NCBI GenBank assembly: GCA_902787575.1
Contig: CADAGX010000002.1
Span: 124,001-188,000 of the forward strand
Direction of reading: 5' to 3'
From: an uncultured Bacteroidales bacterium
GTDB taxonomy: Bacteria; Bacteroidota; Bacteroidia; Bacteroidales; Bacteroidaceae
DNA: 64,000 nucleotides
Part shown: in pieces, positions 1 to 64,000 of the stretch
How positions within the stretch are numbered: the first letter of the stretch is position 1
How the letters are laid out: the number at the start of each line of letters is the position of its first letter
Notes under the pieces: model-generated
Databases searched by the model: none
Seen by the model: the letters and a program-made list of their open reading frames with translations, nothing else
What the model was told of the DNA's origin: nothing
Position numbers and translations under genes: made by a program

Positions 1-971
1 AAGGCGCATTCTCGCATGAGCTGCAGCGAAAGCTGGTGGTCTTCCTCCGTTTCGCCCGAGTAGCCGACAAATATATCGGTCGTCAGACCACAGTCGGGGA
101 TAAGTCGGCGGATGGCTTCCACGCGCTCCAAGTACCACTCGCGGGTGTAGCGGCGGTTCATTCTTTGCAAGACACTGTTGCTGCCGCTCTGCACGGGCAG
201 ATGTATGTGCCGACAGACGTTCGGTTCTTCGGCGATAACGCGCAGCGTCTCGTCGCTCATATCCTTGGGATGACTCGTGGTAAATCGTATGCGCATTCCC
301 GGCACGGCGTGTGCCACCTGTCGGAGCAGGTCGGGGAAGCTGATGTCCTCCTGGCGGTAGCTGTTCACATTCTGCCCCAGCAGTGTCACTTCTTTGAATC
401 CGCGCTGCTCCAGGTCCTTCACTTCGCTCAGAATGCTTTGTACGTCGCGGCTACGCTCGCGTCCTCTCGTGTAGGGGACAATGCAGTAGTGGCAGAAATT
501 GTTGCAGCCACGCATGATGGTAACAAAACCGCTTATGTTAGGTCCGCAAAGCCGCTCCGGAATGATGTCGCGATACGTTTCGGTGGTAGAAAGTTCCACG
601 TTGATGGCCTTCTGCCCACACTCCACCTGAGCCACCAACTCGGGCAGCGTCAAGTATGCGTCGGGTCCGACCACCAAATCTGCGTGATATTCCTCGATGA
701 GGCTGTCCTTCACACGCTGCGCCATGCAGCCGAGCACGCCCACGATGAGGCTGCCACCCTTCTTGCGGCGCAGGCTTTGCAGAAATTCCAGCCGTCGCAA
801 AATTTTTTGCTCAGCGTTGTCTCGTACCGAACACGTGTTCAGAAAAACGGCGTCGGCCTCTTCCACGGAATTGCACGGCTCGTATCCGGCCATTTTCATC
901 ACCGAGGCGACGACTTCGCTGTCGGCAACATTCATCTGGCAACCGTAAGTTTCTATGAAAAGACGCTTCAT
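1..971 (-). CDS. miaB: MiaB, tRNA-2-methylthio-N6-dimethylallyladenosine synthase (3' end cut by window edge)
   Basis: Radical SAM methylthiotransferase that adds a methylthio group to i6A37 in tRNAs reading UNN codons. Seen: translation from the ATG at 971 starts MKRLFIETYGCQMNVADSEV, the UPF0004 N-terminal domain with its first cluster cysteine. The radical SAM motif CNNFCHYC begins at about residue 156 (C156, C160, C163) and is followed by IVPYTRGRERS, which is typical of MiaB rather than RimO or MtaB. A segment TTDIFVGYSGETEEDH near the left edge is also typical. The C-terminal TRAM domain lies outside the window. A consensus promoter lies just upstream (998-1028). Monocistronic as far as visible. 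Confidence 0.93.
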   Translation of the reverse strand, partial: MKRLFIETYGCQMNVADSEVVASVMKMAGYEPCNSVEEADAVFLNTCSVRDNAEQKILRRLEFLQSLRRKKGGSLIVGVLGCMAQRVKDSLIEEYHADLVVGPDAYLTLPELVAQVECGQKAINVELSTTETYRDIIPERLCGPNISGFVTIMRGCNNFCHYCIVPYTRGRERSRDVQSILSEVKDLEQRGFKEVTLLGQNVNSYRQEDISFPDLLRQVAHAVPGMRIRFTTSHPKDMSDETLRVIAEEPNVCRHIHLPVQSGSNSVLQRMNRRYTREWYLERVEAIRRLIPDCGLTTDIFVGYSGETEEDHQLSLQLMRECA

Positions 972-997
972 TTTGCTCCGAACACACTTTTGCGCTG

Positions 998-1028
998 CAA
1001 AGATACGAAAAAAAAGAGAGAAATGCAA
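998..1028 (-). promoter_or_regulatory. Bacteroidota-type promoter of miaB
   Basis: On the minus strand the -7 box TATCTTTG (998-1005) is preceded by TTG (1026-1028) with a 20-nt spacer, matching the Bacteroidota TTG-N19/20-TAnnTTTG pattern. It lies 27 nt upstream of the miaB ATG. Confidence 0.75.
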
Positions 1029-1176
1029 ATCGTGAGACCGCCTTTTGTTCATTCCGCACCCTGCGTCGGCAGCTTTCGCGGGGAAAGTTGCTACAGCGAG
1101 ACGTTATTTTGCCACAGGTCGTCTGTCAGCATAGCTGCTCAGGAGAGAGAGAAAACTGTAGGAAGTACGACTCGGA

Positions 1177-1285
1177 ACCACACGTCGTTTTGTTTTTGCC
1201 ACGTGTAGTTTTGCTTCACGCGACGCGTCGCATTCGTCTCTGCGACGTGTAGTTTTGTGCGATGCGACGCGTGGCATAGCCTGCT
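1177..1285. repeat. 22-bp tandem repeat array, locus 1 (about 5 units)
   Basis: Units start at 1177, 1198, 1220, 1242 and 1264, a 21-22 bp period. Each carries a palindromic-type core (ACACGT, ACGTGT or ACGCGT) followed by AGTTTT, CGTTTT, CGCATT or GGCATA. The array fills part of the roughly 630-bp gap between miaB and tRNA-Gln, where no gene is visible. The same family occurs at eight other loci in the window. Confidence 0.8.
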
Positions 1286-1500
1286 TGCCGCTGTCTCAGA
1301 AAAAGTATGACATGTAGGTCAAAAAGAAGATGCGAATCGGGAACCGTAATTCGACCTTTGCTACGCAAAAATCTTAAATATAGTTAAAATTTCGCTAAAG
1401 TGAAAAATAAGGCAGTCGGAGGCTTGCTTTTTTCTAAGAAACTTCCGATTTTTGCCCTGTCGAATGTGATATTCGATTTTACTTTTAGTTTGTTTTGGTA

Positions 1501-1532
1501 GAAAGAAGGAGGTTCCTACACTTCCTTCTTTC
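1501..1532. terminator. hairpin downstream of tRNA-Gln
   Basis: Inverted repeat GAAAGAAGGA...TCCTTCTTTC. On the plus strand it is followed by GTCTTTTTT. It lies downstream of the minus-strand tRNA, but the T-run is on the plus strand, so its direction of action is unclear. A 17-bp direct repeat (TTACTTTTAGTTTGTTT) flanks it at 1479-1495 and 1574-1590. Confidence 0.45.
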
Positions 1533-1603
1533 GTCTTTTTTAAGTACAGCATGTCGCAGGAATACTCTTGCGCTTACTTTTAGTTTGTTTGTTGGCTGAA
1601 AAG

Positions 1604-1674
1604 TTGGGCTATCCGGTTTCGAACCAGAACTAAGACGACCAAAATGTCTTGTGCTACCATTACACCATAGCCCA
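1604..1674 (-). tRNA. tRNA-Gln (anticodon UUG)
   Basis: A cloverleaf can be drawn. The acceptor TGGGCTA pairs with TAGCCCA, giving the U1-A72 pair typical of tRNA-Gln, with discriminator A. The D arm is GTGTAATGGTAGCAC, the anticodon loop TTTTGGT gives anticodon TTG, and the T arm is TCTGG/TTCGAAA/CCGGA. The innermost anticodon-stem pair is an A-C mismatch. CCA is not encoded. The gene has its own promoter at 1705-1735. Confidence 0.93.
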
Positions 1675-1704
1675 ATCCAAAGCAATCTTCTGAGATTGCG
1701 GCTG

Positions 1705-1735
1705 CAAAGGTAAAACAATTCTGCTTACCTTGCAA
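1705..1735 (-). promoter_or_regulatory. promoter of tRNA-Gln
   Basis: Minus-strand TACCTTTG (1705-1712) lies 20 nt from TTG (1733-1735). It sits between the tyrS stop and the tRNA 5' end, so the tRNA need not depend on tyrS read-through. Confidence 0.75.
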
Positions 1736-1750
1736 GGATTTCACGCGTTT

Positions 1751-3049
1751 TTATTTTGCAATCAACAGGAAATATTTCTTTTTTCCTTGTTGCACGAGCA
1801 GGTATTTGTCGTCCAGCAAGTCGGCGGCGCTCACGGTCTGGTCGAACGCCGACAGCTTCTCTTTGTTGAGACTGACGCCGCCGCCCTGAGTGAGCTTCCT
1901 CATTTCTCCCTTGCTGGCGAAGCATTTCGTGTGTTCCGCCATGAGATCTACAGCTTTTACGCCGTCGTTTAGCAGCTGCCGGCTGACTTCGAATTGGGGA
2001 ACACCGCTGAAAACATCGAGAAGTGTCTGCTCGTCCAATTTTGTCAAACTTTCTTTCGTCGCTTTTCCGAAGAGAATGTTGCTGGCTTCGACTGCCAATT
2101 CATAATCTTCGCGGCTGTGAACGAGCACTGTCACCTCTTCCGCCAGGCGTTTCTGCAGCACGCGAAGTCCGGGGTCGCGGCGATGCTCTTCGGTGAGTGC
2201 GTCTATTTCCTCCTTGGGCAGGCTGGTGAAAATCTTGATGTAACGCTCGGCATCTTCGTCGGCCACGTTCAGCCAGAACTGATAGAACACGTAGGGACTC
2301 GTGCGCTCGCGGTCGAGCCAGATGTTTCCCTGCTCTGTTTTTCCAAATTTTTTACCGTCGGATTTGGTGATGAGAGGGCAGGTAAGTGCGAATGCCTCGT
2401 TCTCCGCGCCCAGTTTGCGGCGTATCAACTCGGTTCCCGTCGTGATGTTTCCCCACTGGTCGGAGCCGCCCATCTGCAGTTTGCAGTTCTTCGTCTGGTA
2501 AAGGTGCAGGAAGTCGTAACCCTGCAACAGCTGATAAGTGAACTCGGTAAACGACATTCCATCCTGAAACTCGCCATTCAGCCGACGTTTCACGCTGTCC
2601 TTTGCCATCATATAATTCACGGTAATGCACTTTCCTATCTCGCGTGCGAAATCCAGGAACGTGTAATCTTTCATCCAGTCGTAGTTGTTTACCAACTCGG
2701 CTCGGTTGGGCGCGTCGCTTTCGAAGTCCAGAAAATGCGAAAGCTGCTTCTGGATGCAAGCCACGTTGTGGCGCAGCGTCTCTTCGTTCAGCAGGTTGCG
2801 TTCCTGGCTCTTGCCGCTCGGGTCGCCAATCATGCCCGTTGCGCCGCCAATCAAGGCCAGCGGCTTGTGTCCGCAACGTTGCAGGTGGCGCAGCATCATT
2901 ACGCCGCACAAATGCCCGATGTGAAGGCTGTCGGCCGTCGGGTCGATTCCCACGTAGGCAGTCACGGTTTCGCGCTCGAGCAACTCTTCCGTTCCGGGCA
3001 TCATCTGATGTATCATGCCCCTCCACTTGAGTTCTTCTACAAAATTCAT
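1751..3049 (-). CDS. tyrS: tyrosyl-tRNA synthetase
   Basis: Class I aminoacyl-tRNA synthetase that charges tRNA-Tyr in the cytoplasm. The 432-residue length is usual for bacterial TyrRS. Seen: the HIGH signature at residues 43-46 within SLHIGHLCG, the glycine-rich [13 protein letters not shown] loop near 68-80, the tyrosine-pocket segment [10 protein letters not shown] near 192-201, and a KMSKS-type loop KFGKT at 234-238. The C-terminal 65 residues resemble an S4 RNA-binding domain. The start is an ATG with a consensus promoter about 50 nt upstream. It is followed on the same strand by tRNA-Gln, which has its own promoter. Confidence 0.97.
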
Positions 3050-3095
3050 CTGTATTTTCTTAGTTTGTTATTAAGTTTCATTCACTTTCAGGGCG

Positions 3096-3125
3096 CAAAG
3101 GTACAACAATAAGTTCAATACGCAA
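3096..3125 (-). promoter_or_regulatory. promoter of tyrS
   Basis: Minus-strand TACCTTTG (3096-3103) with TTG (3123-3125) at 19-nt spacing, 47 nt upstream of the tyrS ATG. Confidence 0.7.
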
Positions 3126-3194
3126 AACCTCGGCCGTCAAAATCTTCCCTCCGACGGCAAGATTGGAGTGTGCCGCTGGTGGGAGCCCGATTTT

Positions 3195-3260
3195 CTGCAC
3201 GTGGTTTTGTATTTCCCTCGTGTGGCATTTTATTTTCCGCACGCAGTTTTTTCGGTTTCT
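3195..3260. repeat. 22-bp repeat array, locus 2 (3 degenerate units)
   Basis: Units start at 3195, 3217 and 3239, exactly 22 bp apart. They carry cores GCACGTGGTTTT, CGTGTGGCATTT and GCACGCAGTTTT. They are more diverged than the arrays at 1.2, 26.6 and 38.4 kb. The 3050-3586 gap otherwise holds only the two flanking promoters. Confidence 0.6.
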
Positions 3261-3476
3261 GCTTGCGTTGTTTACTTTTCTGCCCGTCGCCGACCGAAAC
3301 CCGCAAGCCGTCATTGTCCTTCTCGACCCCATTTTGTTGTTTCTGCCCTCTGCTTTTTCAGTGTGTAGGGTGGGAAAATGCTTGCCGACGTGCTGTTTTC
3401 AGCTTTTCAAGTGTTAAAAAAAGCTAAGAAACGTCCTTTGCGTGCGCTCCCGCGTCCCGAATTGTGAAAAAATGCA

Positions 3477-3484
3477 TATCTTTG
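3477..3484 (+). promoter_or_regulatory. -7 box upstream of the coiled-coil lipoprotein gene
   Basis: TATCTTTG is a perfect Bacteroidota -7 box. The nearest TTG (3462-3464) is only 12 nt away, so no standard -33 box is seen. The box falls inside the longest possible reading frame (from 3464), which is a reason to place the true start downstream at 3587. Confidence 0.55.
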
Positions 3485-3586
3485 CCCCGATTTGTTTACG
3501 TACGCGAATGCGTGCGAAACGCCAAAACGGAAGAAGAGAAAAGAAAAAACATAAATATCAAACACATTAACAAAATTTTTAATCGT

Positions 3587-6500
3587 ATGAGAAAGAAAAT
3601 TTCTAAGTATCTTATGCTGTTAGCCGCAACGGTCGGCATGGGATGGAGCGTGTCTTCCTGCAAGGACACGAACGAAGACTTGATGAACGACGTGCAAGCG
3701 TTGAAGACTCAGATTTTTGGTGACGGCTCCAGCACGTCAGAAGCTCTGCAGGCACAGGTTGATAACCTGCGTACCTTGCTGACGCTTTACAAGGCACAGC
3801 TCGACGCAATCAACTCTTGCGACTGCGACAAGAGCAAAATCACCACGCTGGAGAACACAATCGCAGGTATGCAAACCACAATTGCAGGCTTGAATACCGA
3901 AATTACGAACCTTCAGAACAACAAGGCCGACAAGGCGCTGGTTACAAACCTGCAGAACACAGTGAACAATCTGCAGACCGCACTCACCACTCTCGAGGGC
4001 AAGCACGACCAGTTGGTGTCTTCCATCGCCAGCACTTACGTGGCAAAGGATGCTTTCAACACGGCAATCAACAACCTGCAGACGCAGATCAATAACATTG
4101 GCACGTGCAGCTGCGATTTGTCCACCATCCTCACTCGCCTTTCTGCAGTTGAGACTGCTGCTGCCACAGCTCAGGCTACCGCAAACGCAGCCAACACCGC
4201 AGCTCAGAACGCTCAGGCTCTGGCCGACTCTGCTCTGACTGTTGCCCAGAATGCTGCCGCAGCTGCCGCAGCTGCTCAGACAACAGCCAACCAGGCACTC
4301 ACCGCTGCTCAGAATGCACAGACCGACGCTACAAACGCACTCACTACCGCCAACGCTGCCAAGAAGACGGCCGAGTCGGCAGACTCGCTGGCTAAAGTGG
4401 TGAAGGGCATTGCAGACCTCAACACAACAAATATTCAGAAAAACGCAGATGCCATCGCAGCCATCAAGCTGCAGATTGCTTCCATGAGCGACTCGCTGAA
4501 AACGGCATACGACAAGGCAGCCGACGCTTACGCAGCCACCGTCATCAATAAGGGCCTTATCGACGCTCTCGACAGCGCTACGAAAGTGCGTCTCGATCGC
4601 CTCGACAGCATTGCTGCTGCACATCACGACAGCATCGACTCCCTGCGCAAAGACATCAAGGCACACGCCGATAGCATCGCTAACCTGCGTCAGGAAATTA
4701 CTAACCTGTATACTTTGGCTGCCACCAACCTGCAGTTGGCTAAGAACTATGCCGACGAACAAATCGCAGTGGTAAAGGCAACACTCGCCAACCACTCCGA
4801 CAGTATCGCCACCAACGCGATGAATATTAAAGACCTGCAGACAAAACTCCAGGCTCTGACCAACCGCGTGCGCAATACTGAACTCAATATCAACAAGCTG
4901 ACGAATCGCATCACCACTGTCGAAGGAGCCGTGGATGCCATCAAGGGTCAGATTACCTCCATCCTCAGCGACATCACAGGCATTAAGAACGACATTACCG
5001 ACCTGCAGAACGCCGACAGCAAGATTAACGAGCGCATCGACAGCGTGGCCAGCCTCCTCACGGATTTGGCAAAGGCCGACACCGCTACTCGCGACTATAT
5101 CCGCGACAGTGTGATGACGAAGATTGTAGAAACGATAGCTCGCGTGGCCGCTATTGAGAATAGTTATGTAACTGACTCCCTCTTCAGCGCAACTGTGGAC
5201 AGCGTCTGCCAGCTTATCAAAGCCAACTCGGTGAAAATTGCAGCCGTCGACAGCGCATATCAAGTTGCCGACTCGATTATGATGGCCGACATCGACTCGC
5301 TGGCTAACGAAATGACAGCTGTGAAGAATCGCGTAGATTCTGTCGTGGATGCTTTGAACACGCTGACAGAATCTGTCGACTCTATCAAGGAAACTTTGGC
5401 AAAAATGGTGACCGGCGTTACAATTCAGGGAACTTACAATCCTATGTTCGGCTCCATCAGCTTGCCCACCGGCCTTAACACCAACGTGCTCGTGGCTCTC
5501 TACGGCGAAGCAGCCAATGATATTTATTTCCCCACAGATCGTACCGGCAATTACGTGCGTCCCGAGGAAGCTCTGACAGCAGGTGATATGGCAATCATAG
5601 GTGCCTCCACTGCTACGCTCTTCTCCGCCGGCGACAAGTTGGTTAGCAATGCCGAGGACAACGCAGGAACGCTCTATGTTACCATCAACCCCAACACGGT
5701 AGATTACACGGGACTTCAGCTGTCTATCGAGAACAGCCAGGCAGAGGCTTCCAAGATTAAGCTTGGCACACTCAAGGAAAGCAACAAGAAGCTTGCCTTC
5801 GGATTTACTCGCGCCAGCGGCAATGGTTTCTACGAGGCTCCCGCTCACGTAGAGGCTGATGATATCGAAAGCGTGCAGAAGGCAAACTTCGATGTGACGC
5901 CCATCAAGGATGCTGCAAAGGAAATCCTCGAAAAGCGCCAGAACGCCAACTTCGACGCTATCGCAGCCGATATGTACGATGTGGTGACAAGTTTCTCGCT
6001 GGATGCAAATGCTGTGAAGTGCGCTTGGACCGAGAATGGCAAGGATCACGCAGTATATTCTAACTACGGCTTGGCAGCAACTGCTGTGAAGCCGCTCTCG
6101 TTCGAGTCTCTGAACTTCAATGTTGCGACTGTGCCGGGTTACGAGCAGGCTATGAGCTTCATCGACAGATTTGCAAGCACTGTCAAGGGTAAGATCAACG
6201 ACAACCAGATTTTCAATAGCCTTGCAGATTTGCAGCAGAGCGGTGCAAACATCAACATCCGTAAGGCTGAATTGATCAATGTGGACAGCCTTGCGAATAC
6301 TCTCACGTTGCAATATACGGCTGTCATTGATACCACCATCACTGTGAAGGGTAAGACTTTCTCCATCAAGAATGTCTTGGCTAACAAACTGACGTTCGAA
6401 GCTCCCGACCACACGGTGTACACAATCGACATAGCTGACATTGACGACATTGTTATTGCCGACCAGAACATTCGTATATTGGTTTCCAGAACTTATGACA

Positions 6501-7123
6501 TGACGACGATGTTCAAGTCCATTATGAATAATATCAACGGCCAGGTGGACGATTTGAACACCATGATAATGACAATCGTTGACTTCTTGGAAGATGTAAA
6601 CCAAGTGATAGACGACATGAACGACGTGAAGGCTCAAGTTATCGACGGCGTCAACTCGTTGGCAAGTCGCTTGCGCAATGTGCTCAACAAGGGCAACAAG
6701 ATTATTGCAGACGCTGTGAACGGAATTAACGGACGTCTCCAGCCCGTTATGGTACTCAGCACCAGCGAAGGCACGCAAGTCCTCAGCATGGCAAAGAGTG
6801 CTCCTTCAATTGTTAGCGGTGGCAGCCTGAAGCTGATTCCCACTACTTGGACAATGGAACTCATCGTTCCTGTATTCAAGAAACATATTGCTGTTACCAA
6901 CGTCTTCAAGGGCGATGCCAGCGCTCAGGGTGGCGACGCTACGTGCACTTCTCTGCTTACTGCAGCAAACGGTGCTGAAAACATGAACACCGTTGTGGAT
7001 GCCAACGTTCGCGAACTGAATCTGACAGGTCTCACTGCTGGTTATACCTACGAGTTTGCATATTCTGCCCTCGACTATCATGGCAAGATTGCAACGAAGA
7101 AGTATTATGTGACCATTCAGTAA
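3587..7123 (+). CDS. large surface lipoprotein with long coiled-coil stalk
   Basis: Function unknown. The start at 3587 (MRKKISKYLMLLAATVGMGW) is chosen because it gives a lipoprotein signal peptide ending VSSC, with the lipid-bearing Cys about 22 residues in. The product is 1178 residues. About residues 25-610 are heptad-rich coiled coil, with Ala-rich stretches (repeated AAQNAQ and TANAA, near 210-280) and many DS-I-x-x-L repeats. A globular C-terminal half (about 615-1178) begins near VTIQGTYNPMFGSISLP. The N-terminus resembles other Bacteroidales lipoproteins with a coiled coil directly after the lipid anchor. An OmpA-like gene follows 40 nt downstream, so a stalk on the outer membrane co-produced with a peptidoglycan-linked partner is plausible. 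The two CDC motifs in the stalk (near residue 77 and again after about 90 residues) could form disulfides. Confidence 0.8.
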   Translation: MRKKISKYLMLLAATVGMGWSVSSCKDTNEDLMNDVQALKTQIFGDGSSTSEALQAQVDNLRTLLTLYKAQLDAINSCDCDKSKITTLENTIAGMQTTIAGLNTEITNLQNNKADKALVTNLQNTVNNLQTALTTLEGKHDQLVSSIASTYVAKDAFNTAINNLQTQINNIGTCSCDLSTILTRLSAVETAAATAQATANAANTAAQNAQALADSALTVAQNAAAAAAAAQTTANQALTAAQNAQTDATNALTTANAAKKTAESADSLAKVVKGIADLNTTNIQKNADAIAAIKLQIASMSDSLKTAYDKAADAYAATVINKGLIDALDSATKVRLDRLDSIAAAHHDSIDSLRKDIKAHADSIANLRQEITNLYTLAATNLQLAKNYADEQIAVVKATLANHSDSIATNAMNIKDLQTKLQALTNRVRNTELNINKLTNRITTVEGAVDAIKGQITSILSDITGIKNDITDLQNADSKINERIDSVASLLTDLAKADTATRDYIRDSVMTKIVETIARVAAIENSYVTDSLFSATVDSVCQLIKANSVKIAAVDSAYQVADSIMMADIDSLANEMTAVKNRVDSVVDALNTLTESVDSIKETLAKMVTGVTIQGTYNPMFGSISLPTGLNTNVLVALYGEAANDIYFPTDRTGNYVRPEEALTAGDMAIIGASTATLFSAGDKLVSNAEDNAGTLYVTINPNTVDYTGLQLSIENSQAEASKIKLGTLKESNKKLAFGFTRASGNGFYEAPAHVEADDIESVQKANFDVTPIKDAAKEILEKRQNANFDAIAADMYDVVTSFSLDANAVKCAWTENGKDHAVYSNYGLAATAVKPLSFESLNFNVATVPGYEQAMSFIDRFASTVKGKINDNQIFNSLADLQQSGANINIRKAELINVDSLANTLTLQYTAVIDTTITVKGKTFSIKNVLANKLTFEAPDHTVYTIDIADIDDIVIADQNIRILVSRTYDMTTMFKSIMNNINGQVDDLNTMIMTIVDFLEDVNQVIDDMNDVKAQVIDGVNSLASRLRNVLNKGNKIIADAVNGINGRLQPVMVLSTSEGTQVLSMAKSAPSIVSGGSLKLIPTTWTMELIVPVFKKHIAVTNVFKGDASAQGGDATCTSLLTAANGAENMNTVVDANVRELNLTGLTAGYTYEFAYSALDYHGKIATKKYYVTIQ

Positions 7124-7163
7124 TATATAAATAAGGTGTAGAACCAGACAAAAGAATAGGACT

Positions 7164-8297
7164 ATGAAAATAAAGAGAATATTATTTGCTGCTTTGCTCG
7201 CTGCCGGATGCTTCAATGCATCCGCGCAGACGACGCAAACTGTGGATGCCTTCAATCATCACTGGTATCTGCAGGCACAAGGTGGCGCTCAGTATACTTT
7301 GGGCGAAGTGGACTTTGGCGATTTGCTTTCGCCGAATGTACAGGTTGGCGTAGGTTACCTGTTCAATCCCGTGTTGGGTGTCCGTCTTTCTGTGAATGGT
7401 TGGCAGAGCAAGGGCGGTACGGATTACACGTACTCCGCTCCGGATTATGCTCTCTACAAGTGGAAATGGAATTATGTGGCTCCGATGCTGGATGCAACAC
7501 TCGACCTTACCAATCTGATTGGCGGCTACAAACCCCGTCTCGTGAGTGTCGGTGTTCTGGGTGGCCTCGGCGCAAACATTGGCTGGCATAATGACGACGC
7601 TCAGGGCATCAACGCCCAGATGGTTGCCAACGGCCGTATAAGCCAGCGCCCGATGCGCTATCTCTGGGACGGCACAAAAGTTCGCTTCGCAGGGCGCGTA
7701 GGTGCATTTGTGGACTTCCATGTGTGGAAACGTGTCGACCTTGGTATCGAAATCAACGCCAACACGCTCAGCGACCACTACAACAGCAAGAAGGCCGGCA
7801 ATTCCGACTGGTACTTCAACGCGTTGGCTGGCGTTCGCGTACATCTTGGCAAACTCACGAAGCAGGTTACAAAGGAGAATCCTTGCGGCGAAATCGTCGT
7901 GGAGAAGATTGTTGAGAAGCCTGTCGAGAAGATTGTCGAGAAAGTTGTGTATCGTGATACAGACGTTAAGCGCGAGAAGATTCGTCGTGACATCTTCTTC
8001 AACATCCGCGGCTCTGAAGTTTCTGAGCAGGAGATGACGAAAGTTGAGGATATCGTGGCTTATCTGAAGAAGTATCCCGAAGCAAAGGTAAGCGTAACGG
8101 CTTATGCCGACAAGGGTACAGGTAATGCTAAGCTGAATCAAATGTATTCGGAGCGCCGTGCAAAGATTGTTTACGACCTTCTGATTAACAAGTTCGGCAT
8201 TGATGCAAGTCGTATCACAACTGAGGCTAAGGGTGACACCGAGCAGCCTTACGAGGAAAACGACCTGAACCGTGTAAGTATCTGTGTGGCAGAATAA
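7164..8297 (+). CDS. OmpA family outer-membrane protein
   Basis: 377 residues with signal peptide MKIKRILFAALLAAGCFNASAQ. An N-terminal barrel-like region (about 25-235) is rich in alternating aromatic and Gly strands. A linker of repeated EKIVEKPVEKIVEKV follows near 245-265. The C-terminal OmpA-like peptidoglycan-binding domain (about 270-377) carries YADKGTGNAKLNQMYSERRA and ends with LNRVSI, the conserved Asp and Arg positions. It probably anchors the outer membrane to peptidoglycan. It lies 40 nt downstream of the coiled-coil lipoprotein gene and probably shares its transcript; a strong terminator follows. It is a paralogue of the pair at 45731-48073. Confidence 0.88.
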   Translation: MKIKRILFAALLAAGCFNASAQTTQTVDAFNHHWYLQAQGGAQYTLGEVDFGDLLSPNVQVGVGYLFNPVLGVRLSVNGWQSKGGTDYTYSAPDYALYKWKWNYVAPMLDATLDLTNLIGGYKPRLVSVGVLGGLGANIGWHNDDAQGINAQMVANGRISQRPMRYLWDGTKVRFAGRVGAFVDFHVWKRVDLGIEINANTLSDHYNSKKAGNSDWYFNALAGVRVHLGKLTKQVTKENPCGEIVVEKIVEKPVEKIVEKVVYRDTDVKREKIRRDIFFNIRGSEVSEQEMTKVEDIVAYLKKYPEAKVSVTAYADKGTGNAKLNQMYSERRAKIVYDLLINKFGIDASRITTEAKGDTEQPYEENDLNRVSICVAE

Positions 8298-8335
8298 GTT
8301 TTGCCAGCAGTTGAATTAAAAAACTCCAATACCTA

Positions 8336-8390
8336 AGCCATCTCCTTGCATCTCTTTTGTAGGAAATGCAAGGAGAGGCTTTTGTTTTTA
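8336..8390 (+). terminator. terminator after the OmpA-like gene
   Basis: AGCC(A)TCTCCTTGCAT pairs with ATGCAAGGAGAGGCT, followed by TTTGTTTTT. The upstream ATG at 8366 of the next reading frame lies in this stem, which argues for the downstream start at 8399. Confidence 0.8.
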
Positions 8391-8398
8391 AAAGTCAG

Positions 8399-11047
8399 AT
8401 GAAAAGATTCCTGCTTTTGGCCTTTGGAATTGTGGCCGTTGCTTCGTCACTTTATGCGCAGTACACGACAGATGGATATTATCGCGTCCGCAATCGTGGT
8501 TCGCAACGTTATATTTATCTGAGGGATAATACTGGTTCCTACGATATGACACGTAACGTGGGCGACTTCGGTGCGCTGCAATTGTGGAAGGGCGAGGAGC
8601 AAACAATTTCTGACCCGTCAACGCTCATTTACATAAAGAAGAAAAGCGAGCAGCAGTTCGATTTGCAGGGGCAGGGCACAGGAATCTACGCTTTGGTAAG
8701 CCGCTATGTGGATGTAGGACAGGTGACATCTGGTCCGTTTAAGGGCTCGTACACGGTAAGTGCGACTCAATCTGGCGTTACCAAGTATCTTAGCGATAAT
8801 GAGCAAGCCAATGTGGACGAAGGTGTGCTGGGCACAAGTGGCTCTTCGCCCTATCGCAATTGGGATGTCTTCCGTGTGACGCCCACAGACGACGCTAGCT
8901 TCTTCGGCATAACACCCACGGTAAGTGTTGGTGCGAAGTATTATTTCCCATTCTATGCCGATTTGTCTTTTTCCACATATTCGGCAGGCATGAAAGTTTT
9001 CACAGTCAGCAAGGTCGATTCCGAGCTGGGGCTGGCAGTACTTTCGCAGGTGACGGGTGTCATACCGGCTTCCACGCCGGTACTTATCGAGTGCAGTTCA
9101 GCCCAAGCCACGGCAAATCGTCTCGATTTGAGTCGCACATCGGCTTCTCCCCTTGCGGGGAATCTGCTTCAGGGCGTGTATTTCTGCACAAACAAGCGGC
9201 CGAAGTCTGCAGCGTCACTCACGGCTTTCACTGCTGACATGCGTGTCTTAGGAGTTACGAGCAGCGGAAAACTCGGATTTGTAAGCCAGAGCAGCAATCT
9301 TGTGACGTATTCCGGTGTGCAATACCTGCCGGCCAACCAGTCTTATCTGCCGGTAGCGTCAGGCTCGCCGGCCGAGCTGACCATTGTCACCGAGGAAGAA
9401 TATCAGCAGGCGGTGAATAATCGTACGTATTCGCTCACTTATTTGGTGGATGGTGTAGTGTATCAGACGCAGAACCTCAAGGCGGGAACTTCCATTTCGC
9501 CTCTTGCTGCTCCCACTCGCGAAGGCTATACTTTCAGTGGGTGGAGTGACATACCGGCAACGATGCCAGCCGAGAATATTACCGTTCGTGGCTCGTTCAG
9601 CCTCAACAGCTATTCGCTGATTTATGTAGTGGACGGTGCCAGCTATCAGACGCTCACGGTGCCATACGGCACGTCGCTTTCGGCCATCGAAGCTCCCACG
9701 CGCGAGGGTCACACCTTCAGCGGTTGGGAAGGACTGCCGTCGACGATGCCGGCGCGAGACGTCACGGTTCGTGGCTCGTTCAGTAAAAATAGTTATACGC
9801 TTACTTATATGCTGAACGATGTCGTTTACCAAACTTTTTCCATACCGTTTGGTGACGCTTTGACACCTTTAGAATCTCCCACACGCGAAGGCCACACCTT
9901 CAGCGGCTGGAGTGATTTGCCCGTCACGATGCCTGCCCGCGATGTTACGGTGAGTGGTACTCTCACTGCCAATAGTTACACTGTGACGTACATGCTCGAT
10001 GGCGCAGTTTTCGGCTCACAAACCGTGGTTTACGGCTCTGCTGTCACACCGCTCGACGCTCCGGCCCGTGAGGGATACGCCTTTGCTGGTTGGTCTGACG
10101 TTCCAGAGACGATGCCTGCACACGATGTAACCGTCACGGGTGCGTACAACATTCTGAGTTTCACACTCACCTATCTGCTGGATGGCGTAGAGTATAGTAG
10201 CGCTACGCTTTCGTATGGAACGCCCATCGAGCCGCTCGCTGCTCCGCAAAAGGAGGGCCATAATTTCAGCGGGTGGAACGGCTTGCCTGCCACGATGCCG
10301 GCGCGAGACGTCACGGTAACGGGTTCGTTCGTCGTGGGACGTTACACCATTTCCTATGTCTTAAATGGCGCGGGGTACGACAATTTCGTTTACCGCACAG
10401 CCACATACAACTTTGGTACAGCCGTTACGCCGCTCACCACATTCCCCTCTCAGATGGGCTACACGTTCTTGGGATGGGCGGAACAGCCTGCAACCATGCC
10501 AGGACACGATGTTACGATCGAGGGACGTTACGAAGCCACCAAGTTTGTAGTCACCTACTTTGTGGATGGCGAGGAGTATCACGTAGACAGCGTGGCATAC
10601 GGACAGACATTGCCTGCCATTTCCGACCCTGTGAGGGAAGGTTATTCGTTCGACGGCTGGCTGAATCGTCCAGAAGTAATGCCCGCACAGAATGTAACCG
10701 TGCGCGGTTTCTTCACGCTCAACAGTTACACCGTCACTTTTGTCCTGTCGGGTGGCGGATATGAAGACTACGTACTCGACACGTACACGTTCTATTTCGG
10801 CGACGAGGTGTTCACTCCCTCTGCTCCTCGCGTGCCGGGCTATACATTCCAAGGCTGGGCAGATCTGCCGCAGACCATGCCGGCTCGCGATATTACGCTT
10901 GTTGGCATCTACAGCCCCGAGACAGCTGTTTCCGCTGTACGGGTGGCAGGTTCGCAAACGGCCTATGATATGGCTGGCCGTCGCGTCAGTGGCGTTCGTT
11001 CGAAGGGTGTGTACATTGTAAACGGAAAGAAAATCTATCACCCATAA
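8399..11047 (+). CDS. secreted protein with eight InlB-type (Flg_new) repeats
   Basis: 882 residues from the ATG at 8399, which gives signal peptide MKRFLLLAFGIVAVASSLYA. An N-terminal region (about 20-340) has no recognised family. Eight repeats of about 60 residues follow (about 343-840; DNA 9427-10910). Each has the pattern Y-x-x-x-Y-x-x-D/N-G ... REG-x-x-F-x-GW ... P-x-T-MPA-x-x-V-T-x-x-G, which is the Listeria-Bacteroides B repeat seen in surface adhesins. The C-terminus AYDMAGRRV...KGVYIVNGKK resembles a short type IX secretion sorting signal. Inferred role: surface or secreted adhesin-like protein. Repeats 6 and 8 carry short insertions. The gene directly follows the OmpA gene's terminator and no clear promoter was seen. 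Confidence 0.85.
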   Translation: MKRFLLLAFGIVAVASSLYAQYTTDGYYRVRNRGSQRYIYLRDNTGSYDMTRNVGDFGALQLWKGEEQTISDPSTLIYIKKKSEQQFDLQGQGTGIYALVSRYVDVGQVTSGPFKGSYTVSATQSGVTKYLSDNEQANVDEGVLGTSGSSPYRNWDVFRVTPTDDASFFGITPTVSVGAKYYFPFYADLSFSTYSAGMKVFTVSKVDSELGLAVLSQVTGVIPASTPVLIECSSAQATANRLDLSRTSASPLAGNLLQGVYFCTNKRPKSAASLTAFTADMRVLGVTSSGKLGFVSQSSNLVTYSGVQYLPANQSYLPVASGSPAELTIVTEEEYQQAVNNRTYSLTYLVDGVVYQTQNLKAGTSISPLAAPTREGYTFSGWSDIPATMPAENITVRGSFSLNSYSLIYVVDGASYQTLTVPYGTSLSAIEAPTREGHTFSGWEGLPSTMPARDVTVRGSFSKNSYTLTYMLNDVVYQTFSIPFGDALTPLESPTREGHTFSGWSDLPVTMPARDVTVSGTLTANSYTVTYMLDGAVFGSQTVVYGSAVTPLDAPAREGYAFAGWSDVPETMPAHDVTVTGAYNILSFTLTYLLDGVEYSSATLSYGTPIEPLAAPQKEGHNFSGWNGLPATMPARDVTVTGSFVVGRYTISYVLNGAGYDNFVYRTATYNFGTAVTPLTTFPSQMGYTFLGWAEQPATMPGHDVTIEGRYEATKFVVTYFVDGEEYHVDSVAYGQTLPAISDPVREGYSFDGWLNRPEVMPAQNVTVRGFFTLNSYTVTFVLSGGGYEDYVLDTYTFYFGDEVFTPSAPRVPGYTFQGWADLPQTMPARDITLVGIYSPETAVSAVRVAGSQTAYDMAGRRVSGVRSKGVYIVNGKKIYHP

Positions 11048-11058
11048 CCTTCACCACG

Positions 11059-12088
11059 ATGAGAAGTAAGTCCCACATTTGGCTTTTTGCCGTTCTGTTC
11101 CTCCCGTCGCTTGCTGTGGCGCAAACCCAAAATGTGCTCAATCACATGGATATTGGCGTTCACGCCAGCACAATGGGCATTGGGGCAGACATAGCGATGC
11201 CCGTCGGCAATTTCGTTCGCGTGCGCACGGGCTTCACTTACATGCCGCAGTTCGAGATGAAAAGTAACTTCCGCGTGGAGATGAACAACTCCGTTGGTGC
11301 CGACCGCGAACGTCGCATGAAGGATCTGATGCGCAATTTCACTGGCCAGTCCATGCAGGACAATGTGGACATGCTCATGACACCTACTTGGACGAACTTC
11401 AAGTTCTTGGTCGATGTGCGTCCTTTCCGCCAGAATAAGCATTGGAGCGTTACTGCCGGCTTCTATGCCGGTCCGTCCCGCATCGGGAAAGCCAATCCCA
11501 ACCCTAACCGCCGTGAATATGTATAATTCCATGTACTATAAAGCATGCCGCGGGGATGACTTATTTGTTTATGAGATGTCGAATGGTACACAGGCTTCCG
11601 CCAGCGTGCCACAGGCTATCATAGACCGAATGGTAGAGACAGGAATGATGGGCATGCCACTGGGAAATTTTCCAGATGGCGAGAAGGCAATGATGGTGCC
11701 AAACGTCAATTGTATGGCTAAGGCAGTGATGGAAGTTAGCAAGTTCCGCCCATACGTGGGAATTGGTTACAACACAAATCTTTCGCGTGATGGCAAATGG
11801 AATTTCCAACTCGATGCAGGTGTTCTTTTCTGGGGTGGCAAGCCACACGTTTACGTGGACAATGTTTACAAACTGAAGTCTGTAGAACAGGATGCGACCT
11901 ATTATTATTACGATATGGTGTGGATGCGCATGGATAATTATGAGTACGTAGATGTTTCTCCACAGCGCATCGACCTCACTCGCGACGTGTCGAACATTCG
12001 CGGCAAAGTGGGGGATATGGTAAAGACCGTGCGCCGTTTCACGTGCTATCCTGTGCTGAGTCTCACCGTCTCGCACACTATCTTCTAA
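11059..12088 (+). pseudogene. outer-membrane protein gene split by a one-base frameshift
   Basis: Frame 1 from 11059 starts MRSKSHIWLFAVLFLPSLAVA, a signal peptide, and runs to GFYAGPSRIGKA before stopping at 11526 (155 residues). The frame shifted by one base then continues as TAVNMYNSMYYKACRGDD to a stop at 12088, ending VLSLTVSHTIF, an aromatic barrel-like terminus. Together they make about 342 residues of one outer-membrane beta-barrel-type protein. The shift is explained by one extra base in the run GGGAAA at 11485-11490. It could be a true mutation, phase variation at a short homopolymer, or an assembly error. The frame-2 ATG at 11414 gives an out-of-place N-terminus, so two separate genes are less likely. 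It follows the repeat protein by 11 nt and ends at a strong terminator. Confidence 0.7.
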
Positions 12089-12126
12089 AACAGCGTGCAG
12101 TACTTATTGGTACTGCACGCTGTTTT
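12087..12126 (+). terminator. bidirectional terminator after the surface block
   Basis: A 17-bp perfect stem (12087-12103 with 12110-12126) around a 6-nt loop, flanked by A and T runs. It ends the surface-protein block and could also act on korB transcripts from the other strand. Confidence 0.9.
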
Positions 12127-12132
12127 TTAATT

Positions 12133-12170
12133 ACTACGGGCGAGAAAAACTTTCCCGCCCGTAGTTTTTT
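12133..12170 (+). terminator. second hairpin between convergent genes
   Basis: ACTACGGGCG pairs with CGCCCGTAGT (12156-12165), followed by TTTTTT. It sits just after the first hairpin and 20 nt from the korB stop. Confidence 0.75.
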
Positions 12171-12189
12171 CCATCTGTCTGGCCGGCAG

Positions 12190-13197
12190 TTATTTTACCT
12201 CCCAGATGTCGTTGGTCTCCAGCAGTTCGGCAAATGAGTGGTACGGCTTCTTTGCCTTAATTTCTTCTATCTGAGCTTCCACTGCGTCGTTATAGGTCGG
12301 AGCTTCCACGTCACGTATTACGCCCAGCGCCACCGGGAATCCGTCTCCGTCACCCATCAGTGCGAGTTTCAGCTGCAGCGTGTTGTCTTCGCAGTGTGCG
12401 TCGTGGATTAGGATGTCGTCGCGTGTGACGCCGTCCTTGCCAATCTCCACAATCTTCAGGCCAAAACCTTCCTGCACCAGTCCGTATTCGTTGTTTTCGC
12501 CAAAGATAAGCGGCTCGCCGTGCTTCACATAGATAGCGTTACGTGCGCGTCCCTCCTTGCTGTACACGCTGTCGTGCGTACCATTGTTGAAAATGACGCA
12601 GTTCTGCAGTATTTCGCAGACGCTGCTGCCCTTGTGCTCATAGGCCGCCTTCAGAATTTCTATGGTTCCCGGTGCATCTGTGGCCACGGCACGTGCGAAG
12701 AAGTGGCCGCGCGCGCCAAAACAGAGTTCTGCTGGGCGGAACGGATCCTCCACCGTTCCGTAGGGACTGCTCTTGCTGACAAATCCGCGTGGGCTCGTGG
12801 GGCTGTACTGTCCCTTCGTGAGGCCGTAGATGCGGTTGTTGAGCAAAATCATATTCAGGTCTATGTTTCTGCGGTTGGCATGTATGAAATGGTTGCCTCC
12901 GATGGCCAGTCCGTCGCCGTCGCCGCTCACTTGCCACACCGTCAGCCGCGGGTTTGCCACCTTGCAGCCTGTGGCAATGGCAGCAGCACGGCCGTGAATG
13001 GTATTCATGCCGTATGTTGCCATGTAGTGTGGCAGTCGGCTGCTGCAACCGATGCCGCTGATAACGGCCGTATCACATGGTGCAACTCCAATTTCGGCCA
13101 TAGCTTTGTGCAGACTGTTGAGGAAGAAATGATCGCCGCAGCCCGGGCACCAACGCGGCTGCCCTTTCTTGAAATCTTGGAATGTATACTGTGCCAT
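12190..13197 (-). CDS. korB: 2-oxoglutarate:ferredoxin oxidoreductase, beta subunit
   Basis: Thiamine-diphosphate subunit of the 2-oxoacid:ferredoxin oxidoreductase that oxidatively decarboxylates 2-oxoglutarate to succinyl-CoA and reduces ferredoxin. It runs in reverse for reductive CO2 fixation in some anaerobes. Seen in the 335 residues: WCPGCGDH near 16-22 and the TPP-binding segment SGDGDGLAIGGNHF near 91-104, with NNRIYGLTKGQYSP downstream. Only 5 nt separate it from korA, so it is cotranscribed as the second gene. The exact 2-oxoacid cannot be proven from sequence; KOR is preferred because the gene order and fused alpha subunit match that type. Confidence 0.92.
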   Translation of the reverse strand: MAQYTFQDFKKGQPRWCPGCGDHFFLNSLHKAMAEIGVAPCDTAVISGIGCSSRLPHYMATYGMNTIHGRAAAIATGCKVANPRLTVWQVSGDGDGLAIGGNHFIHANRRNIDLNMILLNNRIYGLTKGQYSPTSPRGFVSKSSPYGTVEDPFRPAELCFGARGHFFARAVATDAPGTIEILKAAYEHKGSSVCEILQNCVIFNNGTHDSVYSKEGRARNAIYVKHGEPLIFGENNEYGLVQEGFGLKIVEIGKDGVTRDDILIHDAHCEDNTLQLKLALMGDGDGFPVALGVIRDVEAPTYNDAVEAQIEEIKAKKPYHSFAELLETNDIWEVK

Positions 13198-13202
13198 ATT
13201 GC

Positions 13203-15050
13203 TTACTTTGTTATGAGTTCAATAAAATGTTGTACGAGCGTTGATACGGTAAACGGCTGTCCTTTCACCTCGTTGTATTGGCAGGGCACGAAGCCGTCCA
13301 CTTTCATGCGAAGCCATGCAGCCAGCTGTCCCATATTCTGTTCGGCCACCACCACCTTCGGATATTTCAGCAGCACGTCGGCCGTGTTCTTCGGCAGCGG
13401 GTTGATGTAGCGGAAGTGAGCCATCGCCACTTTTCGGCCTTCTGCCCGCATCTCTTCCATGGCGGCCCGCAGGTGTCCGTACGTGCCTCCGAAACCTACA
13501 ATCAGCAGTTCGGCGTCGTCCTTGTCGCCCAGCACTTCGAGGTCGGGCACAGGTATGTTGGCAATTTTCTGAGCGCGCTTTCGCGTCATCAGGTCATGGT
13601 TTTCGGGGTTCGTGCTTATGGCACCCGTCTTGTCGTCCTTCTCCAGTCCGCCCAGTATGTGTTCGAACCCTTCGCGTCCCGGCACGGCCCAGTAGCGCGT
13701 GCCGTTCTTAGCGCGCATGTAAGGCGTCCATTTTCCTTTTAGCTCCTCAGGAACGTAAGGCGGCCGGATGTCGGGATAATCTTCGAGACGTGGCAATTTG
13801 AAGGCGCCGGAGCCGTTAGCCACAAATGCGTCGGTCAGTAGCACCACGGGCGTCATGTGTTCCAGTGCAATCTTAGAGGCTTCGTAGGCGGCATCAAAGC
13901 AGTCCGTCGGACTGATGGCGGCCATCACCGGCATGGGGCTCTCGCCGTTTCTGCCAAACAGCACTTGCAAGAGGTCCGTCTGCTCGCTCTTGGTGGGAAG
14001 TCCCGTGGCAGGGCCACCGCGTTGCACGTCGAGAACCACCAGCGGTAGTTCCATAATTACAGCCAGATTCATGGCCTCGCTCTTCAGACAGATGCCAGGG
14101 CCACTGGTGCTCGTCACAGCCAGCGCGCCGGCAAATGATGCGCCGACGCTCGAGGCACAGCCTGCAATTTCGTCCTCACACTGTACGGTTGTCACGCCCA
14201 AACTCTTGTGTTTCGACAGCTCGTGCAGCACATCGGTGGCTGGCGTAATGGGATAAGAACCCAGATAGAGTTTCAGTCCCGCCTTTTCGGCGGCAGCAAT
14301 GAAGCCGTAGGCAGTGGCTTTGTTGCCTGTGATATCCATGTAGCGACCGGGCACTTTGTGTTTTGTCTCAATGCGGTAGACATTCGCCACGCTGCTGTGC
14401 GTGTTGTGGCCATAGTCGTAACCTGCCTGTATCACCTTTATATTTGCTTCTGCCACCTCTGGTTTTTTGGCAAACTTCTCGCGGAGGAAATTAAATGCAA
14501 TGTCCAAATCGCGGCTGAAGAGCCAGCAAACCAGTCCCAACGCGAACATGTTTCTGCATTTCAACACGCTCTTTGCGTCCATGCCACTGCCGGCAAGACA
14601 ATCTTTGACCATTGTCGTGAGCGGACACGCAATGACGCGATCTGGGTCGATGCCCATCTCTTTCAGTGGGTCGGCGGTCTGGAACGCAGCTTTCTCCAGG
14701 TCTTTCGGACCAAAAGAATCTGTGTCAATAATGATGGCGGCTCCCGGTTTTGCAAATTTGTACTGCGTCTTCAGTGCTGCGGCGTTCATTGCCACCAGTA
14801 CGTCGCACAAATCGCCAGGCGTGAACACGGGGTTTGCTCCGATGTGAACTTGAAAACCGCTTACTCCGGTGAGTGAACCTTGCGGAGCCCGAATGTCGGC
14901 GGGATAATCCGGGAAGGTGCTAATGCTGTTTCCCACGGTTGCCGAAACCGTAGAGAAGATGTTGCCGGCCAGCTGCATGCCGTCGCCGGAGTCGCCGGAG
15001 AAGCGCACCACCACTTGTTCCAGCTCTTTTACTTCCAATGAGTCTGCCAT
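13203..15050 (-). CDS. korA: 2-oxoglutarate:ferredoxin oxidoreductase, alpha subunit (gamma-alpha fusion)
   Basis: 615 residues. The N-terminal gamma domain (about 10-200) contains RFSGDSGDGMQLAGN. It is fused to the alpha pyrimidine-binding domain, with GSYPITPATDVLHEL near 264-278 and the tract TSTSGPGICLKSEAMNLA. A C-terminal transketolase-like domain II follows (about 480-615). The gamma-alpha fusion is typical of KorA in Bacteroidota and Mycobacterium. No iron-sulfur subunit is encoded beside it, as is usual for the two-subunit type. First gene of the korAB operon; no consensus promoter was identified in the 150 nt upstream. Confidence 0.92.
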   Translation of the reverse strand: MADSLEVKELEQVVVRFSGDSGDGMQLAGNIFSTVSATVGNSISTFPDYPADIRAPQGSLTGVSGFQVHIGANPVFTPGDLCDVLVAMNAAALKTQYKFAKPGAAIIIDTDSFGPKDLEKAAFQTADPLKEMGIDPDRVIACPLTTMVKDCLAGSGMDAKSVLKCRNMFALGLVCWLFSRDLDIAFNFLREKFAKKPEVAEANIKVIQAGYDYGHNTHSSVANVYRIETKHKVPGRYMDITGNKATAYGFIAAAEKAGLKLYLGSYPITPATDVLHELSKHKSLGVTTVQCEDEIAGCASSVGASFAGALAVTSTSGPGICLKSEAMNLAVIMELPLVVLDVQRGGPATGLPTKSEQTDLLQVLFGRNGESPMPVMAAISPTDCFDAAYEASKIALEHMTPVVLLTDAFVANGSGAFKLPRLEDYPDIRPPYVPEELKGKWTPYMRAKNGTRYWAVPGREGFEHILGGLEKDDKTGAISTNPENHDLMTRKRAQKIANIPVPDLEVLGDKDDAELLIVGFGGTYGHLRAAMEEMRAEGRKVAMAHFRYINPLPKNTADVLLKYPKVVVAEQNMGQLAAWLRMKVDGFVPCQYNEVKGQPFTVSTLVQHFIELITK

Positions 15051-15197
15051 AAAATATTTTGTTATGTGTTGTCTGTCATCTTTTGGCGTGAGGTTTGCTG
15101 TGCGGCTGTTGCTGCCGTACGAAATGCTAACGCCGTCTGTCTGATTCTAAAGTTTCAAAATCCAATTTCCCTGACCTCAGATTTCAAATTCGGCGTG

Positions 15198-15269
15198 TAC
15201 CCCCGCCGGGAATCGAACCCGGATTGACGGTTTAGGAAACCGTAGTTCTATCCATTGAACTACAGGGGC
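15198..15269 (-). tRNA. tRNA-Arg (anticodon CCU)
   Basis: Acceptor GCCCCTG pairs with CGGGGGT (terminal G-U pair), discriminator A. Anticodon stem ACGGT/ACCGT with loop TTCCTAA gives anticodon CCT, reading AGG. T arm CCGGG/TTCGATT/CCCGG. CCA is not encoded. A -7-like box TAACTTTG lies at 15287-15294 on the same strand. Confidence 0.93.
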
Positions 15270-15286
15270 CTCGCTTTTCTCGGTTG

Positions 15287-15294
15287 CAAAGTTA
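15287..15294 (-). promoter_or_regulatory. -7 box of tRNA-Arg
   Basis: Minus-strand TAACTTTG, 18 nt upstream of the tRNA 5' end. No convincing TTG at the usual distance. Confidence 0.5.
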
Positions 15295-15397
15295 CGATTT
15301 TTAATTCAGATTATGTAAAAGAGAATGCAGAATTTCTTCCGCGCGCGCGGAGAAACTCTTCTTGCGGCTTTTTGTGTGCCGAAAATGGCACTTTGCC

Positions 15398-17383
15398 TCA
15401 GAAGCGGTAGCGTAGCTGAAACGACAAATCGTTGCGCCATGGGCTGAGTATGGCCTGCGGTCCGCTGCCTTGCTGACTGCGGTCGAAGTAACGCGATGCG
15501 CCGTATCGCATTTCCAGCATCCAGTGGTCGGTCGGGCTCCATCGTGTTGTGACGGCAGCGTGTGTGCCGTGTCCGTAGTAGGAGGCCGAAGTGATGCTTT
15601 CGTAGAGCGAGGGTTCGTAAAAGTAAAGGCGGCTCAGATAGTTCGGCGTGTGGAACCAAGCCAGCGTACCGACGAATCGCCAGTGGGACGAAGGCTCCAG
15701 CCTGAAACTCTCCTGTACGCCTACGCCTGTGTGCTGCAGTACGCGGTGCAGGAACGCGTCGCTGCGCAGCGACCAACGGCCGTCGGCTGCAGTGTGTGCC
15801 CAACGCAGTTTTATGCGATGGTGCGGTTCCATCTGGTCGGCTACTTCTTTTCGCTTCAGCTGATAGCGGGCGGAGAAGTTGTTGCGCCTGTCTGTCTGCC
15901 ATGCGACCTGTGTCATGAATTCCTGCCCCGTGTCGCTGTGCGTCATCCGGTAGCGAGGCCACGCGTGGTGGAAGAAGTCGGCATAGGTCTGAAGCGTGAT
16001 TCCGGCCCATGGCTCGGCCCACAGATGCAGCAGCACGCCCGACTCGTTCTGTACGACACTTGCATCGCTCAGACACGACGCGTGGAATGAATAAAAACTA
16101 CGTGTGAAAAATCGCTGTACGACGTGTAGTTTTAGTCGTTGCGACACGTCGTAATTTGCGCGGTGCAGCGTGGCCCATCCACGCGTCGTGCTGTATGCCG
16201 TCTCGCCGGCCAGTGTGAGTCGGTAAATCGTGTAGCCGTAGTGAGCGCTCAGCGCGCCAAACTGTCGGCCGCGCGGGTAGATTTGTCGGTATGTGGCGCT
16301 CCCCGGTTCGAGTCGACGGCTGAAGGTCTGCCAGTAGCCCGTAGCACCCAACTGCCACGCGCCTTGTCGCCATGTGGCGTCGGCGCCTGCCACGGTGGCA
16401 GACACGCTGCGCTTGGAGTTTATCTCGGAGGCCGTGCGATGATAACCCGTGCGTAGCAGCGTTTGCACCTGTCCGTCGGCCAGAGTGGCGTCCAGACGGC
16501 GATGTGAGACGAAGAGGCTGGTAGAAATCTGGCCGAAGTCCATCGTAGCCGCAGCGCCGCGCAGGAATCGCGTCTCGTCGGTGCTTCGCATGGCTCTGAT
16601 GCCCTGTTGCGATTTACGCGCCGGCGAATTCTTGGCAAACCGCACATCGCCACCCATCACCAGTCCTTCGCCGAAGCCGATGTGATAGTCGCCCACCACG
16701 GCGCGCTGCAGGTGCCCAATGTCGTGTAGCAGCACGTATCCGCCATACGAGTCGAAGTATCGCCGCTCGCCGGCGTCCTTCTCCGCACGCAGGCCAGCCG
16801 CGAATTTCTGCCCTTTGGCTTCGTATTTCACACGTTGGTAGAGCGGATTCCCGGCGTAAGCCTTCGGTTTCTGAAAGCCCTGTCTGTAATAGAGCGGCAC
16901 GTCGATGCGCGAAGAAAGGCTGTGCCGCACCGTTTTGGCGAAGCTGCGCTCTGTCTTCTCGGGTGCTGCCGCAGGTCCGGCGAAGACGAACAGCGAAAGC
17001 CAGCGTCGCGTCTGCTCGTCGATGAGTGGCACCAGTCGCAGCTCACCCAGCGACTGCATGGCGCCGTGCAGATAGATGTAAGCGTGAATCTGTTCTATCT
17101 GCTCCTCCGTGAGGAATGGCAGGCGCAGCAGGTCGGAGACGGAGGCCGTGTTGATGTTTAGCGGGCTGTCGTGCAAGACTTTCAGTTCTTCGACGAACGA
17201 GAGCCAATCTTCGTCCTCCACCAGCTCTTCGTCGGCCGTCAGTTCTTGTACAAAGTCATCCCACGAAAACCGTGGCGCCTGTGCCATCGTATGCGCCGAC
17301 GCCATGAAGAAAAGGATGCACAGAAGCCCTTGCAGCGTGCGGCGAAACGTTTCTGCAAGGGCTTGCTGTTTCATCTTTATCAT
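15398..17383 (-). CDS. helix-hairpin-helix/outer-membrane barrel protein
   Basis: 661 residues from the ATG at 17383; a second ATG at 17374 is equally possible. A signal peptide covers about residues 4-35 (TLQGLLCILFFMASAHTMAQA). An acidic segment is followed by a ComEA-like helix-hairpin-helix at about 74-106 (SPLNINTASVSDLLRLPFLT). The remaining 540 residues look like a large beta-barrel ending LSFQLRYRF, a C-terminal aromatic typical of outer-membrane proteins. Homologous Bacteroidales proteins are usually labelled only by the HhH domain; function unknown, DNA or surface binding is a guess. It lies 20 nt after the FAD oxidoreductase gene, so probably one operon. Odd: codons for residues about 408-435 are made of the dispersed 22-bp repeat. 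Confidence 0.75.
   Translation of the reverse strand: MIKMKQQALAETFRRTLQGLLCILFFMASAHTMAQAPRFSWDDFVQELTADEELVEDEDWLSFVEELKVLHDSPLNINTASVSDLLRLPFLTEEQIEQIHAYIYLHGAMQSLGELRLVPLIDEQTRRWLSLFVFAGPAAAPEKTERSFAKTVRHSLSSRIDVPLYYRQGFQKPKAYAGNPLYQRVKYEAKGQKFAAGLRAEKDAGERRYFDSYGGYVLLHDIGHLQRAVVGDYHIGFGEGLVMGGDVRFAKNSPARKSQQGIRAMRSTDETRFLRGAAATMDFGQISTSLFVSHRRLDATLADGQVQTLLRTGYHRTASEINSKRSVSATVAGADATWRQGAWQLGATGYWQTFSRRLEPGSATYRQIYPRGRQFGALSAHYGYTIYRLTLAGETAYSTTRGWATLHRANYDVSQRLKLHVVQRFFTRSFYSFHASCLSDASVVQNESGVLLHLWAEPWAGITLQTYADFFHHAWPRYRMTHSDTGQEFMTQVAWQTDRRNNFSARYQLKRKEVADQMEPHHRIKLRWAHTAADGRWSLRSDAFLHRVLQHTGVGVQESFRLEPSSHWRFVGTLAWFHTPNYLSRLYFYEPSLYESITSASYYGHGTHAAVTTRWSPTDHWMLEMRYGASRYFDRSQQGSGPQAILSPWRNDLSFQLRYRF
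16079..16162. repeat. 22-bp repeat units inside a coding sequence, locus 3
   Basis: 16079-16100 matches the minus-orientation unit seen at 38.4 and 51.6 kb at about 17 of 22 positions. 16119-16140 and 16141-16162 match plus-orientation units (ACGTGTAGTTTT and ACACGTCGTAAT). 16101-16118 is a weak remnant. The segment stays open in the host gene's frame. Confidence 0.6.
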
Positions 17384-17403
17384 AGGGTGGGAGAGCGGTT
17401 CTG

Positions 17404-18747
17404 TCAGATGGATAGCACAACACGCTGCTCGCGCAGTTTCTGTTGCAACGTGCTGACATCTACTTCGTCTGACGCGCAGCGTGCTGCCACGGCAAGTGCC
17501 GCAGCGGTGCCTGCCGCCTGTCCCGTGACAAAACATGTGCCTATCTCGCGGGCGTCCCACGCCAGTCCTTCCTCAAATCCGAAGCAACGGCCGGCCACCC
17601 ACAGGTTGCGGCAGCCGCGCGGCAGCAGGGAACGATATGGAATCTGCCAGCAAGGACGTTTTTTGGTGGGCACCATGCTGCCTTTGTATGGGATGGGATC
17701 CGAGGCGCCACTCATGCCAATCGTGTCGTCGAACGTGGTCCGTATCATTGACTCCTCCAGCGTAATCACATGCTGCGCGTCCAAAGCACGCGTCACACGA
17801 ACGCCAAGTTGCGATGCGGTGTCGAGTAGAAAAATTTTCTCGTAGCCGGGCTGCCGTTTCAGACGCTCGGTGTCTTCCCAAATCTCCTTGCGGAATTTCT
17901 GTTGCAGGCGTGTCAGGTTGAAAACGTCGAGTCCATCTTGCTGTTCCTCGCCGCGCATGTGACGCATCGACACGCCGTCTATGGGCGTTCGGCTGTTCAG
18001 ATGTATTTCCTTGAAGCCCGGCGCGTTCCTGTCTACGCGGTCAGTGTTTCCAAGGCGTGCCATATGGCCAATGTGATACTTAATCTCGCGGAACGGCACA
18101 CCGCTCCACTCCATTACGTCGCCGTCGCCGCTGCAATCCACCACCGCCTGACAACGGATGGCAAGGCGGCCGCTCTTGGTTTCGACGATCAGCGCTTCAA
18201 TTTTCTCGTCCGAGGCCATGATTACCTCGGCTGCCGTGCTGAAGAATATGGTGCGGACACCTGCCTCGCGACACATCTCGTCGAGCACATATTTGCAGGC
18301 TTCGGGGTCTACGAGCGGATTCTTCTGATTTCTGGCCATGCCCATTTCGAAGAGGCGGCCGCAGACATCATCGCTGATGCCTTTCACAACTTTGGTCCAC
18401 ACTTCGCCATTTCCAGCGCCGTGGGTGGAGAGCACGGGTAGCACCAGTCCGCCTGTCCAAAGTCCGCCCAGATGGTTGTAACGCTCCACGAGGATGACGC
18501 TACTGCCCTGTCGGGCGGCGCTCACGGCAGCCGCGAAACCTGCCGGTCCGCCGCCAACCACCACCACGTCGGCCGATGCCACCACGGGTAGTTGGCGTGC
18601 CGGCTCGCTGACGTAGCCTTCCACCGGCAGCCGCGTCTTCACTTTTTTCTTTTTCCGAGTGGCAGCGTCCAACGTTTGCAGGCTGGGCGAGACGGCCAGC
18701 AGGCCGGCGCCAGCAGTGGTGCGCTTCAGGAAATTTCTTCTGTCCAT
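17404..18747 (-). CDS. Tat-exported FAD-dependent oxidoreductase
   Basis: 447 residues from the ATG at 18747, which places a twin-arginine signal at the very N-terminus (MDRRNFLKRTTAGAGLL); earlier alternatives only extend the signal peptide. The dinucleotide-binding loop VVVVGGGPAGFAAA is at about 61-74, followed by VERYNHLGGLWTGG, the FAD-dependent oxidoreductase type also found in hydroxylated-metabolite and glycan-related clusters (PF12831-like). A second FAD-contact region AVVDCSGDGDV lies in the middle and NLWVAGRCFGFEEGL near the C-terminus. Substrate unknown; periplasmic location inferred from the Tat signal. The HhH protein gene follows by 20 nt. Confidence 0.85.
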   Translation of the reverse strand: MDRRNFLKRTTAGAGLLAVSPSLQTLDAATRKKKKVKTRLPVEGYVSEPARQLPVVASADVVVVGGGPAGFAAAVSAARQGSSVILVERYNHLGGLWTGGLVLPVLSTHGAGNGEVWTKVVKGISDDVCGRLFEMGMARNQKNPLVDPEACKYVLDEMCREAGVRTIFFSTAAEVIMASDEKIEALIVETKSGRLAIRCQAVVDCSGDGDVMEWSGVPFREIKYHIGHMARLGNTDRVDRNAPGFKEIHLNSRTPIDGVSMRHMRGEEQQDGLDVFNLTRLQQKFRKEIWEDTERLKRQPGYEKIFLLDTASQLGVRVTRALDAQHVITLEESMIRTTFDDTIGMSGASDPIPYKGSMVPTKKRPCWQIPYRSLLPRGCRNLWVAGRCFGFEEGLAWDAREIGTCFVTGQAAGTAAALAVAARCASDEVDVSTLQQKLREQRVVLSI

Positions 18748-18777
18748 GAGATGGGTTTTGCGAGGTGTGGGAACAAA

Positions 18778-18803
18778 GAAAGGGAGGTTCAATCCTCCCT
18801 TTC
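18778..18803 (-). terminator. terminator after the PorT-like gene
   Basis: Perfect stem GAAAGGGAGG/CCTCCCTTTC with a 6-nt loop, followed on the minus strand by a T-rich tail (TTTGTT). It separates the barrel gene from the FAD oxidoreductase gene. Confidence 0.75.
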
Positions 18804-18820
18804 CTGCTTATGATATCTGT

Positions 18821-19561
18821 TTAGAAGCGGTAGCCCAGCGCAATTGTGAAGTTGTAGTTCTTAATCTTTGGCATAGAGAAACCAGGGACAGCATTTGCAT
18901 CGCGGTAGTCGTCGCGCAACATATCCGTGACGCCCCAGTCCATACCGAGAGCGAGCACGTAGTGCTGGTTGTATTCTGCGCCCACGCGGAAGCCTACGCC
19001 AGCGTCCCAGCGCTGGAAGTTGGGGTTGACAGTGCTCTTCTTGAACGCTTTGTAACTCCATTCTGCAGCACGTGCGTCTGGTCCATCAGCATCAACAGAC
19101 ACTTTGTGCTTGCCGCCAACTCCGATGCCAAAGTAGGGACCAACCTCGCCAAACACGCCAATCTCGGGTGTGATGTTATAGAGGAAACCTACGTGGATGG
19201 GGATTTCGATATAGTGCAGGTTGTACTTATCGGTGGCCTTCGTATTCTGAGTGCCGCCACCTGTCAGATTGATAACAGTGGGAATGTCGCTCCACTTTGC
19301 GCCCTTCTGCGTCCAATCTACGCCAGCGTTAATGTAAGTTCCGTGAGCCTTCGGCAACACATATCTCAGCTTGAAACCAGCGGTACCACCAATCTTACCT
19401 TTGTAATCAACGCCGGGAAAATCGTTGATGCCGCGGAGCGTCGTGGTGTTGAAACCCAGAAAAGCTTCGGTGCTGATGCCTTCTTTCGGCTCGTTGTCGA
19501 GAGCCATTGCGCTGCTGGCCGCTGCGACCAAAGCAACTGCGAGTGTAAATAACTTTTTCAT
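18821..19561 (-). CDS. PorT-family outer-membrane beta-barrel protein
   Basis: 246 residues with signal peptide MKKLFTLAVALVAAASSAMA. Alternating strands follow (TAEFLGFN-type start, LRYVLPK, YINAGVDWTQKGAKW, IEIPIHVGFLYN, VGPYFGIG), and the protein ends FTIALGYRF with a terminal Phe. This matches the small 8-stranded porin family/OMP_b-brl_2 proteins abundant in Bacteroidota. Specific function unknown. It has its own consensus promoter and terminator, so it is transcribed alone. Confidence 0.85.
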   Translation of the reverse strand: MKKLFTLAVALVAAASSAMALDNEPKEGISTEAFLGFNTTTLRGINDFPGVDYKGKIGGTAGFKLRYVLPKAHGTYINAGVDWTQKGAKWSDIPTVINLTGGGTQNTKATDKYNLHYIEIPIHVGFLYNITPEIGVFGEVGPYFGIGVGGKHKVSVDADGPDARAAEWSYKAFKKSTVNPNFQRWDAGVGFRVGAEYNQHYVLALGMDWGVTDMLRDDYRDANAVPGFSMPKIKNYNFTIALGYRF

Positions 19562-19598
19562 ACTTTTTGTTTTTAGTTTTAAACTATGTTTTCTGTTG

Positions 19599-19629
19599 CA
19601 AAGATACGTTATCTTCGGTTTTCCTGCAA
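19599..19629 (-). promoter_or_regulatory. promoter of the PorT-like gene
   Basis: Minus-strand TATCTTTG (19599-19606) and TTG (19627-19629) with a 20-nt spacer, 37 nt upstream of the ATG. Confidence 0.75.
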
Positions 19630-19663
19630 AGAAAGGAGGAAAAAACGCACGTTTTTTTAGAAA

Positions 19664-20491
19664 TTATAGCCTTCCTTTTTGCGCTTCTGCCAGCAGCTGG
19701 CCCAGTTCCTTGACCGATGGAAGGATGAGATTGGGCTGATGCGGCGCAGCTTTTGCCACTTCGATTGTAGTTTCTCCCGAGAGGACCAGCACACCGAAAG
19801 CGCCAGCGCGTCGCGCCATCTCCATGTCGGTGTAAATTCTGTCGCCCACCATTGCAATTTCTTCGGGTTGCAAGTGGCGTTGCTGCTGGATGCCGACCAG
19901 CATATTGGGGTCGGGTTTCCCGAGTGTTATGTCCGGTTTTCGTCCTGTGGCGTGTTCCAAGCATTGGCATATGCTGCCGCAATCGACAAGAATGGTCGCT
20001 TCATTTGTGGGACAGACGCGGTCGGGATTGGTTGCGAGGTATGGTAACCCCTGACTTATCCACCACGCAGCGCGGCAAAGACGTGCATAAGTGAGCGTCA
20101 TGTCGAATGCTGCCACAATTGCGTCGGGGCGGTCGTCGGGACTGTCGGCTGTCGAAACGAAACCTGCGGCCTCGAACTGACTAATCATACTGGGCGTGCC
20201 AAGCAGAAAAAGGCGCTTCACATTCGGGTAATGTGCGTGCAGATAGTCGATAGTTGCCACGGTGGTATTATAAATTTCCTGTTCCGTAGCCTCGATTCCC
20301 ATCTTATGCAATTTCAAAAGATAGTCTGCGATGGAGCGCGACGGGTTATTCGTCAGGAAAGAATACGTGATGCCCAATTCGTCCAACTGGCGCAAAAAAT
20401 CCAGCGTGTACGGGAAAAGCGTATTTCCGAGGTATATTGTTCCGTCCATGTCGAGTGCGACGTGGCGTATCTTCTTGAGTTCTTCGTTCAT
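19664..20491 (-). CDS. HAD-IIA phosphatase (NagD/glycerol-phosphatase type)
   Basis: 275 residues. HAD motif I is DMDGT (D14, D16), motif II SFLTNNPS (44-51), motif III Lys in LGKPDP (K192), and motif IV VGDRIYTD (D217, D222). The NagD-type C2 cap lies between motifs II and III. Family members dephosphorylate small phosphate esters such as p-nitrophenyl phosphate, phosphoglycolate or glycerol phosphates. Last gene of a five-gene glycerol-phosphate operon, 70 nt after the second transporter, so a glycerol 1-/3-phosphate phosphatase role is a reasonable inference but not shown by sequence. Confidence 0.88.
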   Translation of the reverse strand: MNEELKKIRHVALDMDGTIYLGNTLFPYTLDFLRQLDELGITYSFLTNNPSRSIADYLLKLHKMGIEATEQEIYNTTVATIDYLHAHYPNVKRLFLLGTPSMISQFEAAGFVSTADSPDDRPDAIVAAFDMTLTYARLCRAAWWISQGLPYLATNPDRVCPTNEATILVDCGSICQCLEHATGRKPDITLGKPDPNMLVGIQQQRHLQPEEIAMVGDRIYTDMEMARRAGAFGVLVLSGETTIEVAKAAPHQPNLILPSVKELGQLLAEAQKGRL

Positions 20492-20561
20492 TTCTCTGTT
20501 CGAAATCTATTTCTGAATGTGATATTCAAAGTCCGGCAGTCCGTTTCCAAAGTTTTGCCTC

Positions 20562-22019
20562 TCATTCTTCGTCATACACAATGGCAGCAGCTTTCGCGTA
20601 GCCATCGCGCGGCGCTTTCCACATGGAGAGTAACACAAAAAGACCGATGATGGCCACCACTATGATGGTCTCGAAAACGCGTGTCCAACCAAAAATGTCA
20701 GCTACGTAACCTACCAGCAGTCCACTCAGGCCTGAGCCGATATATCCCAGAATGCCAGCAACGCCGTTGGCACGTGCTGAAGCTTCCTTTGTGGCCTGCT
20801 TGCTGATTTCTATTCCAATGAGAGCCTGCGGTCCGTAGATGCAGAAACCGGCTCCCACAAGCACGGCAGCCGTGAGCGTAAGGCTTGTATCGTTGGGAAG
20901 GAAACGGAAAATGGTCATAAACAGCGTGGCGCCCAACATGCAGACAACGCAGGTATGGTGTCCTTTGCCCTTGAAAAATCTGTCTGTGGCCCATCCCGCG
21001 AAAAGTGTTCCCACGACGCCGGCAATTTCGAATGCTGCCACAGTCCAACCTGCGTCCTTGATGGAAAGTCCGCGACTCTCGGTCAGAAATTTCGGTCCCC
21101 AGTCCAAAACGCCCATTCTGACGATATAAACGAAAAGATTTGCAATGCAGAATGTCCAGACCCAGCGGTTCTTCCATACCATTATGGACTCGAATTTTCT
21201 ACGCGCACGCGCGTCCTTAGTATTTTCATACTGGCCCAGATTGGTTCCCTCCAGTTCGGGAAGTCCTACGTCAGTCGGATCGTCGCGCAGCAACAGCAAA
21301 ATCATAATTGCACCGGCAAGTGCCATACAAGCCGGCACCCAGAAACACCATTTCCATGCTCCAACGTGCCCAGCGTAAACGAGGGCCTGTGAGGTGGCAT
21401 CTGCCACATTGTTGTTTGTCAGGTTCTCCGTGATTCGTGCCACGGTTTCGGGGTCGGCGCTGAGGTTTGAGCCCAGCGTTCCCATGAGATAGCCGCAGAG
21501 AATAACGGCCAGCGAAGCGCCGATGGAGTGCGAGCAGTTCCAAACCGACATCTTGGTGGCTAGCTCCGACGGGTGAATCCAGTGTGGGAGAATGCGGGCG
21601 CAAGGCGGGAAGCCCATGCCTTGGAAATATTGATTCAGAATAATAGTTATTCCCATTACCAGTATCAAAGTTTCGACAAGTTGCGGTCCGTGCTGCTGCC
21701 CTGTAAGCCACGCACTGAAATCCATGCCAAGTCCAAAAGCAAAGTTGGCAATGGCACAAAGTGTGAGTCCCAGCGCCATAACGATGCGGCCGTGGATTCG
21801 GTCTACCAGGTACCCGTTGATAAACCGCGAGAAGCCGTACACCAGCGAACCTGCAAAAAGAATCCAGCCGAAGCTCTTATTCGTGATACCATATTCGGCA
21901 GTTAGGCCAGGCATGGCCAGAGAAAAGTTTTTTCGTACGAAATAGAAAAGAGCGTAGCCCACCATTGTAACAAGGATGGTGCGCCACTGCCAATATTTGA
22001 ACTTCTTGTCTGTTTCCAT
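20562..22019 (-). CDS. OPA-family MFS transporter (organophosphate:phosphate antiporter)
   Basis: 485 residues, 12 predicted membrane helices, opening with WRTILVTMVGYALFYFVRKN, the GlpT/UhpT family N-terminal signature with the substrate-region Arg. It shares the FYxVRKNFSxA(M)P motif with the gene at 23411, so the two are paralogues. Inferred to import glycerol phosphate or a related organophosphate in exchange for inorganic phosphate. It lies 21 nt after the glycerol-1-phosphate dehydrogenase gene, which suggests it could be specialised for glycerol 1-phosphate or a glycerophosphodiester product. Confidence 0.87.
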   Translation of the reverse strand: METDKKFKYWQWRTILVTMVGYALFYFVRKNFSLAMPGLTAEYGITNKSFGWILFAGSLVYGFSRFINGYLVDRIHGRIVMALGLTLCAIANFAFGLGMDFSAWLTGQQHGPQLVETLILVMGITIILNQYFQGMGFPPCARILPHWIHPSELATKMSVWNCSHSIGASLAVILCGYLMGTLGSNLSADPETVARITENLTNNNVADATSQALVYAGHVGAWKWCFWVPACMALAGAIMILLLLRDDPTDVGLPELEGTNLGQYENTKDARARRKFESIMVWKNRWVWTFCIANLFVYIVRMGVLDWGPKFLTESRGLSIKDAGWTVAAFEIAGVVGTLFAGWATDRFFKGKGHHTCVVCMLGATLFMTIFRFLPNDTSLTLTAAVLVGAGFCIYGPQALIGIEISKQATKEASARANGVAGILGYIGSGLSGLLVGYVADIFGWTRVFETIIVVAIIGLFVLLSMWKAPRDGYAKAAAIVYDEE

Positions 22020-22040
22020 CGTGTATTAATTATGGATTTG

Positions 22041-23387
22041 TCAGTTAGTTTCCCACATTCCTCCCTTTCCGAAGAGATCTTCTTTCCATTGTTCCAAGAG
22101 ACATGTGCGCACGCCCACATCAAGAATCGTGTAGCGACGGCGGATATGTTGGGCGCGAATGATGCTGTCGCGTAGTCGTTTTCGCGGAAGATCAATGTCT
22201 TCGGGCTTGACGGGAGCGCCTACAGTGTGCAAGCGACGTACGGCTTCCTCCACTGGCACGAGCTGTTTTTGCAGTCTCGCGCGTGTTTCCGGCCAGCGTT
22301 CCTTCAGTTTGTTCAGTTCTGCACGCAGACCGTCGCGATCTACATACTTAGCTTTTATCTCGCGGGCGCCCAAAGTTGGGAAATCGGTGCCTTCATAAAG
22401 TTTTAGTGCGTATGCTTCCTGTTCCTCCAGGCTGGGCCATGCTTGCACGCAGCGCTCCACATCAATGGCGGCCACATCCGTATTCAGCAATGACTGATGG
22501 AAAGAGAGCGAAACCAGCGTGCCGATGCTCACTTGGAAGCCGTGGGAAGGTGCCTCGCCATTGTGCATTACAAAGTTTTCCATGTTCAGCAAGTGACTGA
22601 ACTGGTGGTCGGCACCACTGGCGGGACGGCTCGATTTGGGATATGCCTGCATGGCAAATCCGCCCAGCAGCAGTCCTTCTATAAGTTTTTCAAGGGCCTT
22701 TGGGTCGTTGTTGCGTGCGATGGCTTCGGGATTGCCCAGTGCGTCGGCCAGTCCGTCCTGCACAATTCCGAAAGACAGCGGGTCGATGGGTTCAATGTCC
22801 AGTGCGTCGGCCAAAATCCAATCGGCGCCGGCGGGAACCTTGGCGAACAAATCTGCATAACCGCTGGCCGTCATGTGAGAAGGCGCAGTGGATATAATAT
22901 CTGTGTCGGCCACTACGGCTTGGGGTGCCGTGCAAGGGAAAGTTTGCTTGTTGCCGTCTTTTGTGATGGAAGCGCCAAATGCCACGTATCCGTCCATTGA
23001 CGCAGCCGTTGCCACGACCATATATCGGCGTTCGTTGTGGAAGGAGCAAAGTTTCGTCAGGTCGTTTATCGTGCCGGAACCTACAGCAATCGGAATTGCT
23101 TTAGATTCTTTCAGCACGGCGTCCAGCCGTTCGATATATTTCCACTCGGCGTGAAATTCCGGTTCATCAAAGATATATGGTTCTTCCTGCTCCACTCCTG
23201 CGTCGGACAACAGCTGGGAGACACGCTTGCCGGCTATGTCCCATGTGGTTTTGTCGGCTATTATTTTTGCTTTGTGGTCGGCAAATTGTTCCTTATAAAG
23301 TGTTGCAACACCAGCCACGACGCCTGCTCCCAGCAGTAGCGCCTTTGTTTGCGAGGCATTCTTCAGTGCGATTTCTACGCGATTCAT
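22041..23387 (-). CDS. sn-glycerol-1-phosphate dehydrogenase family protein (EgsA/AraM type)
   Basis: 448 residues of the iron/zinc alcohol-dehydrogenase-like G1PDH family. Seen: nucleotide loop VGSGTINDL (102-110), TAASMDGYVAFGA (128-139), and metal ligands placed as in G1PDH: D179 in SGYADLFAK, His at 261/265 in SGADHQFSH, and H282 in GEAPSHGF. The enzyme interconverts dihydroxyacetone phosphate and sn-glycerol 1-phosphate with NAD(P)H. It is flanked on both sides by OPA transporters and preceded by glpD, so in this operon it probably oxidises imported G1P. Making G1P for unusual lipids is the alternative. Confidence 0.88.
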   Translation of the reverse strand: MNRVEIALKNASQTKALLLGAGVVAGVATLYKEQFADHKAKIIADKTTWDIAGKRVSQLLSDAGVEQEEPYIFDEPEFHAEWKYIERLDAVLKESKAIPIAVGSGTINDLTKLCSFHNERRYMVVATAASMDGYVAFGASITKDGNKQTFPCTAPQAVVADTDIISTAPSHMTASGYADLFAKVPAGADWILADALDIEPIDPLSFGIVQDGLADALGNPEAIARNNDPKALEKLIEGLLLGGFAMQAYPKSSRPASGADHQFSHLLNMENFVMHNGEAPSHGFQVSIGTLVSLSFHQSLLNTDVAAIDVERCVQAWPSLEEQEAYALKLYEGTDFPTLGAREIKAKYVDRDGLRAELNKLKERWPETRARLQKQLVPVEEAVRRLHTVGAPVKPEDIDLPRKRLRDSIIRAQHIRRRYTILDVGVRTCLLEQWKEDLFGKGGMWETN

Positions 23388-23410
23388 ATTCTTCGTTTGT
23401 TTTTGACTTA

Positions 23411-24787
23411 TTATTTCCGTCCTTTCAGTTCAGCTTTGTAAGTAAGCATCATGAAGGCAATTGAGGCAACACAGCTCAGAAGCAGTAAAATGAAGGTATA
23501 ATTCCATCCCCACGTCTGTGCCACGTATCCAATTACAACGTTAGCCAGTACGGCCGTTCCCAAGACATATCCCATGAAGCCTGTCAGACCGGCAGCGGTG
23601 CCTGCCGCATTCTTCGGTGCGAGGTCAAGCGACTGCACTCCGATGAGCATGACGGGACCATAGATGAAGAAGCCGATGGCGATAAGACAGGCAATAACCA
23701 CGTTGATATTGTCGATAAATTGCCAGTAAAGTACGATAAAGATAGCTACCAAGGCCATGAACAAGACTGTGGGCATGGCGCGTCGTCCGTGGAACAGGTG
23801 GTCGCTGAGCCATCCGCAGATGAGCGTACCAGGGATGGCTGCTATTTCGTAGGCGAAATACGCCCAACCTGTGTCTTTCAGGTCGATGCCTTTTTCCGTT
23901 AATATGGTGGGGGCCCAGTCGAGACAGCCGTAACGTACTGCATAGACGAATGCATTTGCCAATGCGATGTACCAAAGGTATTTGTTCGACAGCACGGTGC
24001 GGAAGATTTCGCGTGTGGAAAGAACTTCCTCGGCTTTCTCGTCGTAGGTGGGAGCGTAGTCGCCGCTCCATTTCTCGATAGACGGCAGGCCGCACGACTG
24101 AGGCGTGTCGCGAATGAGCACATACGCTATCAGTGCCACGAGCATTGCCACGCACGATGGGAAGAGGTACGTGCCAATCAGAAAGTAGCGCGACGCGTCG
24201 CTGCCGTAGAACCACGAGCCGAACCACATGGCACCGTACACGGCCATCGGGCCGACGAGCGCGCCACCCACATTATGTGCGCAGTTCCACACGGACATCC
24301 ACGTGCCACGTTCCTTTTGCGAAAACCAGTGCGTCATTACTCTGCCGCACGGCGGCCAACCCATTCCGTTGAACCAGCCAACCAGAAAATTCAGAGCGGC
24401 CATCATGACGATGGCCCACGTCTTATGCTCGGCTCCAATCCATTGCACTGGCACAATGAGGAACATCATGGAAAGTGCGGCCAGTATAAGTCCCAACGGC
24501 AGGAAGCGGCGAGCGTTGCTGCGGTCTGAGATACTGGCCATGAGGAACTTGGAAAACCCGTACGCGATGGCATTCATCGATAGCACCACGCCCAGTTCTC
24601 CTTTTTCGAAGCCCAGCGGCTCGAGCAGGGGAATGGCCATAGAAAAGTTTTTGCGTACGATATAGAATCCGGCGTAGCCAATAAATGCGCCGATGAACAC
24701 TTGCCAGCGCAAGCGGCGGTAGCGCGCGTCGGCTTCGGGACCTGTCTGTTCGGGTTTGAATGCAGGCGGAGCGAGGAAAGATCTCAT
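23411..24787 (-). CDS. glpT: glycerol-3-phosphate transporter, OPA family
   Basis: 458 residues from the ATG at 24787; a TTG three codons upstream is less likely. The GlpT-type sequence includes WQVFIGAFIGYAGFYIVRKN near the N-terminus and the conserved NGMGWPPCGRVMTHWFS loop that carries a substrate-region Arg. Twelve membrane helices are expected. Function: exchange of sn-glycerol 3-phosphate for phosphate across the inner membrane. It follows glpD by 135 nt, a gap that holds a hairpin, and precedes the G1P dehydrogenase by 23 nt. Confidence 0.87.
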   Translation of the reverse strand: MRSFLAPPAFKPEQTGPEADARYRRLRWQVFIGAFIGYAGFYIVRKNFSMAIPLLEPLGFEKGELGVVLSMNAIAYGFSKFLMASISDRSNARRFLPLGLILAALSMMFLIVPVQWIGAEHKTWAIVMMAALNFLVGWFNGMGWPPCGRVMTHWFSQKERGTWMSVWNCAHNVGGALVGPMAVYGAMWFGSWFYGSDASRYFLIGTYLFPSCVAMLVALIAYVLIRDTPQSCGLPSIEKWSGDYAPTYDEKAEEVLSTREIFRTVLSNKYLWYIALANAFVYAVRYGCLDWAPTILTEKGIDLKDTGWAYFAYEIAAIPGTLICGWLSDHLFHGRRAMPTVLFMALVAIFIVLYWQFIDNINVVIACLIAIGFFIYGPVMLIGVQSLDLAPKNAAGTAAGLTGFMGYVLGTAVLANVVIGYVAQTWGWNYTFILLLLSCVASIAFMMLTYKAELKGRK

Positions 24788-24880
24788 ATGCTTCAAGTCT
24801 TATAGCGTAGTGATTTCCTTCGTGCGACCAGTGGAGGGAAGGAAACTACGTGAGGTAAAACAATTGCTTAATAACGTTTT

Positions 24881-24917
24881 GCCTTCTCTCCCGCTCCGTA
24901 GGATTGGAAGAGAAGGC
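24881..24917 (-). other. intercistronic hairpin between glpD and glpT
   Basis: GCCTTCTCT...AGAGAAGGC, 9-bp stem and 19-nt loop. On the minus strand it is not followed by a T-run, so RNA processing or partial attenuation between glpD and the transporter genes is more likely than full termination. Confidence 0.5.
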
Positions 24918-24922
24918 ATCTA

Positions 24923-26491
24923 TCAGCATTCTACAATGTACTTTTTGGCAATTTCGGTGAAGTTTTCCACCTGTGCCTGCTCCCACGCTTCGTCGCGTCC
25001 CAGTTCGGAAGCTACAATGTGAGCCACCTTTGGAGCCACGGCAAGCGCCTCGCGTGCATCTATGTAGAGCATTCTCACGCGGCGCGCCAGCACGTCGTCC
25101 ACCGTGCGAGCCATCTCATTTCGGACGGCCCACACGGCTTCGCCGACTGTGTACTCATATTTTGGAGAAATCTTCTCTTTGAAAGTCGGATTCTCTTCTT
25201 CCATTTGGTGCAGTGCGGGCTCATCGGCGCCGTAAACGTAGCAGTGGTCGTCGAGATTTGGCTTGGGGCGATAGCCGTGGATGTGCAACGTTTTGGTGAT
25301 GCAAGCCTTCGGTTCCACCAGTTTCATGTGTATTGCCTTGTCGATGGTGTCTTCGGCCATGAGACGGTAGCTGGTCCATTTTCCGCCGGTAATGGTGATA
25401 AGATTGTTGTCCGAGACGATAATCTTGTGGCTACGCGAGATTTCTTTCGTGCTCTTGCCTTCTTTTTTTGGCGCAGCCAGCGGGCGCTGTCCTGCGTAGG
25501 CACAGAGGATGTCTTTTCGCGTGGGCGCCGGATCCATGTAGAGGCCGGCTGTGCCAAGGATAAAGTCGATTTCTTCTTCCAGCGCTTTGGGTTCGCTCTC
25601 TGGCGTCTCGCGCAGTACGTCCGTCGTGCCGACTACTACGCGGTTGTGCCAAGGCACGGCAAAGAGCACGCGGCCGTCGCTCGTCTTGGGCACCATAAGT
25701 GCGTCGTTGGACTGCAGAAATTTCATGTCGAGCACCAGATGCACGCCCTGACTGGGCTTCACCATTGCCGGCATGCCCGGTTCGTCCATTTGCATCACGC
25801 TGTCCACAAAGATTCCGGCTGCGTTGATGACAGCTTTTGCCTTCAGTGTGAAGGTTTCTCCCGTCTCGGTGTCTTGGGCTTTGACGCCGCAAACTTTTCC
25901 TTTGTCGTCGTGCATCATTTCTATCACGCGCACATGGTTAGCTGCCACGCCGCCGTGGTCGATACAAGTCTGTGCCAGATTGACAGCCATACGCGAGTCG
26001 TCGAACTGTCCGTCGTGATAAACGATGCCGCCCTTGAGTCCTTTTTTTATGCTGGTGGGCAGGCGCTTCATCACGCTCTTGGCGCGGATGAATTTCGAGC
26101 GGCCGTAACCGAAGCCGAAGGACAGGATATCGTAGAATGCGAGCCCACAGAAGTATAGGAAGTTGTCCCAGTAGCGATAATTCGAAATGACGAAAGCCTG
26201 GTCCTTCACCAGATGCGGTGCGTTGGCTTTCATTCTTCCGCGTTCGCGCAGTGCCTCCAGCACCAGCATCACGTCGCCTTTCTGCAAGTATCGCACGCCG
26301 CCGTGAACCAACTTGGTGCTACGGCTCGAAGTACACTTGGCAAAGTCGTCTTGTTCCAGCACGGCCACACTGTAGCCGCGCGATGCTGCATCTACGGCAC
26401 ATCCCAAACCCGTGGCTCCGCCACCTACAACCACAAAATCCCACTCCTTGTCTCCTGCACGGAGCTGGGCAATCTGTTCTTCACGTTTCAT
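24923..26491 (-). CDS. glpD: glycerol-3-phosphate dehydrogenase, FAD-linked
   Basis: 522 residues. An N-terminal FAD-binding loop VVVGGGATGLGCA (20-32) is followed by VLEQDDFAKCTSSRSTKLVHGGVRYL-type sequence, the GlpD signature. The mid-region contains VVVGTTDVLRETP and ITGGKWTSYRLMAED, and there is a C-terminal DAO_C-type helical domain (about 385-510). The enzyme oxidises sn-glycerol 3-phosphate to dihydroxyacetone phosphate at the membrane. First gene of the minus-strand glycerol-phosphate operon. No consensus promoter was recognised; a 22-bp repeat array lies 142 nt upstream, between glpD and the divergent cysteine synthase gene. Confidence 0.95.
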   Translation of the reverse strand: MKREEQIAQLRAGDKEWDFVVVGGGATGLGCAVDAASRGYSVAVLEQDDFAKCTSSRSTKLVHGGVRYLQKGDVMLVLEALRERGRMKANAPHLVKDQAFVISNYRYWDNFLYFCGLAFYDILSFGFGYGRSKFIRAKSVMKRLPTSIKKGLKGGIVYHDGQFDDSRMAVNLAQTCIDHGGVAANHVRVIEMMHDDKGKVCGVKAQDTETGETFTLKAKAVINAAGIFVDSVMQMDEPGMPAMVKPSQGVHLVLDMKFLQSNDALMVPKTSDGRVLFAVPWHNRVVVGTTDVLRETPESEPKALEEEIDFILGTAGLYMDPAPTRKDILCAYAGQRPLAAPKKEGKSTKEISRSHKIIVSDNNLITITGGKWTSYRLMAEDTIDKAIHMKLVEPKACITKTLHIHGYRPKPNLDDHCYVYGADEPALHQMEEENPTFKEKISPKYEYTVGEAVWAVRNEMARTVDDVLARRVRMLYIDAREALAVAPKVAHIVASELGRDEAWEQAQVENFTEIAKKYIVEC

Positions 26492-26632
26492 GTTTTTTAT
26501 ATTTTTTCAGTTGTTTTTTGCGTTTAATTCGGCTTTAATCGGTGCAAGTTACGAAGAAAAACCGACTCCCACAAGCAATCCGCGCGATTTTTGCTTTTGG
26601 CTGGCGAGATGCAAAGTGTAATTGGCAAAAAT

Positions 26633-26720
26633 GCGACGTGTAGTTTCTCGTTTTGCGACGTGTAGTTTTCGTTCACGCGACACGTAGTTTTTGTTCACGC
26701 GACACGTCGCATTTTGCATT
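26633..26720. repeat. 22-bp tandem repeat array, locus 4 (4 perfect-period units)
   Basis: Units start at 26633, 26655, 26677 and 26699, all exactly 22 bp. They read GCGACGTGTAGTTT..., GCGACGTGTAGTTTTCG..., GCGACACGTAGTTTTTG... and GCGACACGTCGCATTTT.... The array sits between the divergent glpD and cysteine synthase genes and ends 52 nt before the latter's promoter. Confidence 0.9.
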
Positions 26721-26771
26721 GCCGCCTTTGGCTTTTCTGGCGCTGGTGTGTGACGTTTCGCGCGCAGAATG

Positions 26772-26802
26772 TTGCACGGATGCCGAAAACTGCATAACTT
26801 TG
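26772..26802 (+). promoter_or_regulatory. promoter of the cysteine synthase gene
   Basis: TTG (26772-26774), 20-nt spacer, TAACTTTG (26795-26802). It lies inside the longest open frame, so the coding start is placed at the ATG 26838. Confidence 0.75.
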
Positions 26803-26837
26803 CATTCCGAAAGGAAACAAGAATAAAACAGAATCGT

Positions 26838-27782
26838 ATGGAGAAGATTTATCAGCGACTTTCCGAGCTGGTGGGGCACACGCCGTTGCTGCGTCTGCAG
26901 CGGCTGGCCGAACGACACGAGGCACTGGCAGAAGTGGTGGCAAAAGTGGAGTTTTTCAACCCCGGCGGCAGTGTCAAAGACCGTGTGGCGCTGGGTATGA
27001 TAGAGGATGCTGAGCAGCGCGGGCTGTTGCAGCCAGGCAGCGTCATTATCGAACCGACCAGCGGCAACACGGGCGTTGGGTTGGCATGGATAGGACGGCT
27101 CAAGGGATACGAGACCATCATCGTGATGCCTGAGACAATGAGCATGGAGCGCCAGATGTTGCTGCGGGCAGCCGGTGCGCAGCTGGTGCTCACGCCAGGC
27201 GCAAAAGGTATGGCGGGTGCCATCGCAGAGGCCGAGCGGCTGAGGGACAATACGCCCGGTGCAGTTATTCTCGGGCAGTTCACTAACCCGGCCAATCCTG
27301 CGGTGCACGAGCGGACGACAGGCCAGGAAATCTGGGACGACACGGCCGGCCGTATAGATGTCTTTGTGGCCGGCGTGGGAACGGGCGGCACCGTCACCGG
27401 TGTGGGCCGTGCGCTGAAGAAACACAACCCGTCGGTGCGCATCATCGCCGTTGAACCCGACAGCAGCGCCGTGCTGAGTGGTGCGCCGGCAGGTGCACAC
27501 AAGATTCAGGGCATAGGTGCCGGCTTCGTACCCGACACGTATGGAGCCGATGTGGTGGACGAAGTTTTCCGCGTCCGCAACGAGGATGCCATGCAGATGG
27601 GCCGTGAGTTGAGCCAGACCGAAGGACTCTTGGTGGGCATCAGCAGCGGAGCGGCAGCATGGGCAGCCGTGCAAGTGGCTCGTCGCCCCGAGATGGCTGG
27701 CAAACGCATCGTCGTTCTTCTGCCCGACACGGGCGAGCGATATCTCAGCACAGAGCTGTTTGCAGCCGCTCCCTCCAAGTAA
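26838..27782 (+). CDS. cysK: cysteine synthase (O-acetylserine sulfhydrylase)
   Basis: 314 residues. PLP-dependent enzyme that makes L-cysteine from O-acetylserine and sulfide. Seen: NPGGSVKDR with the Schiff-base lysine K47, the phosphate/substrate loop PTSGNTG (73-79), the GTGGT PLP-phosphate loop in VAGVGTGGTVTGVG, and SSGAAAWAA near the C-terminus. Length and motifs fit CysK more than the CysM or cystathionine beta-synthase types. The start at 26838 is downstream of a consensus promoter. A strong terminator follows 10 nt after the stop. Confidence 0.95.
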   Translation: MEKIYQRLSELVGHTPLLRLQRLAERHEALAEVVAKVEFFNPGGSVKDRVALGMIEDAEQRGLLQPGSVIIEPTSGNTGVGLAWIGRLKGYETIIVMPETMSMERQMLLRAAGAQLVLTPGAKGMAGAIAEAERLRDNTPGAVILGQFTNPANPAVHERTTGQEIWDDTAGRIDVFVAGVGTGGTVTGVGRALKKHNPSVRIIAVEPDSSAVLSGAPAGAHKIQGIGAGFVPDTYGADVVDEVFRVRNEDAMQMGRELSQTEGLLVGISSGAAAWAAVQVARRPEMAGKRIVVLLPDTGERYLSTELFAAAPSK

Positions 27783-27791
27783 AAACAATAA

Positions 27792-27821
27792 TACGGGGCA
27801 CCCCATCGAGGGCGCCCCGTA
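27792..27821. terminator. terminator after cysK
   Basis: TACGGGGC/GCCCCGTA stem with further C/G pairing in the loop, followed by CTTTTC on the plus strand. Convergent genes flank it. Confidence 0.75.
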
Positions 27822-27832
27822 CTTTTCTTCAT

Positions 27833-27864
27833 GCGCGCGTATATATTAAATATGGTACGCGCGC
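27833..27864 (-). terminator. GC-rich hairpin after the PorZ-like gene
   Basis: Perfect 9-bp inverted repeat GCGCGCGTA/TACGCGCGC around a 14-nt AT-rich loop, 10 nt beyond the PorZ-like stop. The half-site CGCGCGTATATA also occurs in the duplicated elements at 48.1 and 48.8 kb. Confidence 0.5.
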
Positions 27865-27874
27865 GATGTCATTT

Positions 27875-30187
27875 TCATCGTATCACCACGATGCGTGTGG
27901 CGACGGCCTTGTGGCCTGCAGCATCGCTGGCTACAACGTGGTACACGCCGGAACTAACTCGCCGTCCCTGCCGCGTACAACCATTCCACGTGAAAGTGCC
28001 GCCGGCCGACGTGCCGCTCCAAATCAGTTGCCCCGAGGCACTGAGAATCTTCACTTCGCTGTCCGCCGGCAGGCCGCGAACTACGATGGGCCCCGTGTAG
28101 TCGGGCGAGACGGGATTCGGGAAAGCCGTAATGTTGTCGGCATCCAACTCCGCTGCGCCCTCTGTGGCGTCGCTCAGGTAGCTGCAGAGTCCGTTCTCGG
28201 TGGCTATCATCACCAGTCCGCTGGCAGGATGCACCGCCAGCGACATAATGTTGTCGCTCAGCAACGGCGAGTCGGAAGCCATGAAATGGTGTATCATTTG
28301 CGTGCCGTCGGCGCTGACAAGATACAAACCACTGCCGTTAGTGCCAATCCACTTACGATTGGCGCCGTCAACAGCGATACAACTTACGGAAACTCCGTTC
28401 AGCAGGTAGTCGGCCAAGCCGCTGCCGTCGTCGCGCGGAATCTTAACCTGCTCGTACTGAAAGTCGTCGGACATAAACTCGCTGGCATCGTTGATAACGA
28501 AAAGGCCGATATCTGTGCCGCACCATATGCGGCCGTCGAAATCTTCGGTCAGGCAGTAATATTCGTTGGGCGCGTAGGTGGTTCCGTCCTGATTGACGAT
28601 GCCGGTTCGCAGGCGGTGGCGGTCGTCGCGCGTGTTAAGCAGCGAACCCTTTGTGTCGAGACAGAAGAAACCTTTTATGTCCGTGCGGCGGCAATTGAGG
28701 AAAACCAGTCCGCTGCTGTGGAAAAGATAGTCGTCGCACAGCGAGGATTTTGCTATCTCGGGGTAGTAAAGTGCCGCCCAGCGGCCGGAAGCCAGACGTA
28801 TCCTGACGATTGTGTCCGTTTCGCTGTTGAGCATCCAAAGGTTGCCGTCGCCGTCGTACTGCAGCCCGGCGCAGGAAACGTAGCGGTAGTAAGCGGGACT
28901 TTCTGGCAGGATGGAGCGGAGCGGGCTGTTGTCGCAGTTGAAAAACTTCACGAACTTTCCGTCGCGATATTCGCACAGACCTCGGCGATAGAGACTTGCG
29001 AAGTGATGGTTTGGGTCGTCGGGATCTTGCACGACATGCGAGATATTGCAGAGAATGAAGTCTGGATATTCGGCTGGCTCGTCCATTTCCTGGAAGTTTG
29101 TCCACGTGCCATTTTCGAAATACATCGTCGTGGCCGGATAAAGCAGCGCCTCCACGGTATTTATTCCGCCTGCCACGAGCAGACGGTCGCCGACCCACGA
29201 AATTCGGTACGAGAGATCGTGCTTCGGGCTGTTGGGCTGAATCGGACCTGCCACCTGTGTCAGCGTGGTTCCGTCCAGTCGATATCCGCGTAGCCCGCGT
29301 TCGCCCTCGCTGACCCAAAGGACGTCCTTCAGGCCCGACACGTCCTGCCACTGATTTTCCATGCTGATGGTGTTGGTGCTACCCGAGGCAGGGTCGTAGA
29401 AATTAATCTGAGTTTCATTTCCCCACACGAGGTACTTGCCGGCCTGCCGCAGGAATGTGTGGTGCCCGCCGCAGATGCTGGAGGTTGTCGCGCTTTGCTG
29501 GTTCAGCTTGAAGATGTTCCATGTGCGGCGGCCGTAGAGCGTGCCGTCGCACCAGATGATTTCCTGCCATGGCTCACGCAGTCGGACTTTGTCTGCCTCG
29601 TGCCAGGCGGAACGCTGCCCGATGTTTCCTGCAAGTGGACAGCTGTAAATGACGGAATCGGTGGCCAAAAAAATATCCTTGTCCGAAATGGCCAGACTTT
29701 TGACGTTCAAACCAAGTTGGCACGTGCGTCCGAAAAATCCTTCTTCGGTATCTATCTCCACCAGCCCGAATCCCGTGGAAAGGTACGCCATGCGGCCATT
29801 CATGCAAATGGCTGTCACATCTTTGCCGACGAGTGTCTTGTCGCGGAGTGCCGAGAGATTCTGTATGTTTCCGTCGCCGTCGAGCAGGTCGATGTTGGCG
29901 TCTTCGTAAACAAGCAGCAGGCGGCGACTCTCATTGTTATACGCCATATGCGCGATGTGAGCGCCGTTTAATCCGGTGATGCGGCTGAAAGTCCGCACTT
30001 CTGTGTCTTCCGTGTTGTACGCCAACAGGTTGCCTTCGGAGAGAGAATACACCATATTTCCCGCAGACACGTTCTGTGTGGCCGTATAGTACGAGGGATA
30101 GATATTCCAACTGCCTATCGTTTGTGCAAAACTGAGCGTGGCAGCCAGAAAACCAAGTGCGAAAAATAGAAAACTGCGTGGTCTCAT
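27875..30187 (-). CDS. porZ: PorZ-like type IX secretion system propeller protein
   Basis: 770 residues with signal peptide MRPRSFLFFALGFLAATLSFA. The body (about 25-680) is a beta-propeller with repeats such as MAYLSTGFGLVEID, IWCGTDIGLFVIND and KWIGTNGSGLYLVSADG. A C-terminal Ig-like sorting domain (about 690-770) has FPNPVSP, VKILSASGQLIWSG, RRVSSGVYHVVASD and TRIVVIR. The N-terminal TWNIYPSYYTAT-like opening and the domain order match PorZ, a cell-surface component of the type IX secretion attachment complex that binds A-LPS in Porphyromonas gingivalis. Assignment as PorZ rather than another propeller/T9SS cargo protein is from memory of the family. The rdgB gene lies upstream on the same strand (82 nt gap). 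Confidence 0.75.
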   Translation of the reverse strand: MRPRSFLFFALGFLAATLSFAQTIGSWNIYPSYYTATQNVSAGNMVYSLSEGNLLAYNTEDTEVRTFSRITGLNGAHIAHMAYNNESRRLLLVYEDANIDLLDGDGNIQNLSALRDKTLVGKDVTAICMNGRMAYLSTGFGLVEIDTEEGFFGRTCQLGLNVKSLAISDKDIFLATDSVIYSCPLAGNIGQRSAWHEADKVRLREPWQEIIWCDGTLYGRRTWNIFKLNQQSATTSSICGGHHTFLRQAGKYLVWGNETQINFYDPASGSTNTISMENQWQDVSGLKDVLWVSEGERGLRGYRLDGTTLTQVAGPIQPNSPKHDLSYRISWVGDRLLVAGGINTVEALLYPATTMYFENGTWTNFQEMDEPAEYPDFILCNISHVVQDPDDPNHHFASLYRRGLCEYRDGKFVKFFNCDNSPLRSILPESPAYYRYVSCAGLQYDGDGNLWMLNSETDTIVRIRLASGRWAALYYPEIAKSSLCDDYLFHSSGLVFLNCRRTDIKGFFCLDTKGSLLNTRDDRHRLRTGIVNQDGTTYAPNEYYCLTEDFDGRIWCGTDIGLFVINDASEFMSDDFQYEQVKIPRDDGSGLADYLLNGVSVSCIAVDGANRKWIGTNGSGLYLVSADGTQMIHHFMASDSPLLSDNIMSLAVHPASGLVMIATENGLCSYLSDATEGAAELDADNITAFPNPVSPDYTGPIVVRGLPADSEVKILSASGQLIWSGTSAGGTFTWNGCTRQGRRVSSGVYHVVASDAAGHKAVATRIVVIR

Positions 30188-30269
30188 GTATATTTCTTCA
30201 GTGTGTTTTGTTCAGCGTCTGCGTGTCTGTCGGTTCGGAGACAGCCAGATCGTTTCCGCCCGAACGTCG

Positions 30270-30908
30270 TTAGTTTTCCTTCTCGTGTGAGCTGTCGGAA
30301 GTCTCTGTGCCAAGCAGAAAATGCGCCAGCTTCTGTATGGCCCGACTGCGGTGGCTAATGGCGTTTTTCTGAGCCGGCCCCATCTCGGCAAAAGTCAGTC
30401 CCGTGTCTTCCGGCTCGAAGATTGGGTCGTAACCGAAGCCCTCGCCGCCGCTCTTGTGCGTGCGAATGGTTCCTTCCACGATGCCTTCGAACAGATACTC
30501 CTGCCCGTTTTGGACCAGCGCCACTACGGTGCGGAAGCGGGCACGGCGGTTTTCTTTTCCTTCCAAGCGTGCCAGCAGGCAGCGGATGTTAGCTTCCGGG
30601 TCGTGGCTCTCGCCAAAACCATTCATCTGACCGAAGCGAGCGGTAAAAATGCCTGGCGCGCCGTCCAGCGCCTCCACCTCCAGCCCAGTATCGTCGGCAA
30701 AGCAATCTACTGCGAAGTGCTGGTGGACGTACCGCGCCTTTTGCAGAGCATTTCCCTCCAGCGTAGTTGCTGTTTCCGGTATGTCGTCGTGGCAGCCAAT
30801 CGCCTCCATACTTTTAACGCAGAAGGCGTCGCCAAGAATCTGACGTACCTCTTCCAACTTGTGAGGGTTATTGGTGGCCATTATTATGGTCTTCGGCTCT
30901 CTATTCAT
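30270..30908 (-). CDS. rdgB: non-canonical purine NTP pyrophosphatase (RdgB/HAM1)
   Basis: 212 residues. Hydrolyses ITP, dITP and XTP to monophosphates to keep damaged purines out of nucleic acids. Seen: ATNNPHKLEEV (11-21), the catalytic ADDTGLEVEALDGAPG segment near 70-85, the FGYDPIFEP metal/substrate segment near 158-166, and the C-terminal SHRSRAIQKL. The start is ATG 30908, though an ATG nine codons later is nearer the family norm. Probably transcribed with the porZ-like gene. Confidence 0.95.
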   Translation of the reverse strand: MNREPKTIIMATNNPHKLEEVRQILGDAFCVKSMEAIGCHDDIPETATTLEGNALQKARYVHQHFAVDCFADDTGLEVEALDGAPGIFTARFGQMNGFGESHDPEANIRCLLARLEGKENRRARFRTVVALVQNGQEYLFEGIVEGTIRTHKSGGEGFGYDPIFEPEDTGLTFAEMGPAQKNAISHRSRAIQKLAHFLLGTETSDSSHEKEN

Positions 30909-30969
30909 ATATAATATATTTAAAACGACAGGTCGGCGTAGCAGTGATGCACGTCCCGTCCCGGTTTTT

Positions 30970-31890
30970 TTACCCTTTCTTGATAATATCGAAGCCTTCT
31001 CCGAAGACGCCTTCCACGTTGCTCATCGAAACGAAAGCGTTGGGATCCGTCTCTCTGATGAGGCGGAACAGATGCCGGCTTTCGTATTTCTTGGCCAAGA
31101 TGAGAAGAACTTTGCGCTGCTCCTTGCTGTACCAGCCTTCGCCGTAGAGAATGGTGACGCCACGCTCCAGCCTCCGGCCTACTTCGTCTGCTATCTTCTC
31201 GTGTTCCTTGCTGATGATGATAAACTGCACGCTCTGTCGCGCACCGTTGATTACGTAGTCGAGGAAATTGTTGCTGATAAACATGGTTACGTAACCAAAC
31301 ACGGTGAGTTCTATGCTGTGCGAGAGGATGTATCCGCAGCCGATAATGAAGATATCGAGGAAGAGAAGCATTCGCCCGAGCGAGATATTCCAATATTTAT
31401 TCACACAAGAGGCAATGATATCCGTGCCGCCTGTGCTGCCGCCGCTCATAAATACGATGGCAAGGCCGAGACCCTCCAGCAGACCGCCGATAACAACAGC
31501 CATGAACTTCTGTTCGCCGACAATGCACGTCAGTATTTCTTTTCCTTCGGGCGTGACGTTGGTCAGCGCGTTCTGGAAAATGCCGATAAGCAACGACGCA
31601 AAAAAGATTCCATAGATGGTACGTACAAAATAGCGCCACCCCATGATGCGTGCTGCAAGAACCAGCAGAAATAAGTTTATGAAGAAATACGTAAGGTTGG
31701 CGTGAATGCCCGTAGAATAGAAGACGAGAGTTGAAATACCGCTCACCCCGCCGCTGATAATCTGGTAGGGAAGAAGAAAACACGAGTATCCCAGCGCGTA
31801 AACAAAGAGTCCCGCCGTCATTTGCGCGTAGTCCTTTGTCATTTGCCACGGGCTGGTTTCCCCGAAAATAAACTTCACTATTTTGTTCAT
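30970..31890 (-). CDS. YitT family membrane protein (copy 2)
   Basis: 306 residues. An N-terminal DUF161-type membrane region of about five helices (for example LFVYALGYSCFLLPYQIISGG and AIVFMSGGSTGGTDIIASCV) is followed by a cytoplasmic DUF2179 domain (about 225-300). Function of the family is unknown; some members are linked to nucleotide or ion responses. It overlaps the start of the upstream paralogue (31887) by 4 nt (ATGA), so the pair is translationally coupled. Confidence 0.88.
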   Translation of the reverse strand: MNKIVKFIFGETSPWQMTKDYAQMTAGLFVYALGYSCFLLPYQIISGGVSGISTLVFYSTGIHANLTYFFINLFLLVLAARIMGWRYFVRTIYGIFFASLLIGIFQNALTNVTPEGKEILTCIVGEQKFMAVVIGGLLEGLGLAIVFMSGGSTGGTDIIASCVNKYWNISLGRMLLFLDIFIIGCGYILSHSIELTVFGYVTMFISNNFLDYVINGARQSVQFIIISKEHEKIADEVGRRLERGVTILYGEGWYSKEQRKVLLILAKKYESRHLFRLIRETDPNAFVSMSNVEGVFGEGFDIIKKG

Positions 31891-32789
31891 GTCCTTATAA
31901 CATTAAATCCATTGCCGTAGACACCTTCCACTCTGCTCTGTGATACGAACGCTACCGGGTCCACTTCGTGAATCATTCGCAGGATGTTTATTTGCTCCCG
32001 CTTGTGAACAATCGTAATGAGAACCTTGATGTCTTTGTGGCTGTAGTATCCTTCTCCGTTCAGGCACGTGACGGAATGAGAGGTTTCGTGTATGATACGT
32101 TCGCTTATCTCGCGATATTTGTGCGTAAAGATAATGAACTGCGTGTCTTGCCGCGTACTGTTTATCAGAAGGTCGATGACGTAAGTGTAGATGGCAAGCG
32201 TTACATATCCGAATACCACCATGCGCCAGTCGTGAAAGATGGGCAGACAGGACGCAATTACCAGCAAGTCCAGATAAAGCATCACGCGGCCCAGAGAAAT
32301 GTTGCGGTACTTGTTAACCAGCGAGGCTATGATATCCCATCCGCCCGTGCTTCCGCCGGCCAGCAGCACAGTGCCCACTCCTACGCCGTTCAGTATGGCG
32401 CCCAAGACGCAGGCCATGGAATCTTGTCCCTCACCCATAATCTGAATCAGTTTTCCCGTCTCGTCGGTCATCATCTCCTGTCCGAGGCTGAGAAACGTCG
32501 AGAGGGCCAAAACTGCGTACGCCGACTTTACAACAAATTTCCAGCCCAGCGGTTTGACGGAAATCGCGAGAAGAAAAATATTGGCTATCAGCACGGCGGT
32601 ACTGATTGGGAAACCGGTGATATAATATACGATAGCAAAAATACCAACCATGCCGCCTGTGGTGATGTGGTACGGCAGCAAGAAAACGGCCCATCCCAGT
32701 GCATAAATCGCCATGCCGAGATTGATGCTGAGAAAGTCCTTTGTAAATTCCCAGACGTGGGCTCGTTGTATTTTGGGAATCTTAGCCAT
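31887..32789 (-). CDS. YitT family membrane protein (copy 1)
   Basis: 300 residues from the ATG at 32789; a GTG 13 codons upstream is possible and would start closer to the leuS stop. Same architecture as the downstream copy: membrane segments LGMAIYALGWAVFLLPYHIT and GTVLLAGGSTGGWDIIASLV, then DUF2179 (about 215-295) ending ...VYGNGFNVIRT. The tandem duplication is old, since only the helix and GGSTGG motifs are closely conserved. It follows leuS on the same strand. Confidence 0.87.
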   Translation of the reverse strand: MAKIPKIQRAHVWEFTKDFLSINLGMAIYALGWAVFLLPYHITTGGMVGIFAIVYYITGFPISTAVLIANIFLLAISVKPLGWKFVVKSAYAVLALSTFLSLGQEMMTDETGKLIQIMGEGQDSMACVLGAILNGVGVGTVLLAGGSTGGWDIIASLVNKYRNISLGRVMLYLDLLVIASCLPIFHDWRMVVFGYVTLAIYTYVIDLLINSTRQDTQFIIFTHKYREISERIIHETSHSVTCLNGEGYYSHKDIKVLITIVHKREQINILRMIHEVDPVAFVSQSRVEGVYGNGFNVIRT

Positions 32790-32843
32790 TCTGTCGTGTG
32801 TGTTAGGGGCGAGGATGCAGGTCGTCACCTCTCGTGGTGAATG

Positions 32844-35690
32844 TTATGGTCGTACTACGATGTTCACGATGCGTTTTGGCACGGCTATGGTCTTCACCAC
32901 TTGCATTTCCTGGAGGAAACGCTGCGCTTCGTCGGCCGCCAACACTTGGGCAACCATTTGCTCCGGCGTGGCATCTGCTGGGAAATCCATAGAGAATTTT
33001 ACCTTTCCGTTGAATTGTACGCCCAGTCGCACGCTGCTTTCCACCAGATACTTCTCGTCGTAGCTGGGCCACTCTGCGTCGCATACGCTGGTGTCGTGCC
33101 CGAGTGCTTCCCAAAGTTCCTCGGCTATGTGCGGAGCGAACGGAGAAATCAAGGCCACTGCCTGCGAAAGGACTTGTCGGTTGGTGCAGTGCTGGGCAGT
33201 CCACTCGTTGGTGGCAACCATGAACGCGCTGATGCTGGTGTTGTAATTAAAGGTTTCGATGTCAGCAGTCACCTTTTTGATGAGGCGATGCAGCGTTTTC
33301 ATGCTTTCGGCGCTTGGTTCGTCGTCTGTCAGCTGCAATTGTCCGTCTTTGTCCCAGAAGAGCTGCCAGAACTTCTTCAGGAAACGGTGACAGCCGTCGA
33401 TGCCGTTGGTGTCCCACGGCTTGGACTGTTCCACAGGGCCGAGGAACATTTCGTAGAGGCGCAACGTATCGGCGCCGTAGCGCTCCACAATCATGTCGGG
33501 ATTCACGACGTTGAACATACTCTTCGACATTTTTTCGATGGCCCAGCCACAAATATATTTTCCGTCCTCGAGTATGAATTCTGCCGTGTTGTATTCCGGT
33601 CGCCACGACTTGAAGGATTCGAGGTCGAGCACGTCGTTTTTGACGATATTGACGTCCACATGTATGGGAGTCGTCTCGTAGTTTTCCTTCAAACCAAGTG
33701 AGACAAATGTGTTTGTGTCCTTTATTCTGTACACAAAGTTGCTGCGGCCCTGAATCATTCCTTGGTTCACAAGTTTCTGGAACGGCTCTTCGCGGCAACT
33801 TATGCCCAGGTCGAAAAGAAATTTGTTCCAGAAGCGACTGTAGATAAGATGGCCTGTGGCGTGTTCGCTGCCGCCCACATACAGGTCAACCGACTGCCAG
33901 TATTTGTCGGCTTCGGCTGAGACAAGTGCAGTTTCGTTGTGTGGATCCATGTAGCGCAAGTAGTAGGCGCTACTGCCGGCAAAGCCCGGCATGGTGTAGA
34001 GGTCCAGCGGGAAAATATTTTCTTCGTCTATAAGTTGCTTGTCCACCACTTGCTTCTTCTGCTCGTCCCACGCCCAAATCTGAGCGTTGCCCAATGGCGG
34101 CTCACCTGTTTCGGTGGGCAGGAAACTTTCCACGTGTGGCAGGCAGAGCGGCAGGCACGATTCTGGAATCAGCGTGGGGATGCCGTTCTTGTAATAAACG
34201 GGGAACGGCTCGCCCCAGTAGCGCTGGCGGCTGAAAATGGCGTCGCGCAGGCGATAATTCACCTTCACGCGGCCCAGTCCGTTTTCTTCTACGTATTTTT
34301 TCGTGGCCGCAATGGCTTCTTTCACCGTGAGGCCATTCAGCGTCAGGCTGCAGTAGGGAGTTTTTCCGGCGGCGGGACTATTGCATACAATGCCTTCTTT
34401 GGCGTCGTAGCTCTCCTCGGAAACGTCGGCTCCCTCGATGAGGGGCACAATTGGCAGGCCGAAATGTCGCGCGAAGGCGTAGTCTCGGCTGTCGTGGGCC
34501 GGGACAGCCATGATGGCACCTGTGCCGTATCCCGAAAGCACGTATTCGCTCACCCAAATGGGGTTCTTTTCGCCAGTAAATGGGTTTATCGCGTAGGCTC
34601 CCGTGAAGACGCCCGTCACGCGGTGGTCTATCTGGCGCTCGCGCTCCGTGCGGCCTTTCACGTACCGCAGGTAATCCTCCACCTGCTGACGTTGCTCAGG
34701 TGTCGTCACCTGCTGCACCAGTTCGCTCTCGGGCGCCAGCACCATGAAGGTGACACCAAACATGGTGTCGGCACGCGTGGTGAAAATGGTAAATGTCTCG
34801 TCGGAACTGGCAATGCGGAATTTCACTTCTGTTCCCTCGCTGCGGCCAATCCAGTTGCGCTGTGTCTCTTTTATACTTTCGCTCCATTGTATGGTTTCCA
34901 GTCCGTCGAGCAGACGCTGTGCGTAGGCACTGACGCGCAGACACCACTGGCGCATTTTTTTCTGCTCCACGGGGTATCCGCCGCGCACACTCACGCCTTC
35001 CACTACTTCGTCGTTTGCCAGCACGGTTCCCAGCTTCGGGCACCAGTTTACCATCGTTTCGCCCAAGAAGGCCAGGCGGTAGTTCATCAGCACGTCACTC
35101 TTTCGCTTCTCGTCCCACGCACGCCATTCTTCGGCTGTGAAGGCGAGTTCTTCGGTCTGAGCCACTGTGATACCTTCGGTTCCCTGCTGCTCGAAATGCT
35201 GTATGAGCTGTTCTATCGGCTTAGCCTGCTGACATTTCAGGCAGAAGTAGCTGCCGAACATTTTCTGGAATGCCCACTGCGTCCAGTGGTAATAGCCCGG
35301 GTCGCAGGTTCTCACCTCGCGATTCCAGTCGAACGAGAAGCCGATTTTGTCCAGCTGCTCGCGGTATCTGTCAATGTTCTGGAAGGTAGTCTTCTCGGGG
35401 TGCTGTCCCGTCTGGATTGCATACTGCTCGGCGGGTAGGCCGTACGAGTCGTATCCCATCGGGTTCAGCACGTTGTAGCCTTGCTGACGCTTGAAGCGTG
35501 CGTATATGTCGCTTGCTATGTATCCAAGCGGGTGTCCTACGTGCAAACCTGCCCCGCTGGGATACGGAAACATGTTCAGGACGTAGAATTTCCGGCGCCC
35601 AGCATCTTCCGTTACCTTGTATGTCTGTTTCTCCACCCACAGGCGGTGCCACTTCTGTTCAATCTCTCTGAAATTGTATTCGCGTGCCAT
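32844..35690 (-). CDS. leuS: leucyl-tRNA synthetase
   Basis: 948 residues, a full-length class I synthetase. HIGH-type motif HVGHP at 50-53 within [17 protein letters not shown]. The zinc-finger region contains CLKCQ near 148. The CP1 editing domain has threonine-rich [15 protein letters not shown] and the conserved Asp region [17 protein letters not shown] is at 720-724. A C-terminal anticodon-binding helical domain follows. Monocistronic promoter evidence: a -7 box at 35730-35737. Confidence 0.97.
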
Positions 35691-35729
35691 TTTTCCTTTT
35701 TAATAAGGTGATGTAATCTTTTTGCCCTG

Positions 35730-35737
35730 CAAAGATA
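35730..35737 (-). promoter_or_regulatory. -7 box of leuS
   Basis: Minus-strand TATCTTTG, 40 nt upstream of the leuS ATG. No TTG at the usual spacing. Confidence 0.5.
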
Positions 35738-35850
35738 CGGCTTTTAATTTGTAATTCATAATCCGCAAATCATATTTTTGAGGTTTCGGCCTTGCGGCGT
35801 GGAACTTTGCACCTCGTGCCTCCCGAAGTGGCTGCTTTTGGCAAGAATAA

Positions 35851-35893
35851 ACCACGTGTAGTTTTGACCGAAACGACACGTGCTTTTCCGAAA
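35851..35893. repeat. 22-bp repeat array, locus 5 (2 units)
   Basis: ACCACGTGTAGTTTT... starts at 35851 and ACGACACGTGCTTTT... at 35873, 22 bp apart. They lie between the leuS promoter and the pnp terminator. Confidence 0.65.
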
Positions 35894-35909
35894 ACGACGG
35901 GCACGAAAA

Positions 35910-35929
35910 AAAGCGCCTCGGGGCGCTTT
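35910..35929 (-). terminator. terminator of pnp
   Basis: AAAGCGCC/GGCGCTTT stem with TCGG loop. On the minus strand it is followed by a run of T (GCGCTTTTTTTCG). It lies 55 nt beyond the pnp stop. Confidence 0.8.
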
Positions 35930-35983
35930 CTTTCAAATGGGAATAACAAATCCGAAATCCGAGTTTCGGACTAGCGTTTCTGC

Positions 35984-38185
35984 TTATTCTTTGCCAGCCT
36001 CGGGACGGGGCTTCCGTTCGGGGCGCGGGCGACGCGGACGCTCCTGATAGCCCTCAGGCTTCTCGAGAAGTACGCGACGCGAGAGTTTGTACTTGCCCGT
36101 CTTGGGGTCTATCTCGAGCAATTTCACGCGCAGCGTGTCGCCTTCCTTGATTCCGGCCTCTTCGACCGTCTCCAGTCGGCGCCAATCTATTTCGCTGATG
36201 TGCAGCAGACCGTCGCGGCCCGGCATGAACTCCACGAAACAACCATAAGGCATTACGCTGCGGACAACGCCTTCGTAGATTTCTCCCACTTCGGGAACAG
36301 CCACGATGGCCTTGATTTTTGCCATAGCTGCGCTGATGGCTGCTTTGTCGGGAGCCGATACCTGAACTTTTCCAACGCCATCTTCTTCGTCAATGGTGAT
36401 GGTTGTGCCGGTTTCCTCCTGCAGTCCCTGAATAATCTTGCCGCCAGGACCAATGACAGCACCGATGAATTCCTTCGGGATGATGATTTGTTCTATGCGC
36501 GGCACGTGCGGTTTCAGTTCGGCACGCGGCTCAGAAATTGTCTTCATCATTTCGCCGAGAATATGTTCACGGCCGGCTTTTGCCTGCATGAGCGCCTTTT
36601 CCAAAATTTCGTAGCTGAGGCCGTCGCATTTTATATCCATCTGCGTAGCGGTGAGACCCTTCGGAGTTCCGGTTGTCTTGAAATCCATGTCGCCCAAGTG
36701 GTCTTCGTCTCCAAGAATGTCGCTGAGGACTGCGTATTTCTCTTCGCCGGGATTCTTAATGAGGCCCATGGCAATTCCGCTGACGGGTGCCTTCAGGGGC
36801 ACACCGGCGTCCATAAGTGCCAGACAGCCTGCGCAGGTGGTGGCCATCGACGAGGAGCCGTTGCTCTCGAGCACGTCGCTCACCACGCGTATCGTGTAGG
36901 GGAAATCTTCTGGAATCTGACCTTTCAGGCCGCGCCATGCGAGATGGCCGTGGCCAATCTCGCGACGGCCAACGCCACGTTGTGCTTTTGCTTCGCCGGT
37001 CGAGAAAGGCGGGAAATTATAGTGCAGAAGGAAACGCTGATATTCGCGAACCAGCACGTCATCCACCAATTTCTCGTCGAGTTTCGTGCCAAGCGTACAA
37101 GTGGCCAACGCTTGCGTCTCGCCACGTGTAAAGATGGCGCTTCCGTGAGGACCGGGCAGCGGTTCTGCCTCGCACCAGATGGGGCGTATCTCGGTGGTTT
37201 TGCGGCCGTCCAGGCGAATTCCTTCGTCCAAGATGCAGCGGCGCATGGCGTCGCGCTCTACATCGTGATAATAGCGGTCCACAAGTGTGTTCTTCTCCTC
37301 GAGTTCCTCGGCGGTAAGTTCGGTATGTGCGGCAGCATAGCGCTCCTTGAAATCCTCGCGAATCTTTTCGAAGGCTTCGGCGCGCTGATGCTTTTCGAGT
37401 GCCTGCTTGGTGACATCATAAGCGGGCTGATAGCATTCTTTGTTCACTTGCTCGCGCAGTTCCTCGTCGTTGATTTCGTGGCAGTACTCGCGCTTTACGT
37501 CTTTTCCCAGTTCCTTGCTGAGTTCTTTCTGCAGGCGGCACATGGGCTTAATGGCTTCGTGAGCGGCTTTCAGGGCGCCGAGCAAATCTTGCTCGCTGAC
37601 TTCCTTCATTTCGCCTTCCACCATCATGATGTTTTCTTCCGTAGCGCCGACCATGAGGTCCATATCTGCCTGCTCCAGCTGTTGGAAGGTGGGGTTTATC
37701 ACGTATTGTCCGTCGATTCGTGCGACGCGGCATTCCGATATGGGGCCCTCGAAGGGAATATCGCTGACTGCCAGCGCAGCTGATGCAGCAAATCCTGCCA
37801 GTGCGTCGGGCATATCTTTACCGTCTGCAGAGAAGAGAATTACGTTTACGTACACTTCTGCATGATAGTTGCTGGGGAAGAGGGGGCGCAACGCGCGGTC
37901 CACGAGACGACACGTGAGGATTTCGTCGTCGTTGGCTTTGCCCTCGCGCTTTGTGAAGCCGCCGGGAAAACGTCCGGCTGCGGCATACTTTTCTCTGTAC
38001 TCAACCTGCAAGGGCATGAAATCTGTGCCGGGAACGGCATCCTTTGCGGCGCAAACAGTGGCCAGAAGCATCGTGTCGTTCATGCGAAGCATCACGGCTC
38101 CATCGGCTTGTTTCGCCAGTTTCCCGGTCTCGATGCTGATGGTTCTCCCATCAGGCAACTCGACTGTCTTTGTAATTACGTTCAT
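35984..38185 (-). CDS. pnp: polynucleotide phosphorylase
   Basis: 733 residues. 3'-5' phosphorolytic exoribonuclease of RNA decay. Two RNase PH-like domains: the first opens [19 protein letters not shown] and contains [11 protein letters not shown]; the second contains [18 protein letters not shown] and [24 protein letters not shown] domain lies near 575-615 ([20 protein letters not shown]) and an S1 domain near 635-705 ([21 protein letters not shown]). A short Arg/Pro-rich tail follows the S1 domain. A -7 box lies 41 nt upstream. Confidence 0.97.
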
Positions 38186-38225
38186 TGAAACTTGAAAATA
38201 ATAATATTATACGTCAAAAATCGCG

Positions 38226-38233
38226 CAAAGATA
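38226..38233 (-). promoter_or_regulatory. -7 box of pnp
   Basis: Minus-strand TATCTTTG, 41 nt upstream of the pnp ATG. TTG elements at 12 and 22 nt spacing are both off the usual distance. Confidence 0.5.
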
Positions 38234-38339
38234 GTAAATTAAATCCAAAACACAGCAAGTTGGGCGCATTATTATGCGAAAAGACCCTGTTTTTTCCTCT
38301 TTTTCGTGCGAAAACGACCTTAAATTGCTCAGAAAGTGA

Positions 38340-38347
38340 TACCTTTG
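38340..38347 (+). promoter_or_regulatory. -7 box upstream of the 22-bp array and thioredoxin-fold lipoprotein gene
   Basis: TACCTTTG, with TTG at 38325-38327 only 12 nt upstream. If used, the 22-bp array at 38404-38512 would be transcribed as part of a roughly 210-nt leader. Confidence 0.45.
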
Positions 38348-38403
38348 TGCTGCCAAAATGGGTTTGGAATGAACCAAACCACATGTAGCAGAAATAAGGG
38401 CTG

Positions 38404-38512
38404 CACGTGGCGCGAAAAAAACCACACGTGGCATGAACGAAAACTATGTGTGGCGTGAGCAAAAACTACGTGTGGCGTGAGCGAAAACTACACGTGGCAA
38501 AAATAAAGCGAC
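38404..38512. repeat. 22-bp tandem repeat array, locus 6 (5 units, opposite orientation)
   Basis: Units start at 38404, 38425, 38447, 38469 and 38491. They read CACGTGGCGCG..., CACGTGGCATGAACGAAAACTA, TGTGTGGCGTGAGC..., CGTGTGGCGTGAGCGAAAAC... and CACGTGGCAAAA.... This is the reverse complement of the family at 26.6 kb. It ends 52 nt before the next gene's start. Confidence 0.9.
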
Positions 38513-38564
38513 GAGGAGTTTTTTGCTCAAGGGCGAGAGGGTTGAAAATCAGTAAGGTAGGATT

Positions 38565-39710
38565 ATGAAAAGATACGCACTATATTTTCTTCTTGGCCTT
38601 GTGTTGGCCGGATGCAAAAGGAACAATTATTTTTGTGTAGAGGGACAAATCTCGGAAGCGGCGGACACGGTAATGTATCTCGAACACATTACGCTGGCCG
38701 ACGGCGTTGTGCCCATAGATTCTGTCAGGCTCACGGCCGAGGGAACATTCCGCATGAAGGGGAAAACGGAGGGCAATCCGGAGTTTTATCGCCTTCGCAT
38801 CGGCGGAGACTGCATCAATTTGGCCATCGACAGCACGGAGACAGTGCGTGTGGCGGCTTCGCTGCGGAATATGTCGTTCGGTTATACCGTAGAAGGCAGC
38901 GGCACGTGCGACACCATTCGACAGCTCTCGCTCAGGCTTGCTGCACTCGAGAAAAAGATTCGCGCCATGGCAGAAGACAGAAACTACACGTTGCAGGAGC
39001 GCGACTCGAACATATATAAAATGATAGAGGCCTACAAATTCGACGTGAAGCGCCAGTTCATCCTGAATCACTACGCTGCAGCCAGCAGTTACTACGCGTG
39101 CTTTCAGGTGCTGGCAGGCCGGCTGCTTTTCGATCCCGTGGGCAACGCCAACGATTTGATGTGGGTCAGTGCTGTGGCCAACGCGTGGGCCGACCGTTAT
39201 CCTGGGCGCCCGAGGACGGAAAACTTGCTTAGCATCGTGAAGGAAGGCAGGCGAAATCAGGCAAAACCACGTGAGATAGTGCTCGATCTGAACCACGAAA
39301 AAGTTCGTGAGCTGGGTATCATCGACATGACGATGCCCGACATCAACGGGCGCGAGGTGTCGCTCAGCAGCTTGCGAGGCAAGGTGGTGCTGCTCGACTT
39401 CACTGCTTTTTCACTTCCCGCCAGCCAGGAAAGAATTCTTCAGCTGCGAGACCTCTACAAACGATACCACGCACGCGGCTTCGAGATATATCAAGTCAGC
39501 GTCGACGCCGACCGGCATTTCTGGGCGCAGCGTTGCGAAAATTTGCCGTGGGTCAGCGTTTTCTGCGAAGAGGGCCTCGACAGTGACATGCTGAAGCTCT
39601 ACGGCGTGGACCATCTGCCGTACTATTTCCTCATCGACCGCAACTGCGACTTGCAGGCGCGGCAGGAGAACATCTCCAATCTGCGTCAGAGCATCGAAGC
39701 CCTGCTTTGA
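38565..39710 (+). CDS. thioredoxin-fold lipoprotein lacking the CxxC active site
   Basis: 381 residues. Lipoprotein signal MKRYALYFLLGLVLAGC (lipobox LAGC, Cys17). A DUF4369-like N-terminal beta domain (about 20-125), a helical middle, and a TlpA/AhpC-TSA-type thioredoxin fold (about 250-380) follow, the last recognisable by IDMTMPDINGREVSLSSLRGKVVLLDFTAF, VSVDAD and LPYYFLIDRNC. Where TlpA-like proteins have WCxxC this one has FSLPAS, so disulfide reductase activity is not expected. Inferred: periplasm-facing binding or structural protein derived from a thiol-disulfide reductase. Preceded by a 22-bp repeat array. Confidence 0.8.
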   Translation: MKRYALYFLLGLVLAGCKRNNYFCVEGQISEAADTVMYLEHITLADGVVPIDSVRLTAEGTFRMKGKTEGNPEFYRLRIGGDCINLAIDSTETVRVAASLRNMSFGYTVEGSGTCDTIRQLSLRLAALEKKIRAMAEDRNYTLQERDSNIYKMIEAYKFDVKRQFILNHYAAASSYYACFQVLAGRLLFDPVGNANDLMWVSAVANAWADRYPGRPRTENLLSIVKEGRRNQAKPREIVLDLNHEKVRELGIIDMTMPDINGREVSLSSLRGKVVLLDFTAFSLPASQERILQLRDLYKRYHARGFEIYQVSVDADRHFWAQRCENLPWVSVFCEEGLDSDMLKLYGVDHLPYYFLIDRNCDLQARQENISNLRQSIEALL

Positions 39711-39786
39711 GACTTTTCCTGCAGCACTTCGCGTCGTGAATGCGTGCTCCTTGCTGGCTGAGAAATGCAATTTCCCCGTCAAAAAT

Positions 39787-39817
39787 TTGCGCGTTTCAAA
39801 AAAGCTCCCTACCTTTG
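39787..39817 (+). promoter_or_regulatory. promoter of the greA operon
   Basis: TTG (39787-39789), 20-nt spacer, TACCTTTG (39810-39817). Predicted transcript start near 39823, leaving a leader of about 88 nt before greA. Confidence 0.8.
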
Positions 39818-39846
39818 CAGCGGACAACATAAAAGATGAGAGGATA

Positions 39847-39884
39847 GAGGGTTCCAGTCCGAAGGCTGGGATTCTTCTTTTTTT
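39847..39884 (+). terminator. intrinsic terminator inside the greA leader
   Basis: GAGGGTTCCAG pairs with CTGGGATTCTT (11 bp including several G-U pairs, 8-nt loop), followed by CTTTTTTT. It lies between the greA promoter and the greA ATG, so it should generate short leader RNAs or attenuate greA. Confidence 0.6.
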
Positions 39885-39910
39885 CTTGCTAATAAAAACT
39901 AAGTAAAGAT

Positions 39911-40381
39911 ATGGCTTATATGTCACAAAAAGGCTACGACAAGTTGGTAGCCGAACTTCAGCGCATGGAAACTGTAGATCGCCCCGCAGCCAGCGCAGCT
40001 ATCGCAGAGGCGCGCGACAAAGGCGACCTGAGCGAAAATGCAGAATATGATGCCGCCAAGGAGTGGCAGGGCAAGCTGGAAACAAAAATCGCCCTGTTGA
40101 AACAGACAATCATGGAGGCGAAAATCATTGACACGACGCACATGGACACCAATACGGTGCAGATTTTGGCAAACGTGGAACTTCGGAACGTGAAGACTGG
40201 CATGAAGATGAAATATCGCATCGTCAGCGAAACGGAAGCAAACCTGCGTGAAGGCAAAATTTCCGTTAGCACGCCCATCGCACAGGGCCTGTTGGGCAAA
40301 AAAGTCGGCGAAGTGGCAAAAATCCAGGTGCCGCAGGGCATCGTGGAGCTGGAGGTTGTCAGCATCGATTTCGACGAGTAA
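39911..40381 (+). CDS. greA: transcription elongation factor GreA
   Basis: 156 residues, standard length. N-terminal coiled coil (about 1-76) with acidic tip ARDKGDLSENAEYDAAKE (the D and E that stimulate RNA polymerase transcript cleavage), then the C-terminal FKBP-like domain with SPIAQGLLGKKVG-type sequence (here STPIAQGLLGKKVGEVAKI). It rescues backtracked RNA polymerase. First gene of greA-HIT-pfkB, with a leader that contains its own terminator. Confidence 0.96.
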   Translation: MAYMSQKGYDKLVAELQRMETVDRPAASAAIAEARDKGDLSENAEYDAAKEWQGKLETKIALLKQTIMEAKIIDTTHMDTNTVQILANVELRNVKTGMKMKYRIVSETEANLREGKISVSTPIAQGLLGKKVGEVAKIQVPQGIVELEVVSIDFDE

Positions 40382-40437
40382 TATTTTTGGCGGCTCCCTC
40401 ACTTTTCAGAGTCTGGCGCGTATAATATAAAAGGTAT

Positions 40438-40830
40438 ATGGCAAGTATTTTCAGTAGGATAGTGGCTGGCGAAATTCCCAGCTATAAAATCGCAGAGGAC
40501 GAGCGCTATTATGCTTTCCTCGACATCAGCCCGCTGCAGAAAGGACACACGCTGGTGATTCCGAAGCGTGAGGTGGATTACATTTTCGACTTGACGGACG
40601 AGGAAATAGCCGGTCTGCAAGTTTTTGCGAAGAAAGTGGCTGTGGCTATCAAGAAAGCCATTCCGTGTGTCAAGGTCGGCCAGTGTGTGCTTGGCCTTGA
40701 AGTGCCTCACGCCCACATTCACCTTGTACCAATGCAAACGGAAGCCGACATGCGCTTCACGAATCCTCATCTCTCGCTCACGCCCGAGGAGTTCGAAGAG
40801 GTGGCACAGAAGATTCGGGCAGCGTTGTAA
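40438..40830 (+). CDS. HIT-family nucleotide hydrolase/transferase
   Basis: 130 residues. Histidine triad PHAHIHLVP at 90-98 (H91, H93, H95), preceded by FLDISPLQKGHTLVIPKRE, the Hint/HinT pattern. Probable purine nucleoside phosphoramidase or adenylate hydrolase in the cytoplasm; exact substrate unknown. 57 nt after greA and 3 nt before the PfkB kinase gene, so in one operon. Confidence 0.93.
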   Translation: MASIFSRIVAGEIPSYKIAEDERYYAFLDISPLQKGHTLVIPKREVDYIFDLTDEEIAGLQVFAKKVAVAIKKAIPCVKVGQCVLGLEVPHAHIHLVPMQTEADMRFTNPHLSLTPEEFEEVAQKIRAAL

Positions 40831-40833
40831 GTC

Positions 40834-41766
40834 ATGCGCAAAGTCGTCGGCACGGGAGAAACCATTCTCGATATTCTTTTTCTGCAAGGCCAACCTGTGG
40901 CTGCGGTGCCTGGAGGCAGCAGTTTCAACAGTATCATCAGCACGGGGCGCGCAGGCGTCCCTTGTATTTTTGTGGGCTACACGGGGAATGACGCAGTCGG
41001 GCGGCAGACTGTGGAGTTTATGCGACACAACGGCGTGAGCACGGATTTCTTTGAGGTGCGCAACGACGAGAAAAGTGCACTCAGTCTGGCCTTCCTCGAC
41101 GAGCATGGCGATGCCGATTACACTTTCTACAAAACATCTCCACGTGCGGGAACGCAGTGGACACTGCCACCGTTTTCTCCAGGCGACGTGATGCTCTACG
41201 GCTCGTATTACGCAGCCTGTACTGGCACACGTCCGATGATTGAAGAGATGCTTGAGCGGGCAAATTCCGCTGGTGCAATTGTGTACTACGACCTCAACTT
41301 TCGCCGCAGCCATCAGCACGAGCTGGCAGCGCTCACTCCAACGATACAGTCTAACTTCAGGCATAGTAGCATAGTGCGCGGCAGTGCAGACGACTTTGAG
41401 GTGATGTTCGCCACGCGCGATGCCAGACAGATTTATTCACGGCATATCAGCTCGTTCTGCCCCTTCTTTATTTGTACTTCGGGCGCCGAGGCCGTCACGG
41501 TTTGCACTCCGACGGGTGCATACGACTACGAGGTGCCGCCCGTCACGGACGTAGTTAGCACGGTGGGAGCGGGCGATAATTTCAATGCGGGCTTTGCTTG
41601 TGCACTGATTTGGGAAGGCTTTGGTCTTGCCGACTTGCCGAAACTGAGGCGCGACGAATGGGAACGCCTCGTGCGTACAGCCTGCCTTTTTGCGGGTGAA
41701 GCCTGTCGCAGCACGGACAACTATATCAGCGCCGAGTTTGGGGCGCAACTTGCTGCCCGCAGATAG
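40834..41766 (+). CDS. PfkB-family sugar/nucleoside kinase
   Basis: 310 residues. N-terminal substrate region VPGGSSFNSIISTGRAGV (25-42) and the catalytic/anion-hole motif STVGAGDNFNAGF (242-254), with the base at D248. Family members phosphorylate fructose, ribose, ketodeoxygluconate or adenosine; the sequence does not settle which. Immediately downstream of the HIT gene (3-nt gap) in the greA operon. Convergent with coaD, whose stop is 17 nt away. Confidence 0.9.
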   Translation: MRKVVGTGETILDILFLQGQPVAAVPGGSSFNSIISTGRAGVPCIFVGYTGNDAVGRQTVEFMRHNGVSTDFFEVRNDEKSALSLAFLDEHGDADYTFYKTSPRAGTQWTLPPFSPGDVMLYGSYYAACTGTRPMIEEMLERANSAGAIVYYDLNFRRSHQHELAALTPTIQSNFRHSSIVRGSADDFEVMFATRDARQIYSRHISSFCPFFICTSGAEAVTVCTPTGAYDYEVPPVTDVVSTVGAGDNFNAGFACALIWEGFGLADLPKLRRDEWERLVRTACLFAGEACRSTDNYISAEFGAQLAARR

Positions 41767-41782
41767 TCGAAAACGGGAATTT

Positions 41783-42241
41783 TTAGAGGTTGTACTGCAT
41801 TCCTCGAGGCAGAAAATCTTCGATGGAATGGCCGAAATTTGCCAATTCGCGCACCGTACTGCTGCTGATGCATGCAAGTTCGGGGCGGCTTAGCAGCAGC
41901 ACCGTTTCAATGTTCGTGAGGCGGCGGTTCACGTCGGCTTGCGTCTGTTCGAAAAGAAAGTCGGCCGAGGTGCGCACGCCACGCAGTATGGCCGAAGCGT
42001 CCAGTCGCTTGGCGAGATCCGCGGTCAGCGTATCGTAGCTGACGACCTCAATTCTCGGCTCTCCGGCATATAGATTCTTCAGTGCTCGCACGCGTTCTTC
42101 CACGGGAATCCATCCCTTTTTACGCTCGTTGAAGCCCACTGCTATGACAAGCTGGTCGCACAGATGCAGCGCTCGCTCCACCAAATCGGCATGGCCCACT
42201 GTGAATGGGTCGAAAGAACCGGGAAACAAATATTTTCTCAT
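41783..42241 (-). CDS. coaD: phosphopantetheine adenylyltransferase
   Basis: 152 residues from the ATG at 42241, which places the nucleotidyltransferase motif GSFDPFTVGH at 8-17 as in other CoaD proteins; longer frames upstream run into a 22-bp repeat. Other marks: AVGFNERKKGW, RGVRTSADFLFE and the C-terminal ISSSTVRELA. Fourth step of coenzyme A synthesis: 4'-phosphopantetheine + ATP to dephospho-CoA. Downstream of parE, a gene order I recall from other Bacteroidales. Confidence 0.96.
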   Translation of the reverse strand: MRKYLFPGSFDPFTVGHADLVERALHLCDQLVIAVGFNERKKGWIPVEERVRALKNLYAGEPRIEVVSYDTLTADLAKRLDASAILRGVRTSADFLFEQTQADVNRRLTNIETVLLLSRPELACISSSTVRELANFGHSIEDFLPRGMQYNL

Positions 42242-42260
42242 GCCAAATCTATTTTTCTTG

Positions 42261-42303
42261 CGTGTGGTTTTTAGAAAACTACGTGTGGTAATCTTAGAAA
42301 CTG
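42261..42303. repeat. 22-bp repeat array, locus 7 (2 units)
   Basis: CGTGTGGTTTTTAGAAAACTA (21 bp, written in two parts: CGTGTGGTTTT + TAGAAAACTA) and CGTGTGGTAATC + TTAGAAACTG at 42282-42303. It occupies most of the gap between parE and coaD. Confidence 0.65.
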
Positions 42304-42328
42304 CCGCACGCAATTCTGCTGTCTGCTG

Positions 42329-44362
42329 TCACACCTCCACTTCTTCCTCTTCGGCCAAATCTTCCTCTACCACCAGATTGTTGATGATGAAGTCCTGCCG
42401 CTCGCTTGTGTTCTTTCCCATATAATATTCCAGCAGTTCGGCCACTTGGTCTCCCTTGCTGAGTGTGACGCACTCGAGGCGAATATCTGGGCCGATGAAG
42501 TTGCGGAATTCGTCGGGACTAATCTCGCCCAAACCTTTGAAGCGTGTGATTTCGGGGTCCGGGCCGAGGTCTTCGATGGCCTGCAGGCGCTCGTCTTCGT
42601 TGTAGCAGTATTGCGTGATGAAATCGGCCGTTTGGCTCAGATGACGGGCGAAGTGTTTGTTTTCTTCGTCGGCGCCTTCGTCGTCTTCCTTGTCATTAGC
42701 CCGCGCAATTTCCTCCTCCAATTGTTTCACTTTCTGCTTGCCGATTTTGGATTTTCGCCCGCGTACGCGGAAAAGCGGCGTCTGCAGGATATAGACGTGA
42801 CCCTTCTTAATAAGGTCGGGGAAGAACTGCAGGAAGAATGTTATCATCAGCAGCCGGATGTGCATCCCATCGACGTCTGCATCCGTCGCCACGATAACTT
42901 TATTGTAGCGGAGCCCGTCGAGCCCGTCCTCGATGTTTAGCGCCGCCTGCAGCAAGTTGAATTCCTCGTTCTCGTATACGACTTTTTTTGTCATGCCATA
43001 GCAGTTGAGCGGCTTTCCGCGTAGACTGAAGACAGCTTGCGTATTTACGTCGCGACTTTTCGTAATGCTGCCGCTGGCTGAGTCGCCCTCGGTGATGAAG
43101 ATGCACGACTCCTCTTGCATGTCTCCGCGCGGGTCGGAGAGGTGTATGCGACAGTCGCGCAATTTGCGGTTGTGCAGGTTCGCTTTCTTGCCGCGCTCGC
43201 GGGCAAGTTTGGCAACGCCAGCCATAGCCTTTCGTTCACGCTCGCTCTCCTGTACTTTCTGGAGAATGATGTCGGCTACGTCCGTGTTCTTGTGTAGATA
43301 ATTATCTACCTGCTCTTTCACGAAGTCGCCCACAAATTTATCTATGCTTATGCCGCCTTCTGGCGCCGTTGAGAGGGAGCCTAATTTTATTTTGGTCTGA
43401 CTCTCGAACAGCGGCTCCTGTATGTTTATGCTTATGGCAGCCACCAGTCCGTTTCGGATGTCGCCGTACTCGTAGTTCTTGCCGCTGTACTCCTTGATAA
43501 CTTCGGCAATATATTTCTTGAAGGCCGCTTGGTGCGTGCCGCCGAGTGTCGTATGTTGTCCGTTGACGAAGCTATAATATTCCTCACCGTTCTGGCGGCT
43601 GTGGGTAAAGGCTATTTCGATGTCATCGCCCTTCAGATGCACAATATCGTAGAGCGCCGTAGAAGTCATTCGGTCGGAGAGCAGATCAGACAAGCCGTTG
43701 CGCGAGAGGATGCGACGGCCGTTGAAGAGAATGGTGAGGCCCGTATTGAGGTAGGTGTAGTTACGCAGCATCACCTCGATGAATTCGTTCTGAAATGCGT
43801 AGTGCTTAAAGATGGTTCGGTCGGGCTCAAATGCGATAAAAGTGCCGTTTTCATCGTCGGTTTTCTCCGTCGTGTCGGACTGTAGCACGCCCTCTTTGAA
43901 AGTTGTTCGTCGCACTTGACCGTCGCGGAACGAGTGAGCCTCGAAATGAAGGCTCAAGGCGTTCACCGCCTTCAAGCCCACGCCATTCAAACCAACACTC
44001 TTCTTGAACGCTTTGTCGTCGTACTTTCCACCCGTATTCAGTTCGCTGACAGCTTCCACCAGCTTGCCAAGAGGGATGCCACGGCCGTAGTCGCGTACTG
44101 TGACACGCAGATTTTCCTCCAGCGTCACTTCGATGCGCTTGCCGGCATTCATCTTAAATTCGTCGATGCTGTTGTCAATGACTTCTTTCAGCAGGACGTA
44201 AATTCCGTCTTCGGCGTGCGAGCCGTCTCCTGTACGTCCAATGTACATGCCAGGACGGCGGCGAATATGTTGCAAACCTGTGAGCGTAATAATATTACCC
44301 TCGTCGTACGCTGCAACAGGCTCTTGCAGATTTTTTTCAAACTCCGTTTCGTTGCTGCTCAT
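42329..44362 (-). CDS. parE: DNA topoisomerase IV subunit B
   Basis: 677 residues. GHKL ATPase domain: [45 protein letters not shown] domain: [14 protein letters not shown] and [14 protein letters not shown], with the acidic metal-binding residues. The [23 protein letters not shown] opening is of ParE rather than GyrB type in this phylum. ATP-dependent decatenation partner of ParC, which is not in the window. The tail is acidic ([12 protein letters not shown]). It overlaps the upstream gene by 4 nt. Confidence 0.9.
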
Positions 44363-45519
44363 TTCACGTTCAAATTTTTACCAAACGCCACGCGTTTCTT
44401 ATGAATCGTACACTCCAGGTTTTTCCATTGTGCCTGACTCGGTCCGTTGTCTTCCAACTGGTGGTGCGTCTCGGCCCATTCGTACCCGTCTTTCGTGCCC
44501 TCGGGGATAAGGTCTGCAAAAATTAGGGCGTTGGCTCCCTTTTCTTGGTATTCGGGCAGTACGCCCACCAAAAGCATGTCCAGTATCTGTGGATGGCGGT
44601 TGAACCACAGCGCTTTTGCCATGTGGTACCATCCAAACGGGAAGAGTTTTGCCTTTGCTTTCTGTATGGCGCGGCTGAGACTGGTGATACAAATTCCCAT
44701 TCCGATGACCTCGCCCTCAGCCGTTTCCACTACGCTGAGATATCGCTTGTCGAGATATTGCAGATACTGCTTGGCGTAAGTATTCATTTGTTCCTCGTCC
44801 ATCTCGCTGTAGCCGTAGAGATTTGCGTAGGCCTTGTTTACCACACCAAGTACCTTGGGGATGTATCCGCCCTCGTAGATTTCCTTTTTGTTTTTAAACT
44901 TATGGATTCGGAAACCGTAGCGCTTCTTTACCAGTTCTGCCACTTTGAAATATTTCTGCCGATTGGCTTCGTGTCCCTTGCCGGGAACCATAACTTTTCG
45001 TTCCACCCATCCCACTTCTTTCTCGTACCCGAGTTGCAGCATGTGCTGCGGGTAGTAAGGATAATTGTAGATGCTGTTCATCGTGCTCAGCTGGTCGAAA
45101 CCTTCGGTTAGCATACCTTCCAAGTCCATATCCGTGAAGCCCAGCGGCCCGACGATGCGGTTCATACCCTTTTCAGCACCCCATTTCTCTACGGCCTCGA
45201 GCAGCGCGCGGCTTACCTCCAGGTCGTCTATGAAATCTATCCAGCCGAAGCGCACGTTTCGTTGTTTCCAAGTCTCGTTGGCGCGGTGGTTAATGATGGC
45301 TGCCACGCGTCCTACGATTTTTCCCTCCTTGCGGGCCAAAAAGAATTCCGCTTCACAAAAACGAAACGCAGGGTTCTTTTTCGGATTAAACGTGTCCAGC
45401 GTGTCCTCCAGAAAGTCAGGCACTGCGTACGGACAGTCTTTGTATAGTTCATAATTGAAGCGAACAAAAGCGCGCAACTCCTTTTTGTTTTTTACGGGCG
45501 AAACCACAATCTCTGACAT
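44359..45519 (-). CDS. GNAT-like N-acetyltransferase domain protein
   Basis: 386 residues. Two GNAT-like halves: an N-terminal region with [22 protein letters not shown] (about 54-75), the acetyl-CoA-side strand pattern, and a second half with [19 protein letters not shown]. The opening [32 protein letters not shown] is typical of an uncharacterised Bacteroidota family. Substrate unknown. First gene of a parE/coaD transcript; stop and parE start overlap (ATGA). A -7 box lies at 45565-45572. Confidence 0.8.
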
Positions 45520-45564
45520 TTTTTGCTTGCATTTTGCGTCCCGCCAGCGGGACTATTTAGAAGG

Positions 45565-45572
45565 CAAAGATA
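45565..45572 (-). promoter_or_regulatory. -7 box of the GNAT-parE-coaD transcript
   Basis: Minus-strand TATCTTTG, 45 nt upstream of the GNAT-like ATG; no clear TTG at normal spacing. Confidence 0.5.
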
Positions 45573-45655
45573 AGAAAAACTGGCGACACTTTTGGCATGA
45601 AGAGGCGGAAAATGTGAGAAAATGCGCTCTGAAAGCCGAAAATTCCTAAAAATGC

Positions 45656-45686
45656 TTGTGGGAAACGCTAAATTGTGTTACATTTG
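45656..45686 (+). promoter_or_regulatory. promoter of the tandem OmpA genes
   Basis: TTG (45656-45658), 20-nt spacer, TACATTTG (45679-45686); ATG 44 nt downstream. Confidence 0.8.
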
Positions 45687-45730
45687 CACAAATTATGCAC
45701 TGAATAAAAACGTTTTTATAAATCAAAGTT

Positions 45731-46894
45731 ATGAAGAAACTTACTAAATTTGTGGCTTTGGCATTGGTAATGCTGAGCGCTTCTGCGTTGGCCAATGCGC
45801 AGGAAGAAAAGGATTATTATCCTTATCCCTACAATTTTGTTGGGGTGCAGGGAGGTGTGCAGAACACCTTCAACAAGGAGTTTAACAACTGGAAGACTTT
45901 CACTCCGACGGCAAGTCTCAGTGTTGGTCGCTGGTTCCTCCCGCAGGTAGGTGCACGTTTGCACTTCAATGGCATTTGGGACAAGGCAGGTGTGGATTAT
46001 TTCAACGATGCTCCCGACGGACACTACAACTATAATTATCTGACGGGAAGTGCAGATGTCCTCCTCAACCTGTGTACACTCTTCGGCAAGAAGGACTATT
46101 ATCCCGTTTATCCGTATTTGGTAGGTGGTCTGGGTGCTAACTACGCTTGGGAAGGTCGTGGCCGTGCCGAGAAAGAAGCTACTGGTTTTGCCACCAATAT
46201 GCAGTATGCCGACAACGACAATCGCTGGGCTTTCAATGGCCGCGTTGGTTTGGGCGTTGCTTTCTCGCTCTGCAAACATCTTGCACTGAGCCTCGAAGCT
46301 GACCTCAATCATATCGTGCCTTTCAAGAGCCACAAGTTCAATACTGACAAGCTGCAGTTCCTCGGACAAGTTGGCATCGCTTATAAGTTCGGATTCAAGA
46401 AGAAGCCAGTCAAGGAAGAAGTGTGGGAAACCCGCACCGATACTATCTGGTACGACGATATTGCCTATACTCCGCGTGTTGAGAACGGCAATATTACGTG
46501 GAATGTCTTCTACAAAATCCGCGAGAGCGACTTCAATGACCCCGAATTGAACGATCCTGCAACCACGCAGCTCAGCGCCATCGGTGCATTCTTGAAGGAT
46601 CACCGCGAGTGCAAGATTAGCATCAAGTCGTATGCTGACGTGCAGACGGGTAATCCCAAGATTAATATGGAATACTCTAAGCAGCGCAGCGAGAAGGCTG
46701 TGAAGGCTCTTGTGGACGCAGGCGTGGATGCTTCGCTCATTACCGCAGAATACTTTGGCGACACCGTGCAGCCGTTTGCTGACAACGACAAGAACCGCGT
46801 TTCTATTATCACAGCCACTGGCCTGAAAGATGTGAAGGATCAGTACACAGTGAAGAAGTATCGCACAAAGGAAGTACGCGAACTGGTGAAGTAA
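45731..46894 (+). CDS. OmpA family outer-membrane protein, tandem copy 1
   Basis: 387 residues, signal peptide MKKLTKFVALALVMLSASALANA. N-terminal barrel (about 30-235) with VGVQGGVQNTF and YLVGGLGANYAWEG strands, then a linker with VWETRTDTIWYDDI and a C-terminal OmpA-like domain (about 285-370) with SYADVQTGNPKINMEYSKQR and NDKNRVSI. The domain keeps the Asp and Arg positions for peptidoglycan binding. Ends with a basic tail (KKYRTKEVRELVK). A consensus promoter lies directly upstream, and the second copy follows after 24 nt. Confidence 0.9.
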   Translation: MKKLTKFVALALVMLSASALANAQEEKDYYPYPYNFVGVQGGVQNTFNKEFNNWKTFTPTASLSVGRWFLPQVGARLHFNGIWDKAGVDYFNDAPDGHYNYNYLTGSADVLLNLCTLFGKKDYYPVYPYLVGGLGANYAWEGRGRAEKEATGFATNMQYADNDNRWAFNGRVGLGVAFSLCKHLALSLEADLNHIVPFKSHKFNTDKLQFLGQVGIAYKFGFKKKPVKEEVWETRTDTIWYDDIAYTPRVENGNITWNVFYKIRESDFNDPELNDPATTQLSAIGAFLKDHRECKISIKSYADVQTGNPKINMEYSKQRSEKAVKALVDAGVDASLITAEYFGDTVQPFADNDKNRVSIITATGLKDVKDQYTVKKYRTKEVRELVK

Positions 46895-46918
46895 ACAACA
46901 CTAAAAAAGAATAATAGT

Positions 46919-48073
46919 ATGTTTAAGTTCAAAAACTTATTCGCCGTAGCCGCTTTGGCTTTCGGTGTGTCTGCAACCGCCAGTGCGCAGGATGCAGCAG
47001 ATGACGGACTGGACTACAAACCTTTCCCTCACGTGTTTGTTGGAGTGCAGGGTGGCGGCCAGACCACATTTACAGACTACAATAATCTGAAGTTGATTAC
47101 GCCAACCGCAAGCCTCAGCGTCGGAAGTTTCTTCACCCCTGTCGTGGGAGCCAGACTTCACTTCAATGGTTTGTGGAATAAGGGCGCGTTCAAGGAAGGT
47201 GCCATTGACCAGAAGTACGATTACAAGTATCTGACTTCGGATCTCGACCTGATGATTAACCTTGTGACGCTCTTCGGCAAGAAGAACTACTACCCTCTGA
47301 ATCTTTATCTGATTGGTGGTATCGGTCTCAACTACGCGTGGGATAATGACGATGCATACGCCATGAAGGCTCTGATGCCTATGGCTTACAAGAAAGATCG
47401 CTTCAGCCACAACGGCCGCATTGGCGCGCAGTTGGATTGGAACCTGCACAAAAACGTAAGCCTCAACTTCGAAGTTGACGCCAACAGCCTGAGCGACCGC
47501 TACAACAGCAAGGTTAATAATACCGACGACTGGTCGCTCACCGCTCAGATTGGTCTTGCCTTCAAGTTTGGCTTCAAGAAAAAGCCGGTACAGCAAGAAG
47601 TTTGGGAGACACGTGTGGATACCATTTGGTATGATGACATTGCATACACTCCGAGAGTTGAGGATGGCACTATCACGTGGAACGTGTTCTATAAGATTCG
47701 CGAGAGCGAATTTAATGACCCCGACATGAACGATCCCGCTACGGCACAGCTCAACGCCATCGGCGCATTCCTGAAGGATCACCGCGAGTGCAAGGTAAGC
47801 ATCAAGTCGTATGCTGACGTTCAGACGGGTAACCCCAAGATTAATATGGAGTACTCGAAGCAGCGTAACGAGAAAGCCGTCAAGGCTCTCGTGGATGCTG
47901 GCGTAGATGAGTCCATTATCACGGCAGAATACTTCGGCGACACCGTGCAGCCCTTCGCAGAGAACGACAAGAACCGCGTTTCGATTATTACCGCAACAGG
48001 TTTGAAGGACGTGAAGGATCAGTACACCGTGAAGAAGTATCGCACGAAGGAAGTACGCTATCGTGTGAAGTAA
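46919..48073 (+). CDS. OmpA family outer-membrane protein, tandem copy 2
   Basis: 384 residues, signal peptide MFKFKNLFAVAALAFGVSATASA. Same architecture as copy 1. The barrel halves are clearly diverged, but from VWETR to the C-terminus the two proteins are nearly identical (for example SYADVQTGNPKINMEYSKQR and ITATGLKDVKDQYTVKKYR). That pattern suggests recent duplication with faster barrel change, or gene conversion of the 3' halves. Probably cotranscribed with copy 1. A terminator follows within the duplicated 62-bp element. Confidence 0.9.
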   Translation: MFKFKNLFAVAALAFGVSATASAQDAADDGLDYKPFPHVFVGVQGGGQTTFTDYNNLKLITPTASLSVGSFFTPVVGARLHFNGLWNKGAFKEGAIDQKYDYKYLTSDLDLMINLVTLFGKKNYYPLNLYLIGGIGLNYAWDNDDAYAMKALMPMAYKKDRFSHNGRIGAQLDWNLHKNVSLNFEVDANSLSDRYNSKVNNTDDWSLTAQIGLAFKFGFKKKPVQQEVWETRVDTIWYDDIAYTPRVEDGTITWNVFYKIRESEFNDPDMNDPATAQLNAIGAFLKDHRECKVSIKSYADVQTGNPKINMEYSKQRNEKAVKALVDAGVDESIITAEYFGDTVQPFAENDKNRVSIITATGLKDVKDQYTVKKYRTKEVRYRVK

Positions 48074-48133
48074 GCCTCGCGCGTGCGTATATAAATAAGG
48101 TAATGCTCCGAAGCTCGTGTGCTTCGGGGCATT
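48072..48133 (+). repeat. 62-bp duplicated 3' element, copy A
   Basis: Starts AAGCCTCGCGCG at the stop codon of OmpA copy 2, continues through CGTATATAAATAAGGTAATG and ends in a hairpin with GGGGCATT. Closely matched by 48807-48869 on the other side of msrA. Confidence 0.85.
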
Positions 48134-48140
48134 ATTTTTT
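48102..48140 (+). terminator. terminator of the OmpA pair
   Basis: AATGCTCCGAAGC pairs with GCTTCGGGGCATT (one T-G pair), followed by ATTTTTT. It is part of the duplicated element. Confidence 0.85.
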
Positions 48141-48187
48141 CGCGTAGGTGCGACGAGGACGAGTGTCCATTTTCCTTGGGCAAACTA

Positions 48188-48217
48188 TTGTACTCTCGCA
48201 TTTATTGCATACCTTTG
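48188..48217 (+). promoter_or_regulatory. promoter of msrA
   Basis: TTG (48188-48190), 19-nt spacer, TACCTTTG (48210-48217). It lies within the longest open frame and so supports the ATG at 48244 as the real start. Confidence 0.8.
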
Positions 48218-48243
48218 CAGAAACAAGATGTAATACGAATGCT

Positions 48244-48768
48244 ATGAAGCGCGAGATTTATTTGGCCGGCGGCTGCTTCTGGGGAATGGAGCACTACATG
48301 AAACAGATTCTGGGCGTCGAGGAGACGGAAGTCGGCTTTGCAAACGGCCACACACAACGGCCAACTTACAAGGAAGTATACACCGACACTACGGGACATG
48401 CCGAGACGGTGCGCGTGGTGTACGACGATGAAATCGTGGATTTGGACTTCCTGCTCGAATTGTTCTTCCATGCCATCGACCCCACGAGCCTTAATCGTCA
48501 GGGCGAGGACGAAGGCACGCGCTATCGCACGGGCATTTACTATACGGACGAGGCCGACCGCGTGATCATCGATGCGTCGATGGAGCGCGAACGCCTGCGG
48601 CACGAGGAGCCCGTGGTGGTGGAGGTTGAGCCGCTGCGCGCGTTCTATGCAGCCGAGGAGTATCACCAGGATTATCTCGACAAGAATCCTGCCGGCTACT
48701 GCCATCTGCCGCTTTCTATGTTTGAGTTCGCACGCAAGGCGCGTCGCGAGGGACGTATGAAATCGTGA
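48244..48768 (+). CDS. msrA: peptide methionine (S)-S-oxide reductase
   Basis: 174 residues from the ATG at 48244, so the catalytic motif GGCFWG (C11) lies near the N-terminus as usual. Other marks: VGFANGHTQRPTYKEVYTDTTGHAE and FFHAIDPTSLNRQGEDEGTRYRTGIYY, the MsrA substrate pocket; C-terminal EYHQDYLDKNP. Repairs oxidised methionine in proteins. MsrA only; no fused MsrB domain. Flanked on both sides by copies of the 62-bp element. Confidence 0.96.
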   Translation: MKREIYLAGGCFWGMEHYMKQILGVEETEVGFANGHTQRPTYKEVYTDTTGHAETVRVVYDDEIVDLDFLLELFFHAIDPTSLNRQGEDEGTRYRTGIYYTDEADRVIIDASMERERLRHEEPVVVEVEPLRAFYAAEEYHQDYLDKNPAGYCHLPLSMFEFARKARREGRMKS

Positions 48769-48806
48769 CTCGGTCGAGCAACAACGTGTAGCAACACTTC
48801 TGCTGC

Positions 48807-48869
48807 AAGCCTCGCGCGCGCGTATATATAATAAGGTAATGCCTCGAAGCTCATGTGCTCCGAGGCATT
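48807..48869 (+). repeat. 62-bp duplicated 3' element, copy B
   Basis: 63-bp near copy of 48072-48133: AAGCCTCGCGCGCGCGTATA, then TATAATAAGGTAATG, then hairpin AATGCCTCG...CGAGGCATT. Its stem differs from copy A by compensating changes, and it lacks the T-run. It lies 38 nt after msrA, between convergent genes. Confidence 0.85.
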
Positions 48870-48891
48870 GCTGTGTGTGGAGAGGGTCGTC

Positions 48892-50001
48892 TCAGCGTGC
48901 GCCTTTGCGCCGGTTGCAGTTGCGGCAGAGCATCTGACAGTTGTCGGCTGTCGTGATGCCGCCCTCGGCCCACGGAGTGATGTGGTCTGCCTCCATTTCC
49001 TCGAGCTGGAAGTGCTGGCCGCAGTGAGGGCAGATGCCTTGCTGACGTTCGTAGGCCTCGCGCTTTTGCTTCTTGTCGAAGGTGCGGAACGAGAGGTCGC
49101 GCAGGTCGCCCGAGAGGACATAGCTGTAGATGCCCGACTTCTTCATTATCTCGTCGTCCTCCATGAGTGCTCTGATTTGTTCCTCCAGCGCCTGCGTGTC
49201 ATAGATTTGCTGGTGATAGCGGTCGTAGAGCAAGCCCCAGTCCAGCCCCTTCATTTCGCGGCGATAGTTGGGGAATGTGGTGCGCACCCAGGTGACGATT
49301 GCCGAGAAGTAGGCCCACAGCTGGCTTGCGTTTGCGTCGTCCTTGTGCGCAGACATGTATTCGTCCACCTTCTCTATCCCGTCTCGCCGCGCTGCCCAGT
49401 GCAGCACGGTGGCCAGATAAGCCTGTTCGATGGCCGTGCCGTTGAGCAGGTCGCCGCCAATCTTGTAGGCGGGGCAGCCCGTCTTGGAGAAATAGCGGCG
49501 TGCGTCGCAGACAAACGGCCCCACATGAATGGCGTTCAGCAGTTCCTGGTCCAGCAACCGCTCGCCTGCAATGTTTATCACGCGGAACCAGTCGAGTTTC
49601 TCCTTGTCGGTTCCCGTGCAGAGATAGACCATAAGTTCGTAGTCGAGGAATGCTTCTTTCTCTTCCTGCGTCAGCGACCTGAAGAACAGCACTCCGCGCT
49701 CTGGGTCCACGATGTTGAATACGTGTTCGTGAAACTCGCAGATGGAGAGTGTGCGCTGCTGGCCGTCTATCATCTCGTATGTGCCGTCGCCTACTACGCT
49801 CCAATACATTGTGTTCAGCGGGAAACCCTTCAGTATGGTGTTCACTACGGCTTGCTTCTGCCTGAGGTCGTATCGAAACTCGCGCTGGTAGGGTGGGCGT
49901 ATGTCGAGCAGCCCGCCGTATCCGTGCACGCCTGTGTCGGCGTCGCAGGTGTAACCTTCAACGAGGTCGCGCACCTTGATTTTTCTTTCCTGTATTTCCA
50001 T
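48892..50001 (-). CDS. DUF262 and HNH endonuclease domain protein
   Basis: 369 residues. N-terminal DUF262/GmrSD-N-like domain (about 1-200) with RPPYQREFRYD (35-45) and the ParB-like nucleotide motif IDGQQRT (78-84). C-terminal HNH nuclease (323-369): CPHC, then EADHITPWAEGG, DN, and CRNCN, with two zinc-binding CxxC pairs and the HNH histidine H340. DUF262-HNH proteins are associated with modification-dependent or phage-defence nucleases. 16 nt downstream of an EcoRI-type adenine methyltransferase on the same strand, so a methylase-nuclease pair is likely. All recognisable catalytic residues are present. Confidence 0.88.
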   Translation of the reverse strand: MEIQERKIKVRDLVEGYTCDADTGVHGYGGLLDIRPPYQREFRYDLRQKQAVVNTILKGFPLNTMYWSVVGDGTYEMIDGQQRTLSICEFHEHVFNIVDPERGVLFFRSLTQEEKEAFLDYELMVYLCTGTDKEKLDWFRVINIAGERLLDQELLNAIHVGPFVCDARRYFSKTGCPAYKIGGDLLNGTAIEQAYLATVLHWAARRDGIEKVDEYMSAHKDDANASQLWAYFSAIVTWVRTTFPNYRREMKGLDWGLLYDRYHQQIYDTQALEEQIRALMEDDEIMKKSGIYSYVLSGDLRDLSFRTFDKKQKREAYERQQGICPHCGQHFQLEEMEADHITPWAEGGITTADNCQMLCRNCNRRKGAR

Positions 50002-50017
50002 GATTAGAGCGTTGAGT

Positions 50018-50992
50018 TTATTTCTTTCTGCGGATAAGAATTCGAGCGTATATCTTTTTCTTATTTACATATGGGTAACCAAAATTGAATTCGCTCACTT
50101 TTGTTGTCACCATTTGCCCTAAGATTTCAAATTGCTCAGGGATATATTTGTCGAGAAAGGTGATGGGGACGCCCATCACGCCGTCGTAGTCCTGCGGAAT
50201 GTCACTTGTCTTCGACACTTCTATGGCATCGTAATTATCATAGTGCGGGTATTCCTCGGGCGTGTAGTGCTTGGTAAGTATTATTGGCTCGTGTCTTTCT
50301 TTGTAGTCGAGGTTTGTGAACCAACGGACTCCCTTCACACGAATAAACTTTCTGCCGGTTTCATCTATGCCGCAGCCTGCAGCATTCAAGTCGTAATAGT
50401 CCGGGACATAAAATTTGCGGTCGCCACTGTGAATGCTTTGCCCCATCCACATCTTGTTTTGCATGAAAAGCGGGAAGATTTCCTTATACGTGATGGCATT
50501 CATGTTTCCGATGATGAGAAACTGCTTGTGGTATTTCATCAGCTGCGCTACGTATTCGCGGAAGAGCGAGAAGGGTGGGTTGGTCACCACGATGTCTGCC
50601 TGCTCGAGCAGGCGGATGCACTCCTGCGAGCGGAAGTCGCCGTCTCCGTGCAGCGGGTGGATGCCTATTTCTGCGGGGTCGGGAATGTTGTTGCCGTTCC
50701 TGTCGCCGTCATAGACCAGATAAACGGCTTGCTCGCAGTCGTTTTGGCTGAAGAGGTCCATGTCTTGGTTCTTGTAGCACGTTGTGATGAGGCGGCGAAG
50801 GCCCAGAAACTCGAAGTTGTAGGCAAAATAAGTGAAGAAGTTGGAGATGCGCGGGTCGTCGCAGTTGCAAAGCACGGTCTTGCCGCGGAAATGCTGGCGA
50901 TAGTGGCACAACTCGTTGTTTATGTCCTCCAGCTGCGTGTAGAACTCGTCCTTCTTTGCCTCCTTCGCTCGGTTGAGATTGCTGTTTGGCAT
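50018..50992 (-). CDS. EcoRI-family adenine-specific DNA methyltransferase
   Basis: 324 residues from the ATG at 50992 (MPNSNLNRAKEAKKDEFYTQ). It has the catalytic motif NPPF at 138-141 (VVTNPPFSLF) and the family-specific opening KDEFYTQLEDINNEL. Other conserved pieces are VLCNCDDPRISNFF and VYDGDRNGNNIPDPAEIG. The family transfers a methyl group from S-adenosylmethionine to adenine N6; recognition sequence unknown. First gene of the pair with the DUF262-HNH nuclease. No specificity or REase gene of another type is nearby. A -7-like box (TACCTTTG, minus strand, 51276-51283) is almost 290 nt upstream and lacks a partner TTG. Confidence 0.9.
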   Translation of the reverse strand: MPNSNLNRAKEAKKDEFYTQLEDINNELCHYRQHFRGKTVLCNCDDPRISNFFTYFAYNFEFLGLRRLITTCYKNQDMDLFSQNDCEQAVYLVYDGDRNGNNIPDPAEIGIHPLHGDGDFRSQECIRLLEQADIVVTNPPFSLFREYVAQLMKYHKQFLIIGNMNAITYKEIFPLFMQNKMWMGQSIHSGDRKFYVPDYYDLNAAGCGIDETGRKFIRVKGVRWFTNLDYKERHEPIILTKHYTPEEYPHYDNYDAIEVSKTSDIPQDYDGVMGVPITFLDKYIPEQFEILGQMVTTKVSEFNFGYPYVNKKKIYARILIRRKK

Positions 50993-51405
50993 GTTGTTTT
51001 TAGTTTTGGCGCTGCTTATCTTCGGAGGGACGGGCTGTTGCAGAGCAAACAAAGAAGCATGGACGATTCTCATCCATACTTCAAGGCTCTCGCATCGCCC
51101 ACAAATCCAGACAAGTCACGCCCATGCCAAAAGACACAGGCGCCTGCAACTTATTCTTCGGATTTGTTATTTCTGAATTTGCGAGATTCTGAAGTATTCC
51201 GAATAACAGCATGCGCATGTTATTTTACCGCTAAGAATGCTGCCGCAGCACTCGCCAGTGCGTACGACAACACGACAAAGGTAGGCAAAAATGTTGAGAC
51301 TGAGAAGAGAGAGGGCTAAGAAATTTATTGCCGCACGTGGAAACTTGTCTCAATTGACCTATGTCAAGAAATGCGGCCGTGCGTTAAATTCTTTATTTCC
51401 TTTCC

Positions 51406-51436
51406 TTTGCGTGGAAATGTGAAATGCCTAATTTTG
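51406..51436 (+). promoter_or_regulatory. promoter of a predicted small RNA
   Basis: TTTG (51406-51409), 19-nt spacer, TAATTTTG (51429-51436). No gene of ordinary size follows on this strand before the terminator at 51528. Confidence 0.55.
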
Positions 51437-51441
51437 TGGTG

Positions 51442-51560
51442 CATTAAGCATGCAAGAAAAGAAAATTTCGTTTAGTAGTAGTTTTAGGTAAAAAGTTTTT
51501 GAGAGATTACTTGTAAAAGAGTAAGGCAAAGCCTCTTTCGTGAGAAAGGGGCTTTTGTTT
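51442..51560 (+). ncRNA. candidate small transcript (about 115 nt)
   Basis: Inferred from a promoter at 51406-51436 and an intrinsic terminator at 51528-51560 with no gene between. It contains only a 13-codon frame (51450-51491, MQEKKISFSSSFR) starting about 8 nt after the predicted transcript start. The rest of the roughly 720-bp gap (50993-51710) holds a 22-bp repeat array and no recognisable gene. Confidence 0.4.
51528..51560 (+). terminator. terminator of the candidate small transcript
   Basis: AAAGCCTCTTTC pairs with GAAAGGGGCTTT around a GTGA tetraloop, followed by TGTTTTTT. Confidence 0.75.
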
Positions 51561-51616
51561 TTTGCGGGTCCGAAGTGTGGCTTCTCGGGGGCTTGCTGTG
51601 GCGTGCTGAAATGCGA

Positions 51617-51700
51617 CGTGTGGCGTGGACGAATGCGACGCGTCGCATGAACGAAAACTACGTGTGGCGTGAAGCGAAACTACACGTGGCTTTTTCCGAT
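51617..51700. repeat. 22-bp tandem repeat array, locus 8 (about 4 units)
   Basis: Units start at 51617, 51639, 51661 and 51683: CGTGTGGCGTGG..., CGCGTCGCATGAACGAAAAC..., CGTGTGGCGTGAAGCG... and CACGTGGCTTTT.... Same orientation as locus 6. It ends at the stop of the SecB-like gene. Confidence 0.85.
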
Positions 51701-51710
51701 GCTCGGCAGG

Positions 51711-52187
51711 CTATGCTTTTCCGCCGGCTGAGGGCATGGGAATGGTGTGTTGGGGATTGCGTTTCAGGTGCAAGTCGGTCTTGACGAACTGTGCGGCAGC
51801 CATCATGGGAAGTATGACACGCGGCAGGCCATTCTCCTCGCTGCGGATGGCAAGTATGCCGCGCGTGGCGCCAATCGTCACGTCTGCCAAATGCTGTACG
51901 AGACCCACCGGCAGCACCCACTCATCGCCCTGTAGCCGATACATTGCGCTCCAGCTGTCGCGTGTAAACTCGAAGGACGACTGCACGCTGAGCAGCAACT
52001 GCGTGATGGAGTTTTGCTTGTACTCGTAGTGTGCTACGCAGTGCAGGATGCGCTTGTCTATGTCGGCGTTGAACTGCAGTTGGTTGGTGATTTGCAGCTC
52101 GCCGTCGGGCCATTGGTTGGTGAGGCTCACGAATTGCAGCTGCTTGACGTCCAAGAGGCGGAACTGAATCTGTATCTGTTTCTCCAT
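51711..52187 (-). CDS. conserved small protein, possibly SecB-like
   Basis: 158 residues, no signal peptide or membrane segment. Sequence pattern: an N-terminal strand LLDVKQLQFVSLTN, a middle segment VAHYEYKQNSITQLLLSVQSSFEF, and a C-terminal helix/strand VGLVQHLADVTIGATRGILAIRSE ending LPRVILPMM. The order of strands, the mid-protein SVQSSFEF and the Pro-linked C-terminal helix recall the SecB chaperone fold (compare the xxxxFPYAR and NRGTFP regions), but similarity is weak. It lies next to secDF and is transcribed separately. Alternative: an unrelated Bacteroidales hypothetical protein. Confidence 0.5.
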   Translation of the reverse strand: MEKQIQIQFRLLDVKQLQFVSLTNQWPDGELQITNQLQFNADIDKRILHCVAHYEYKQNSITQLLLSVQSSFEFTRDSWSAMYRLQGDEWVLPVGLVQHLADVTIGATRGILAIRSEENGLPRVILPMMAAAQFVKTDLHLKRNPQHTIPMPSAGGKA

Positions 52188-52220
52188 TGTGCTTCGGGTT
52201 GTATGACGTGTTTCTGTCTA

Positions 52221-52250
52221 CAAAGATAAGGAAAAACGTGCGCAACGCAA
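52221..52250 (-). promoter_or_regulatory. promoter of the SecB-like gene
   Basis: Minus-strand TATCTTTG (52221-52228) and TTG (52248-52250) with a 19-nt spacer, 33 nt upstream of the ATG. Confidence 0.7.
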
Positions 52251-52270
52251 AGGAATGGGCTGAAAAAAGT

Positions 52271-52304
52271 GGTGGGGCGTCCCGAACTTTCGAGACGCCC
52301 CACC
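52271..52304 (-). terminator. terminator of secDF
   Basis: GGTGGGGCGTC/GACGCCCCACC, 11-bp stem. On the minus strand it is followed by ACTTTTTT. It lies 26 nt beyond the secDF stop. Confidence 0.85.
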
Positions 52305-52329
52305 TGTTGTTTACAGAGCGTTATGCTTC

Positions 52330-55300
52330 TTACTTCTTGTCTTCGGGTTCGCCCTTGATTCTCTTCTTCATCAGAATGAAGGCCGTGGGTGCAGCCACGA
52401 AGATGGAGGAGAACGTACCGAATACGACACCCAGTATCATTGCGAAGGCGAAGCTGCGGATGCTGGCGCCGCCCAGGCAGAAGATCACTGCCAACACAAT
52501 GAATGTGGAAACCGACGTGTTGATGGTACGGTTCAACGTGCTGTTGAGCGATGCGTTGAACACCTCTTGCTTGTCGCGCTTGGGATAGAGTCCGAGGAAC
52601 TCGCGGATGCGGTCGAACACCACCACCTTGTCATTGATAGAATAACCAATGGCAGTCAGCACGGCACCGATGAACGTCTGGTCAATCTCGAGGCTGAAGG
52701 GAAGAATTCCCCACCAGATGGCGTACATTCCAAGTATGAGGACGACGTCTATCACGAGGGCGGTGATGGCGCCCACGGAGAATGCCACGTTGCGGAAGCG
52801 GAGCAGGATGTAAAGGAAGATGGCAATGATGGCGAGAATGACGCTAATGATGGCGCCGTGTGTGATATCTTCTGCCACCGAGGGTCCCACCTTCTGGCTG
52901 CTGATGATAGAGCCGCCGGCGCGCTCGTCGCGGTTGATAAAGTTGTCGAGCGTCAGGTCGTCTGCCAGCAGGCCGGCTCCCTTCAGCGTGTCGAACAGCT
53001 TGCTCTCAATCTCGCTATCCACTTCGATGCCCTCTTCTTCGATGCGATAGTTGGTGCTGATGCGGATGGTCTTGCCCTCGGTACCCAGTGCGATGGCGCT
53101 GGTATTGCTCTCGGGGAAGGCCTCAGCCAGCAGGCCACGCACCTCTTCGGGCTGTACGTTCTTCTCGAAGAGAACCACGAAGTTGCGACCGCCCGTAAAG
53201 TCGATGCTCTTGCTGAAACCGCGGAACGCCATAAATGCGATGCTTATCAAGGCCAGAATGCCGAAGACGATGAAGCTCTTCTTCCACGCGCTCATAAATT
53301 TGTATGCGGGGTTCTGGAACGAAATCTTGTTGCCGATAGGCGTCTGGAACGTGAGGCCGAGCCACTTGTCGCGGTTCATCATTTCGGTGTAAACGACACG
53401 TGTCAGGAACACTGCGGTGAAGAAGCTGACGCAGATACCGATGAGCAACGTGGTGGCGAAGCCGCGGATTGGTCCGGTTCCGAAGTAATAAAGGATGATG
53501 GCGGTGATGACACTCGTCAGGTTGGAGTCGAAGATGGCGCTAAATGCATTGCTGTATCCAGCGTTCAGCGCTTCGCGTACCTTCTTGCCAGCCTTCAATT
53601 CCTCCTTCGTGCGCTCGTAAATCAGCACGTTGGCGTCCACTGCCATACCCAGCGACAGCACCATACCGGCGATACCGCTCATGGTAAGTGCGGCCTGGAA
53701 GCTCGTAAGCACTCCTACGGTGAAGAAGAGGTTCAGAATCAGCGCGCAGTTGGCCACCATACCGGGTATGGTACCATACATTACTATCATGTAAACCATC
53801 AGGATGAGGAAGGCGATAACGCAGCTCCACACACCCTGGCGGATGGATTCTGCACCCAGCGACGGACCAACTATCTCCTCGCTAACTATCTTGGCGGGAG
53901 CAGGCATCTTACCCGACTTCAGCACGTTTGCCAAGTCGCGCGTGGTCTCAACCGTGAAGTTACCCGTGATTTCCGACCGTCCGCCCGTGATTTCGCTCTG
54001 CACCGTGGGTGCGCTGTACACGTTGTCATCGAGTACGATGGCAATGCTGCGCTTCAGGTTAGCTTTCGTGAGGGCAGCCCAGCGGCGTGCGCCGTCCACG
54101 TTCATCGTCATGCTTACGCAGGGACGTCCGTGCTGGTCGTACGATTCGCTGGCATCCGTCACAACATCGCCTTCCAGCGGTGCGTGTCCGTTGCGCTCTG
54201 TCACTTTGATAGCGTAGAGCTCAAACACGTTGGCTGCAGCACCTTCGCCCATTCCTGTGGCGCCCCACTTCAGACGCAGGTCGGAGGGCAGGAGCTCTTT
54301 TGCTTCGGGCGAGGCCAAAAGTTCGTTGATAGTGTTCATGTCGCGCATGGCAGCATAACCTACGATGCAGCCCTCGCCGCCCTGGAACACCTGCAGACGG
54401 CTCAGCAGCGGGTGCTGGCGGTGTGCTTTCTCGATGTCGGCAGCAGAGAGTGTGGTGTTGCCGCCCTCCTCTGTCTTGCCGGCGATGGCTTCTGCCAGGT
54501 CGCCCTTAGCCTTTGTGGTGTCAGCCTCAACCTTCTCGGCTTCCTCAGCTACGGGCTCGGCTGCAGCGCTGTCAGCGCCCTCTGTCGTTTCCTCTATGGC
54601 GCCCAGTGCGGCAGCCAGTTTGCTGTCGAGCGAAACGAGCAGCGGAGTAACTTCCGACGAGTTGTACGTCTCCCAGAACTCCAGATTGGCGCTACCCTGC
54701 AGAAGTTTGCGGACGCGCTCGGGCTCCTTCACGCCAGGCATTTCCACCATGATGCGGCCTTCCTGTCCTTCCAGCGCCTGGATGTTGGGCTGAACGACGC
54801 CGAAGCGGTCGATACGTGTGCGAAGCACGTTGTAAGAGTTGGAAATGGCGCTCTTAACTTCGGCGCGCAGCACTTTCTCAACCTCGGCATCGGTGCTCTT
54901 GGTCGTCACCTTGTCGCGCAGCTGCTGCGTGGCGAAAATCTCGGCAAGTCCCTTCTCGGGCGCCAGTGCCTTGTAATCTTTCACGAATAGACTGATGAAG
55001 TCGTTCTGGCTGCTTGCAGCCTCTCGCGTGGCCTGTTCTACGGCCTTGCGGAAGTTTTCGTCGGTCTCTTCTTTGTGATCGGCCAGCGCTTTCACCACAT
55101 CGGGCACGCTAACTTCCAGAATCACGTTCATGCCGCCCTTCAGGTCGAGGCCCAGGCCGATGCCCATCTCGCGGCATTCCTTAAGTGTCCACACGTTGCA
55201 GTACACTTTGTTGTTGAGCAACGAGTCAAGATAGCGGTCGGCTGCTTCCTGGCCGTCGGTCAGCGCCATCTTCTCGGCCTTGCCTTCGTAATGGTTCGTC

Positions 55301-55380
55301 ACGAAGGAAAAACTCAGATAGAAGATGCAAATCAGCGTCAGCAGAGCTGCGAAAACCTTAACAAATCCTTTGTTTTGCAT
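52330..55380 (-). CDS. secDF: protein translocase SecDF fusion
   Basis: 1016 residues from the ATG at 55380 (MQNKGFVKVFAALLTLICIF), which begins with the first membrane helix. SecD part: GLGLDLKGGMNVILEVS near 70, a large periplasmic domain including ...EGRIMVEMPGVKEPERV, and the helices with GMAVDANVLIYERTKEE. SecF part (about 665-1016): SIDFTGGRNF and the matching DKVVVFDRIREFL. It uses the proton-motive force to complete protein export with SecYEG. A low-complexity acidic/alanine insertion (about 265-315: EETTEGADSAAAEP) interrupts the SecD periplasmic domain. Own promoter box at 55449. Confidence 0.96.
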   Translation of the reverse strand: MQNKGFVKVFAALLTLICIFYLSFSFVTNHYEGKAEKMALTDGQEAADRYLDSLLNNKVYCNVWTLKECREMGIGLGLDLKGGMNVILEVSVPDVVKALADHKEETDENFRKAVEQATREAASSQNDFISLFVKDYKALAPEKGLAEIFATQQLRDKVTTKSTDAEVEKVLRAEVKSAISNSYNVLRTRIDRFGVVQPNIQALEGQEGRIMVEMPGVKEPERVRKLLQGSANLEFWETYNSSEVTPLLVSLDSKLAAALGAIEETTEGADSAAAEPVAEEAEKVEADTTKAKGDLAEAIAGKTEEGGNTTLSAADIEKAHRQHPLLSRLQVFQGGEGCIVGYAAMRDMNTINELLASPEAKELLPSDLRLKWGATGMGEGAAANVFELYAIKVTERNGHAPLEGDVVTDASESYDQHGRPCVSMTMNVDGARRWAALTKANLKRSIAIVLDDNVYSAPTVQSEITGGRSEITGNFTVETTRDLANVLKSGKMPAPAKIVSEEIVGPSLGAESIRQGVWSCVIAFLILMVYMIVMYGTIPGMVANCALILNLFFTVGVLTSFQAALTMSGIAGMVLSLGMAVDANVLIYERTKEELKAGKKVREALNAGYSNAFSAIFDSNLTSVITAIILYYFGTGPIRGFATTLLIGICVSFFTAVFLTRVVYTEMMNRDKWLGLTFQTPIGNKISFQNPAYKFMSAWKKSFIVFGILALISIAFMAFRGFSKSIDFTGGRNFVVLFEKNVQPEEVRGLLAEAFPESNTSAIALGTEGKTIRISTNYRIEEEGIEVDSEIESKLFDTLKGAGLLADDLTLDNFINRDERAGGSIISSQKVGPSVAEDITHGAIISVILAIIAIFLYILLRFRNVAFSVGAITALVIDVVLILGMYAIWWGILPFSLEIDQTFIGAVLTAIGYSINDKVVVFDRIREFLGLYPKRDKQEVFNASLNSTLNRTINTSVSTFIVLAVIFCLGGASIRSFAFAMILGVVFGTFSSIFVAAPTAFILMKKRIKGEPEDKK

Positions 55381-55448
55381 TTTTTGTAATTGTTTTGTTT
55401 TTTTATTATTTGTAGTTGTTTTTGTTCGTTTCGATGCGCTACAGCGTG

Positions 55449-55456
55449 CAAAGATA
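55449..55456 (-). promoter_or_regulatory. -7 box of secDF
   Basis: Minus-strand TATCTTTG, 69 nt upstream of the secDF ATG. Confidence 0.5.
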
Positions 55457-55557
55457 CGCATTTTTCTGCATATCCGCCGCATCTGTGCCAAAGAAAAATG
55501 CAAAAAAGCGAAAACGACGGGGTGCGATGCCTGCCAATGCCTTGCATTTTGTGGGTT

Positions 55558-55615
55558 ACGACACGTGGTTTTCTGCTTGCCGCAGGCGGGAAATAAATTT
55601 TTGCACGCAGTTTTT
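55558..55615. repeat. 22-bp repeat, locus 9 (degenerate)
   Basis: ACGACACGTGGTTTT... starts at 55558, and GCACGCAGTTTTT starts two periods (45 nt) later. Weakest locus of the family. Confidence 0.4.
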
Positions 55616-55668
55616 GCCTTGCTGGCTGGCGGGAGTCTCGCTACCGCCTGAACGTTTTGGGATACGGC

Positions 55669-56721
55669 CTATCTGCGGCGAAGTCGCGTAACGACGGGAT
55701 AATGGTCCGAAAGGTCCATTTGTCGGTCGATGTAGGTGTGGGTAGAAGTCCAATCTGCTGAATAGAAAATGTGGTCTATCCGCACGTAGAATCCAGCCTG
55801 GTTAAAAGAGCGTCCGAAGCCGTTTCCGCTCTCGCGGTAAGCCGACTTCAGGCGGCGCGCCAGTTGCTGGTAAGTGTATGAAATGGGCGTATCGTTGAAG
55901 TCGCCGCAGACAATGAGGCTGCGAGCGTTGAGCGAGTCAATCCATTGGCACAACGTTTGCACTTGCTTGGCTCGTGCTCGTACGGCGGTGCCCAGTTTCT
56001 CGGTTAGGAACAGGCCTTCGGAACGCAAGTTCTCGTGGTGCGGGTCCCGCAGCACGTCGCGATATTCGCTTTTCTCTTCGTGCGAAAGGTGGTTGCTCTC
56101 CAAATGATTGTTCACGACCAGCAGGCTGTCGCTGCCGAAGGCAAACCATCGCGCTATGCTGTATTCCCCTTGTTTCGACGGGTATGAAATGCGGATGGTG
56201 TCGCTGAGGGCTGGCAGCCGCGAAAGGATGAAATACTCTTTTCCTCCTGCACAAGTGTAGTGCATGGAGTCCAGCATTTGCTTTACTTCCTTTCTGTTGG
56301 CCCATGCGGCACTTATTTCTTGCAGACAGAGAATGTCCGGCGACATGGCCTTAATGTACTGCGTTAGCTTTTGGTACTTATCTTCGCCAGCAATGCTTCC
56401 GGCATTGAACGAAATGACGCAGAGTGTGCTGTCGGTGCCTGAAGTTTGCTTGTGGATGGGGCAGTAATCGAGAATGTATCCGCCCACGAGCAGCATTCCG
56501 ACGAGCGGCACCAGTGTAAGCCGCACTTTGAAGACAAGCCAGAAAAAGCAGAAGCAAAGGTTGATAAGCAGGAAAACCGGGAATATCAGCCCCAACAGCG
56601 CCAGCCGCGGGTGTTCGGCGGGCGATATGACGGTACTCAAACAGCATGTCCAAAGCAGAATCAGCGAGGCGATGTTTGCCCCGAGAAAAAGGCCGACAAG
56701 CAGACGTTTTAGCTTTCTCAT
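55669..56721 (-). CDS. endonuclease/exonuclease/phosphatase-family membrane protein
   Basis: 350 residues. Three N-terminal membrane helices (about 8-90: LLVGLFLGANIASLILLW, LLGLIFPVFLLINLCF, LTLVPLVGMLLVGGYI) precede an EEP domain (about 103-350). EEP marks are LCVISFNAG, ILCLQEI (catalytic Glu), VVNNHLES, VCGDFNDTP and the terminal SDHYPVV. The catalytic domain is probably periplasmic; substrate (nucleic acid, phospholipid or sugar phosphate) unknown. 5 nt after the rhomboid protease gene, so an operon. Confidence 0.88.
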   Translation of the reverse strand: MRKLKRLLVGLFLGANIASLILLWTCCLSTVISPAEHPRLALLGLIFPVFLLINLCFCFFWLVFKVRLTLVPLVGMLLVGGYILDYCPIHKQTSGTDSTLCVISFNAGSIAGEDKYQKLTQYIKAMSPDILCLQEISAAWANRKEVKQMLDSMHYTCAGGKEYFILSRLPALSDTIRISYPSKQGEYSIARWFAFGSDSLLVVNNHLESNHLSHEEKSEYRDVLRDPHHENLRSEGLFLTEKLGTAVRARAKQVQTLCQWIDSLNARSLIVCGDFNDTPISYTYQQLARRLKSAYRESGNGFGRSFNQAGFYVRIDHIFYSADWTSTHTYIDRQMDLSDHYPVVTRLRRR

Positions 56722-56726
56722 CTGCG

Positions 56727-57662
56727 TTACATCTTTTTGCTAAAATCGAAAAGTCGCTTCTTCTCTTCCTCCGTGAGGCCGTCGTAACCGTGCGACTTCA
56801 CCTTATCCAAAATGCGGTCCATCTCCGCCTCGTCTTCTTTCTTGCGCTGGCGGTAGTCAATGTCTTGGCCAAATTTTCCGCCGGGCGAGGACGTAAAATG
56901 CGATTCGCGCTTGCGGCGCAGCGATTCGAACCAGTTGCGGAAGAAATTGTTCCTGTCGCCGCGGTCGTAGAAGTCGTTGTCGTATCTGTTTCTGCGGCTG
57001 CCACCTCCGCCATTGCGCCAATAAAGGATGAGCAACAGGCCGAAGAGCATTCCGCCAAGGTGTGCGATATGTGCCACTCCGTCGTTTGAGCGTGCCATTG
57101 CCGAGAGCAGTTCTATGACCGCGTAGCCGCAAACGAAAAATTTCGCCTTGATGGGAATCGGAATGGGAAAGATGAAAATGCGTTCGTCGGGGAATGTCAT
57201 TCCAAAAGCCAACAGGATGCCGTAAATTGCTCCCGAGGCGCCAACCGTCGTCCAGCGGTTCAGATATTCTCCCATGTCGATGATGGCGCTGCCAATGTTC
57301 ACTTGCTCGTAAGCATTGTAACCTTGCCATAAATATTCTACGTACTGCGCGCACTCCTGCATGATGCCCGCGCCAAGTCCGCATGTGAGGTAATAAAAAA
57401 GAAATCTTCGCTGTCCCATCGTGTGTTCGATAGTGCGGCCGAACATCCAAAGGGCAAACATATTAAAGAAAAGGTGCTCAAATCCTCCGTGAAGGAACAT
57501 GTAGCTGAAAAGTTGGTACCAGCAGAAATTGTTGGCGAGGAAGAAATGCAGGCCGAGTTCGTCCGTCAAATCTATTCCGTACAAGGTGGCAACCTTTTGT
57601 CCGGCAAAGAACAGAATATTTATTATAAGCAGGTTCTTTGTTACTGCGGGAATGTTGTTCAT
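56727..57662 (-). CDS. rhomboid family intramembrane serine protease
   Basis: 311 residues from the ATG at 57662. Six-helix rhomboid core with the catalytic serine in GASGAIYG (S143) and histidine in VAHIAHLGG (H198); the L1-loop WQLFSYMFLHGGFEHLFFN pattern (here WYQLFSYMFLHGG) and WMFGRTIEHTMG are also present. A hydrophilic C-terminal tail (about 215-311) is rich in Arg, Gly and Asp (RNRYDNDFYDRGDRNNF). Cleaves membrane-protein substrates, unknown here. Same operon as the EEP gene. A -7 box TATCTTTG is at about 57707-57714. Confidence 0.93.
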   Translation of the reverse strand: MNNIPAVTKNLLIINILFFAGQKVATLYGIDLTDELGLHFFLANNFCWYQLFSYMFLHGGFEHLFFNMFALWMFGRTIEHTMGQRRFLFYYLTCGLGAGIMQECAQYVEYLWQGYNAYEQVNIGSAIIDMGEYLNRWTTVGASGAIYGILLAFGMTFPDERIFIFPIPIPIKAKFFVCGYAVIELLSAMARSNDGVAHIAHLGGMLFGLLLILYWRNGGGGSRRNRYDNDFYDRGDRNNFFRNWFESLRRKRESHFTSSPGGKFGQDIDYRQRKKEDEAEMDRILDKVKSHGYDGLTEEEKKRLFDFSKKM

Positions 57663-57797
57663 ATCGTCTTTGTGTGAGAAACTCTTTGTAACGTGGTTTT
57701 CTGGCTGCAAAGATACGAAAAATGCGTTTATAAAGGCCGAAAACAGCGTCTTTCCTCTCAATTTTTAGCGTTTTTCTGCAATTTTTTAAAAAAATTC

Positions 57798-57828
57798 TTG
57801 GTGCGAATGTCAAGTTTGCCTATATTTG
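57798..57828 (+). promoter_or_regulatory. promoter of the HU gene
   Basis: TTG (57798-57800), 20-nt spacer, TATATTTG (57821-57828); ATG 55 nt downstream. Confidence 0.8.
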
Positions 57829-57883
57829 CGAAAACAAACGAAGGATTTAAACGTAGTATTAACCTTTTTAATTAACAAACGTT

Positions 57884-58147
57884 ATGAACAAAACTGAATT
57901 GACAGCCAAGATCGCCGAAGGCGCTGGCTTGAGCAAAGTGGATGCCAAGAAGGCATTGGATGCAACACTTGAGGCTATCACAAAGGCAGTGAAGGGTGGC
58001 GACAAAGTTGCTCTCATTGGTTTCGGAACTTTCTCCGTTACAAAGCGCCCCGCTCGTAAGGGCATCAACCCCCAGACCAAGAAAGCCATCAAGATTCCCG
58101 CAAAGAAGGTGGTGAAGTTCAAGGCTGGTGCTGGCTTGGCTATCTAA
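57884..58147 (+). CDS. hup: HU-family DNA-binding protein
   Basis: 87 residues, the standard HU length. Seen: N-terminal helix MNKTELTAKIAEGAGLSKVDAKKAL, GDKVALIGFGTFSV (about 38-51), and the arm region RPARKGINPQTKKAIKIPAKKVVKFKAG with the intercalating Pro in NPQT. Nucleoid-associated protein that bends DNA. Strong own promoter, and a palindromic terminator follows. Confidence 0.96.
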   Translation: MNKTELTAKIAEGAGLSKVDAKKALDATLEAITKAVKGGDKVALIGFGTFSVTKRPARKGINPQTKKAIKIPAKKVVKFKAGAGLAI

Positions 58148-58200
58148 GACAAGTTGTAAAGGAAACGTCTTTTTCGAGTTTCCTACAGCAAAAAGAACGA

Positions 58201-58225
58201 ATGAGCCCAGTGACACTGGGCTCAT
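58201..58225 (+). terminator. terminator of the HU gene
   Basis: ATGAGCCCAGTG/CACTGGGCTCAT near-perfect palindrome, preceded by a smaller stem GGAAAC...GTTTCC (58161-58183). No long T-run follows (TCCGTTTG). Confidence 0.65.
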
Positions 58226-58339
58226 TCCGTTTGTAATTGCGAGTAGTGGCGGACACTCGCTGAGCCGCGAAAGCAAGAAAGTGAGGGGACAAGGGAGGAA
58301 ACAAAACATATGAAATGAGAAGAAAGAATCAGACAGACG

Positions 58340-59821
58340 ATGAAAGCATATAAGGTGGTGCTGTTTTTGTTGTGCATTGCCCTCGGATTGGGACTTCTGG
58401 CCTGCTATTTTCCGGCCGATGGCATACGGGTGGCCGGCATAGACCTGCGATTCCCTTCGCTACATAGCGTGCTGGCGAAAGAGGAGCCTGTGGTGGAGGC
58501 AGAAGAGCCGGAGATAGTGGAACTCTCGCCCGAGGAACTGATGGCACAACGCATGGAAGCACTCCACGCGGCTCGCGACTCGGAATATATGGCATATTGC
58601 ACCCAGAGTCCCACGCGTCTGTTTATGTCCGATATCACATATCTCGACCCACTTTTCGAGGCGCTGGAGGGAGCCCGACAGCGCCCTGTGCGTATTCTGC
58701 ACTACGGAGATTCGCAGCTCGAGGGCGACCGCATGACGGGCGTGCTACGCGAGCGTCTGCAGGACGTGTATGGCGGTTCGGGAGTGGGCTTGCTTCCGGC
58801 TGTGCAGACCATCGGAATGGCCACGGCCACCGTACGGACTACTCCTGCGCTGCAGCACTATATGTATTTTGGTTCGTCGGATTTTCATGCTCCGCACAAG
58901 CGTTATGGCCCGTTGGCGCAGGTGGCCGAGGTGGATACGGCAGCCACTTTTGTTGTCTCAGTTCACGGCGGAAGTACATACTCACACTGTCGTTCGTTCA
59001 GCCGCGTCAGCGTGGCCATGAAAGGCAGTGGCGAGTTTACGGTGCGCTACGGCGAGCATGAGCAGGAGATGACTTGTCCTTACGACAGCACATACCCCGG
59101 ACTTCGGCTATACAGCGCCACGTTGGCACGCGCCACAAGTCAGGTTACCATAGAAGCCCGCGGACAGATGGAGGTTTATGCCATCATGGCCGACGGGTCG
59201 GCGGGCGTGCAGGTCGATAACATAGCCATGCGCGGATGCTCGGGAACCATTTTTACATCCATCGAACGCGCCACGCTGGCTCCGTTTTTCCAGCAGCAGA
59301 ACGTGGCACTTGTTATCCTGCAGTTTGGCGGCAACAGCGTGCCGTATCTGAAGGACAGCAAGGGCATTTCGGCCTACAAGCGGCAGCTGATGGCGCAGAT
59401 AAATCTCTTCCACCGACTTTCGCCCCAGGCGCGCATCTTGCTTATCGGCCCGTCGGATATGGCGATGGCCGAAGGCGAGGAGTGGAAAACCTACCCGCGA
59501 CTGCCGGAGGTCGTGGACTCGCTACGAGAGGCAGCGCTCGAGAGCGGCGCAGCCTTCTGGGACATGTTCCGAGCTATGGGCGGTCGCGGCTCGATGGTGA
59601 AGTGGGTCAACGCCAATCCGCAGCTGGCGGGCGAAGATTACATCCACTTCACACCGCGAGGCGCGCGCCACATGAGCGAACTGCTGTGCAAGACATTTGA
59701 TTTTTATCACGAGTACTATCGTTTCCGTCATCACTTGGATGAGGAGGAAACGACAGCCGATTCCCTGAAGAATGACACGTCGCAAAACATTTCTCCTGCT
59801 GTGCCTTCTGCTGCACGTTAG
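58340..59821 (+). CDS. SGNH hydrolase-type protein (first of O-acetylation cluster)
   Basis: 493 residues with an N-terminal membrane anchor (KVVLFLLCIALGLGLLACYF), so probably periplasmic. SGNH blocks: block I GDSQLEGDR at 123-131 (nucleophile S125), a Gly/Asn block FGGNSVPY, and block V with D433 and H436 in EDYIHFTPRG. SGNH proteins beside MBOAT enzymes transfer or remove acetyl groups on polysaccharides. The gene overlaps the next by 50 nt and heads a three-gene operon with an MBOAT enzyme. The N-terminal linker (about 50-70) is rich in Glu. Confidence 0.82.
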   Translation: MKAYKVVLFLLCIALGLGLLACYFPADGIRVAGIDLRFPSLHSVLAKEEPVVEAEEPEIVELSPEELMAQRMEALHAARDSEYMAYCTQSPTRLFMSDITYLDPLFEALEGARQRPVRILHYGDSQLEGDRMTGVLRERLQDVYGGSGVGLLPAVQTIGMATATVRTTPALQHYMYFGSSDFHAPHKRYGPLAQVAEVDTAATFVVSVHGGSTYSHCRSFSRVSVAMKGSGEFTVRYGEHEQEMTCPYDSTYPGLRLYSATLARATSQVTIEARGQMEVYAIMADGSAGVQVDNIAMRGCSGTIFTSIERATLAPFFQQQNVALVILQFGGNSVPYLKDSKGISAYKRQLMAQINLFHRLSPQARILLIGPSDMAMAEGEEWKTYPRLPEVVDSLREAALESGAAFWDMFRAMGGRGSMVKWVNANPQLAGEDYIHFTPRGARHMSELLCKTFDFYHEYYRFRHHLDEEETTADSLKNDTSQNISPAVPSAAR

Positions 59822-61055
59822 TGTCGTTCTGTGCCAGCCGGTCTTCGCGCCGGTGGAACTGAGCGTCGTACCTCCGTGCCTGCACGCCGAGGGTGGACGC
59901 GACACACTGCAGTTTCCTGCCGGTCGCGAGCGGTTTGTGCCTTTCTTCGATAAACTTTCCCGTCTGATGCAGGGCGCTGACGAGCAGTTGAACATTCTCC
60001 ATATCGGCGGCAGCCATGTGCAAGCGGGCGACTTCACGCATCGGATGCGTACCAACCTCGCTTCGCTGGGACGAAATGGTGGCCGCGGACTGCTGTTCCC
60101 TTTCTCTGCATTGCGCACAAATACGCCCGCCAGCTACACCATTGGCTGCGAGGGCGTGTGGGATGGCGTGCGCTGTGTGAAGCGCGACACGCTCGTCCCA
60201 TTGGGGTTGAGCGGTGCCTGCGTCACCACGCGCGATACCTTGGCCCGACTCGTGCTGCCGCTGGTGGACTTGCGGGCTTGGCCAGCCTCGCAACTGCGCG
60301 TGTTGGGTCAGGCTGACACGCCTCAGATTCGTCCAATCCTGCTGTGCGGCACCGATACACTGCAGCCGCTGCCTGCCGACAGCTGTGCTGGTTTCCGTTT
60401 TTTTCTGCCCGAGAGTGCAGACACCTGCGTGCTGTCTTTCTCTGGCATTGTGCAGGACAGTCTGGGATTCAGCGTGCGAGGCTTTTTGCCCGAGGGCGCT
60501 GCACCCGGCATCACCTATACTGCATCAGGTATCAACGGCGCCAGCGTACCCGCTTGGCTGCGGTGTTCGCTCTTCGCAGAGGAACTTTCGCTCTTGCCAC
60601 CCGACCTTGTCATTCTGGGACTGGGCATCAACGATGCAAACGTCTGGCCGCAGAAGTTCGACGTCGCGCAATTCAAGGAGAACTACCGCCAGTTGATTCG
60701 CCGCATCCGCGACGTAAGTCCGCAATGCTGCTTTGTTTTCATTACCAACAACGACTGCTGGTTCAATTTCCGCGGCCGTCGCCGCCAATACAATACCAAC
60801 ACACCGCGCGTCGAGCAGGCCATGAAAGAGTTGGCGGCCGAGGAAGGTGCGGCTGTGTTTGATGTTTTTGCGCTGATGGGCGGGTTGCGCTCGTCGAATG
60901 CATGGGTGCGTGCCAAACTGCTGCGGCCCGACCATATCCATTTCACACGCGAGGGTTATTATCTGTTGGGCGACCTGCTCTACAATGCCCTTGCTCGGGC
61001 TGCCCAACAACAGCTCGGCAGTCCGGTCGCTGCTGCCGTCAATCCGAATCCGTAA
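59772..61055 (+). CDS. SGNH hydrolase-type protein (second)
   Basis: 427 residues, signal peptide MTRRKTFLLLCLLLHVSVVLC. SGNH blocks: block I GGSHVQAGD (S81; His follows instead of the usual Asp/Asn arrangement), Gly/Asn block LGLGINDANVW, and D387/H390 in PDHIHFTREGY. Distantly related to the preceding gene and probably a second periplasmic acetyl-handling protein. Translation start lies inside the previous frame, which suggests translational coupling. The MBOAT gene starts 18 nt after its stop. Confidence 0.82.
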   Translation: MTRRKTFLLLCLLLHVSVVLCQPVFAPVELSVVPPCLHAEGGRDTLQFPAGRERFVPFFDKLSRLMQGADEQLNILHIGGSHVQAGDFTHRMRTNLASLGRNGGRGLLFPFSALRTNTPASYTIGCEGVWDGVRCVKRDTLVPLGLSGACVTTRDTLARLVLPLVDLRAWPASQLRVLGQADTPQIRPILLCGTDTLQPLPADSCAGFRFFLPESADTCVLSFSGIVQDSLGFSVRGFLPEGAAPGITYTASGINGASVPAWLRCSLFAEELSLLPPDLVILGLGINDANVWPQKFDVAQFKENYRQLIRRIRDVSPQCCFVFITNNDCWFNFRGRRRQYNTNTPRVEQAMKELAAEEGAAVFDVFALMGGLRSSNAWVRAKLLRPDHIHFTREGYYLLGDLLYNALARAAQQQLGSPVAAAVNPNP

Positions 61056-61073
61056 CTCCTAATCTCCCGAATC

Positions 61074-62969
61074 GTGAGTCTGAACGAAACCATACACCTT
61101 ATTATAATATATCTGCAGGGTATCTTTGCCTTCGACCCCAACAGCCCGCTGCTCTTCACTCAGCTGCAGTTTTGGGTTTTCTTTGCCGTGGTTTTTCTGG
61201 GCTTTGCTCTCATCGTGTCGGCGCCTCACCGTCGCGTCGCACTGATGAGGAATGCCTATCTGTTTTTCGTCAGCCTGCTTTTTTACTACAAGACGAGCGG
61301 CTTCTTCGTCGGTCTGCTGATACTGGTTACATGTACCGACTATTTGCTGGCGCGACGCATCTTTGCCGTCCGTACGAAGTCGCGTTGGCGTGCACGCGCC
61401 CTGCTGTCGCTCAGCGTCTTCATCGACTTGGGGCTGCTGTGTTACTTCAAATACAGCTATTTCTTTGCCGACATGCTGAATCAGCTCTTCGGCCTTCAGA
61501 TAACGGTGAGCAACATCGCGGCCAGCGCAGGCAATATTCTTACGCACAGCCAGTTCTGGTCTGTAGATCGTATTGTGCTACCGGTCGGTATCTCGTTCTA
61601 TACTTTCCAGGTCATTAGTTACACGGCCGATGTTTACAAGGGGCTGGTGAGGCCGGTGCGCAACATTTTGGATTTCGGATTCTACGTTTCTTTCTTCCCA
61701 CAGCTCGTAGCCGGTCCTATCATCAAGGCCAGCGATTTTATCCCCCAGCTGTATCGTCGCTACTCGCTGAGCCGGATGCAGTTTGGTATGGCCGTATTCT
61801 GGATTCTCAACGGTCTGCTGAAGAAAATCGTGCTGTCGGACTACCTGGCGGTGAACTTCATCGACCGCGTTTTCGCCAGCCCGCAGTTTTTTTCCGGCTT
61901 TGAGAATCTGATGGCGCTGTTCGTGTATTCACTGCAAGTGTACGCCGATTTCTCGGGTTACACCGACATAGCCATCGGACTTTCGCAGTTGATGGGATTC
62001 TATCTGCCCATGAATTTCAACTCGCCATACAAGGCACAGAACTGTTCCAACTTCTGGAAACGCTGGCACATCTCGTTGTCTCGTTGGTTGCAGACCTATC
62101 TTTATATTCCTCTGGGCGGTAATCGCAACACCACCGGCGCTACGTATTTCTGGATTTCAGTCATCACATTGGCTGCTCTGATACTCAGCGGCAGCGTTTG
62201 GGTGGCGTCGTTGGTGGTTTTCGTCCTGCTGATGGTTGTCTGGACGGCCTATCGTCATCCCGACCGTCGCCGCCACATTTACGCAAACCTCAACTCAATG
62301 ATTACGATGGTGCTGGGCGGACTGTGGCACGGCGCCTCCTGCAATTTTATGGTCTGGGGTGGACTGAACGGCGTTGGCATGATAGTCTATAAGTTCTGGC
62401 GCGACATGTCTGCACTGCGTCGGGCCGTGCTCACCACATTGGCAGCCGCCGTGCTGGGTTGCCTCGTGTACTTTTCGCCTGCTGCGCTGTGGAATGTGCT
62501 CTTCTGCTTCGTTGCATTTATCTGTGTCAGCGCGTGGATTCGTTACGTCAATGCTGTGCTGCCTTTCCATTTCACAGCCCTCGAGGGTGTTCTCGGCCGT
62601 GCTTGGAGTATTGGCGTCACCTTCACGTTCATCACTTTCACACGTCTTTTCTTCCGTTCCGGCTCCAATCTCGATCCTGCTGTGGCCAACGAGACGGCTT
62701 GGCGCATTGCCACACAGATGGTGGAGGCCATCGGAACGCGTTGGAACGTGAATGTTTGGGCTGTGTGCGAAGCGTACCGAAGTGTTTTCCTGCTCTTCGT
62801 ATTCGGAATGGTGGTGCATTGGTTGCCGACAGACTGGAAGCGGCGCTACAGAATCTGCTTTGCGCGGATGCCCCTGCCGCTGATGGTTTTTGCCGTGCTG
62901 GCCGTCGTTTTCATAGCCTATCAGTTTGTTACCGCCGAGATGCAGCCCTTCATCTATTTCCAGTTCTGA
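61074..62969 (+). CDS. MBOAT-family O-acyltransferase (AlgI/PatA/DltB type)
   Basis: 631 residues with about 11-13 membrane helices. The start is a GTG, because no ATG occurs until residue 58 and the GTG lies 18 nt after the previous stop. MBOAT marks: LPVGISFYTFQVISYTADVY, QLVAGPIIKASDF, NFWKRWHISLSRWLQTYLYIPLGGN and the catalytic His H419 in GGLWHGASCNF. Moves acetyl groups from cytoplasmic acetyl-CoA across the inner membrane to be handed to the SGNH partners. Likely target is a cell-surface polysaccharide, unknown. A strong terminator follows. Confidence 0.92.
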   Translation: MSLNETIHLIIIYLQGIFAFDPNSPLLFTQLQFWVFFAVVFLGFALIVSAPHRRVALMRNAYLFFVSLLFYYKTSGFFVGLLILVTCTDYLLARRIFAVRTKSRWRARALLSLSVFIDLGLLCYFKYSYFFADMLNQLFGLQITVSNIAASAGNILTHSQFWSVDRIVLPVGISFYTFQVISYTADVYKGLVRPVRNILDFGFYVSFFPQLVAGPIIKASDFIPQLYRRYSLSRMQFGMAVFWILNGLLKKIVLSDYLAVNFIDRVFASPQFFSGFENLMALFVYSLQVYADFSGYTDIAIGLSQLMGFYLPMNFNSPYKAQNCSNFWKRWHISLSRWLQTYLYIPLGGNRNTTGATYFWISVITLAALILSGSVWVASLVVFVLLMVVWTAYRHPDRRRHIYANLNSMITMVLGGLWHGASCNFMVWGGLNGVGMIVYKFWRDMSALRRAVLTTLAAAVLGCLVYFSPAALWNVLFCFVAFICVSAWIRYVNAVLPFHFTALEGVLGRAWSIGVTFTFITFTRLFFRSGSNLDPAVANETAWRIATQMVEAIGTRWNVNVWAVCEAYRSVFLLFVFGMVVHWLPTDWKRRYRICFARMPLPLMVFAVLAVVFIAYQFVTAEMQPFIYFQF

Positions 62970-63020
62970 TGCGTCCGAACTGTGACGGCTGACGCTCTCA
63001 GATATGACCTGTGGCAAGAA

Positions 63021-63061
63021 AAAAACAGCGTGTGAGAATTTTCTTCCCACACGCTGTTTTT
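63021..63061. terminator. bidirectional terminator between the MBOAT gene and the GH92 gene
   Basis: AAAAACAGCGTGTG pairs with CACACGCTGTTTTT (14 bp), with A and T flanks on both sides. Confidence 0.9.
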
Positions 63062-63077
63062 ATGGAAACTGCACGTG

Positions 63078-64000
63078 CTATTCCACTCGCACGCTGAGGC
63101 CGCCTCGCAGCAGCTGGTCGTGGCCGATAAACCAGCCCTTTACAGGTCGCCCGCCACTCTCGATGGACGTAATCTTCGCGCCGTCGCCCAGCCGCTCGAT
63201 GGTGACAGGCTGGCTGCCAAGTGTCAGGGTGATGCGTGGGAAGAGCGGCACCGTGACAATGTACTCGGGGTCGGCGGGAGAGTACGTGTAGATTCCCATG
63301 GCGTTAAACACGTACCAAGCCGACATCTCGCCCGCATCGTCCATTCCGGCGTATGCCAAGTGATCCTCTCCCATGTCGTAGAATTCCTCCATCAGGCGGT
63401 TGAGAATCTTTTGGGCCTTCGGTTGACGGTCTACGAAGTAATACGTGTACGGTACGCTGTGGTCGGGCTGATTTCCGTGGCAGTAGTTTCCGATGAAACC
63501 GGTCATGTTCCATGCCTCATATTGCCGCCACGGCTCGGAAAACAGCGAGTCGAGTTTTTGCTCCACCGCGTCGCGGCTAGGGTAGAGGGCTATCATTCCT
63601 TCCGGGTCGTGCGGTGCGAAGAAAAGGCTCTGCCAGCCGTTTGCCTCGCGGTACTGGTAAGCATAGTAGGGATAATACGGGTCAAATTCTTTTATCCACT
63701 CGCCGTTGGCCGTTTTCCCGCGCCAGAATCCTGTGGACGGGTCGAAGAGATTTTTGTAGTTCTGGCTGTGGCGGAGCAGCAACTGCTGGTTTTTCTTGTC
63801 TTTCAGCTCGCGGGCGATGAGCGACGTGGCATAGTCGTCGTAGGCATACTCCACAGTTTTCGTCACGGCTGCCTTGTATTCGTCTTCGGTGGGCACATTG
63901 GTGGTATCCTTCTCTGCTATCCATCCCCTCTCGAGGTATTCTTTCAGGAACGGCCTGCCGCCCCTGCCGGGCACCGTGGCGTTCTTGAGCAGCAACGCGT
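63078..64000 (-). CDS. GH92 family glycosidase, alpha-1,2-mannosidase type (5' end outside window)
   Basis: C-terminal 307 or so residues of a large enzyme; the frame is open to the right edge, and the Met near the edge is internal. GH92 marks: GFWRGKTANGEWI, WNMTGFIGNYCHGNQPDHSVPYTY, and GMDDAGEMSAWYVFNAMGIY near the C-terminus. The last matches the family's GNDDxGQMSAWYVF motif and contains the Asp residues of the catalytic centre. Family enzymes remove mannose from host or yeast glycans with calcium. Probably exported, but the signal peptide is not visible. No SusC/D genes are in the window. Confidence 0.88.
   Translation of the reverse strand, partial: ALLLKNATVPGRGGRPFLKEYLERGWIAEKDTTNVPTEDEYKAAVTKTVEYAYDDYATSLIARELKDKKNQQLLLRHSQNYKNLFDPSTGFWRGKTANGEWIKEFDPYYPYYAYQYREANGWQSLFFAPHDPEGMIALYPSRDAVEQKLDSLFSEPWRQYEAWNMTGFIGNYCHGNQPDHSVPYTYYFVDRQPKAQKILNRLMEEFYDMGEDHLAYAGMDDAGEMSAWYVFNAMGIYTYSPADPEYIVTVPLFPRITLTLGSQPVTIERLGDGAKITSIESGGRPVKGWFIGHDQLLRGGLSVRVE

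Follow-up and report, generated by a model that had tools for sequence, protein, structure and literature searches.

This locus, a 64,000-nucleotide stretch of the genome of an uncultured Bacteroidales bacterium (hereafter the window), raises the question of whether the short repeats with a 22-bp period and ACRYGT cores that a first-pass annotation listed at eight intergenic loci form a genuine family, and what such arrays might do. The window holds 97 ACRYGT cores, against 72.6 in Markov shuffles (s.d. 7.3), and 14 pairs of cores exactly 22 bp apart, against a mean of 0.06 and a maximum of 1 in 50 shuffles; further pairs occur at 44 bp (nine) and 66 bp (five). With one mismatch tolerated per core, 41 pairs were found at 22 bp against 16 expected, and since such pairs are also common at 24 bp (31) and 21 bp (23), weak loci alone prove little. 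Five of the eight loci were clear and two weak, while the one at 55558 could not be recovered, with no core pair at 21-23 or 44 bp at up to one mismatch per core; one further locus had been overlooked. The arrays and weak pairs, none of which is assigned a strand, are as follows:

1180-1272: array of five ACRYGT cores at spacings of 21, 22, 22 and 22 bp (counted without a sixth core 43 bp further on), near a tRNA gene (1604-1674) and the TyrRS gene
3197-3223: weak pair, spacing 21 bp, each core carrying one mismatch (listed as 3195)
16078-16149: four exact cores at 22 bp within the coding sequence of the minus-strand ORF 15398-17560, the overlooked locus
26636-26707: four cores with 22-bp spacing in the gap from which an FAD oxidoreductase gene and one of the PALP family diverge
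35854-35881: a pair of cores with 22-bp spacing, located between the genes for PNPase and LeuRS
38381-38495: four exact cores (spacings 43, 44 and 22 bp) with degenerate cores between them, in the divergent gap between the PNPase and thioredoxin-like genes
42260-42286: weak pair, spacing 21 bp, a single core carrying one mismatch (listed as 42261)
51616-51687: four cores at 22 bp adjoining the stop codon of the minus-strand ORF 51711-52187

The arms are mixed, as first described, and of the two orientations reported, a single array mostly, though not always, keeps one. The housekeeping neighbours are genuine (TyrRS, LeuRS, PNPase, a GyrB-family subunit and SecDF), and say little. The claim that loci never lie near transposases held for the 19 window ORFs searched, most of them adjoining arrays, among which no transposase was found (Pfam, E 0.001).

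The possibility of chance similarity confined to the window fails, as enrichment extends over the whole genome, with 384 ACRYGT pairs at 22 bp against 1 for a control pattern. The 22-bp arrays are thus confirmed, and the phenomenon is wider than first described. The 664 kb read, out of 2645 kb in total, contain 42 arrays, which extrapolates to roughly 150-190 in the window's genome. The carriers are uncultured gut bacteria related to Prevotella, with about four units per array at a period of 22 bases; in many relatives the 22-bp arrays differ in sequence from these, with several families within one genome. Across 33 blocks (2.27 Mb, 22 genomes), sampled partly at known matches, with genes called by a simple in-house caller and array thresholds of 24-28 of 44 matches depending on the script, lag 22 accounted for 199 noncoding arrays, compared with 17 for lag 21, 4 for lag 23 and 1-3 for lags 18-20 and 24-26. 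Across relatives the period is conserved and the sequence is not. No lag-22 arrays were detected in small controls of 71.6 kb from other families of the order and 50 kb of E. coli. Exact pattern scanning of genome contigs gave no match, in a set from which the window's own genome is possibly absent, and a second pattern, CCGCRYGCGG, was found in 0 of 121 in a family sample lacking G126, G027 and G160, where it occurs. Stretches of G004, G005, G006, G007, G010, G023, G028 and G031 stand outside the multi-genome counts, a lag-22 segment being present among them only in G023 (A/T-rich), as do G084 C1-C5, G090 C1, C2 and C4, G136 C72, G032 C82, C87 and C12, and a set of named loci. Some contigs of this G084/G090/G136/G032 set do hold arrays. 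A noncoding 22-bp array also occurs at L070:8378-8486 in Bacteroidales bacterium KHT7, a record that bears no label as metagenome bin or uncultured organism. No description of such arrays was found among the listed matches in the open-access literature, as far as the accessible text of those papers extends.

The arrays concentrate near stop codons, at less than 30 bp in 90 of 219 cases, and avoid start codons, from which they most often lie more than 100 bp away. Convergent gaps are enriched in arrays (53 of 118 occupied), and 45 of 179 divergent gaps contain them. Among syntenic gaps in non-close pairs of genomes, 25 were occupied in both, 37 and 20 in one and 238 in neither (OR 8); stratifying by pair and gap length, 16.3 co-occupied gaps would be expected (p 2e-4, the pairs not being independent). 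An earlier, looser synteny test gave p values of 0.06 and 0.11. Between G012 and G126, five gaps were occupied in both, two and two in one and 13 in neither (p 0.014), and in four of the five an array of GGTTAACC type faces one of CCGCRYGCGG type, the fifth being unclassified. Related species thus often have arrays in corresponding positions although the sequence has been exchanged, which suggests docking sites for a putative DNA-binding protein. The window's genome shared no array with G012 in 21 strictly syntenic gaps, nor with G126 in 15.

In three relatives the arrays are also more evenly spaced than random gaps would be. There the coefficient of variation of array spacing was 0.53, 0.45 and 0.56, whereas random gaps give about 0.8 (p 0.0025, 0.0005 and 0.009), with mean distances of 6.2-7.4 kb compared with 16-23 kb in the window's genome, where one of three blocks shows no even spacing (p 0.51). 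Rotating the families independently produced less even maps (p 0.0012, 0.0005 and 0.016), and taken singly, one of five named families was evenly spaced. Neighbouring gaps less than 2.5 kb apart were both occupied in 2 of 43, 1 of 37 and 1 of 48 cases, against 7.5, 5.9 and 7.2 expected, and by different families in 0, 1 and 1, against 4.8, 3.4 and 5.5 (p 0.005, 0.10 and 0.011). The family labels behind the rotation test assign 12 of 37, 10 of 28 and 6 of 32 to 'other'.

We tentatively favor, as nearly though not quite probable, the explanation that the arrays are platforms for a candidate dimeric protein, drifting in its specificity, that would organise the chromosome or insulate. Each platform would comprise about four 22-bp units, and each unit two 11-bp half-sites placed head to head round a dyad core (here ACRYGT), so that consecutive units, two turns apart, would lie on the same helix face. 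A putative dimeric sequence-specific DNA-binding protein, or a related set, would bind these units jointly and would help to organise the chromosome or to insulate transcription, its sites lying between transcription units, mostly off start codons and at roughly even distances. As its specificity drifted the sites would follow, and relatives would keep the places with another sequence. The dimeric DNA-binding protein that the first-pass annotation offered alongside structured RNA fits the exact two-turn period, the dyad cores and the even spacing, and dyad sites exactly 22 bp apart are helically phased. No array-binding protein was found. A more far-reaching version, conceivable if on the unlikely side, is a chromosome-wide, evenly spaced boundary-site system in Prevotella-like bacteria that would conserve geometry alone, each site comprising about four dyad units spaced by two helical turns and keeping its place between transcription units. 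All sites of one class would change sequence together between species, along with a fast-evolving binder, and the families within a genome would share one position map. Several observations count against platforms: avoidance of starts could reflect purifying selection, any element at such a distance from a start would be expected to have a promoter motif downstream of it, and differing or repeated elements accompany some arrays in G032/G090 and in the window's genome (G000). The recurrence of the same co-occupied gaps across species pairs, the looser synteny test, the lack of arrays shared by the window's genome with G012 or G126, its block without even spacing and the single named family that is even by itself count the same way.

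These last features would suit selfish MITE-, minisatellite- or REP-like repeats, a serious if doubtful alternative in which families spread by transposases encoded elsewhere prefer insertion near stops and persist where harmless, their even spacing arising from target immunity or selection. The sister genomes G032 and G090 (97%) differ in array elements at the same two places, one of them MITE-like, and the TTTTCCAACTGGGAAATAAAAA family lies within an element of about 250 bp (element Y) with imperfect terminal inverted repeats, identified by eye, and copies in G032. In G000, a dispersed GTGTAGGTT-type repeat of about 130 bp lies beside four arrays (six flanks); two of these are framed by inverted copies of it, an arrangement like that of a composite mobile element. 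Several families per genome would also be consistent with selfish spread, as would the precedent of BrickBuilt in Porphyromonas gingivalis, where a MITE contains a 23-nt minisatellite (PMC4596501). However, spacing is even across families, positions recur while families exchange, and the array at 16078-16149 occupies coding DNA whose orthologue aligns without insertion; orthologue lengths at an array in the polA linker differ, and are compatible with or without one. Comparison of the 254 flanks belonging to 127 arrays gave 120 matching pairs, of which 47 fall within G126; the copies share no leader, tail or TIR. A clean empty site was not seen at the compared loci. The RAYT-type transposase proposed as a search target came down to one Y1-transposase-like gene in G000, which has no array closer than about 3.2 kb and is not flanked by repeats as a RAYT gene would be, and a search for the Y1 family alone gave no Y1_Tnp match in the array-rich G005, G008, G009, G012 and G020 (drafts, 62-89% complete). 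Two specific candidates were rejected: a RAYT/REP system, as a Y1_Tnp search of 37 genomes revealed no link with array-rich genomes, and large-transposon ends, as the arrays near two indels (G084/G139 and G090/G032) sit in apparent gene-content differences.

Bidirectional transcription terminators or structured 3' UTR elements would account for the proximity to stops and the enrichment in convergent gaps, and the outer arms often run out in T runs (by eye). Per-strand fold z values in G012, G126 and G027 were also lower in arrays (-2.3 to -3.2) than in controls from other intergenic DNA (-0.8 to -1.6). We nevertheless consider this explanation improbable, given the occupied divergent gaps, where no gene ends, together with the half-sites and array direction. 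Among 110 units of the GGTTAACC family, to which the half-site test applies (in the window's genome arm types were tallied), CCTTT/CCATT combinations numbered 32 against 15 identical (Fisher p 0.017), and GC was on both sides in 0 units (Fisher p 0.011), the units not being independent in either case. The half-sites within a unit thus disagree more than chance, and upkeep of a hairpin-type palindrome by complementary changes was not seen in these units; unit hairpins are disfavoured. In the window-containing block, array folding (-2.6 and -2.3 by strand) was hardly better than in controls (-2.2), and the 14 arrays about 50 bp or nearer to a stop fell into two equal groups of 7 by their direction with respect to the gene (hand count). 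Because of this weak folding gain, the anti-concordant half-sites and the even split in direction, structured RNA is disfavoured. No array matched a known Rfam family, two tRNAs being all that the window gave at the gathering threshold. Finally, intergenic dyad sites with helical phasing would suit a regulon, with the arrays as operators for a small number of ordinary transcription factors or just one, but this is hardly credible for sites in hundreds that lie mostly more than 100 bp off start codons, convergent gaps included, beside unrelated genes.

If the more far-reaching version holds, the arrays would represent a bacterial site system conserved in geometry and place rather than in sequence, and would escape similarity searches. 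They would reveal genome-wide co-evolution of a bacterial binding protein with hundreds of sites, and provide a handle on chromosome division in a major gut lineage. The array in KHT7 may make the system testable.

Chromosome-organising site sets include parS, matS and the gyrase-binding BIME-2. The arrays resemble these as dispersed chromosomal sites, here putative for protein binding, but differ in that the sequence is not conserved between species, whereas the period and in part the place are. REP/BIME elements associated with RAYT are high-copy, extragenic, palindrome-like and species-specific in sequence, sometimes in regularly spaced clusters, with suggested roles in chromosome organisation and termination (PMC2817692, PMC3733652). 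The arrays share their high copy number, extragenic position, palindrome-like character and species specificity, but differ from REP/BIME in their exact, mostly direct 22-bp period and in half-sites that tend to be unpaired. They also differ in the exchange of families between corresponding positions, in their even spacing over the genome and in a lone RAYT-like gene that is not beside an array. BrickBuilt of P. gingivalis has a 23-nt consensus, AGAYCATARTATCCTCTCRTRTG, and a leader and tail with TIRs, in 19 copies (PMC4596501). The arrays described here are more numerous (about 150-190, extrapolated), with dyad cores and without a common leader, tail or TIR; like BrickBuilt, they are intergenic tandem repeats of about two helical turns at many places per genome in Bacteroidales.

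Pairs of ACRYGT cores at exactly 22 bp occurred 14 times in the window, against a Markov-shuffle mean of 0.06. The first-pass annotation had proposed a dispersed 22-bp repeat family and a genome-wide search for it; in the 34 contigs (2.65 Mb) of this genome the search recovered 384 such pairs against 1 for the reversed control pattern. Five of the eight window loci it had listed are clear arrays (1180, 26636, 35854, 38381 and 51616), two are weak (3197 and 42260), the one at 55558 was not confirmed, and a clear array at 16078-16149 had been overlooked. Across 464 kb of this genome we found 33 chains of at least two cores, most commonly spanning four units (13/33), the few irregularly spaced ones probably being due to chance; a different chain rule gave 42 chains in 664 kb, from which we estimate about 150-190 arrays in the whole genome. 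Two other window features were recorded:

50018-51073, minus strand: M.EcoRI-like adenine methyltransferase gene (PF13651, E 2.5e-142), close to the 51616 array
3683-7123, plus strand: 1146-aa protein with weak, below cut-off Pfam matches to coiled-coil-type families

Lag spectra of masked intergenic DNA had maxima at 22 and 44: this genome contributed 20 and 18 arrays at these lags, relatives 29 and 21, and loci L057-L079 7 and 6. More distant Prevotella-type loci (L080-L136) yielded 24 arrays at lag 22, 13 at 44, 16 at 21 and 11 at 42; the remaining lags in these spectra gave 0-4. In 33 blocks of 22 genomes, 199 arrays lay at lag 22, distributed over 21 of the genomes, compared with 17 at lag 21 and at most 4 at every other lag within 18-26. 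Small samples of E. coli (50 kb) and of further families within the order (71.6 kb) contained no lag-22 array. Several arrays in a locus of an uncultured Prevotella from red deer (L085) have a period of 21 bp, not 22 bp, so the period may be lineage-specific. A lag-22 segment, A/T-rich in one case, was present in 12 of 19 further genomes, each sampled by one 3-20 kb stretch (G003 by two). Counts of ACRYGT pairs at 22 bp fell into three ranges among 36 relatives in the genus: 51-328 in 10, of which two also had elevated control counts (51 and 48), 12-32 in 5 and 0-8 in 21. In 24 other families the counts were 0-6. PNPase matches group the lineage with Bacteroidaceae/Prevotellaceae bins from rumen and gut; Bacteroidales bacterium KHT7 is the nearest match whose record is labelled neither uncultured nor bin. 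Relatives carry arrays of other sequence; types beyond those listed here exist, and one genome can contain several families.

Array families in relatives
G126 and G027: CCGCRYGCGG with GGATTGCCAT
G012: GGTTAACC with ATTATGGGCAGAAA, plus a CTGCAG type
G122: AACACGTTAAGTTGGCC, similar in G008
G076: ACCTATACCTCTTTGCCC

The unit of this genome approximates ACRYGT-SGCRTGA-n3-AATGCS or -AAACT, a consensus biased towards the motif by which its 94 units were oriented. Over 104 spacers, arms (A, AGTTTT; B, SGCRTGA) were paired as A-B 19, B-C 27, C-C 20, A-C 6, B-B 2 and A-A 0 times, the remaining 30 containing an unclassed arm; by eye, AAAATGC / GCATTTT is frequent at outer array ends. In 110 units of the GGTTAACC family (G012 and G024), CCTTT stood opposite CCATT 32 times against 15 for an identical half (p 0.017) and GC opposite GC 0 times (p 0.011), units within one array not being independent. 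Predicted RNA folding of arrays in G012, G126 and G027 gave mean z per strand of -2.3 to -3.2 versus -0.8 to -1.6 in controls; in this genome z ranged from -0.7 to -4.7 across blocks and strands (controls -1.0 to -2.2) and barely differed from controls in the block containing the window. We interpret each unit as a pair of unlike 11-bp half-sites about a dyad core, rather than as a hairpin.

Arrays of different families occupy matching places. Among 22 syntenic gaps of G012 and G126 (~79% protein identity), 5 were occupied in both, 2 in each genome singly and 13 in neither (p 0.014; at a lower threshold 5, 3, 2 and 12, p 0.032), and in 4 of the 5 co-occupied gaps the GGTTAACC type lay opposite the CCGCRYGCGG type, the fifth being weak and unclassified. 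All non-close pairs gave 25 gaps with both, 57 with one and 238 with none (OR 8; stratified p 2e-4), counts that are not independent since the same gap enters many pairs; an earlier per-gene-side test gave p 0.06 and 0.11. The gap after a thioredoxin-like gene holds an array in G008, G024, G036, G122 and G126, different in sequence in each. Arrays of this genome were shared in strictly syntenic gaps in 0/21 cases with G012, 0/15 with G126 and 0/7 with G160; three of them are matched by a G012 array of another family that flanks one orthologous gene on the equivalent side. The close genomes G012 and G024 had 4 arrays in common, 0 single and 5 empty gaps.

Inter-array distances were more even than in random gaps (CV ~0.8), with CVs of 0.53 in G012, 0.45 in G126 and 0.56 in G027 (p 0.0025, 0.0005 and 0.009; 37/88, 28/70 and 32/82 gaps occupied). 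Independent rotation of the families produced less even maps (p 0.0012, 0.0005 and 0.016), and only one of five named families was evenly spaced alone. Adjacent gaps less than 2.5 kb apart were both occupied in 2/43, 1/37 and 1/48 cases (expected 7.5, 5.9 and 7.2), by different families in 0, 1 and 1 (expected 4.8, 3.4 and 5.5; p 0.005, 0.10 and 0.011) and by one family in 2, 0 and 0 (expected 2.7, 2.3 and 1.8; not significant). Given this evenness across families, all seem to follow one common positional map. The three blocks of this genome hold 7 arrays each; spacing was even in two of them (p 0.04, 0.02) and not in the third (p 0.51).

Of the distances from an array to a stop codon, 90/219 fell below 30 bp, as did 7/199 of those to a start codon, with median start distances of 189 bp (co-directional) and 164 bp (divergent); among gaps of at least 90 bp they occupied 53/118 convergent, 99/428 co-directional and 45/179 divergent ones. 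The motif TANNTTTG, which we take to be the Bacteroidetes -7 consensus, lay between array and start codon in 141/185 cases, at 3.62 per kb versus 0.81 on the far side. Its distance to the start is similar in gaps without arrays, and the result therefore shows only that arrays lie outside promoters. By our reading, the PNPase/thioredoxin array of the window is an exception, with a TACCTTTG motif on its far side.

The 16078 array lies within a 720-residue ORF, and the G035 orthologue, the sole one aligned residue by residue, aligns through it at 52% identity with 10 gap columns in 628, none within the array. Other orthologues are of similar length (638 residues vs 642 codons in G008, 628 vs 630 in G065), which together points to an origin of this coding array by substitution. 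A second coding array, of four cores, lies in the linker of what we take to be polA, where lengths vary among orthologues; three cores chained within an ORF in block G000_C4 may be due to chance.

Signs of mobility keep alive the alternative that the arrays are selfish repeats. Element Y of G032 (~250 bp) has, by eye, imperfect inverted ends flanking a 22-bp array, and in this genome a second repeat of ~130 bp with several GTGTAGGTT motifs, 66-81% identical, borders four arrays, on six flanks in total:

G000_C1 50099: repeat at 49890-50088
G000_C1 74262: repeat at 74051-74251 and 74343-74543, both sides, inverted order
G000_C2a 1877: repeat at 1666-1866 and 1936-2136, both sides, inverted order
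G000_C2a 66117: repeat at 66176-66376

The sister genomes G032 and G090 have two arrays in common and different array elements at two further places, exchanges that likewise fit selfish repeats. In both (L224-L229), array elements lie amid intergenic mosaics of a GGACGCTGCACGCAGACGTCC palindrome, ACTCATC-type microsatellites and a GTGAGATTCGCGGGATT repeat, and contig 14 of G090 (L228 351-539; L229 18590-18852) carries a composite element in which an array of period 23 comes after a 22-bp array. The sole Y1/RAYT-like transposase gene matched in this genome (L024 9866-10471, minus strand; 201 aa, PF01797, 37 bits) is not adjacent to an array.

Our computational analysis found no protein binding the arrays. 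The period, the dyad units, the matching places, the even spacing across families and the insertion-free coding array together point to selected, putative protein-binding platforms with a spacing-dependent role, for example at domain boundaries, as the main reading beside selfish MITE- or REP-like repeats.
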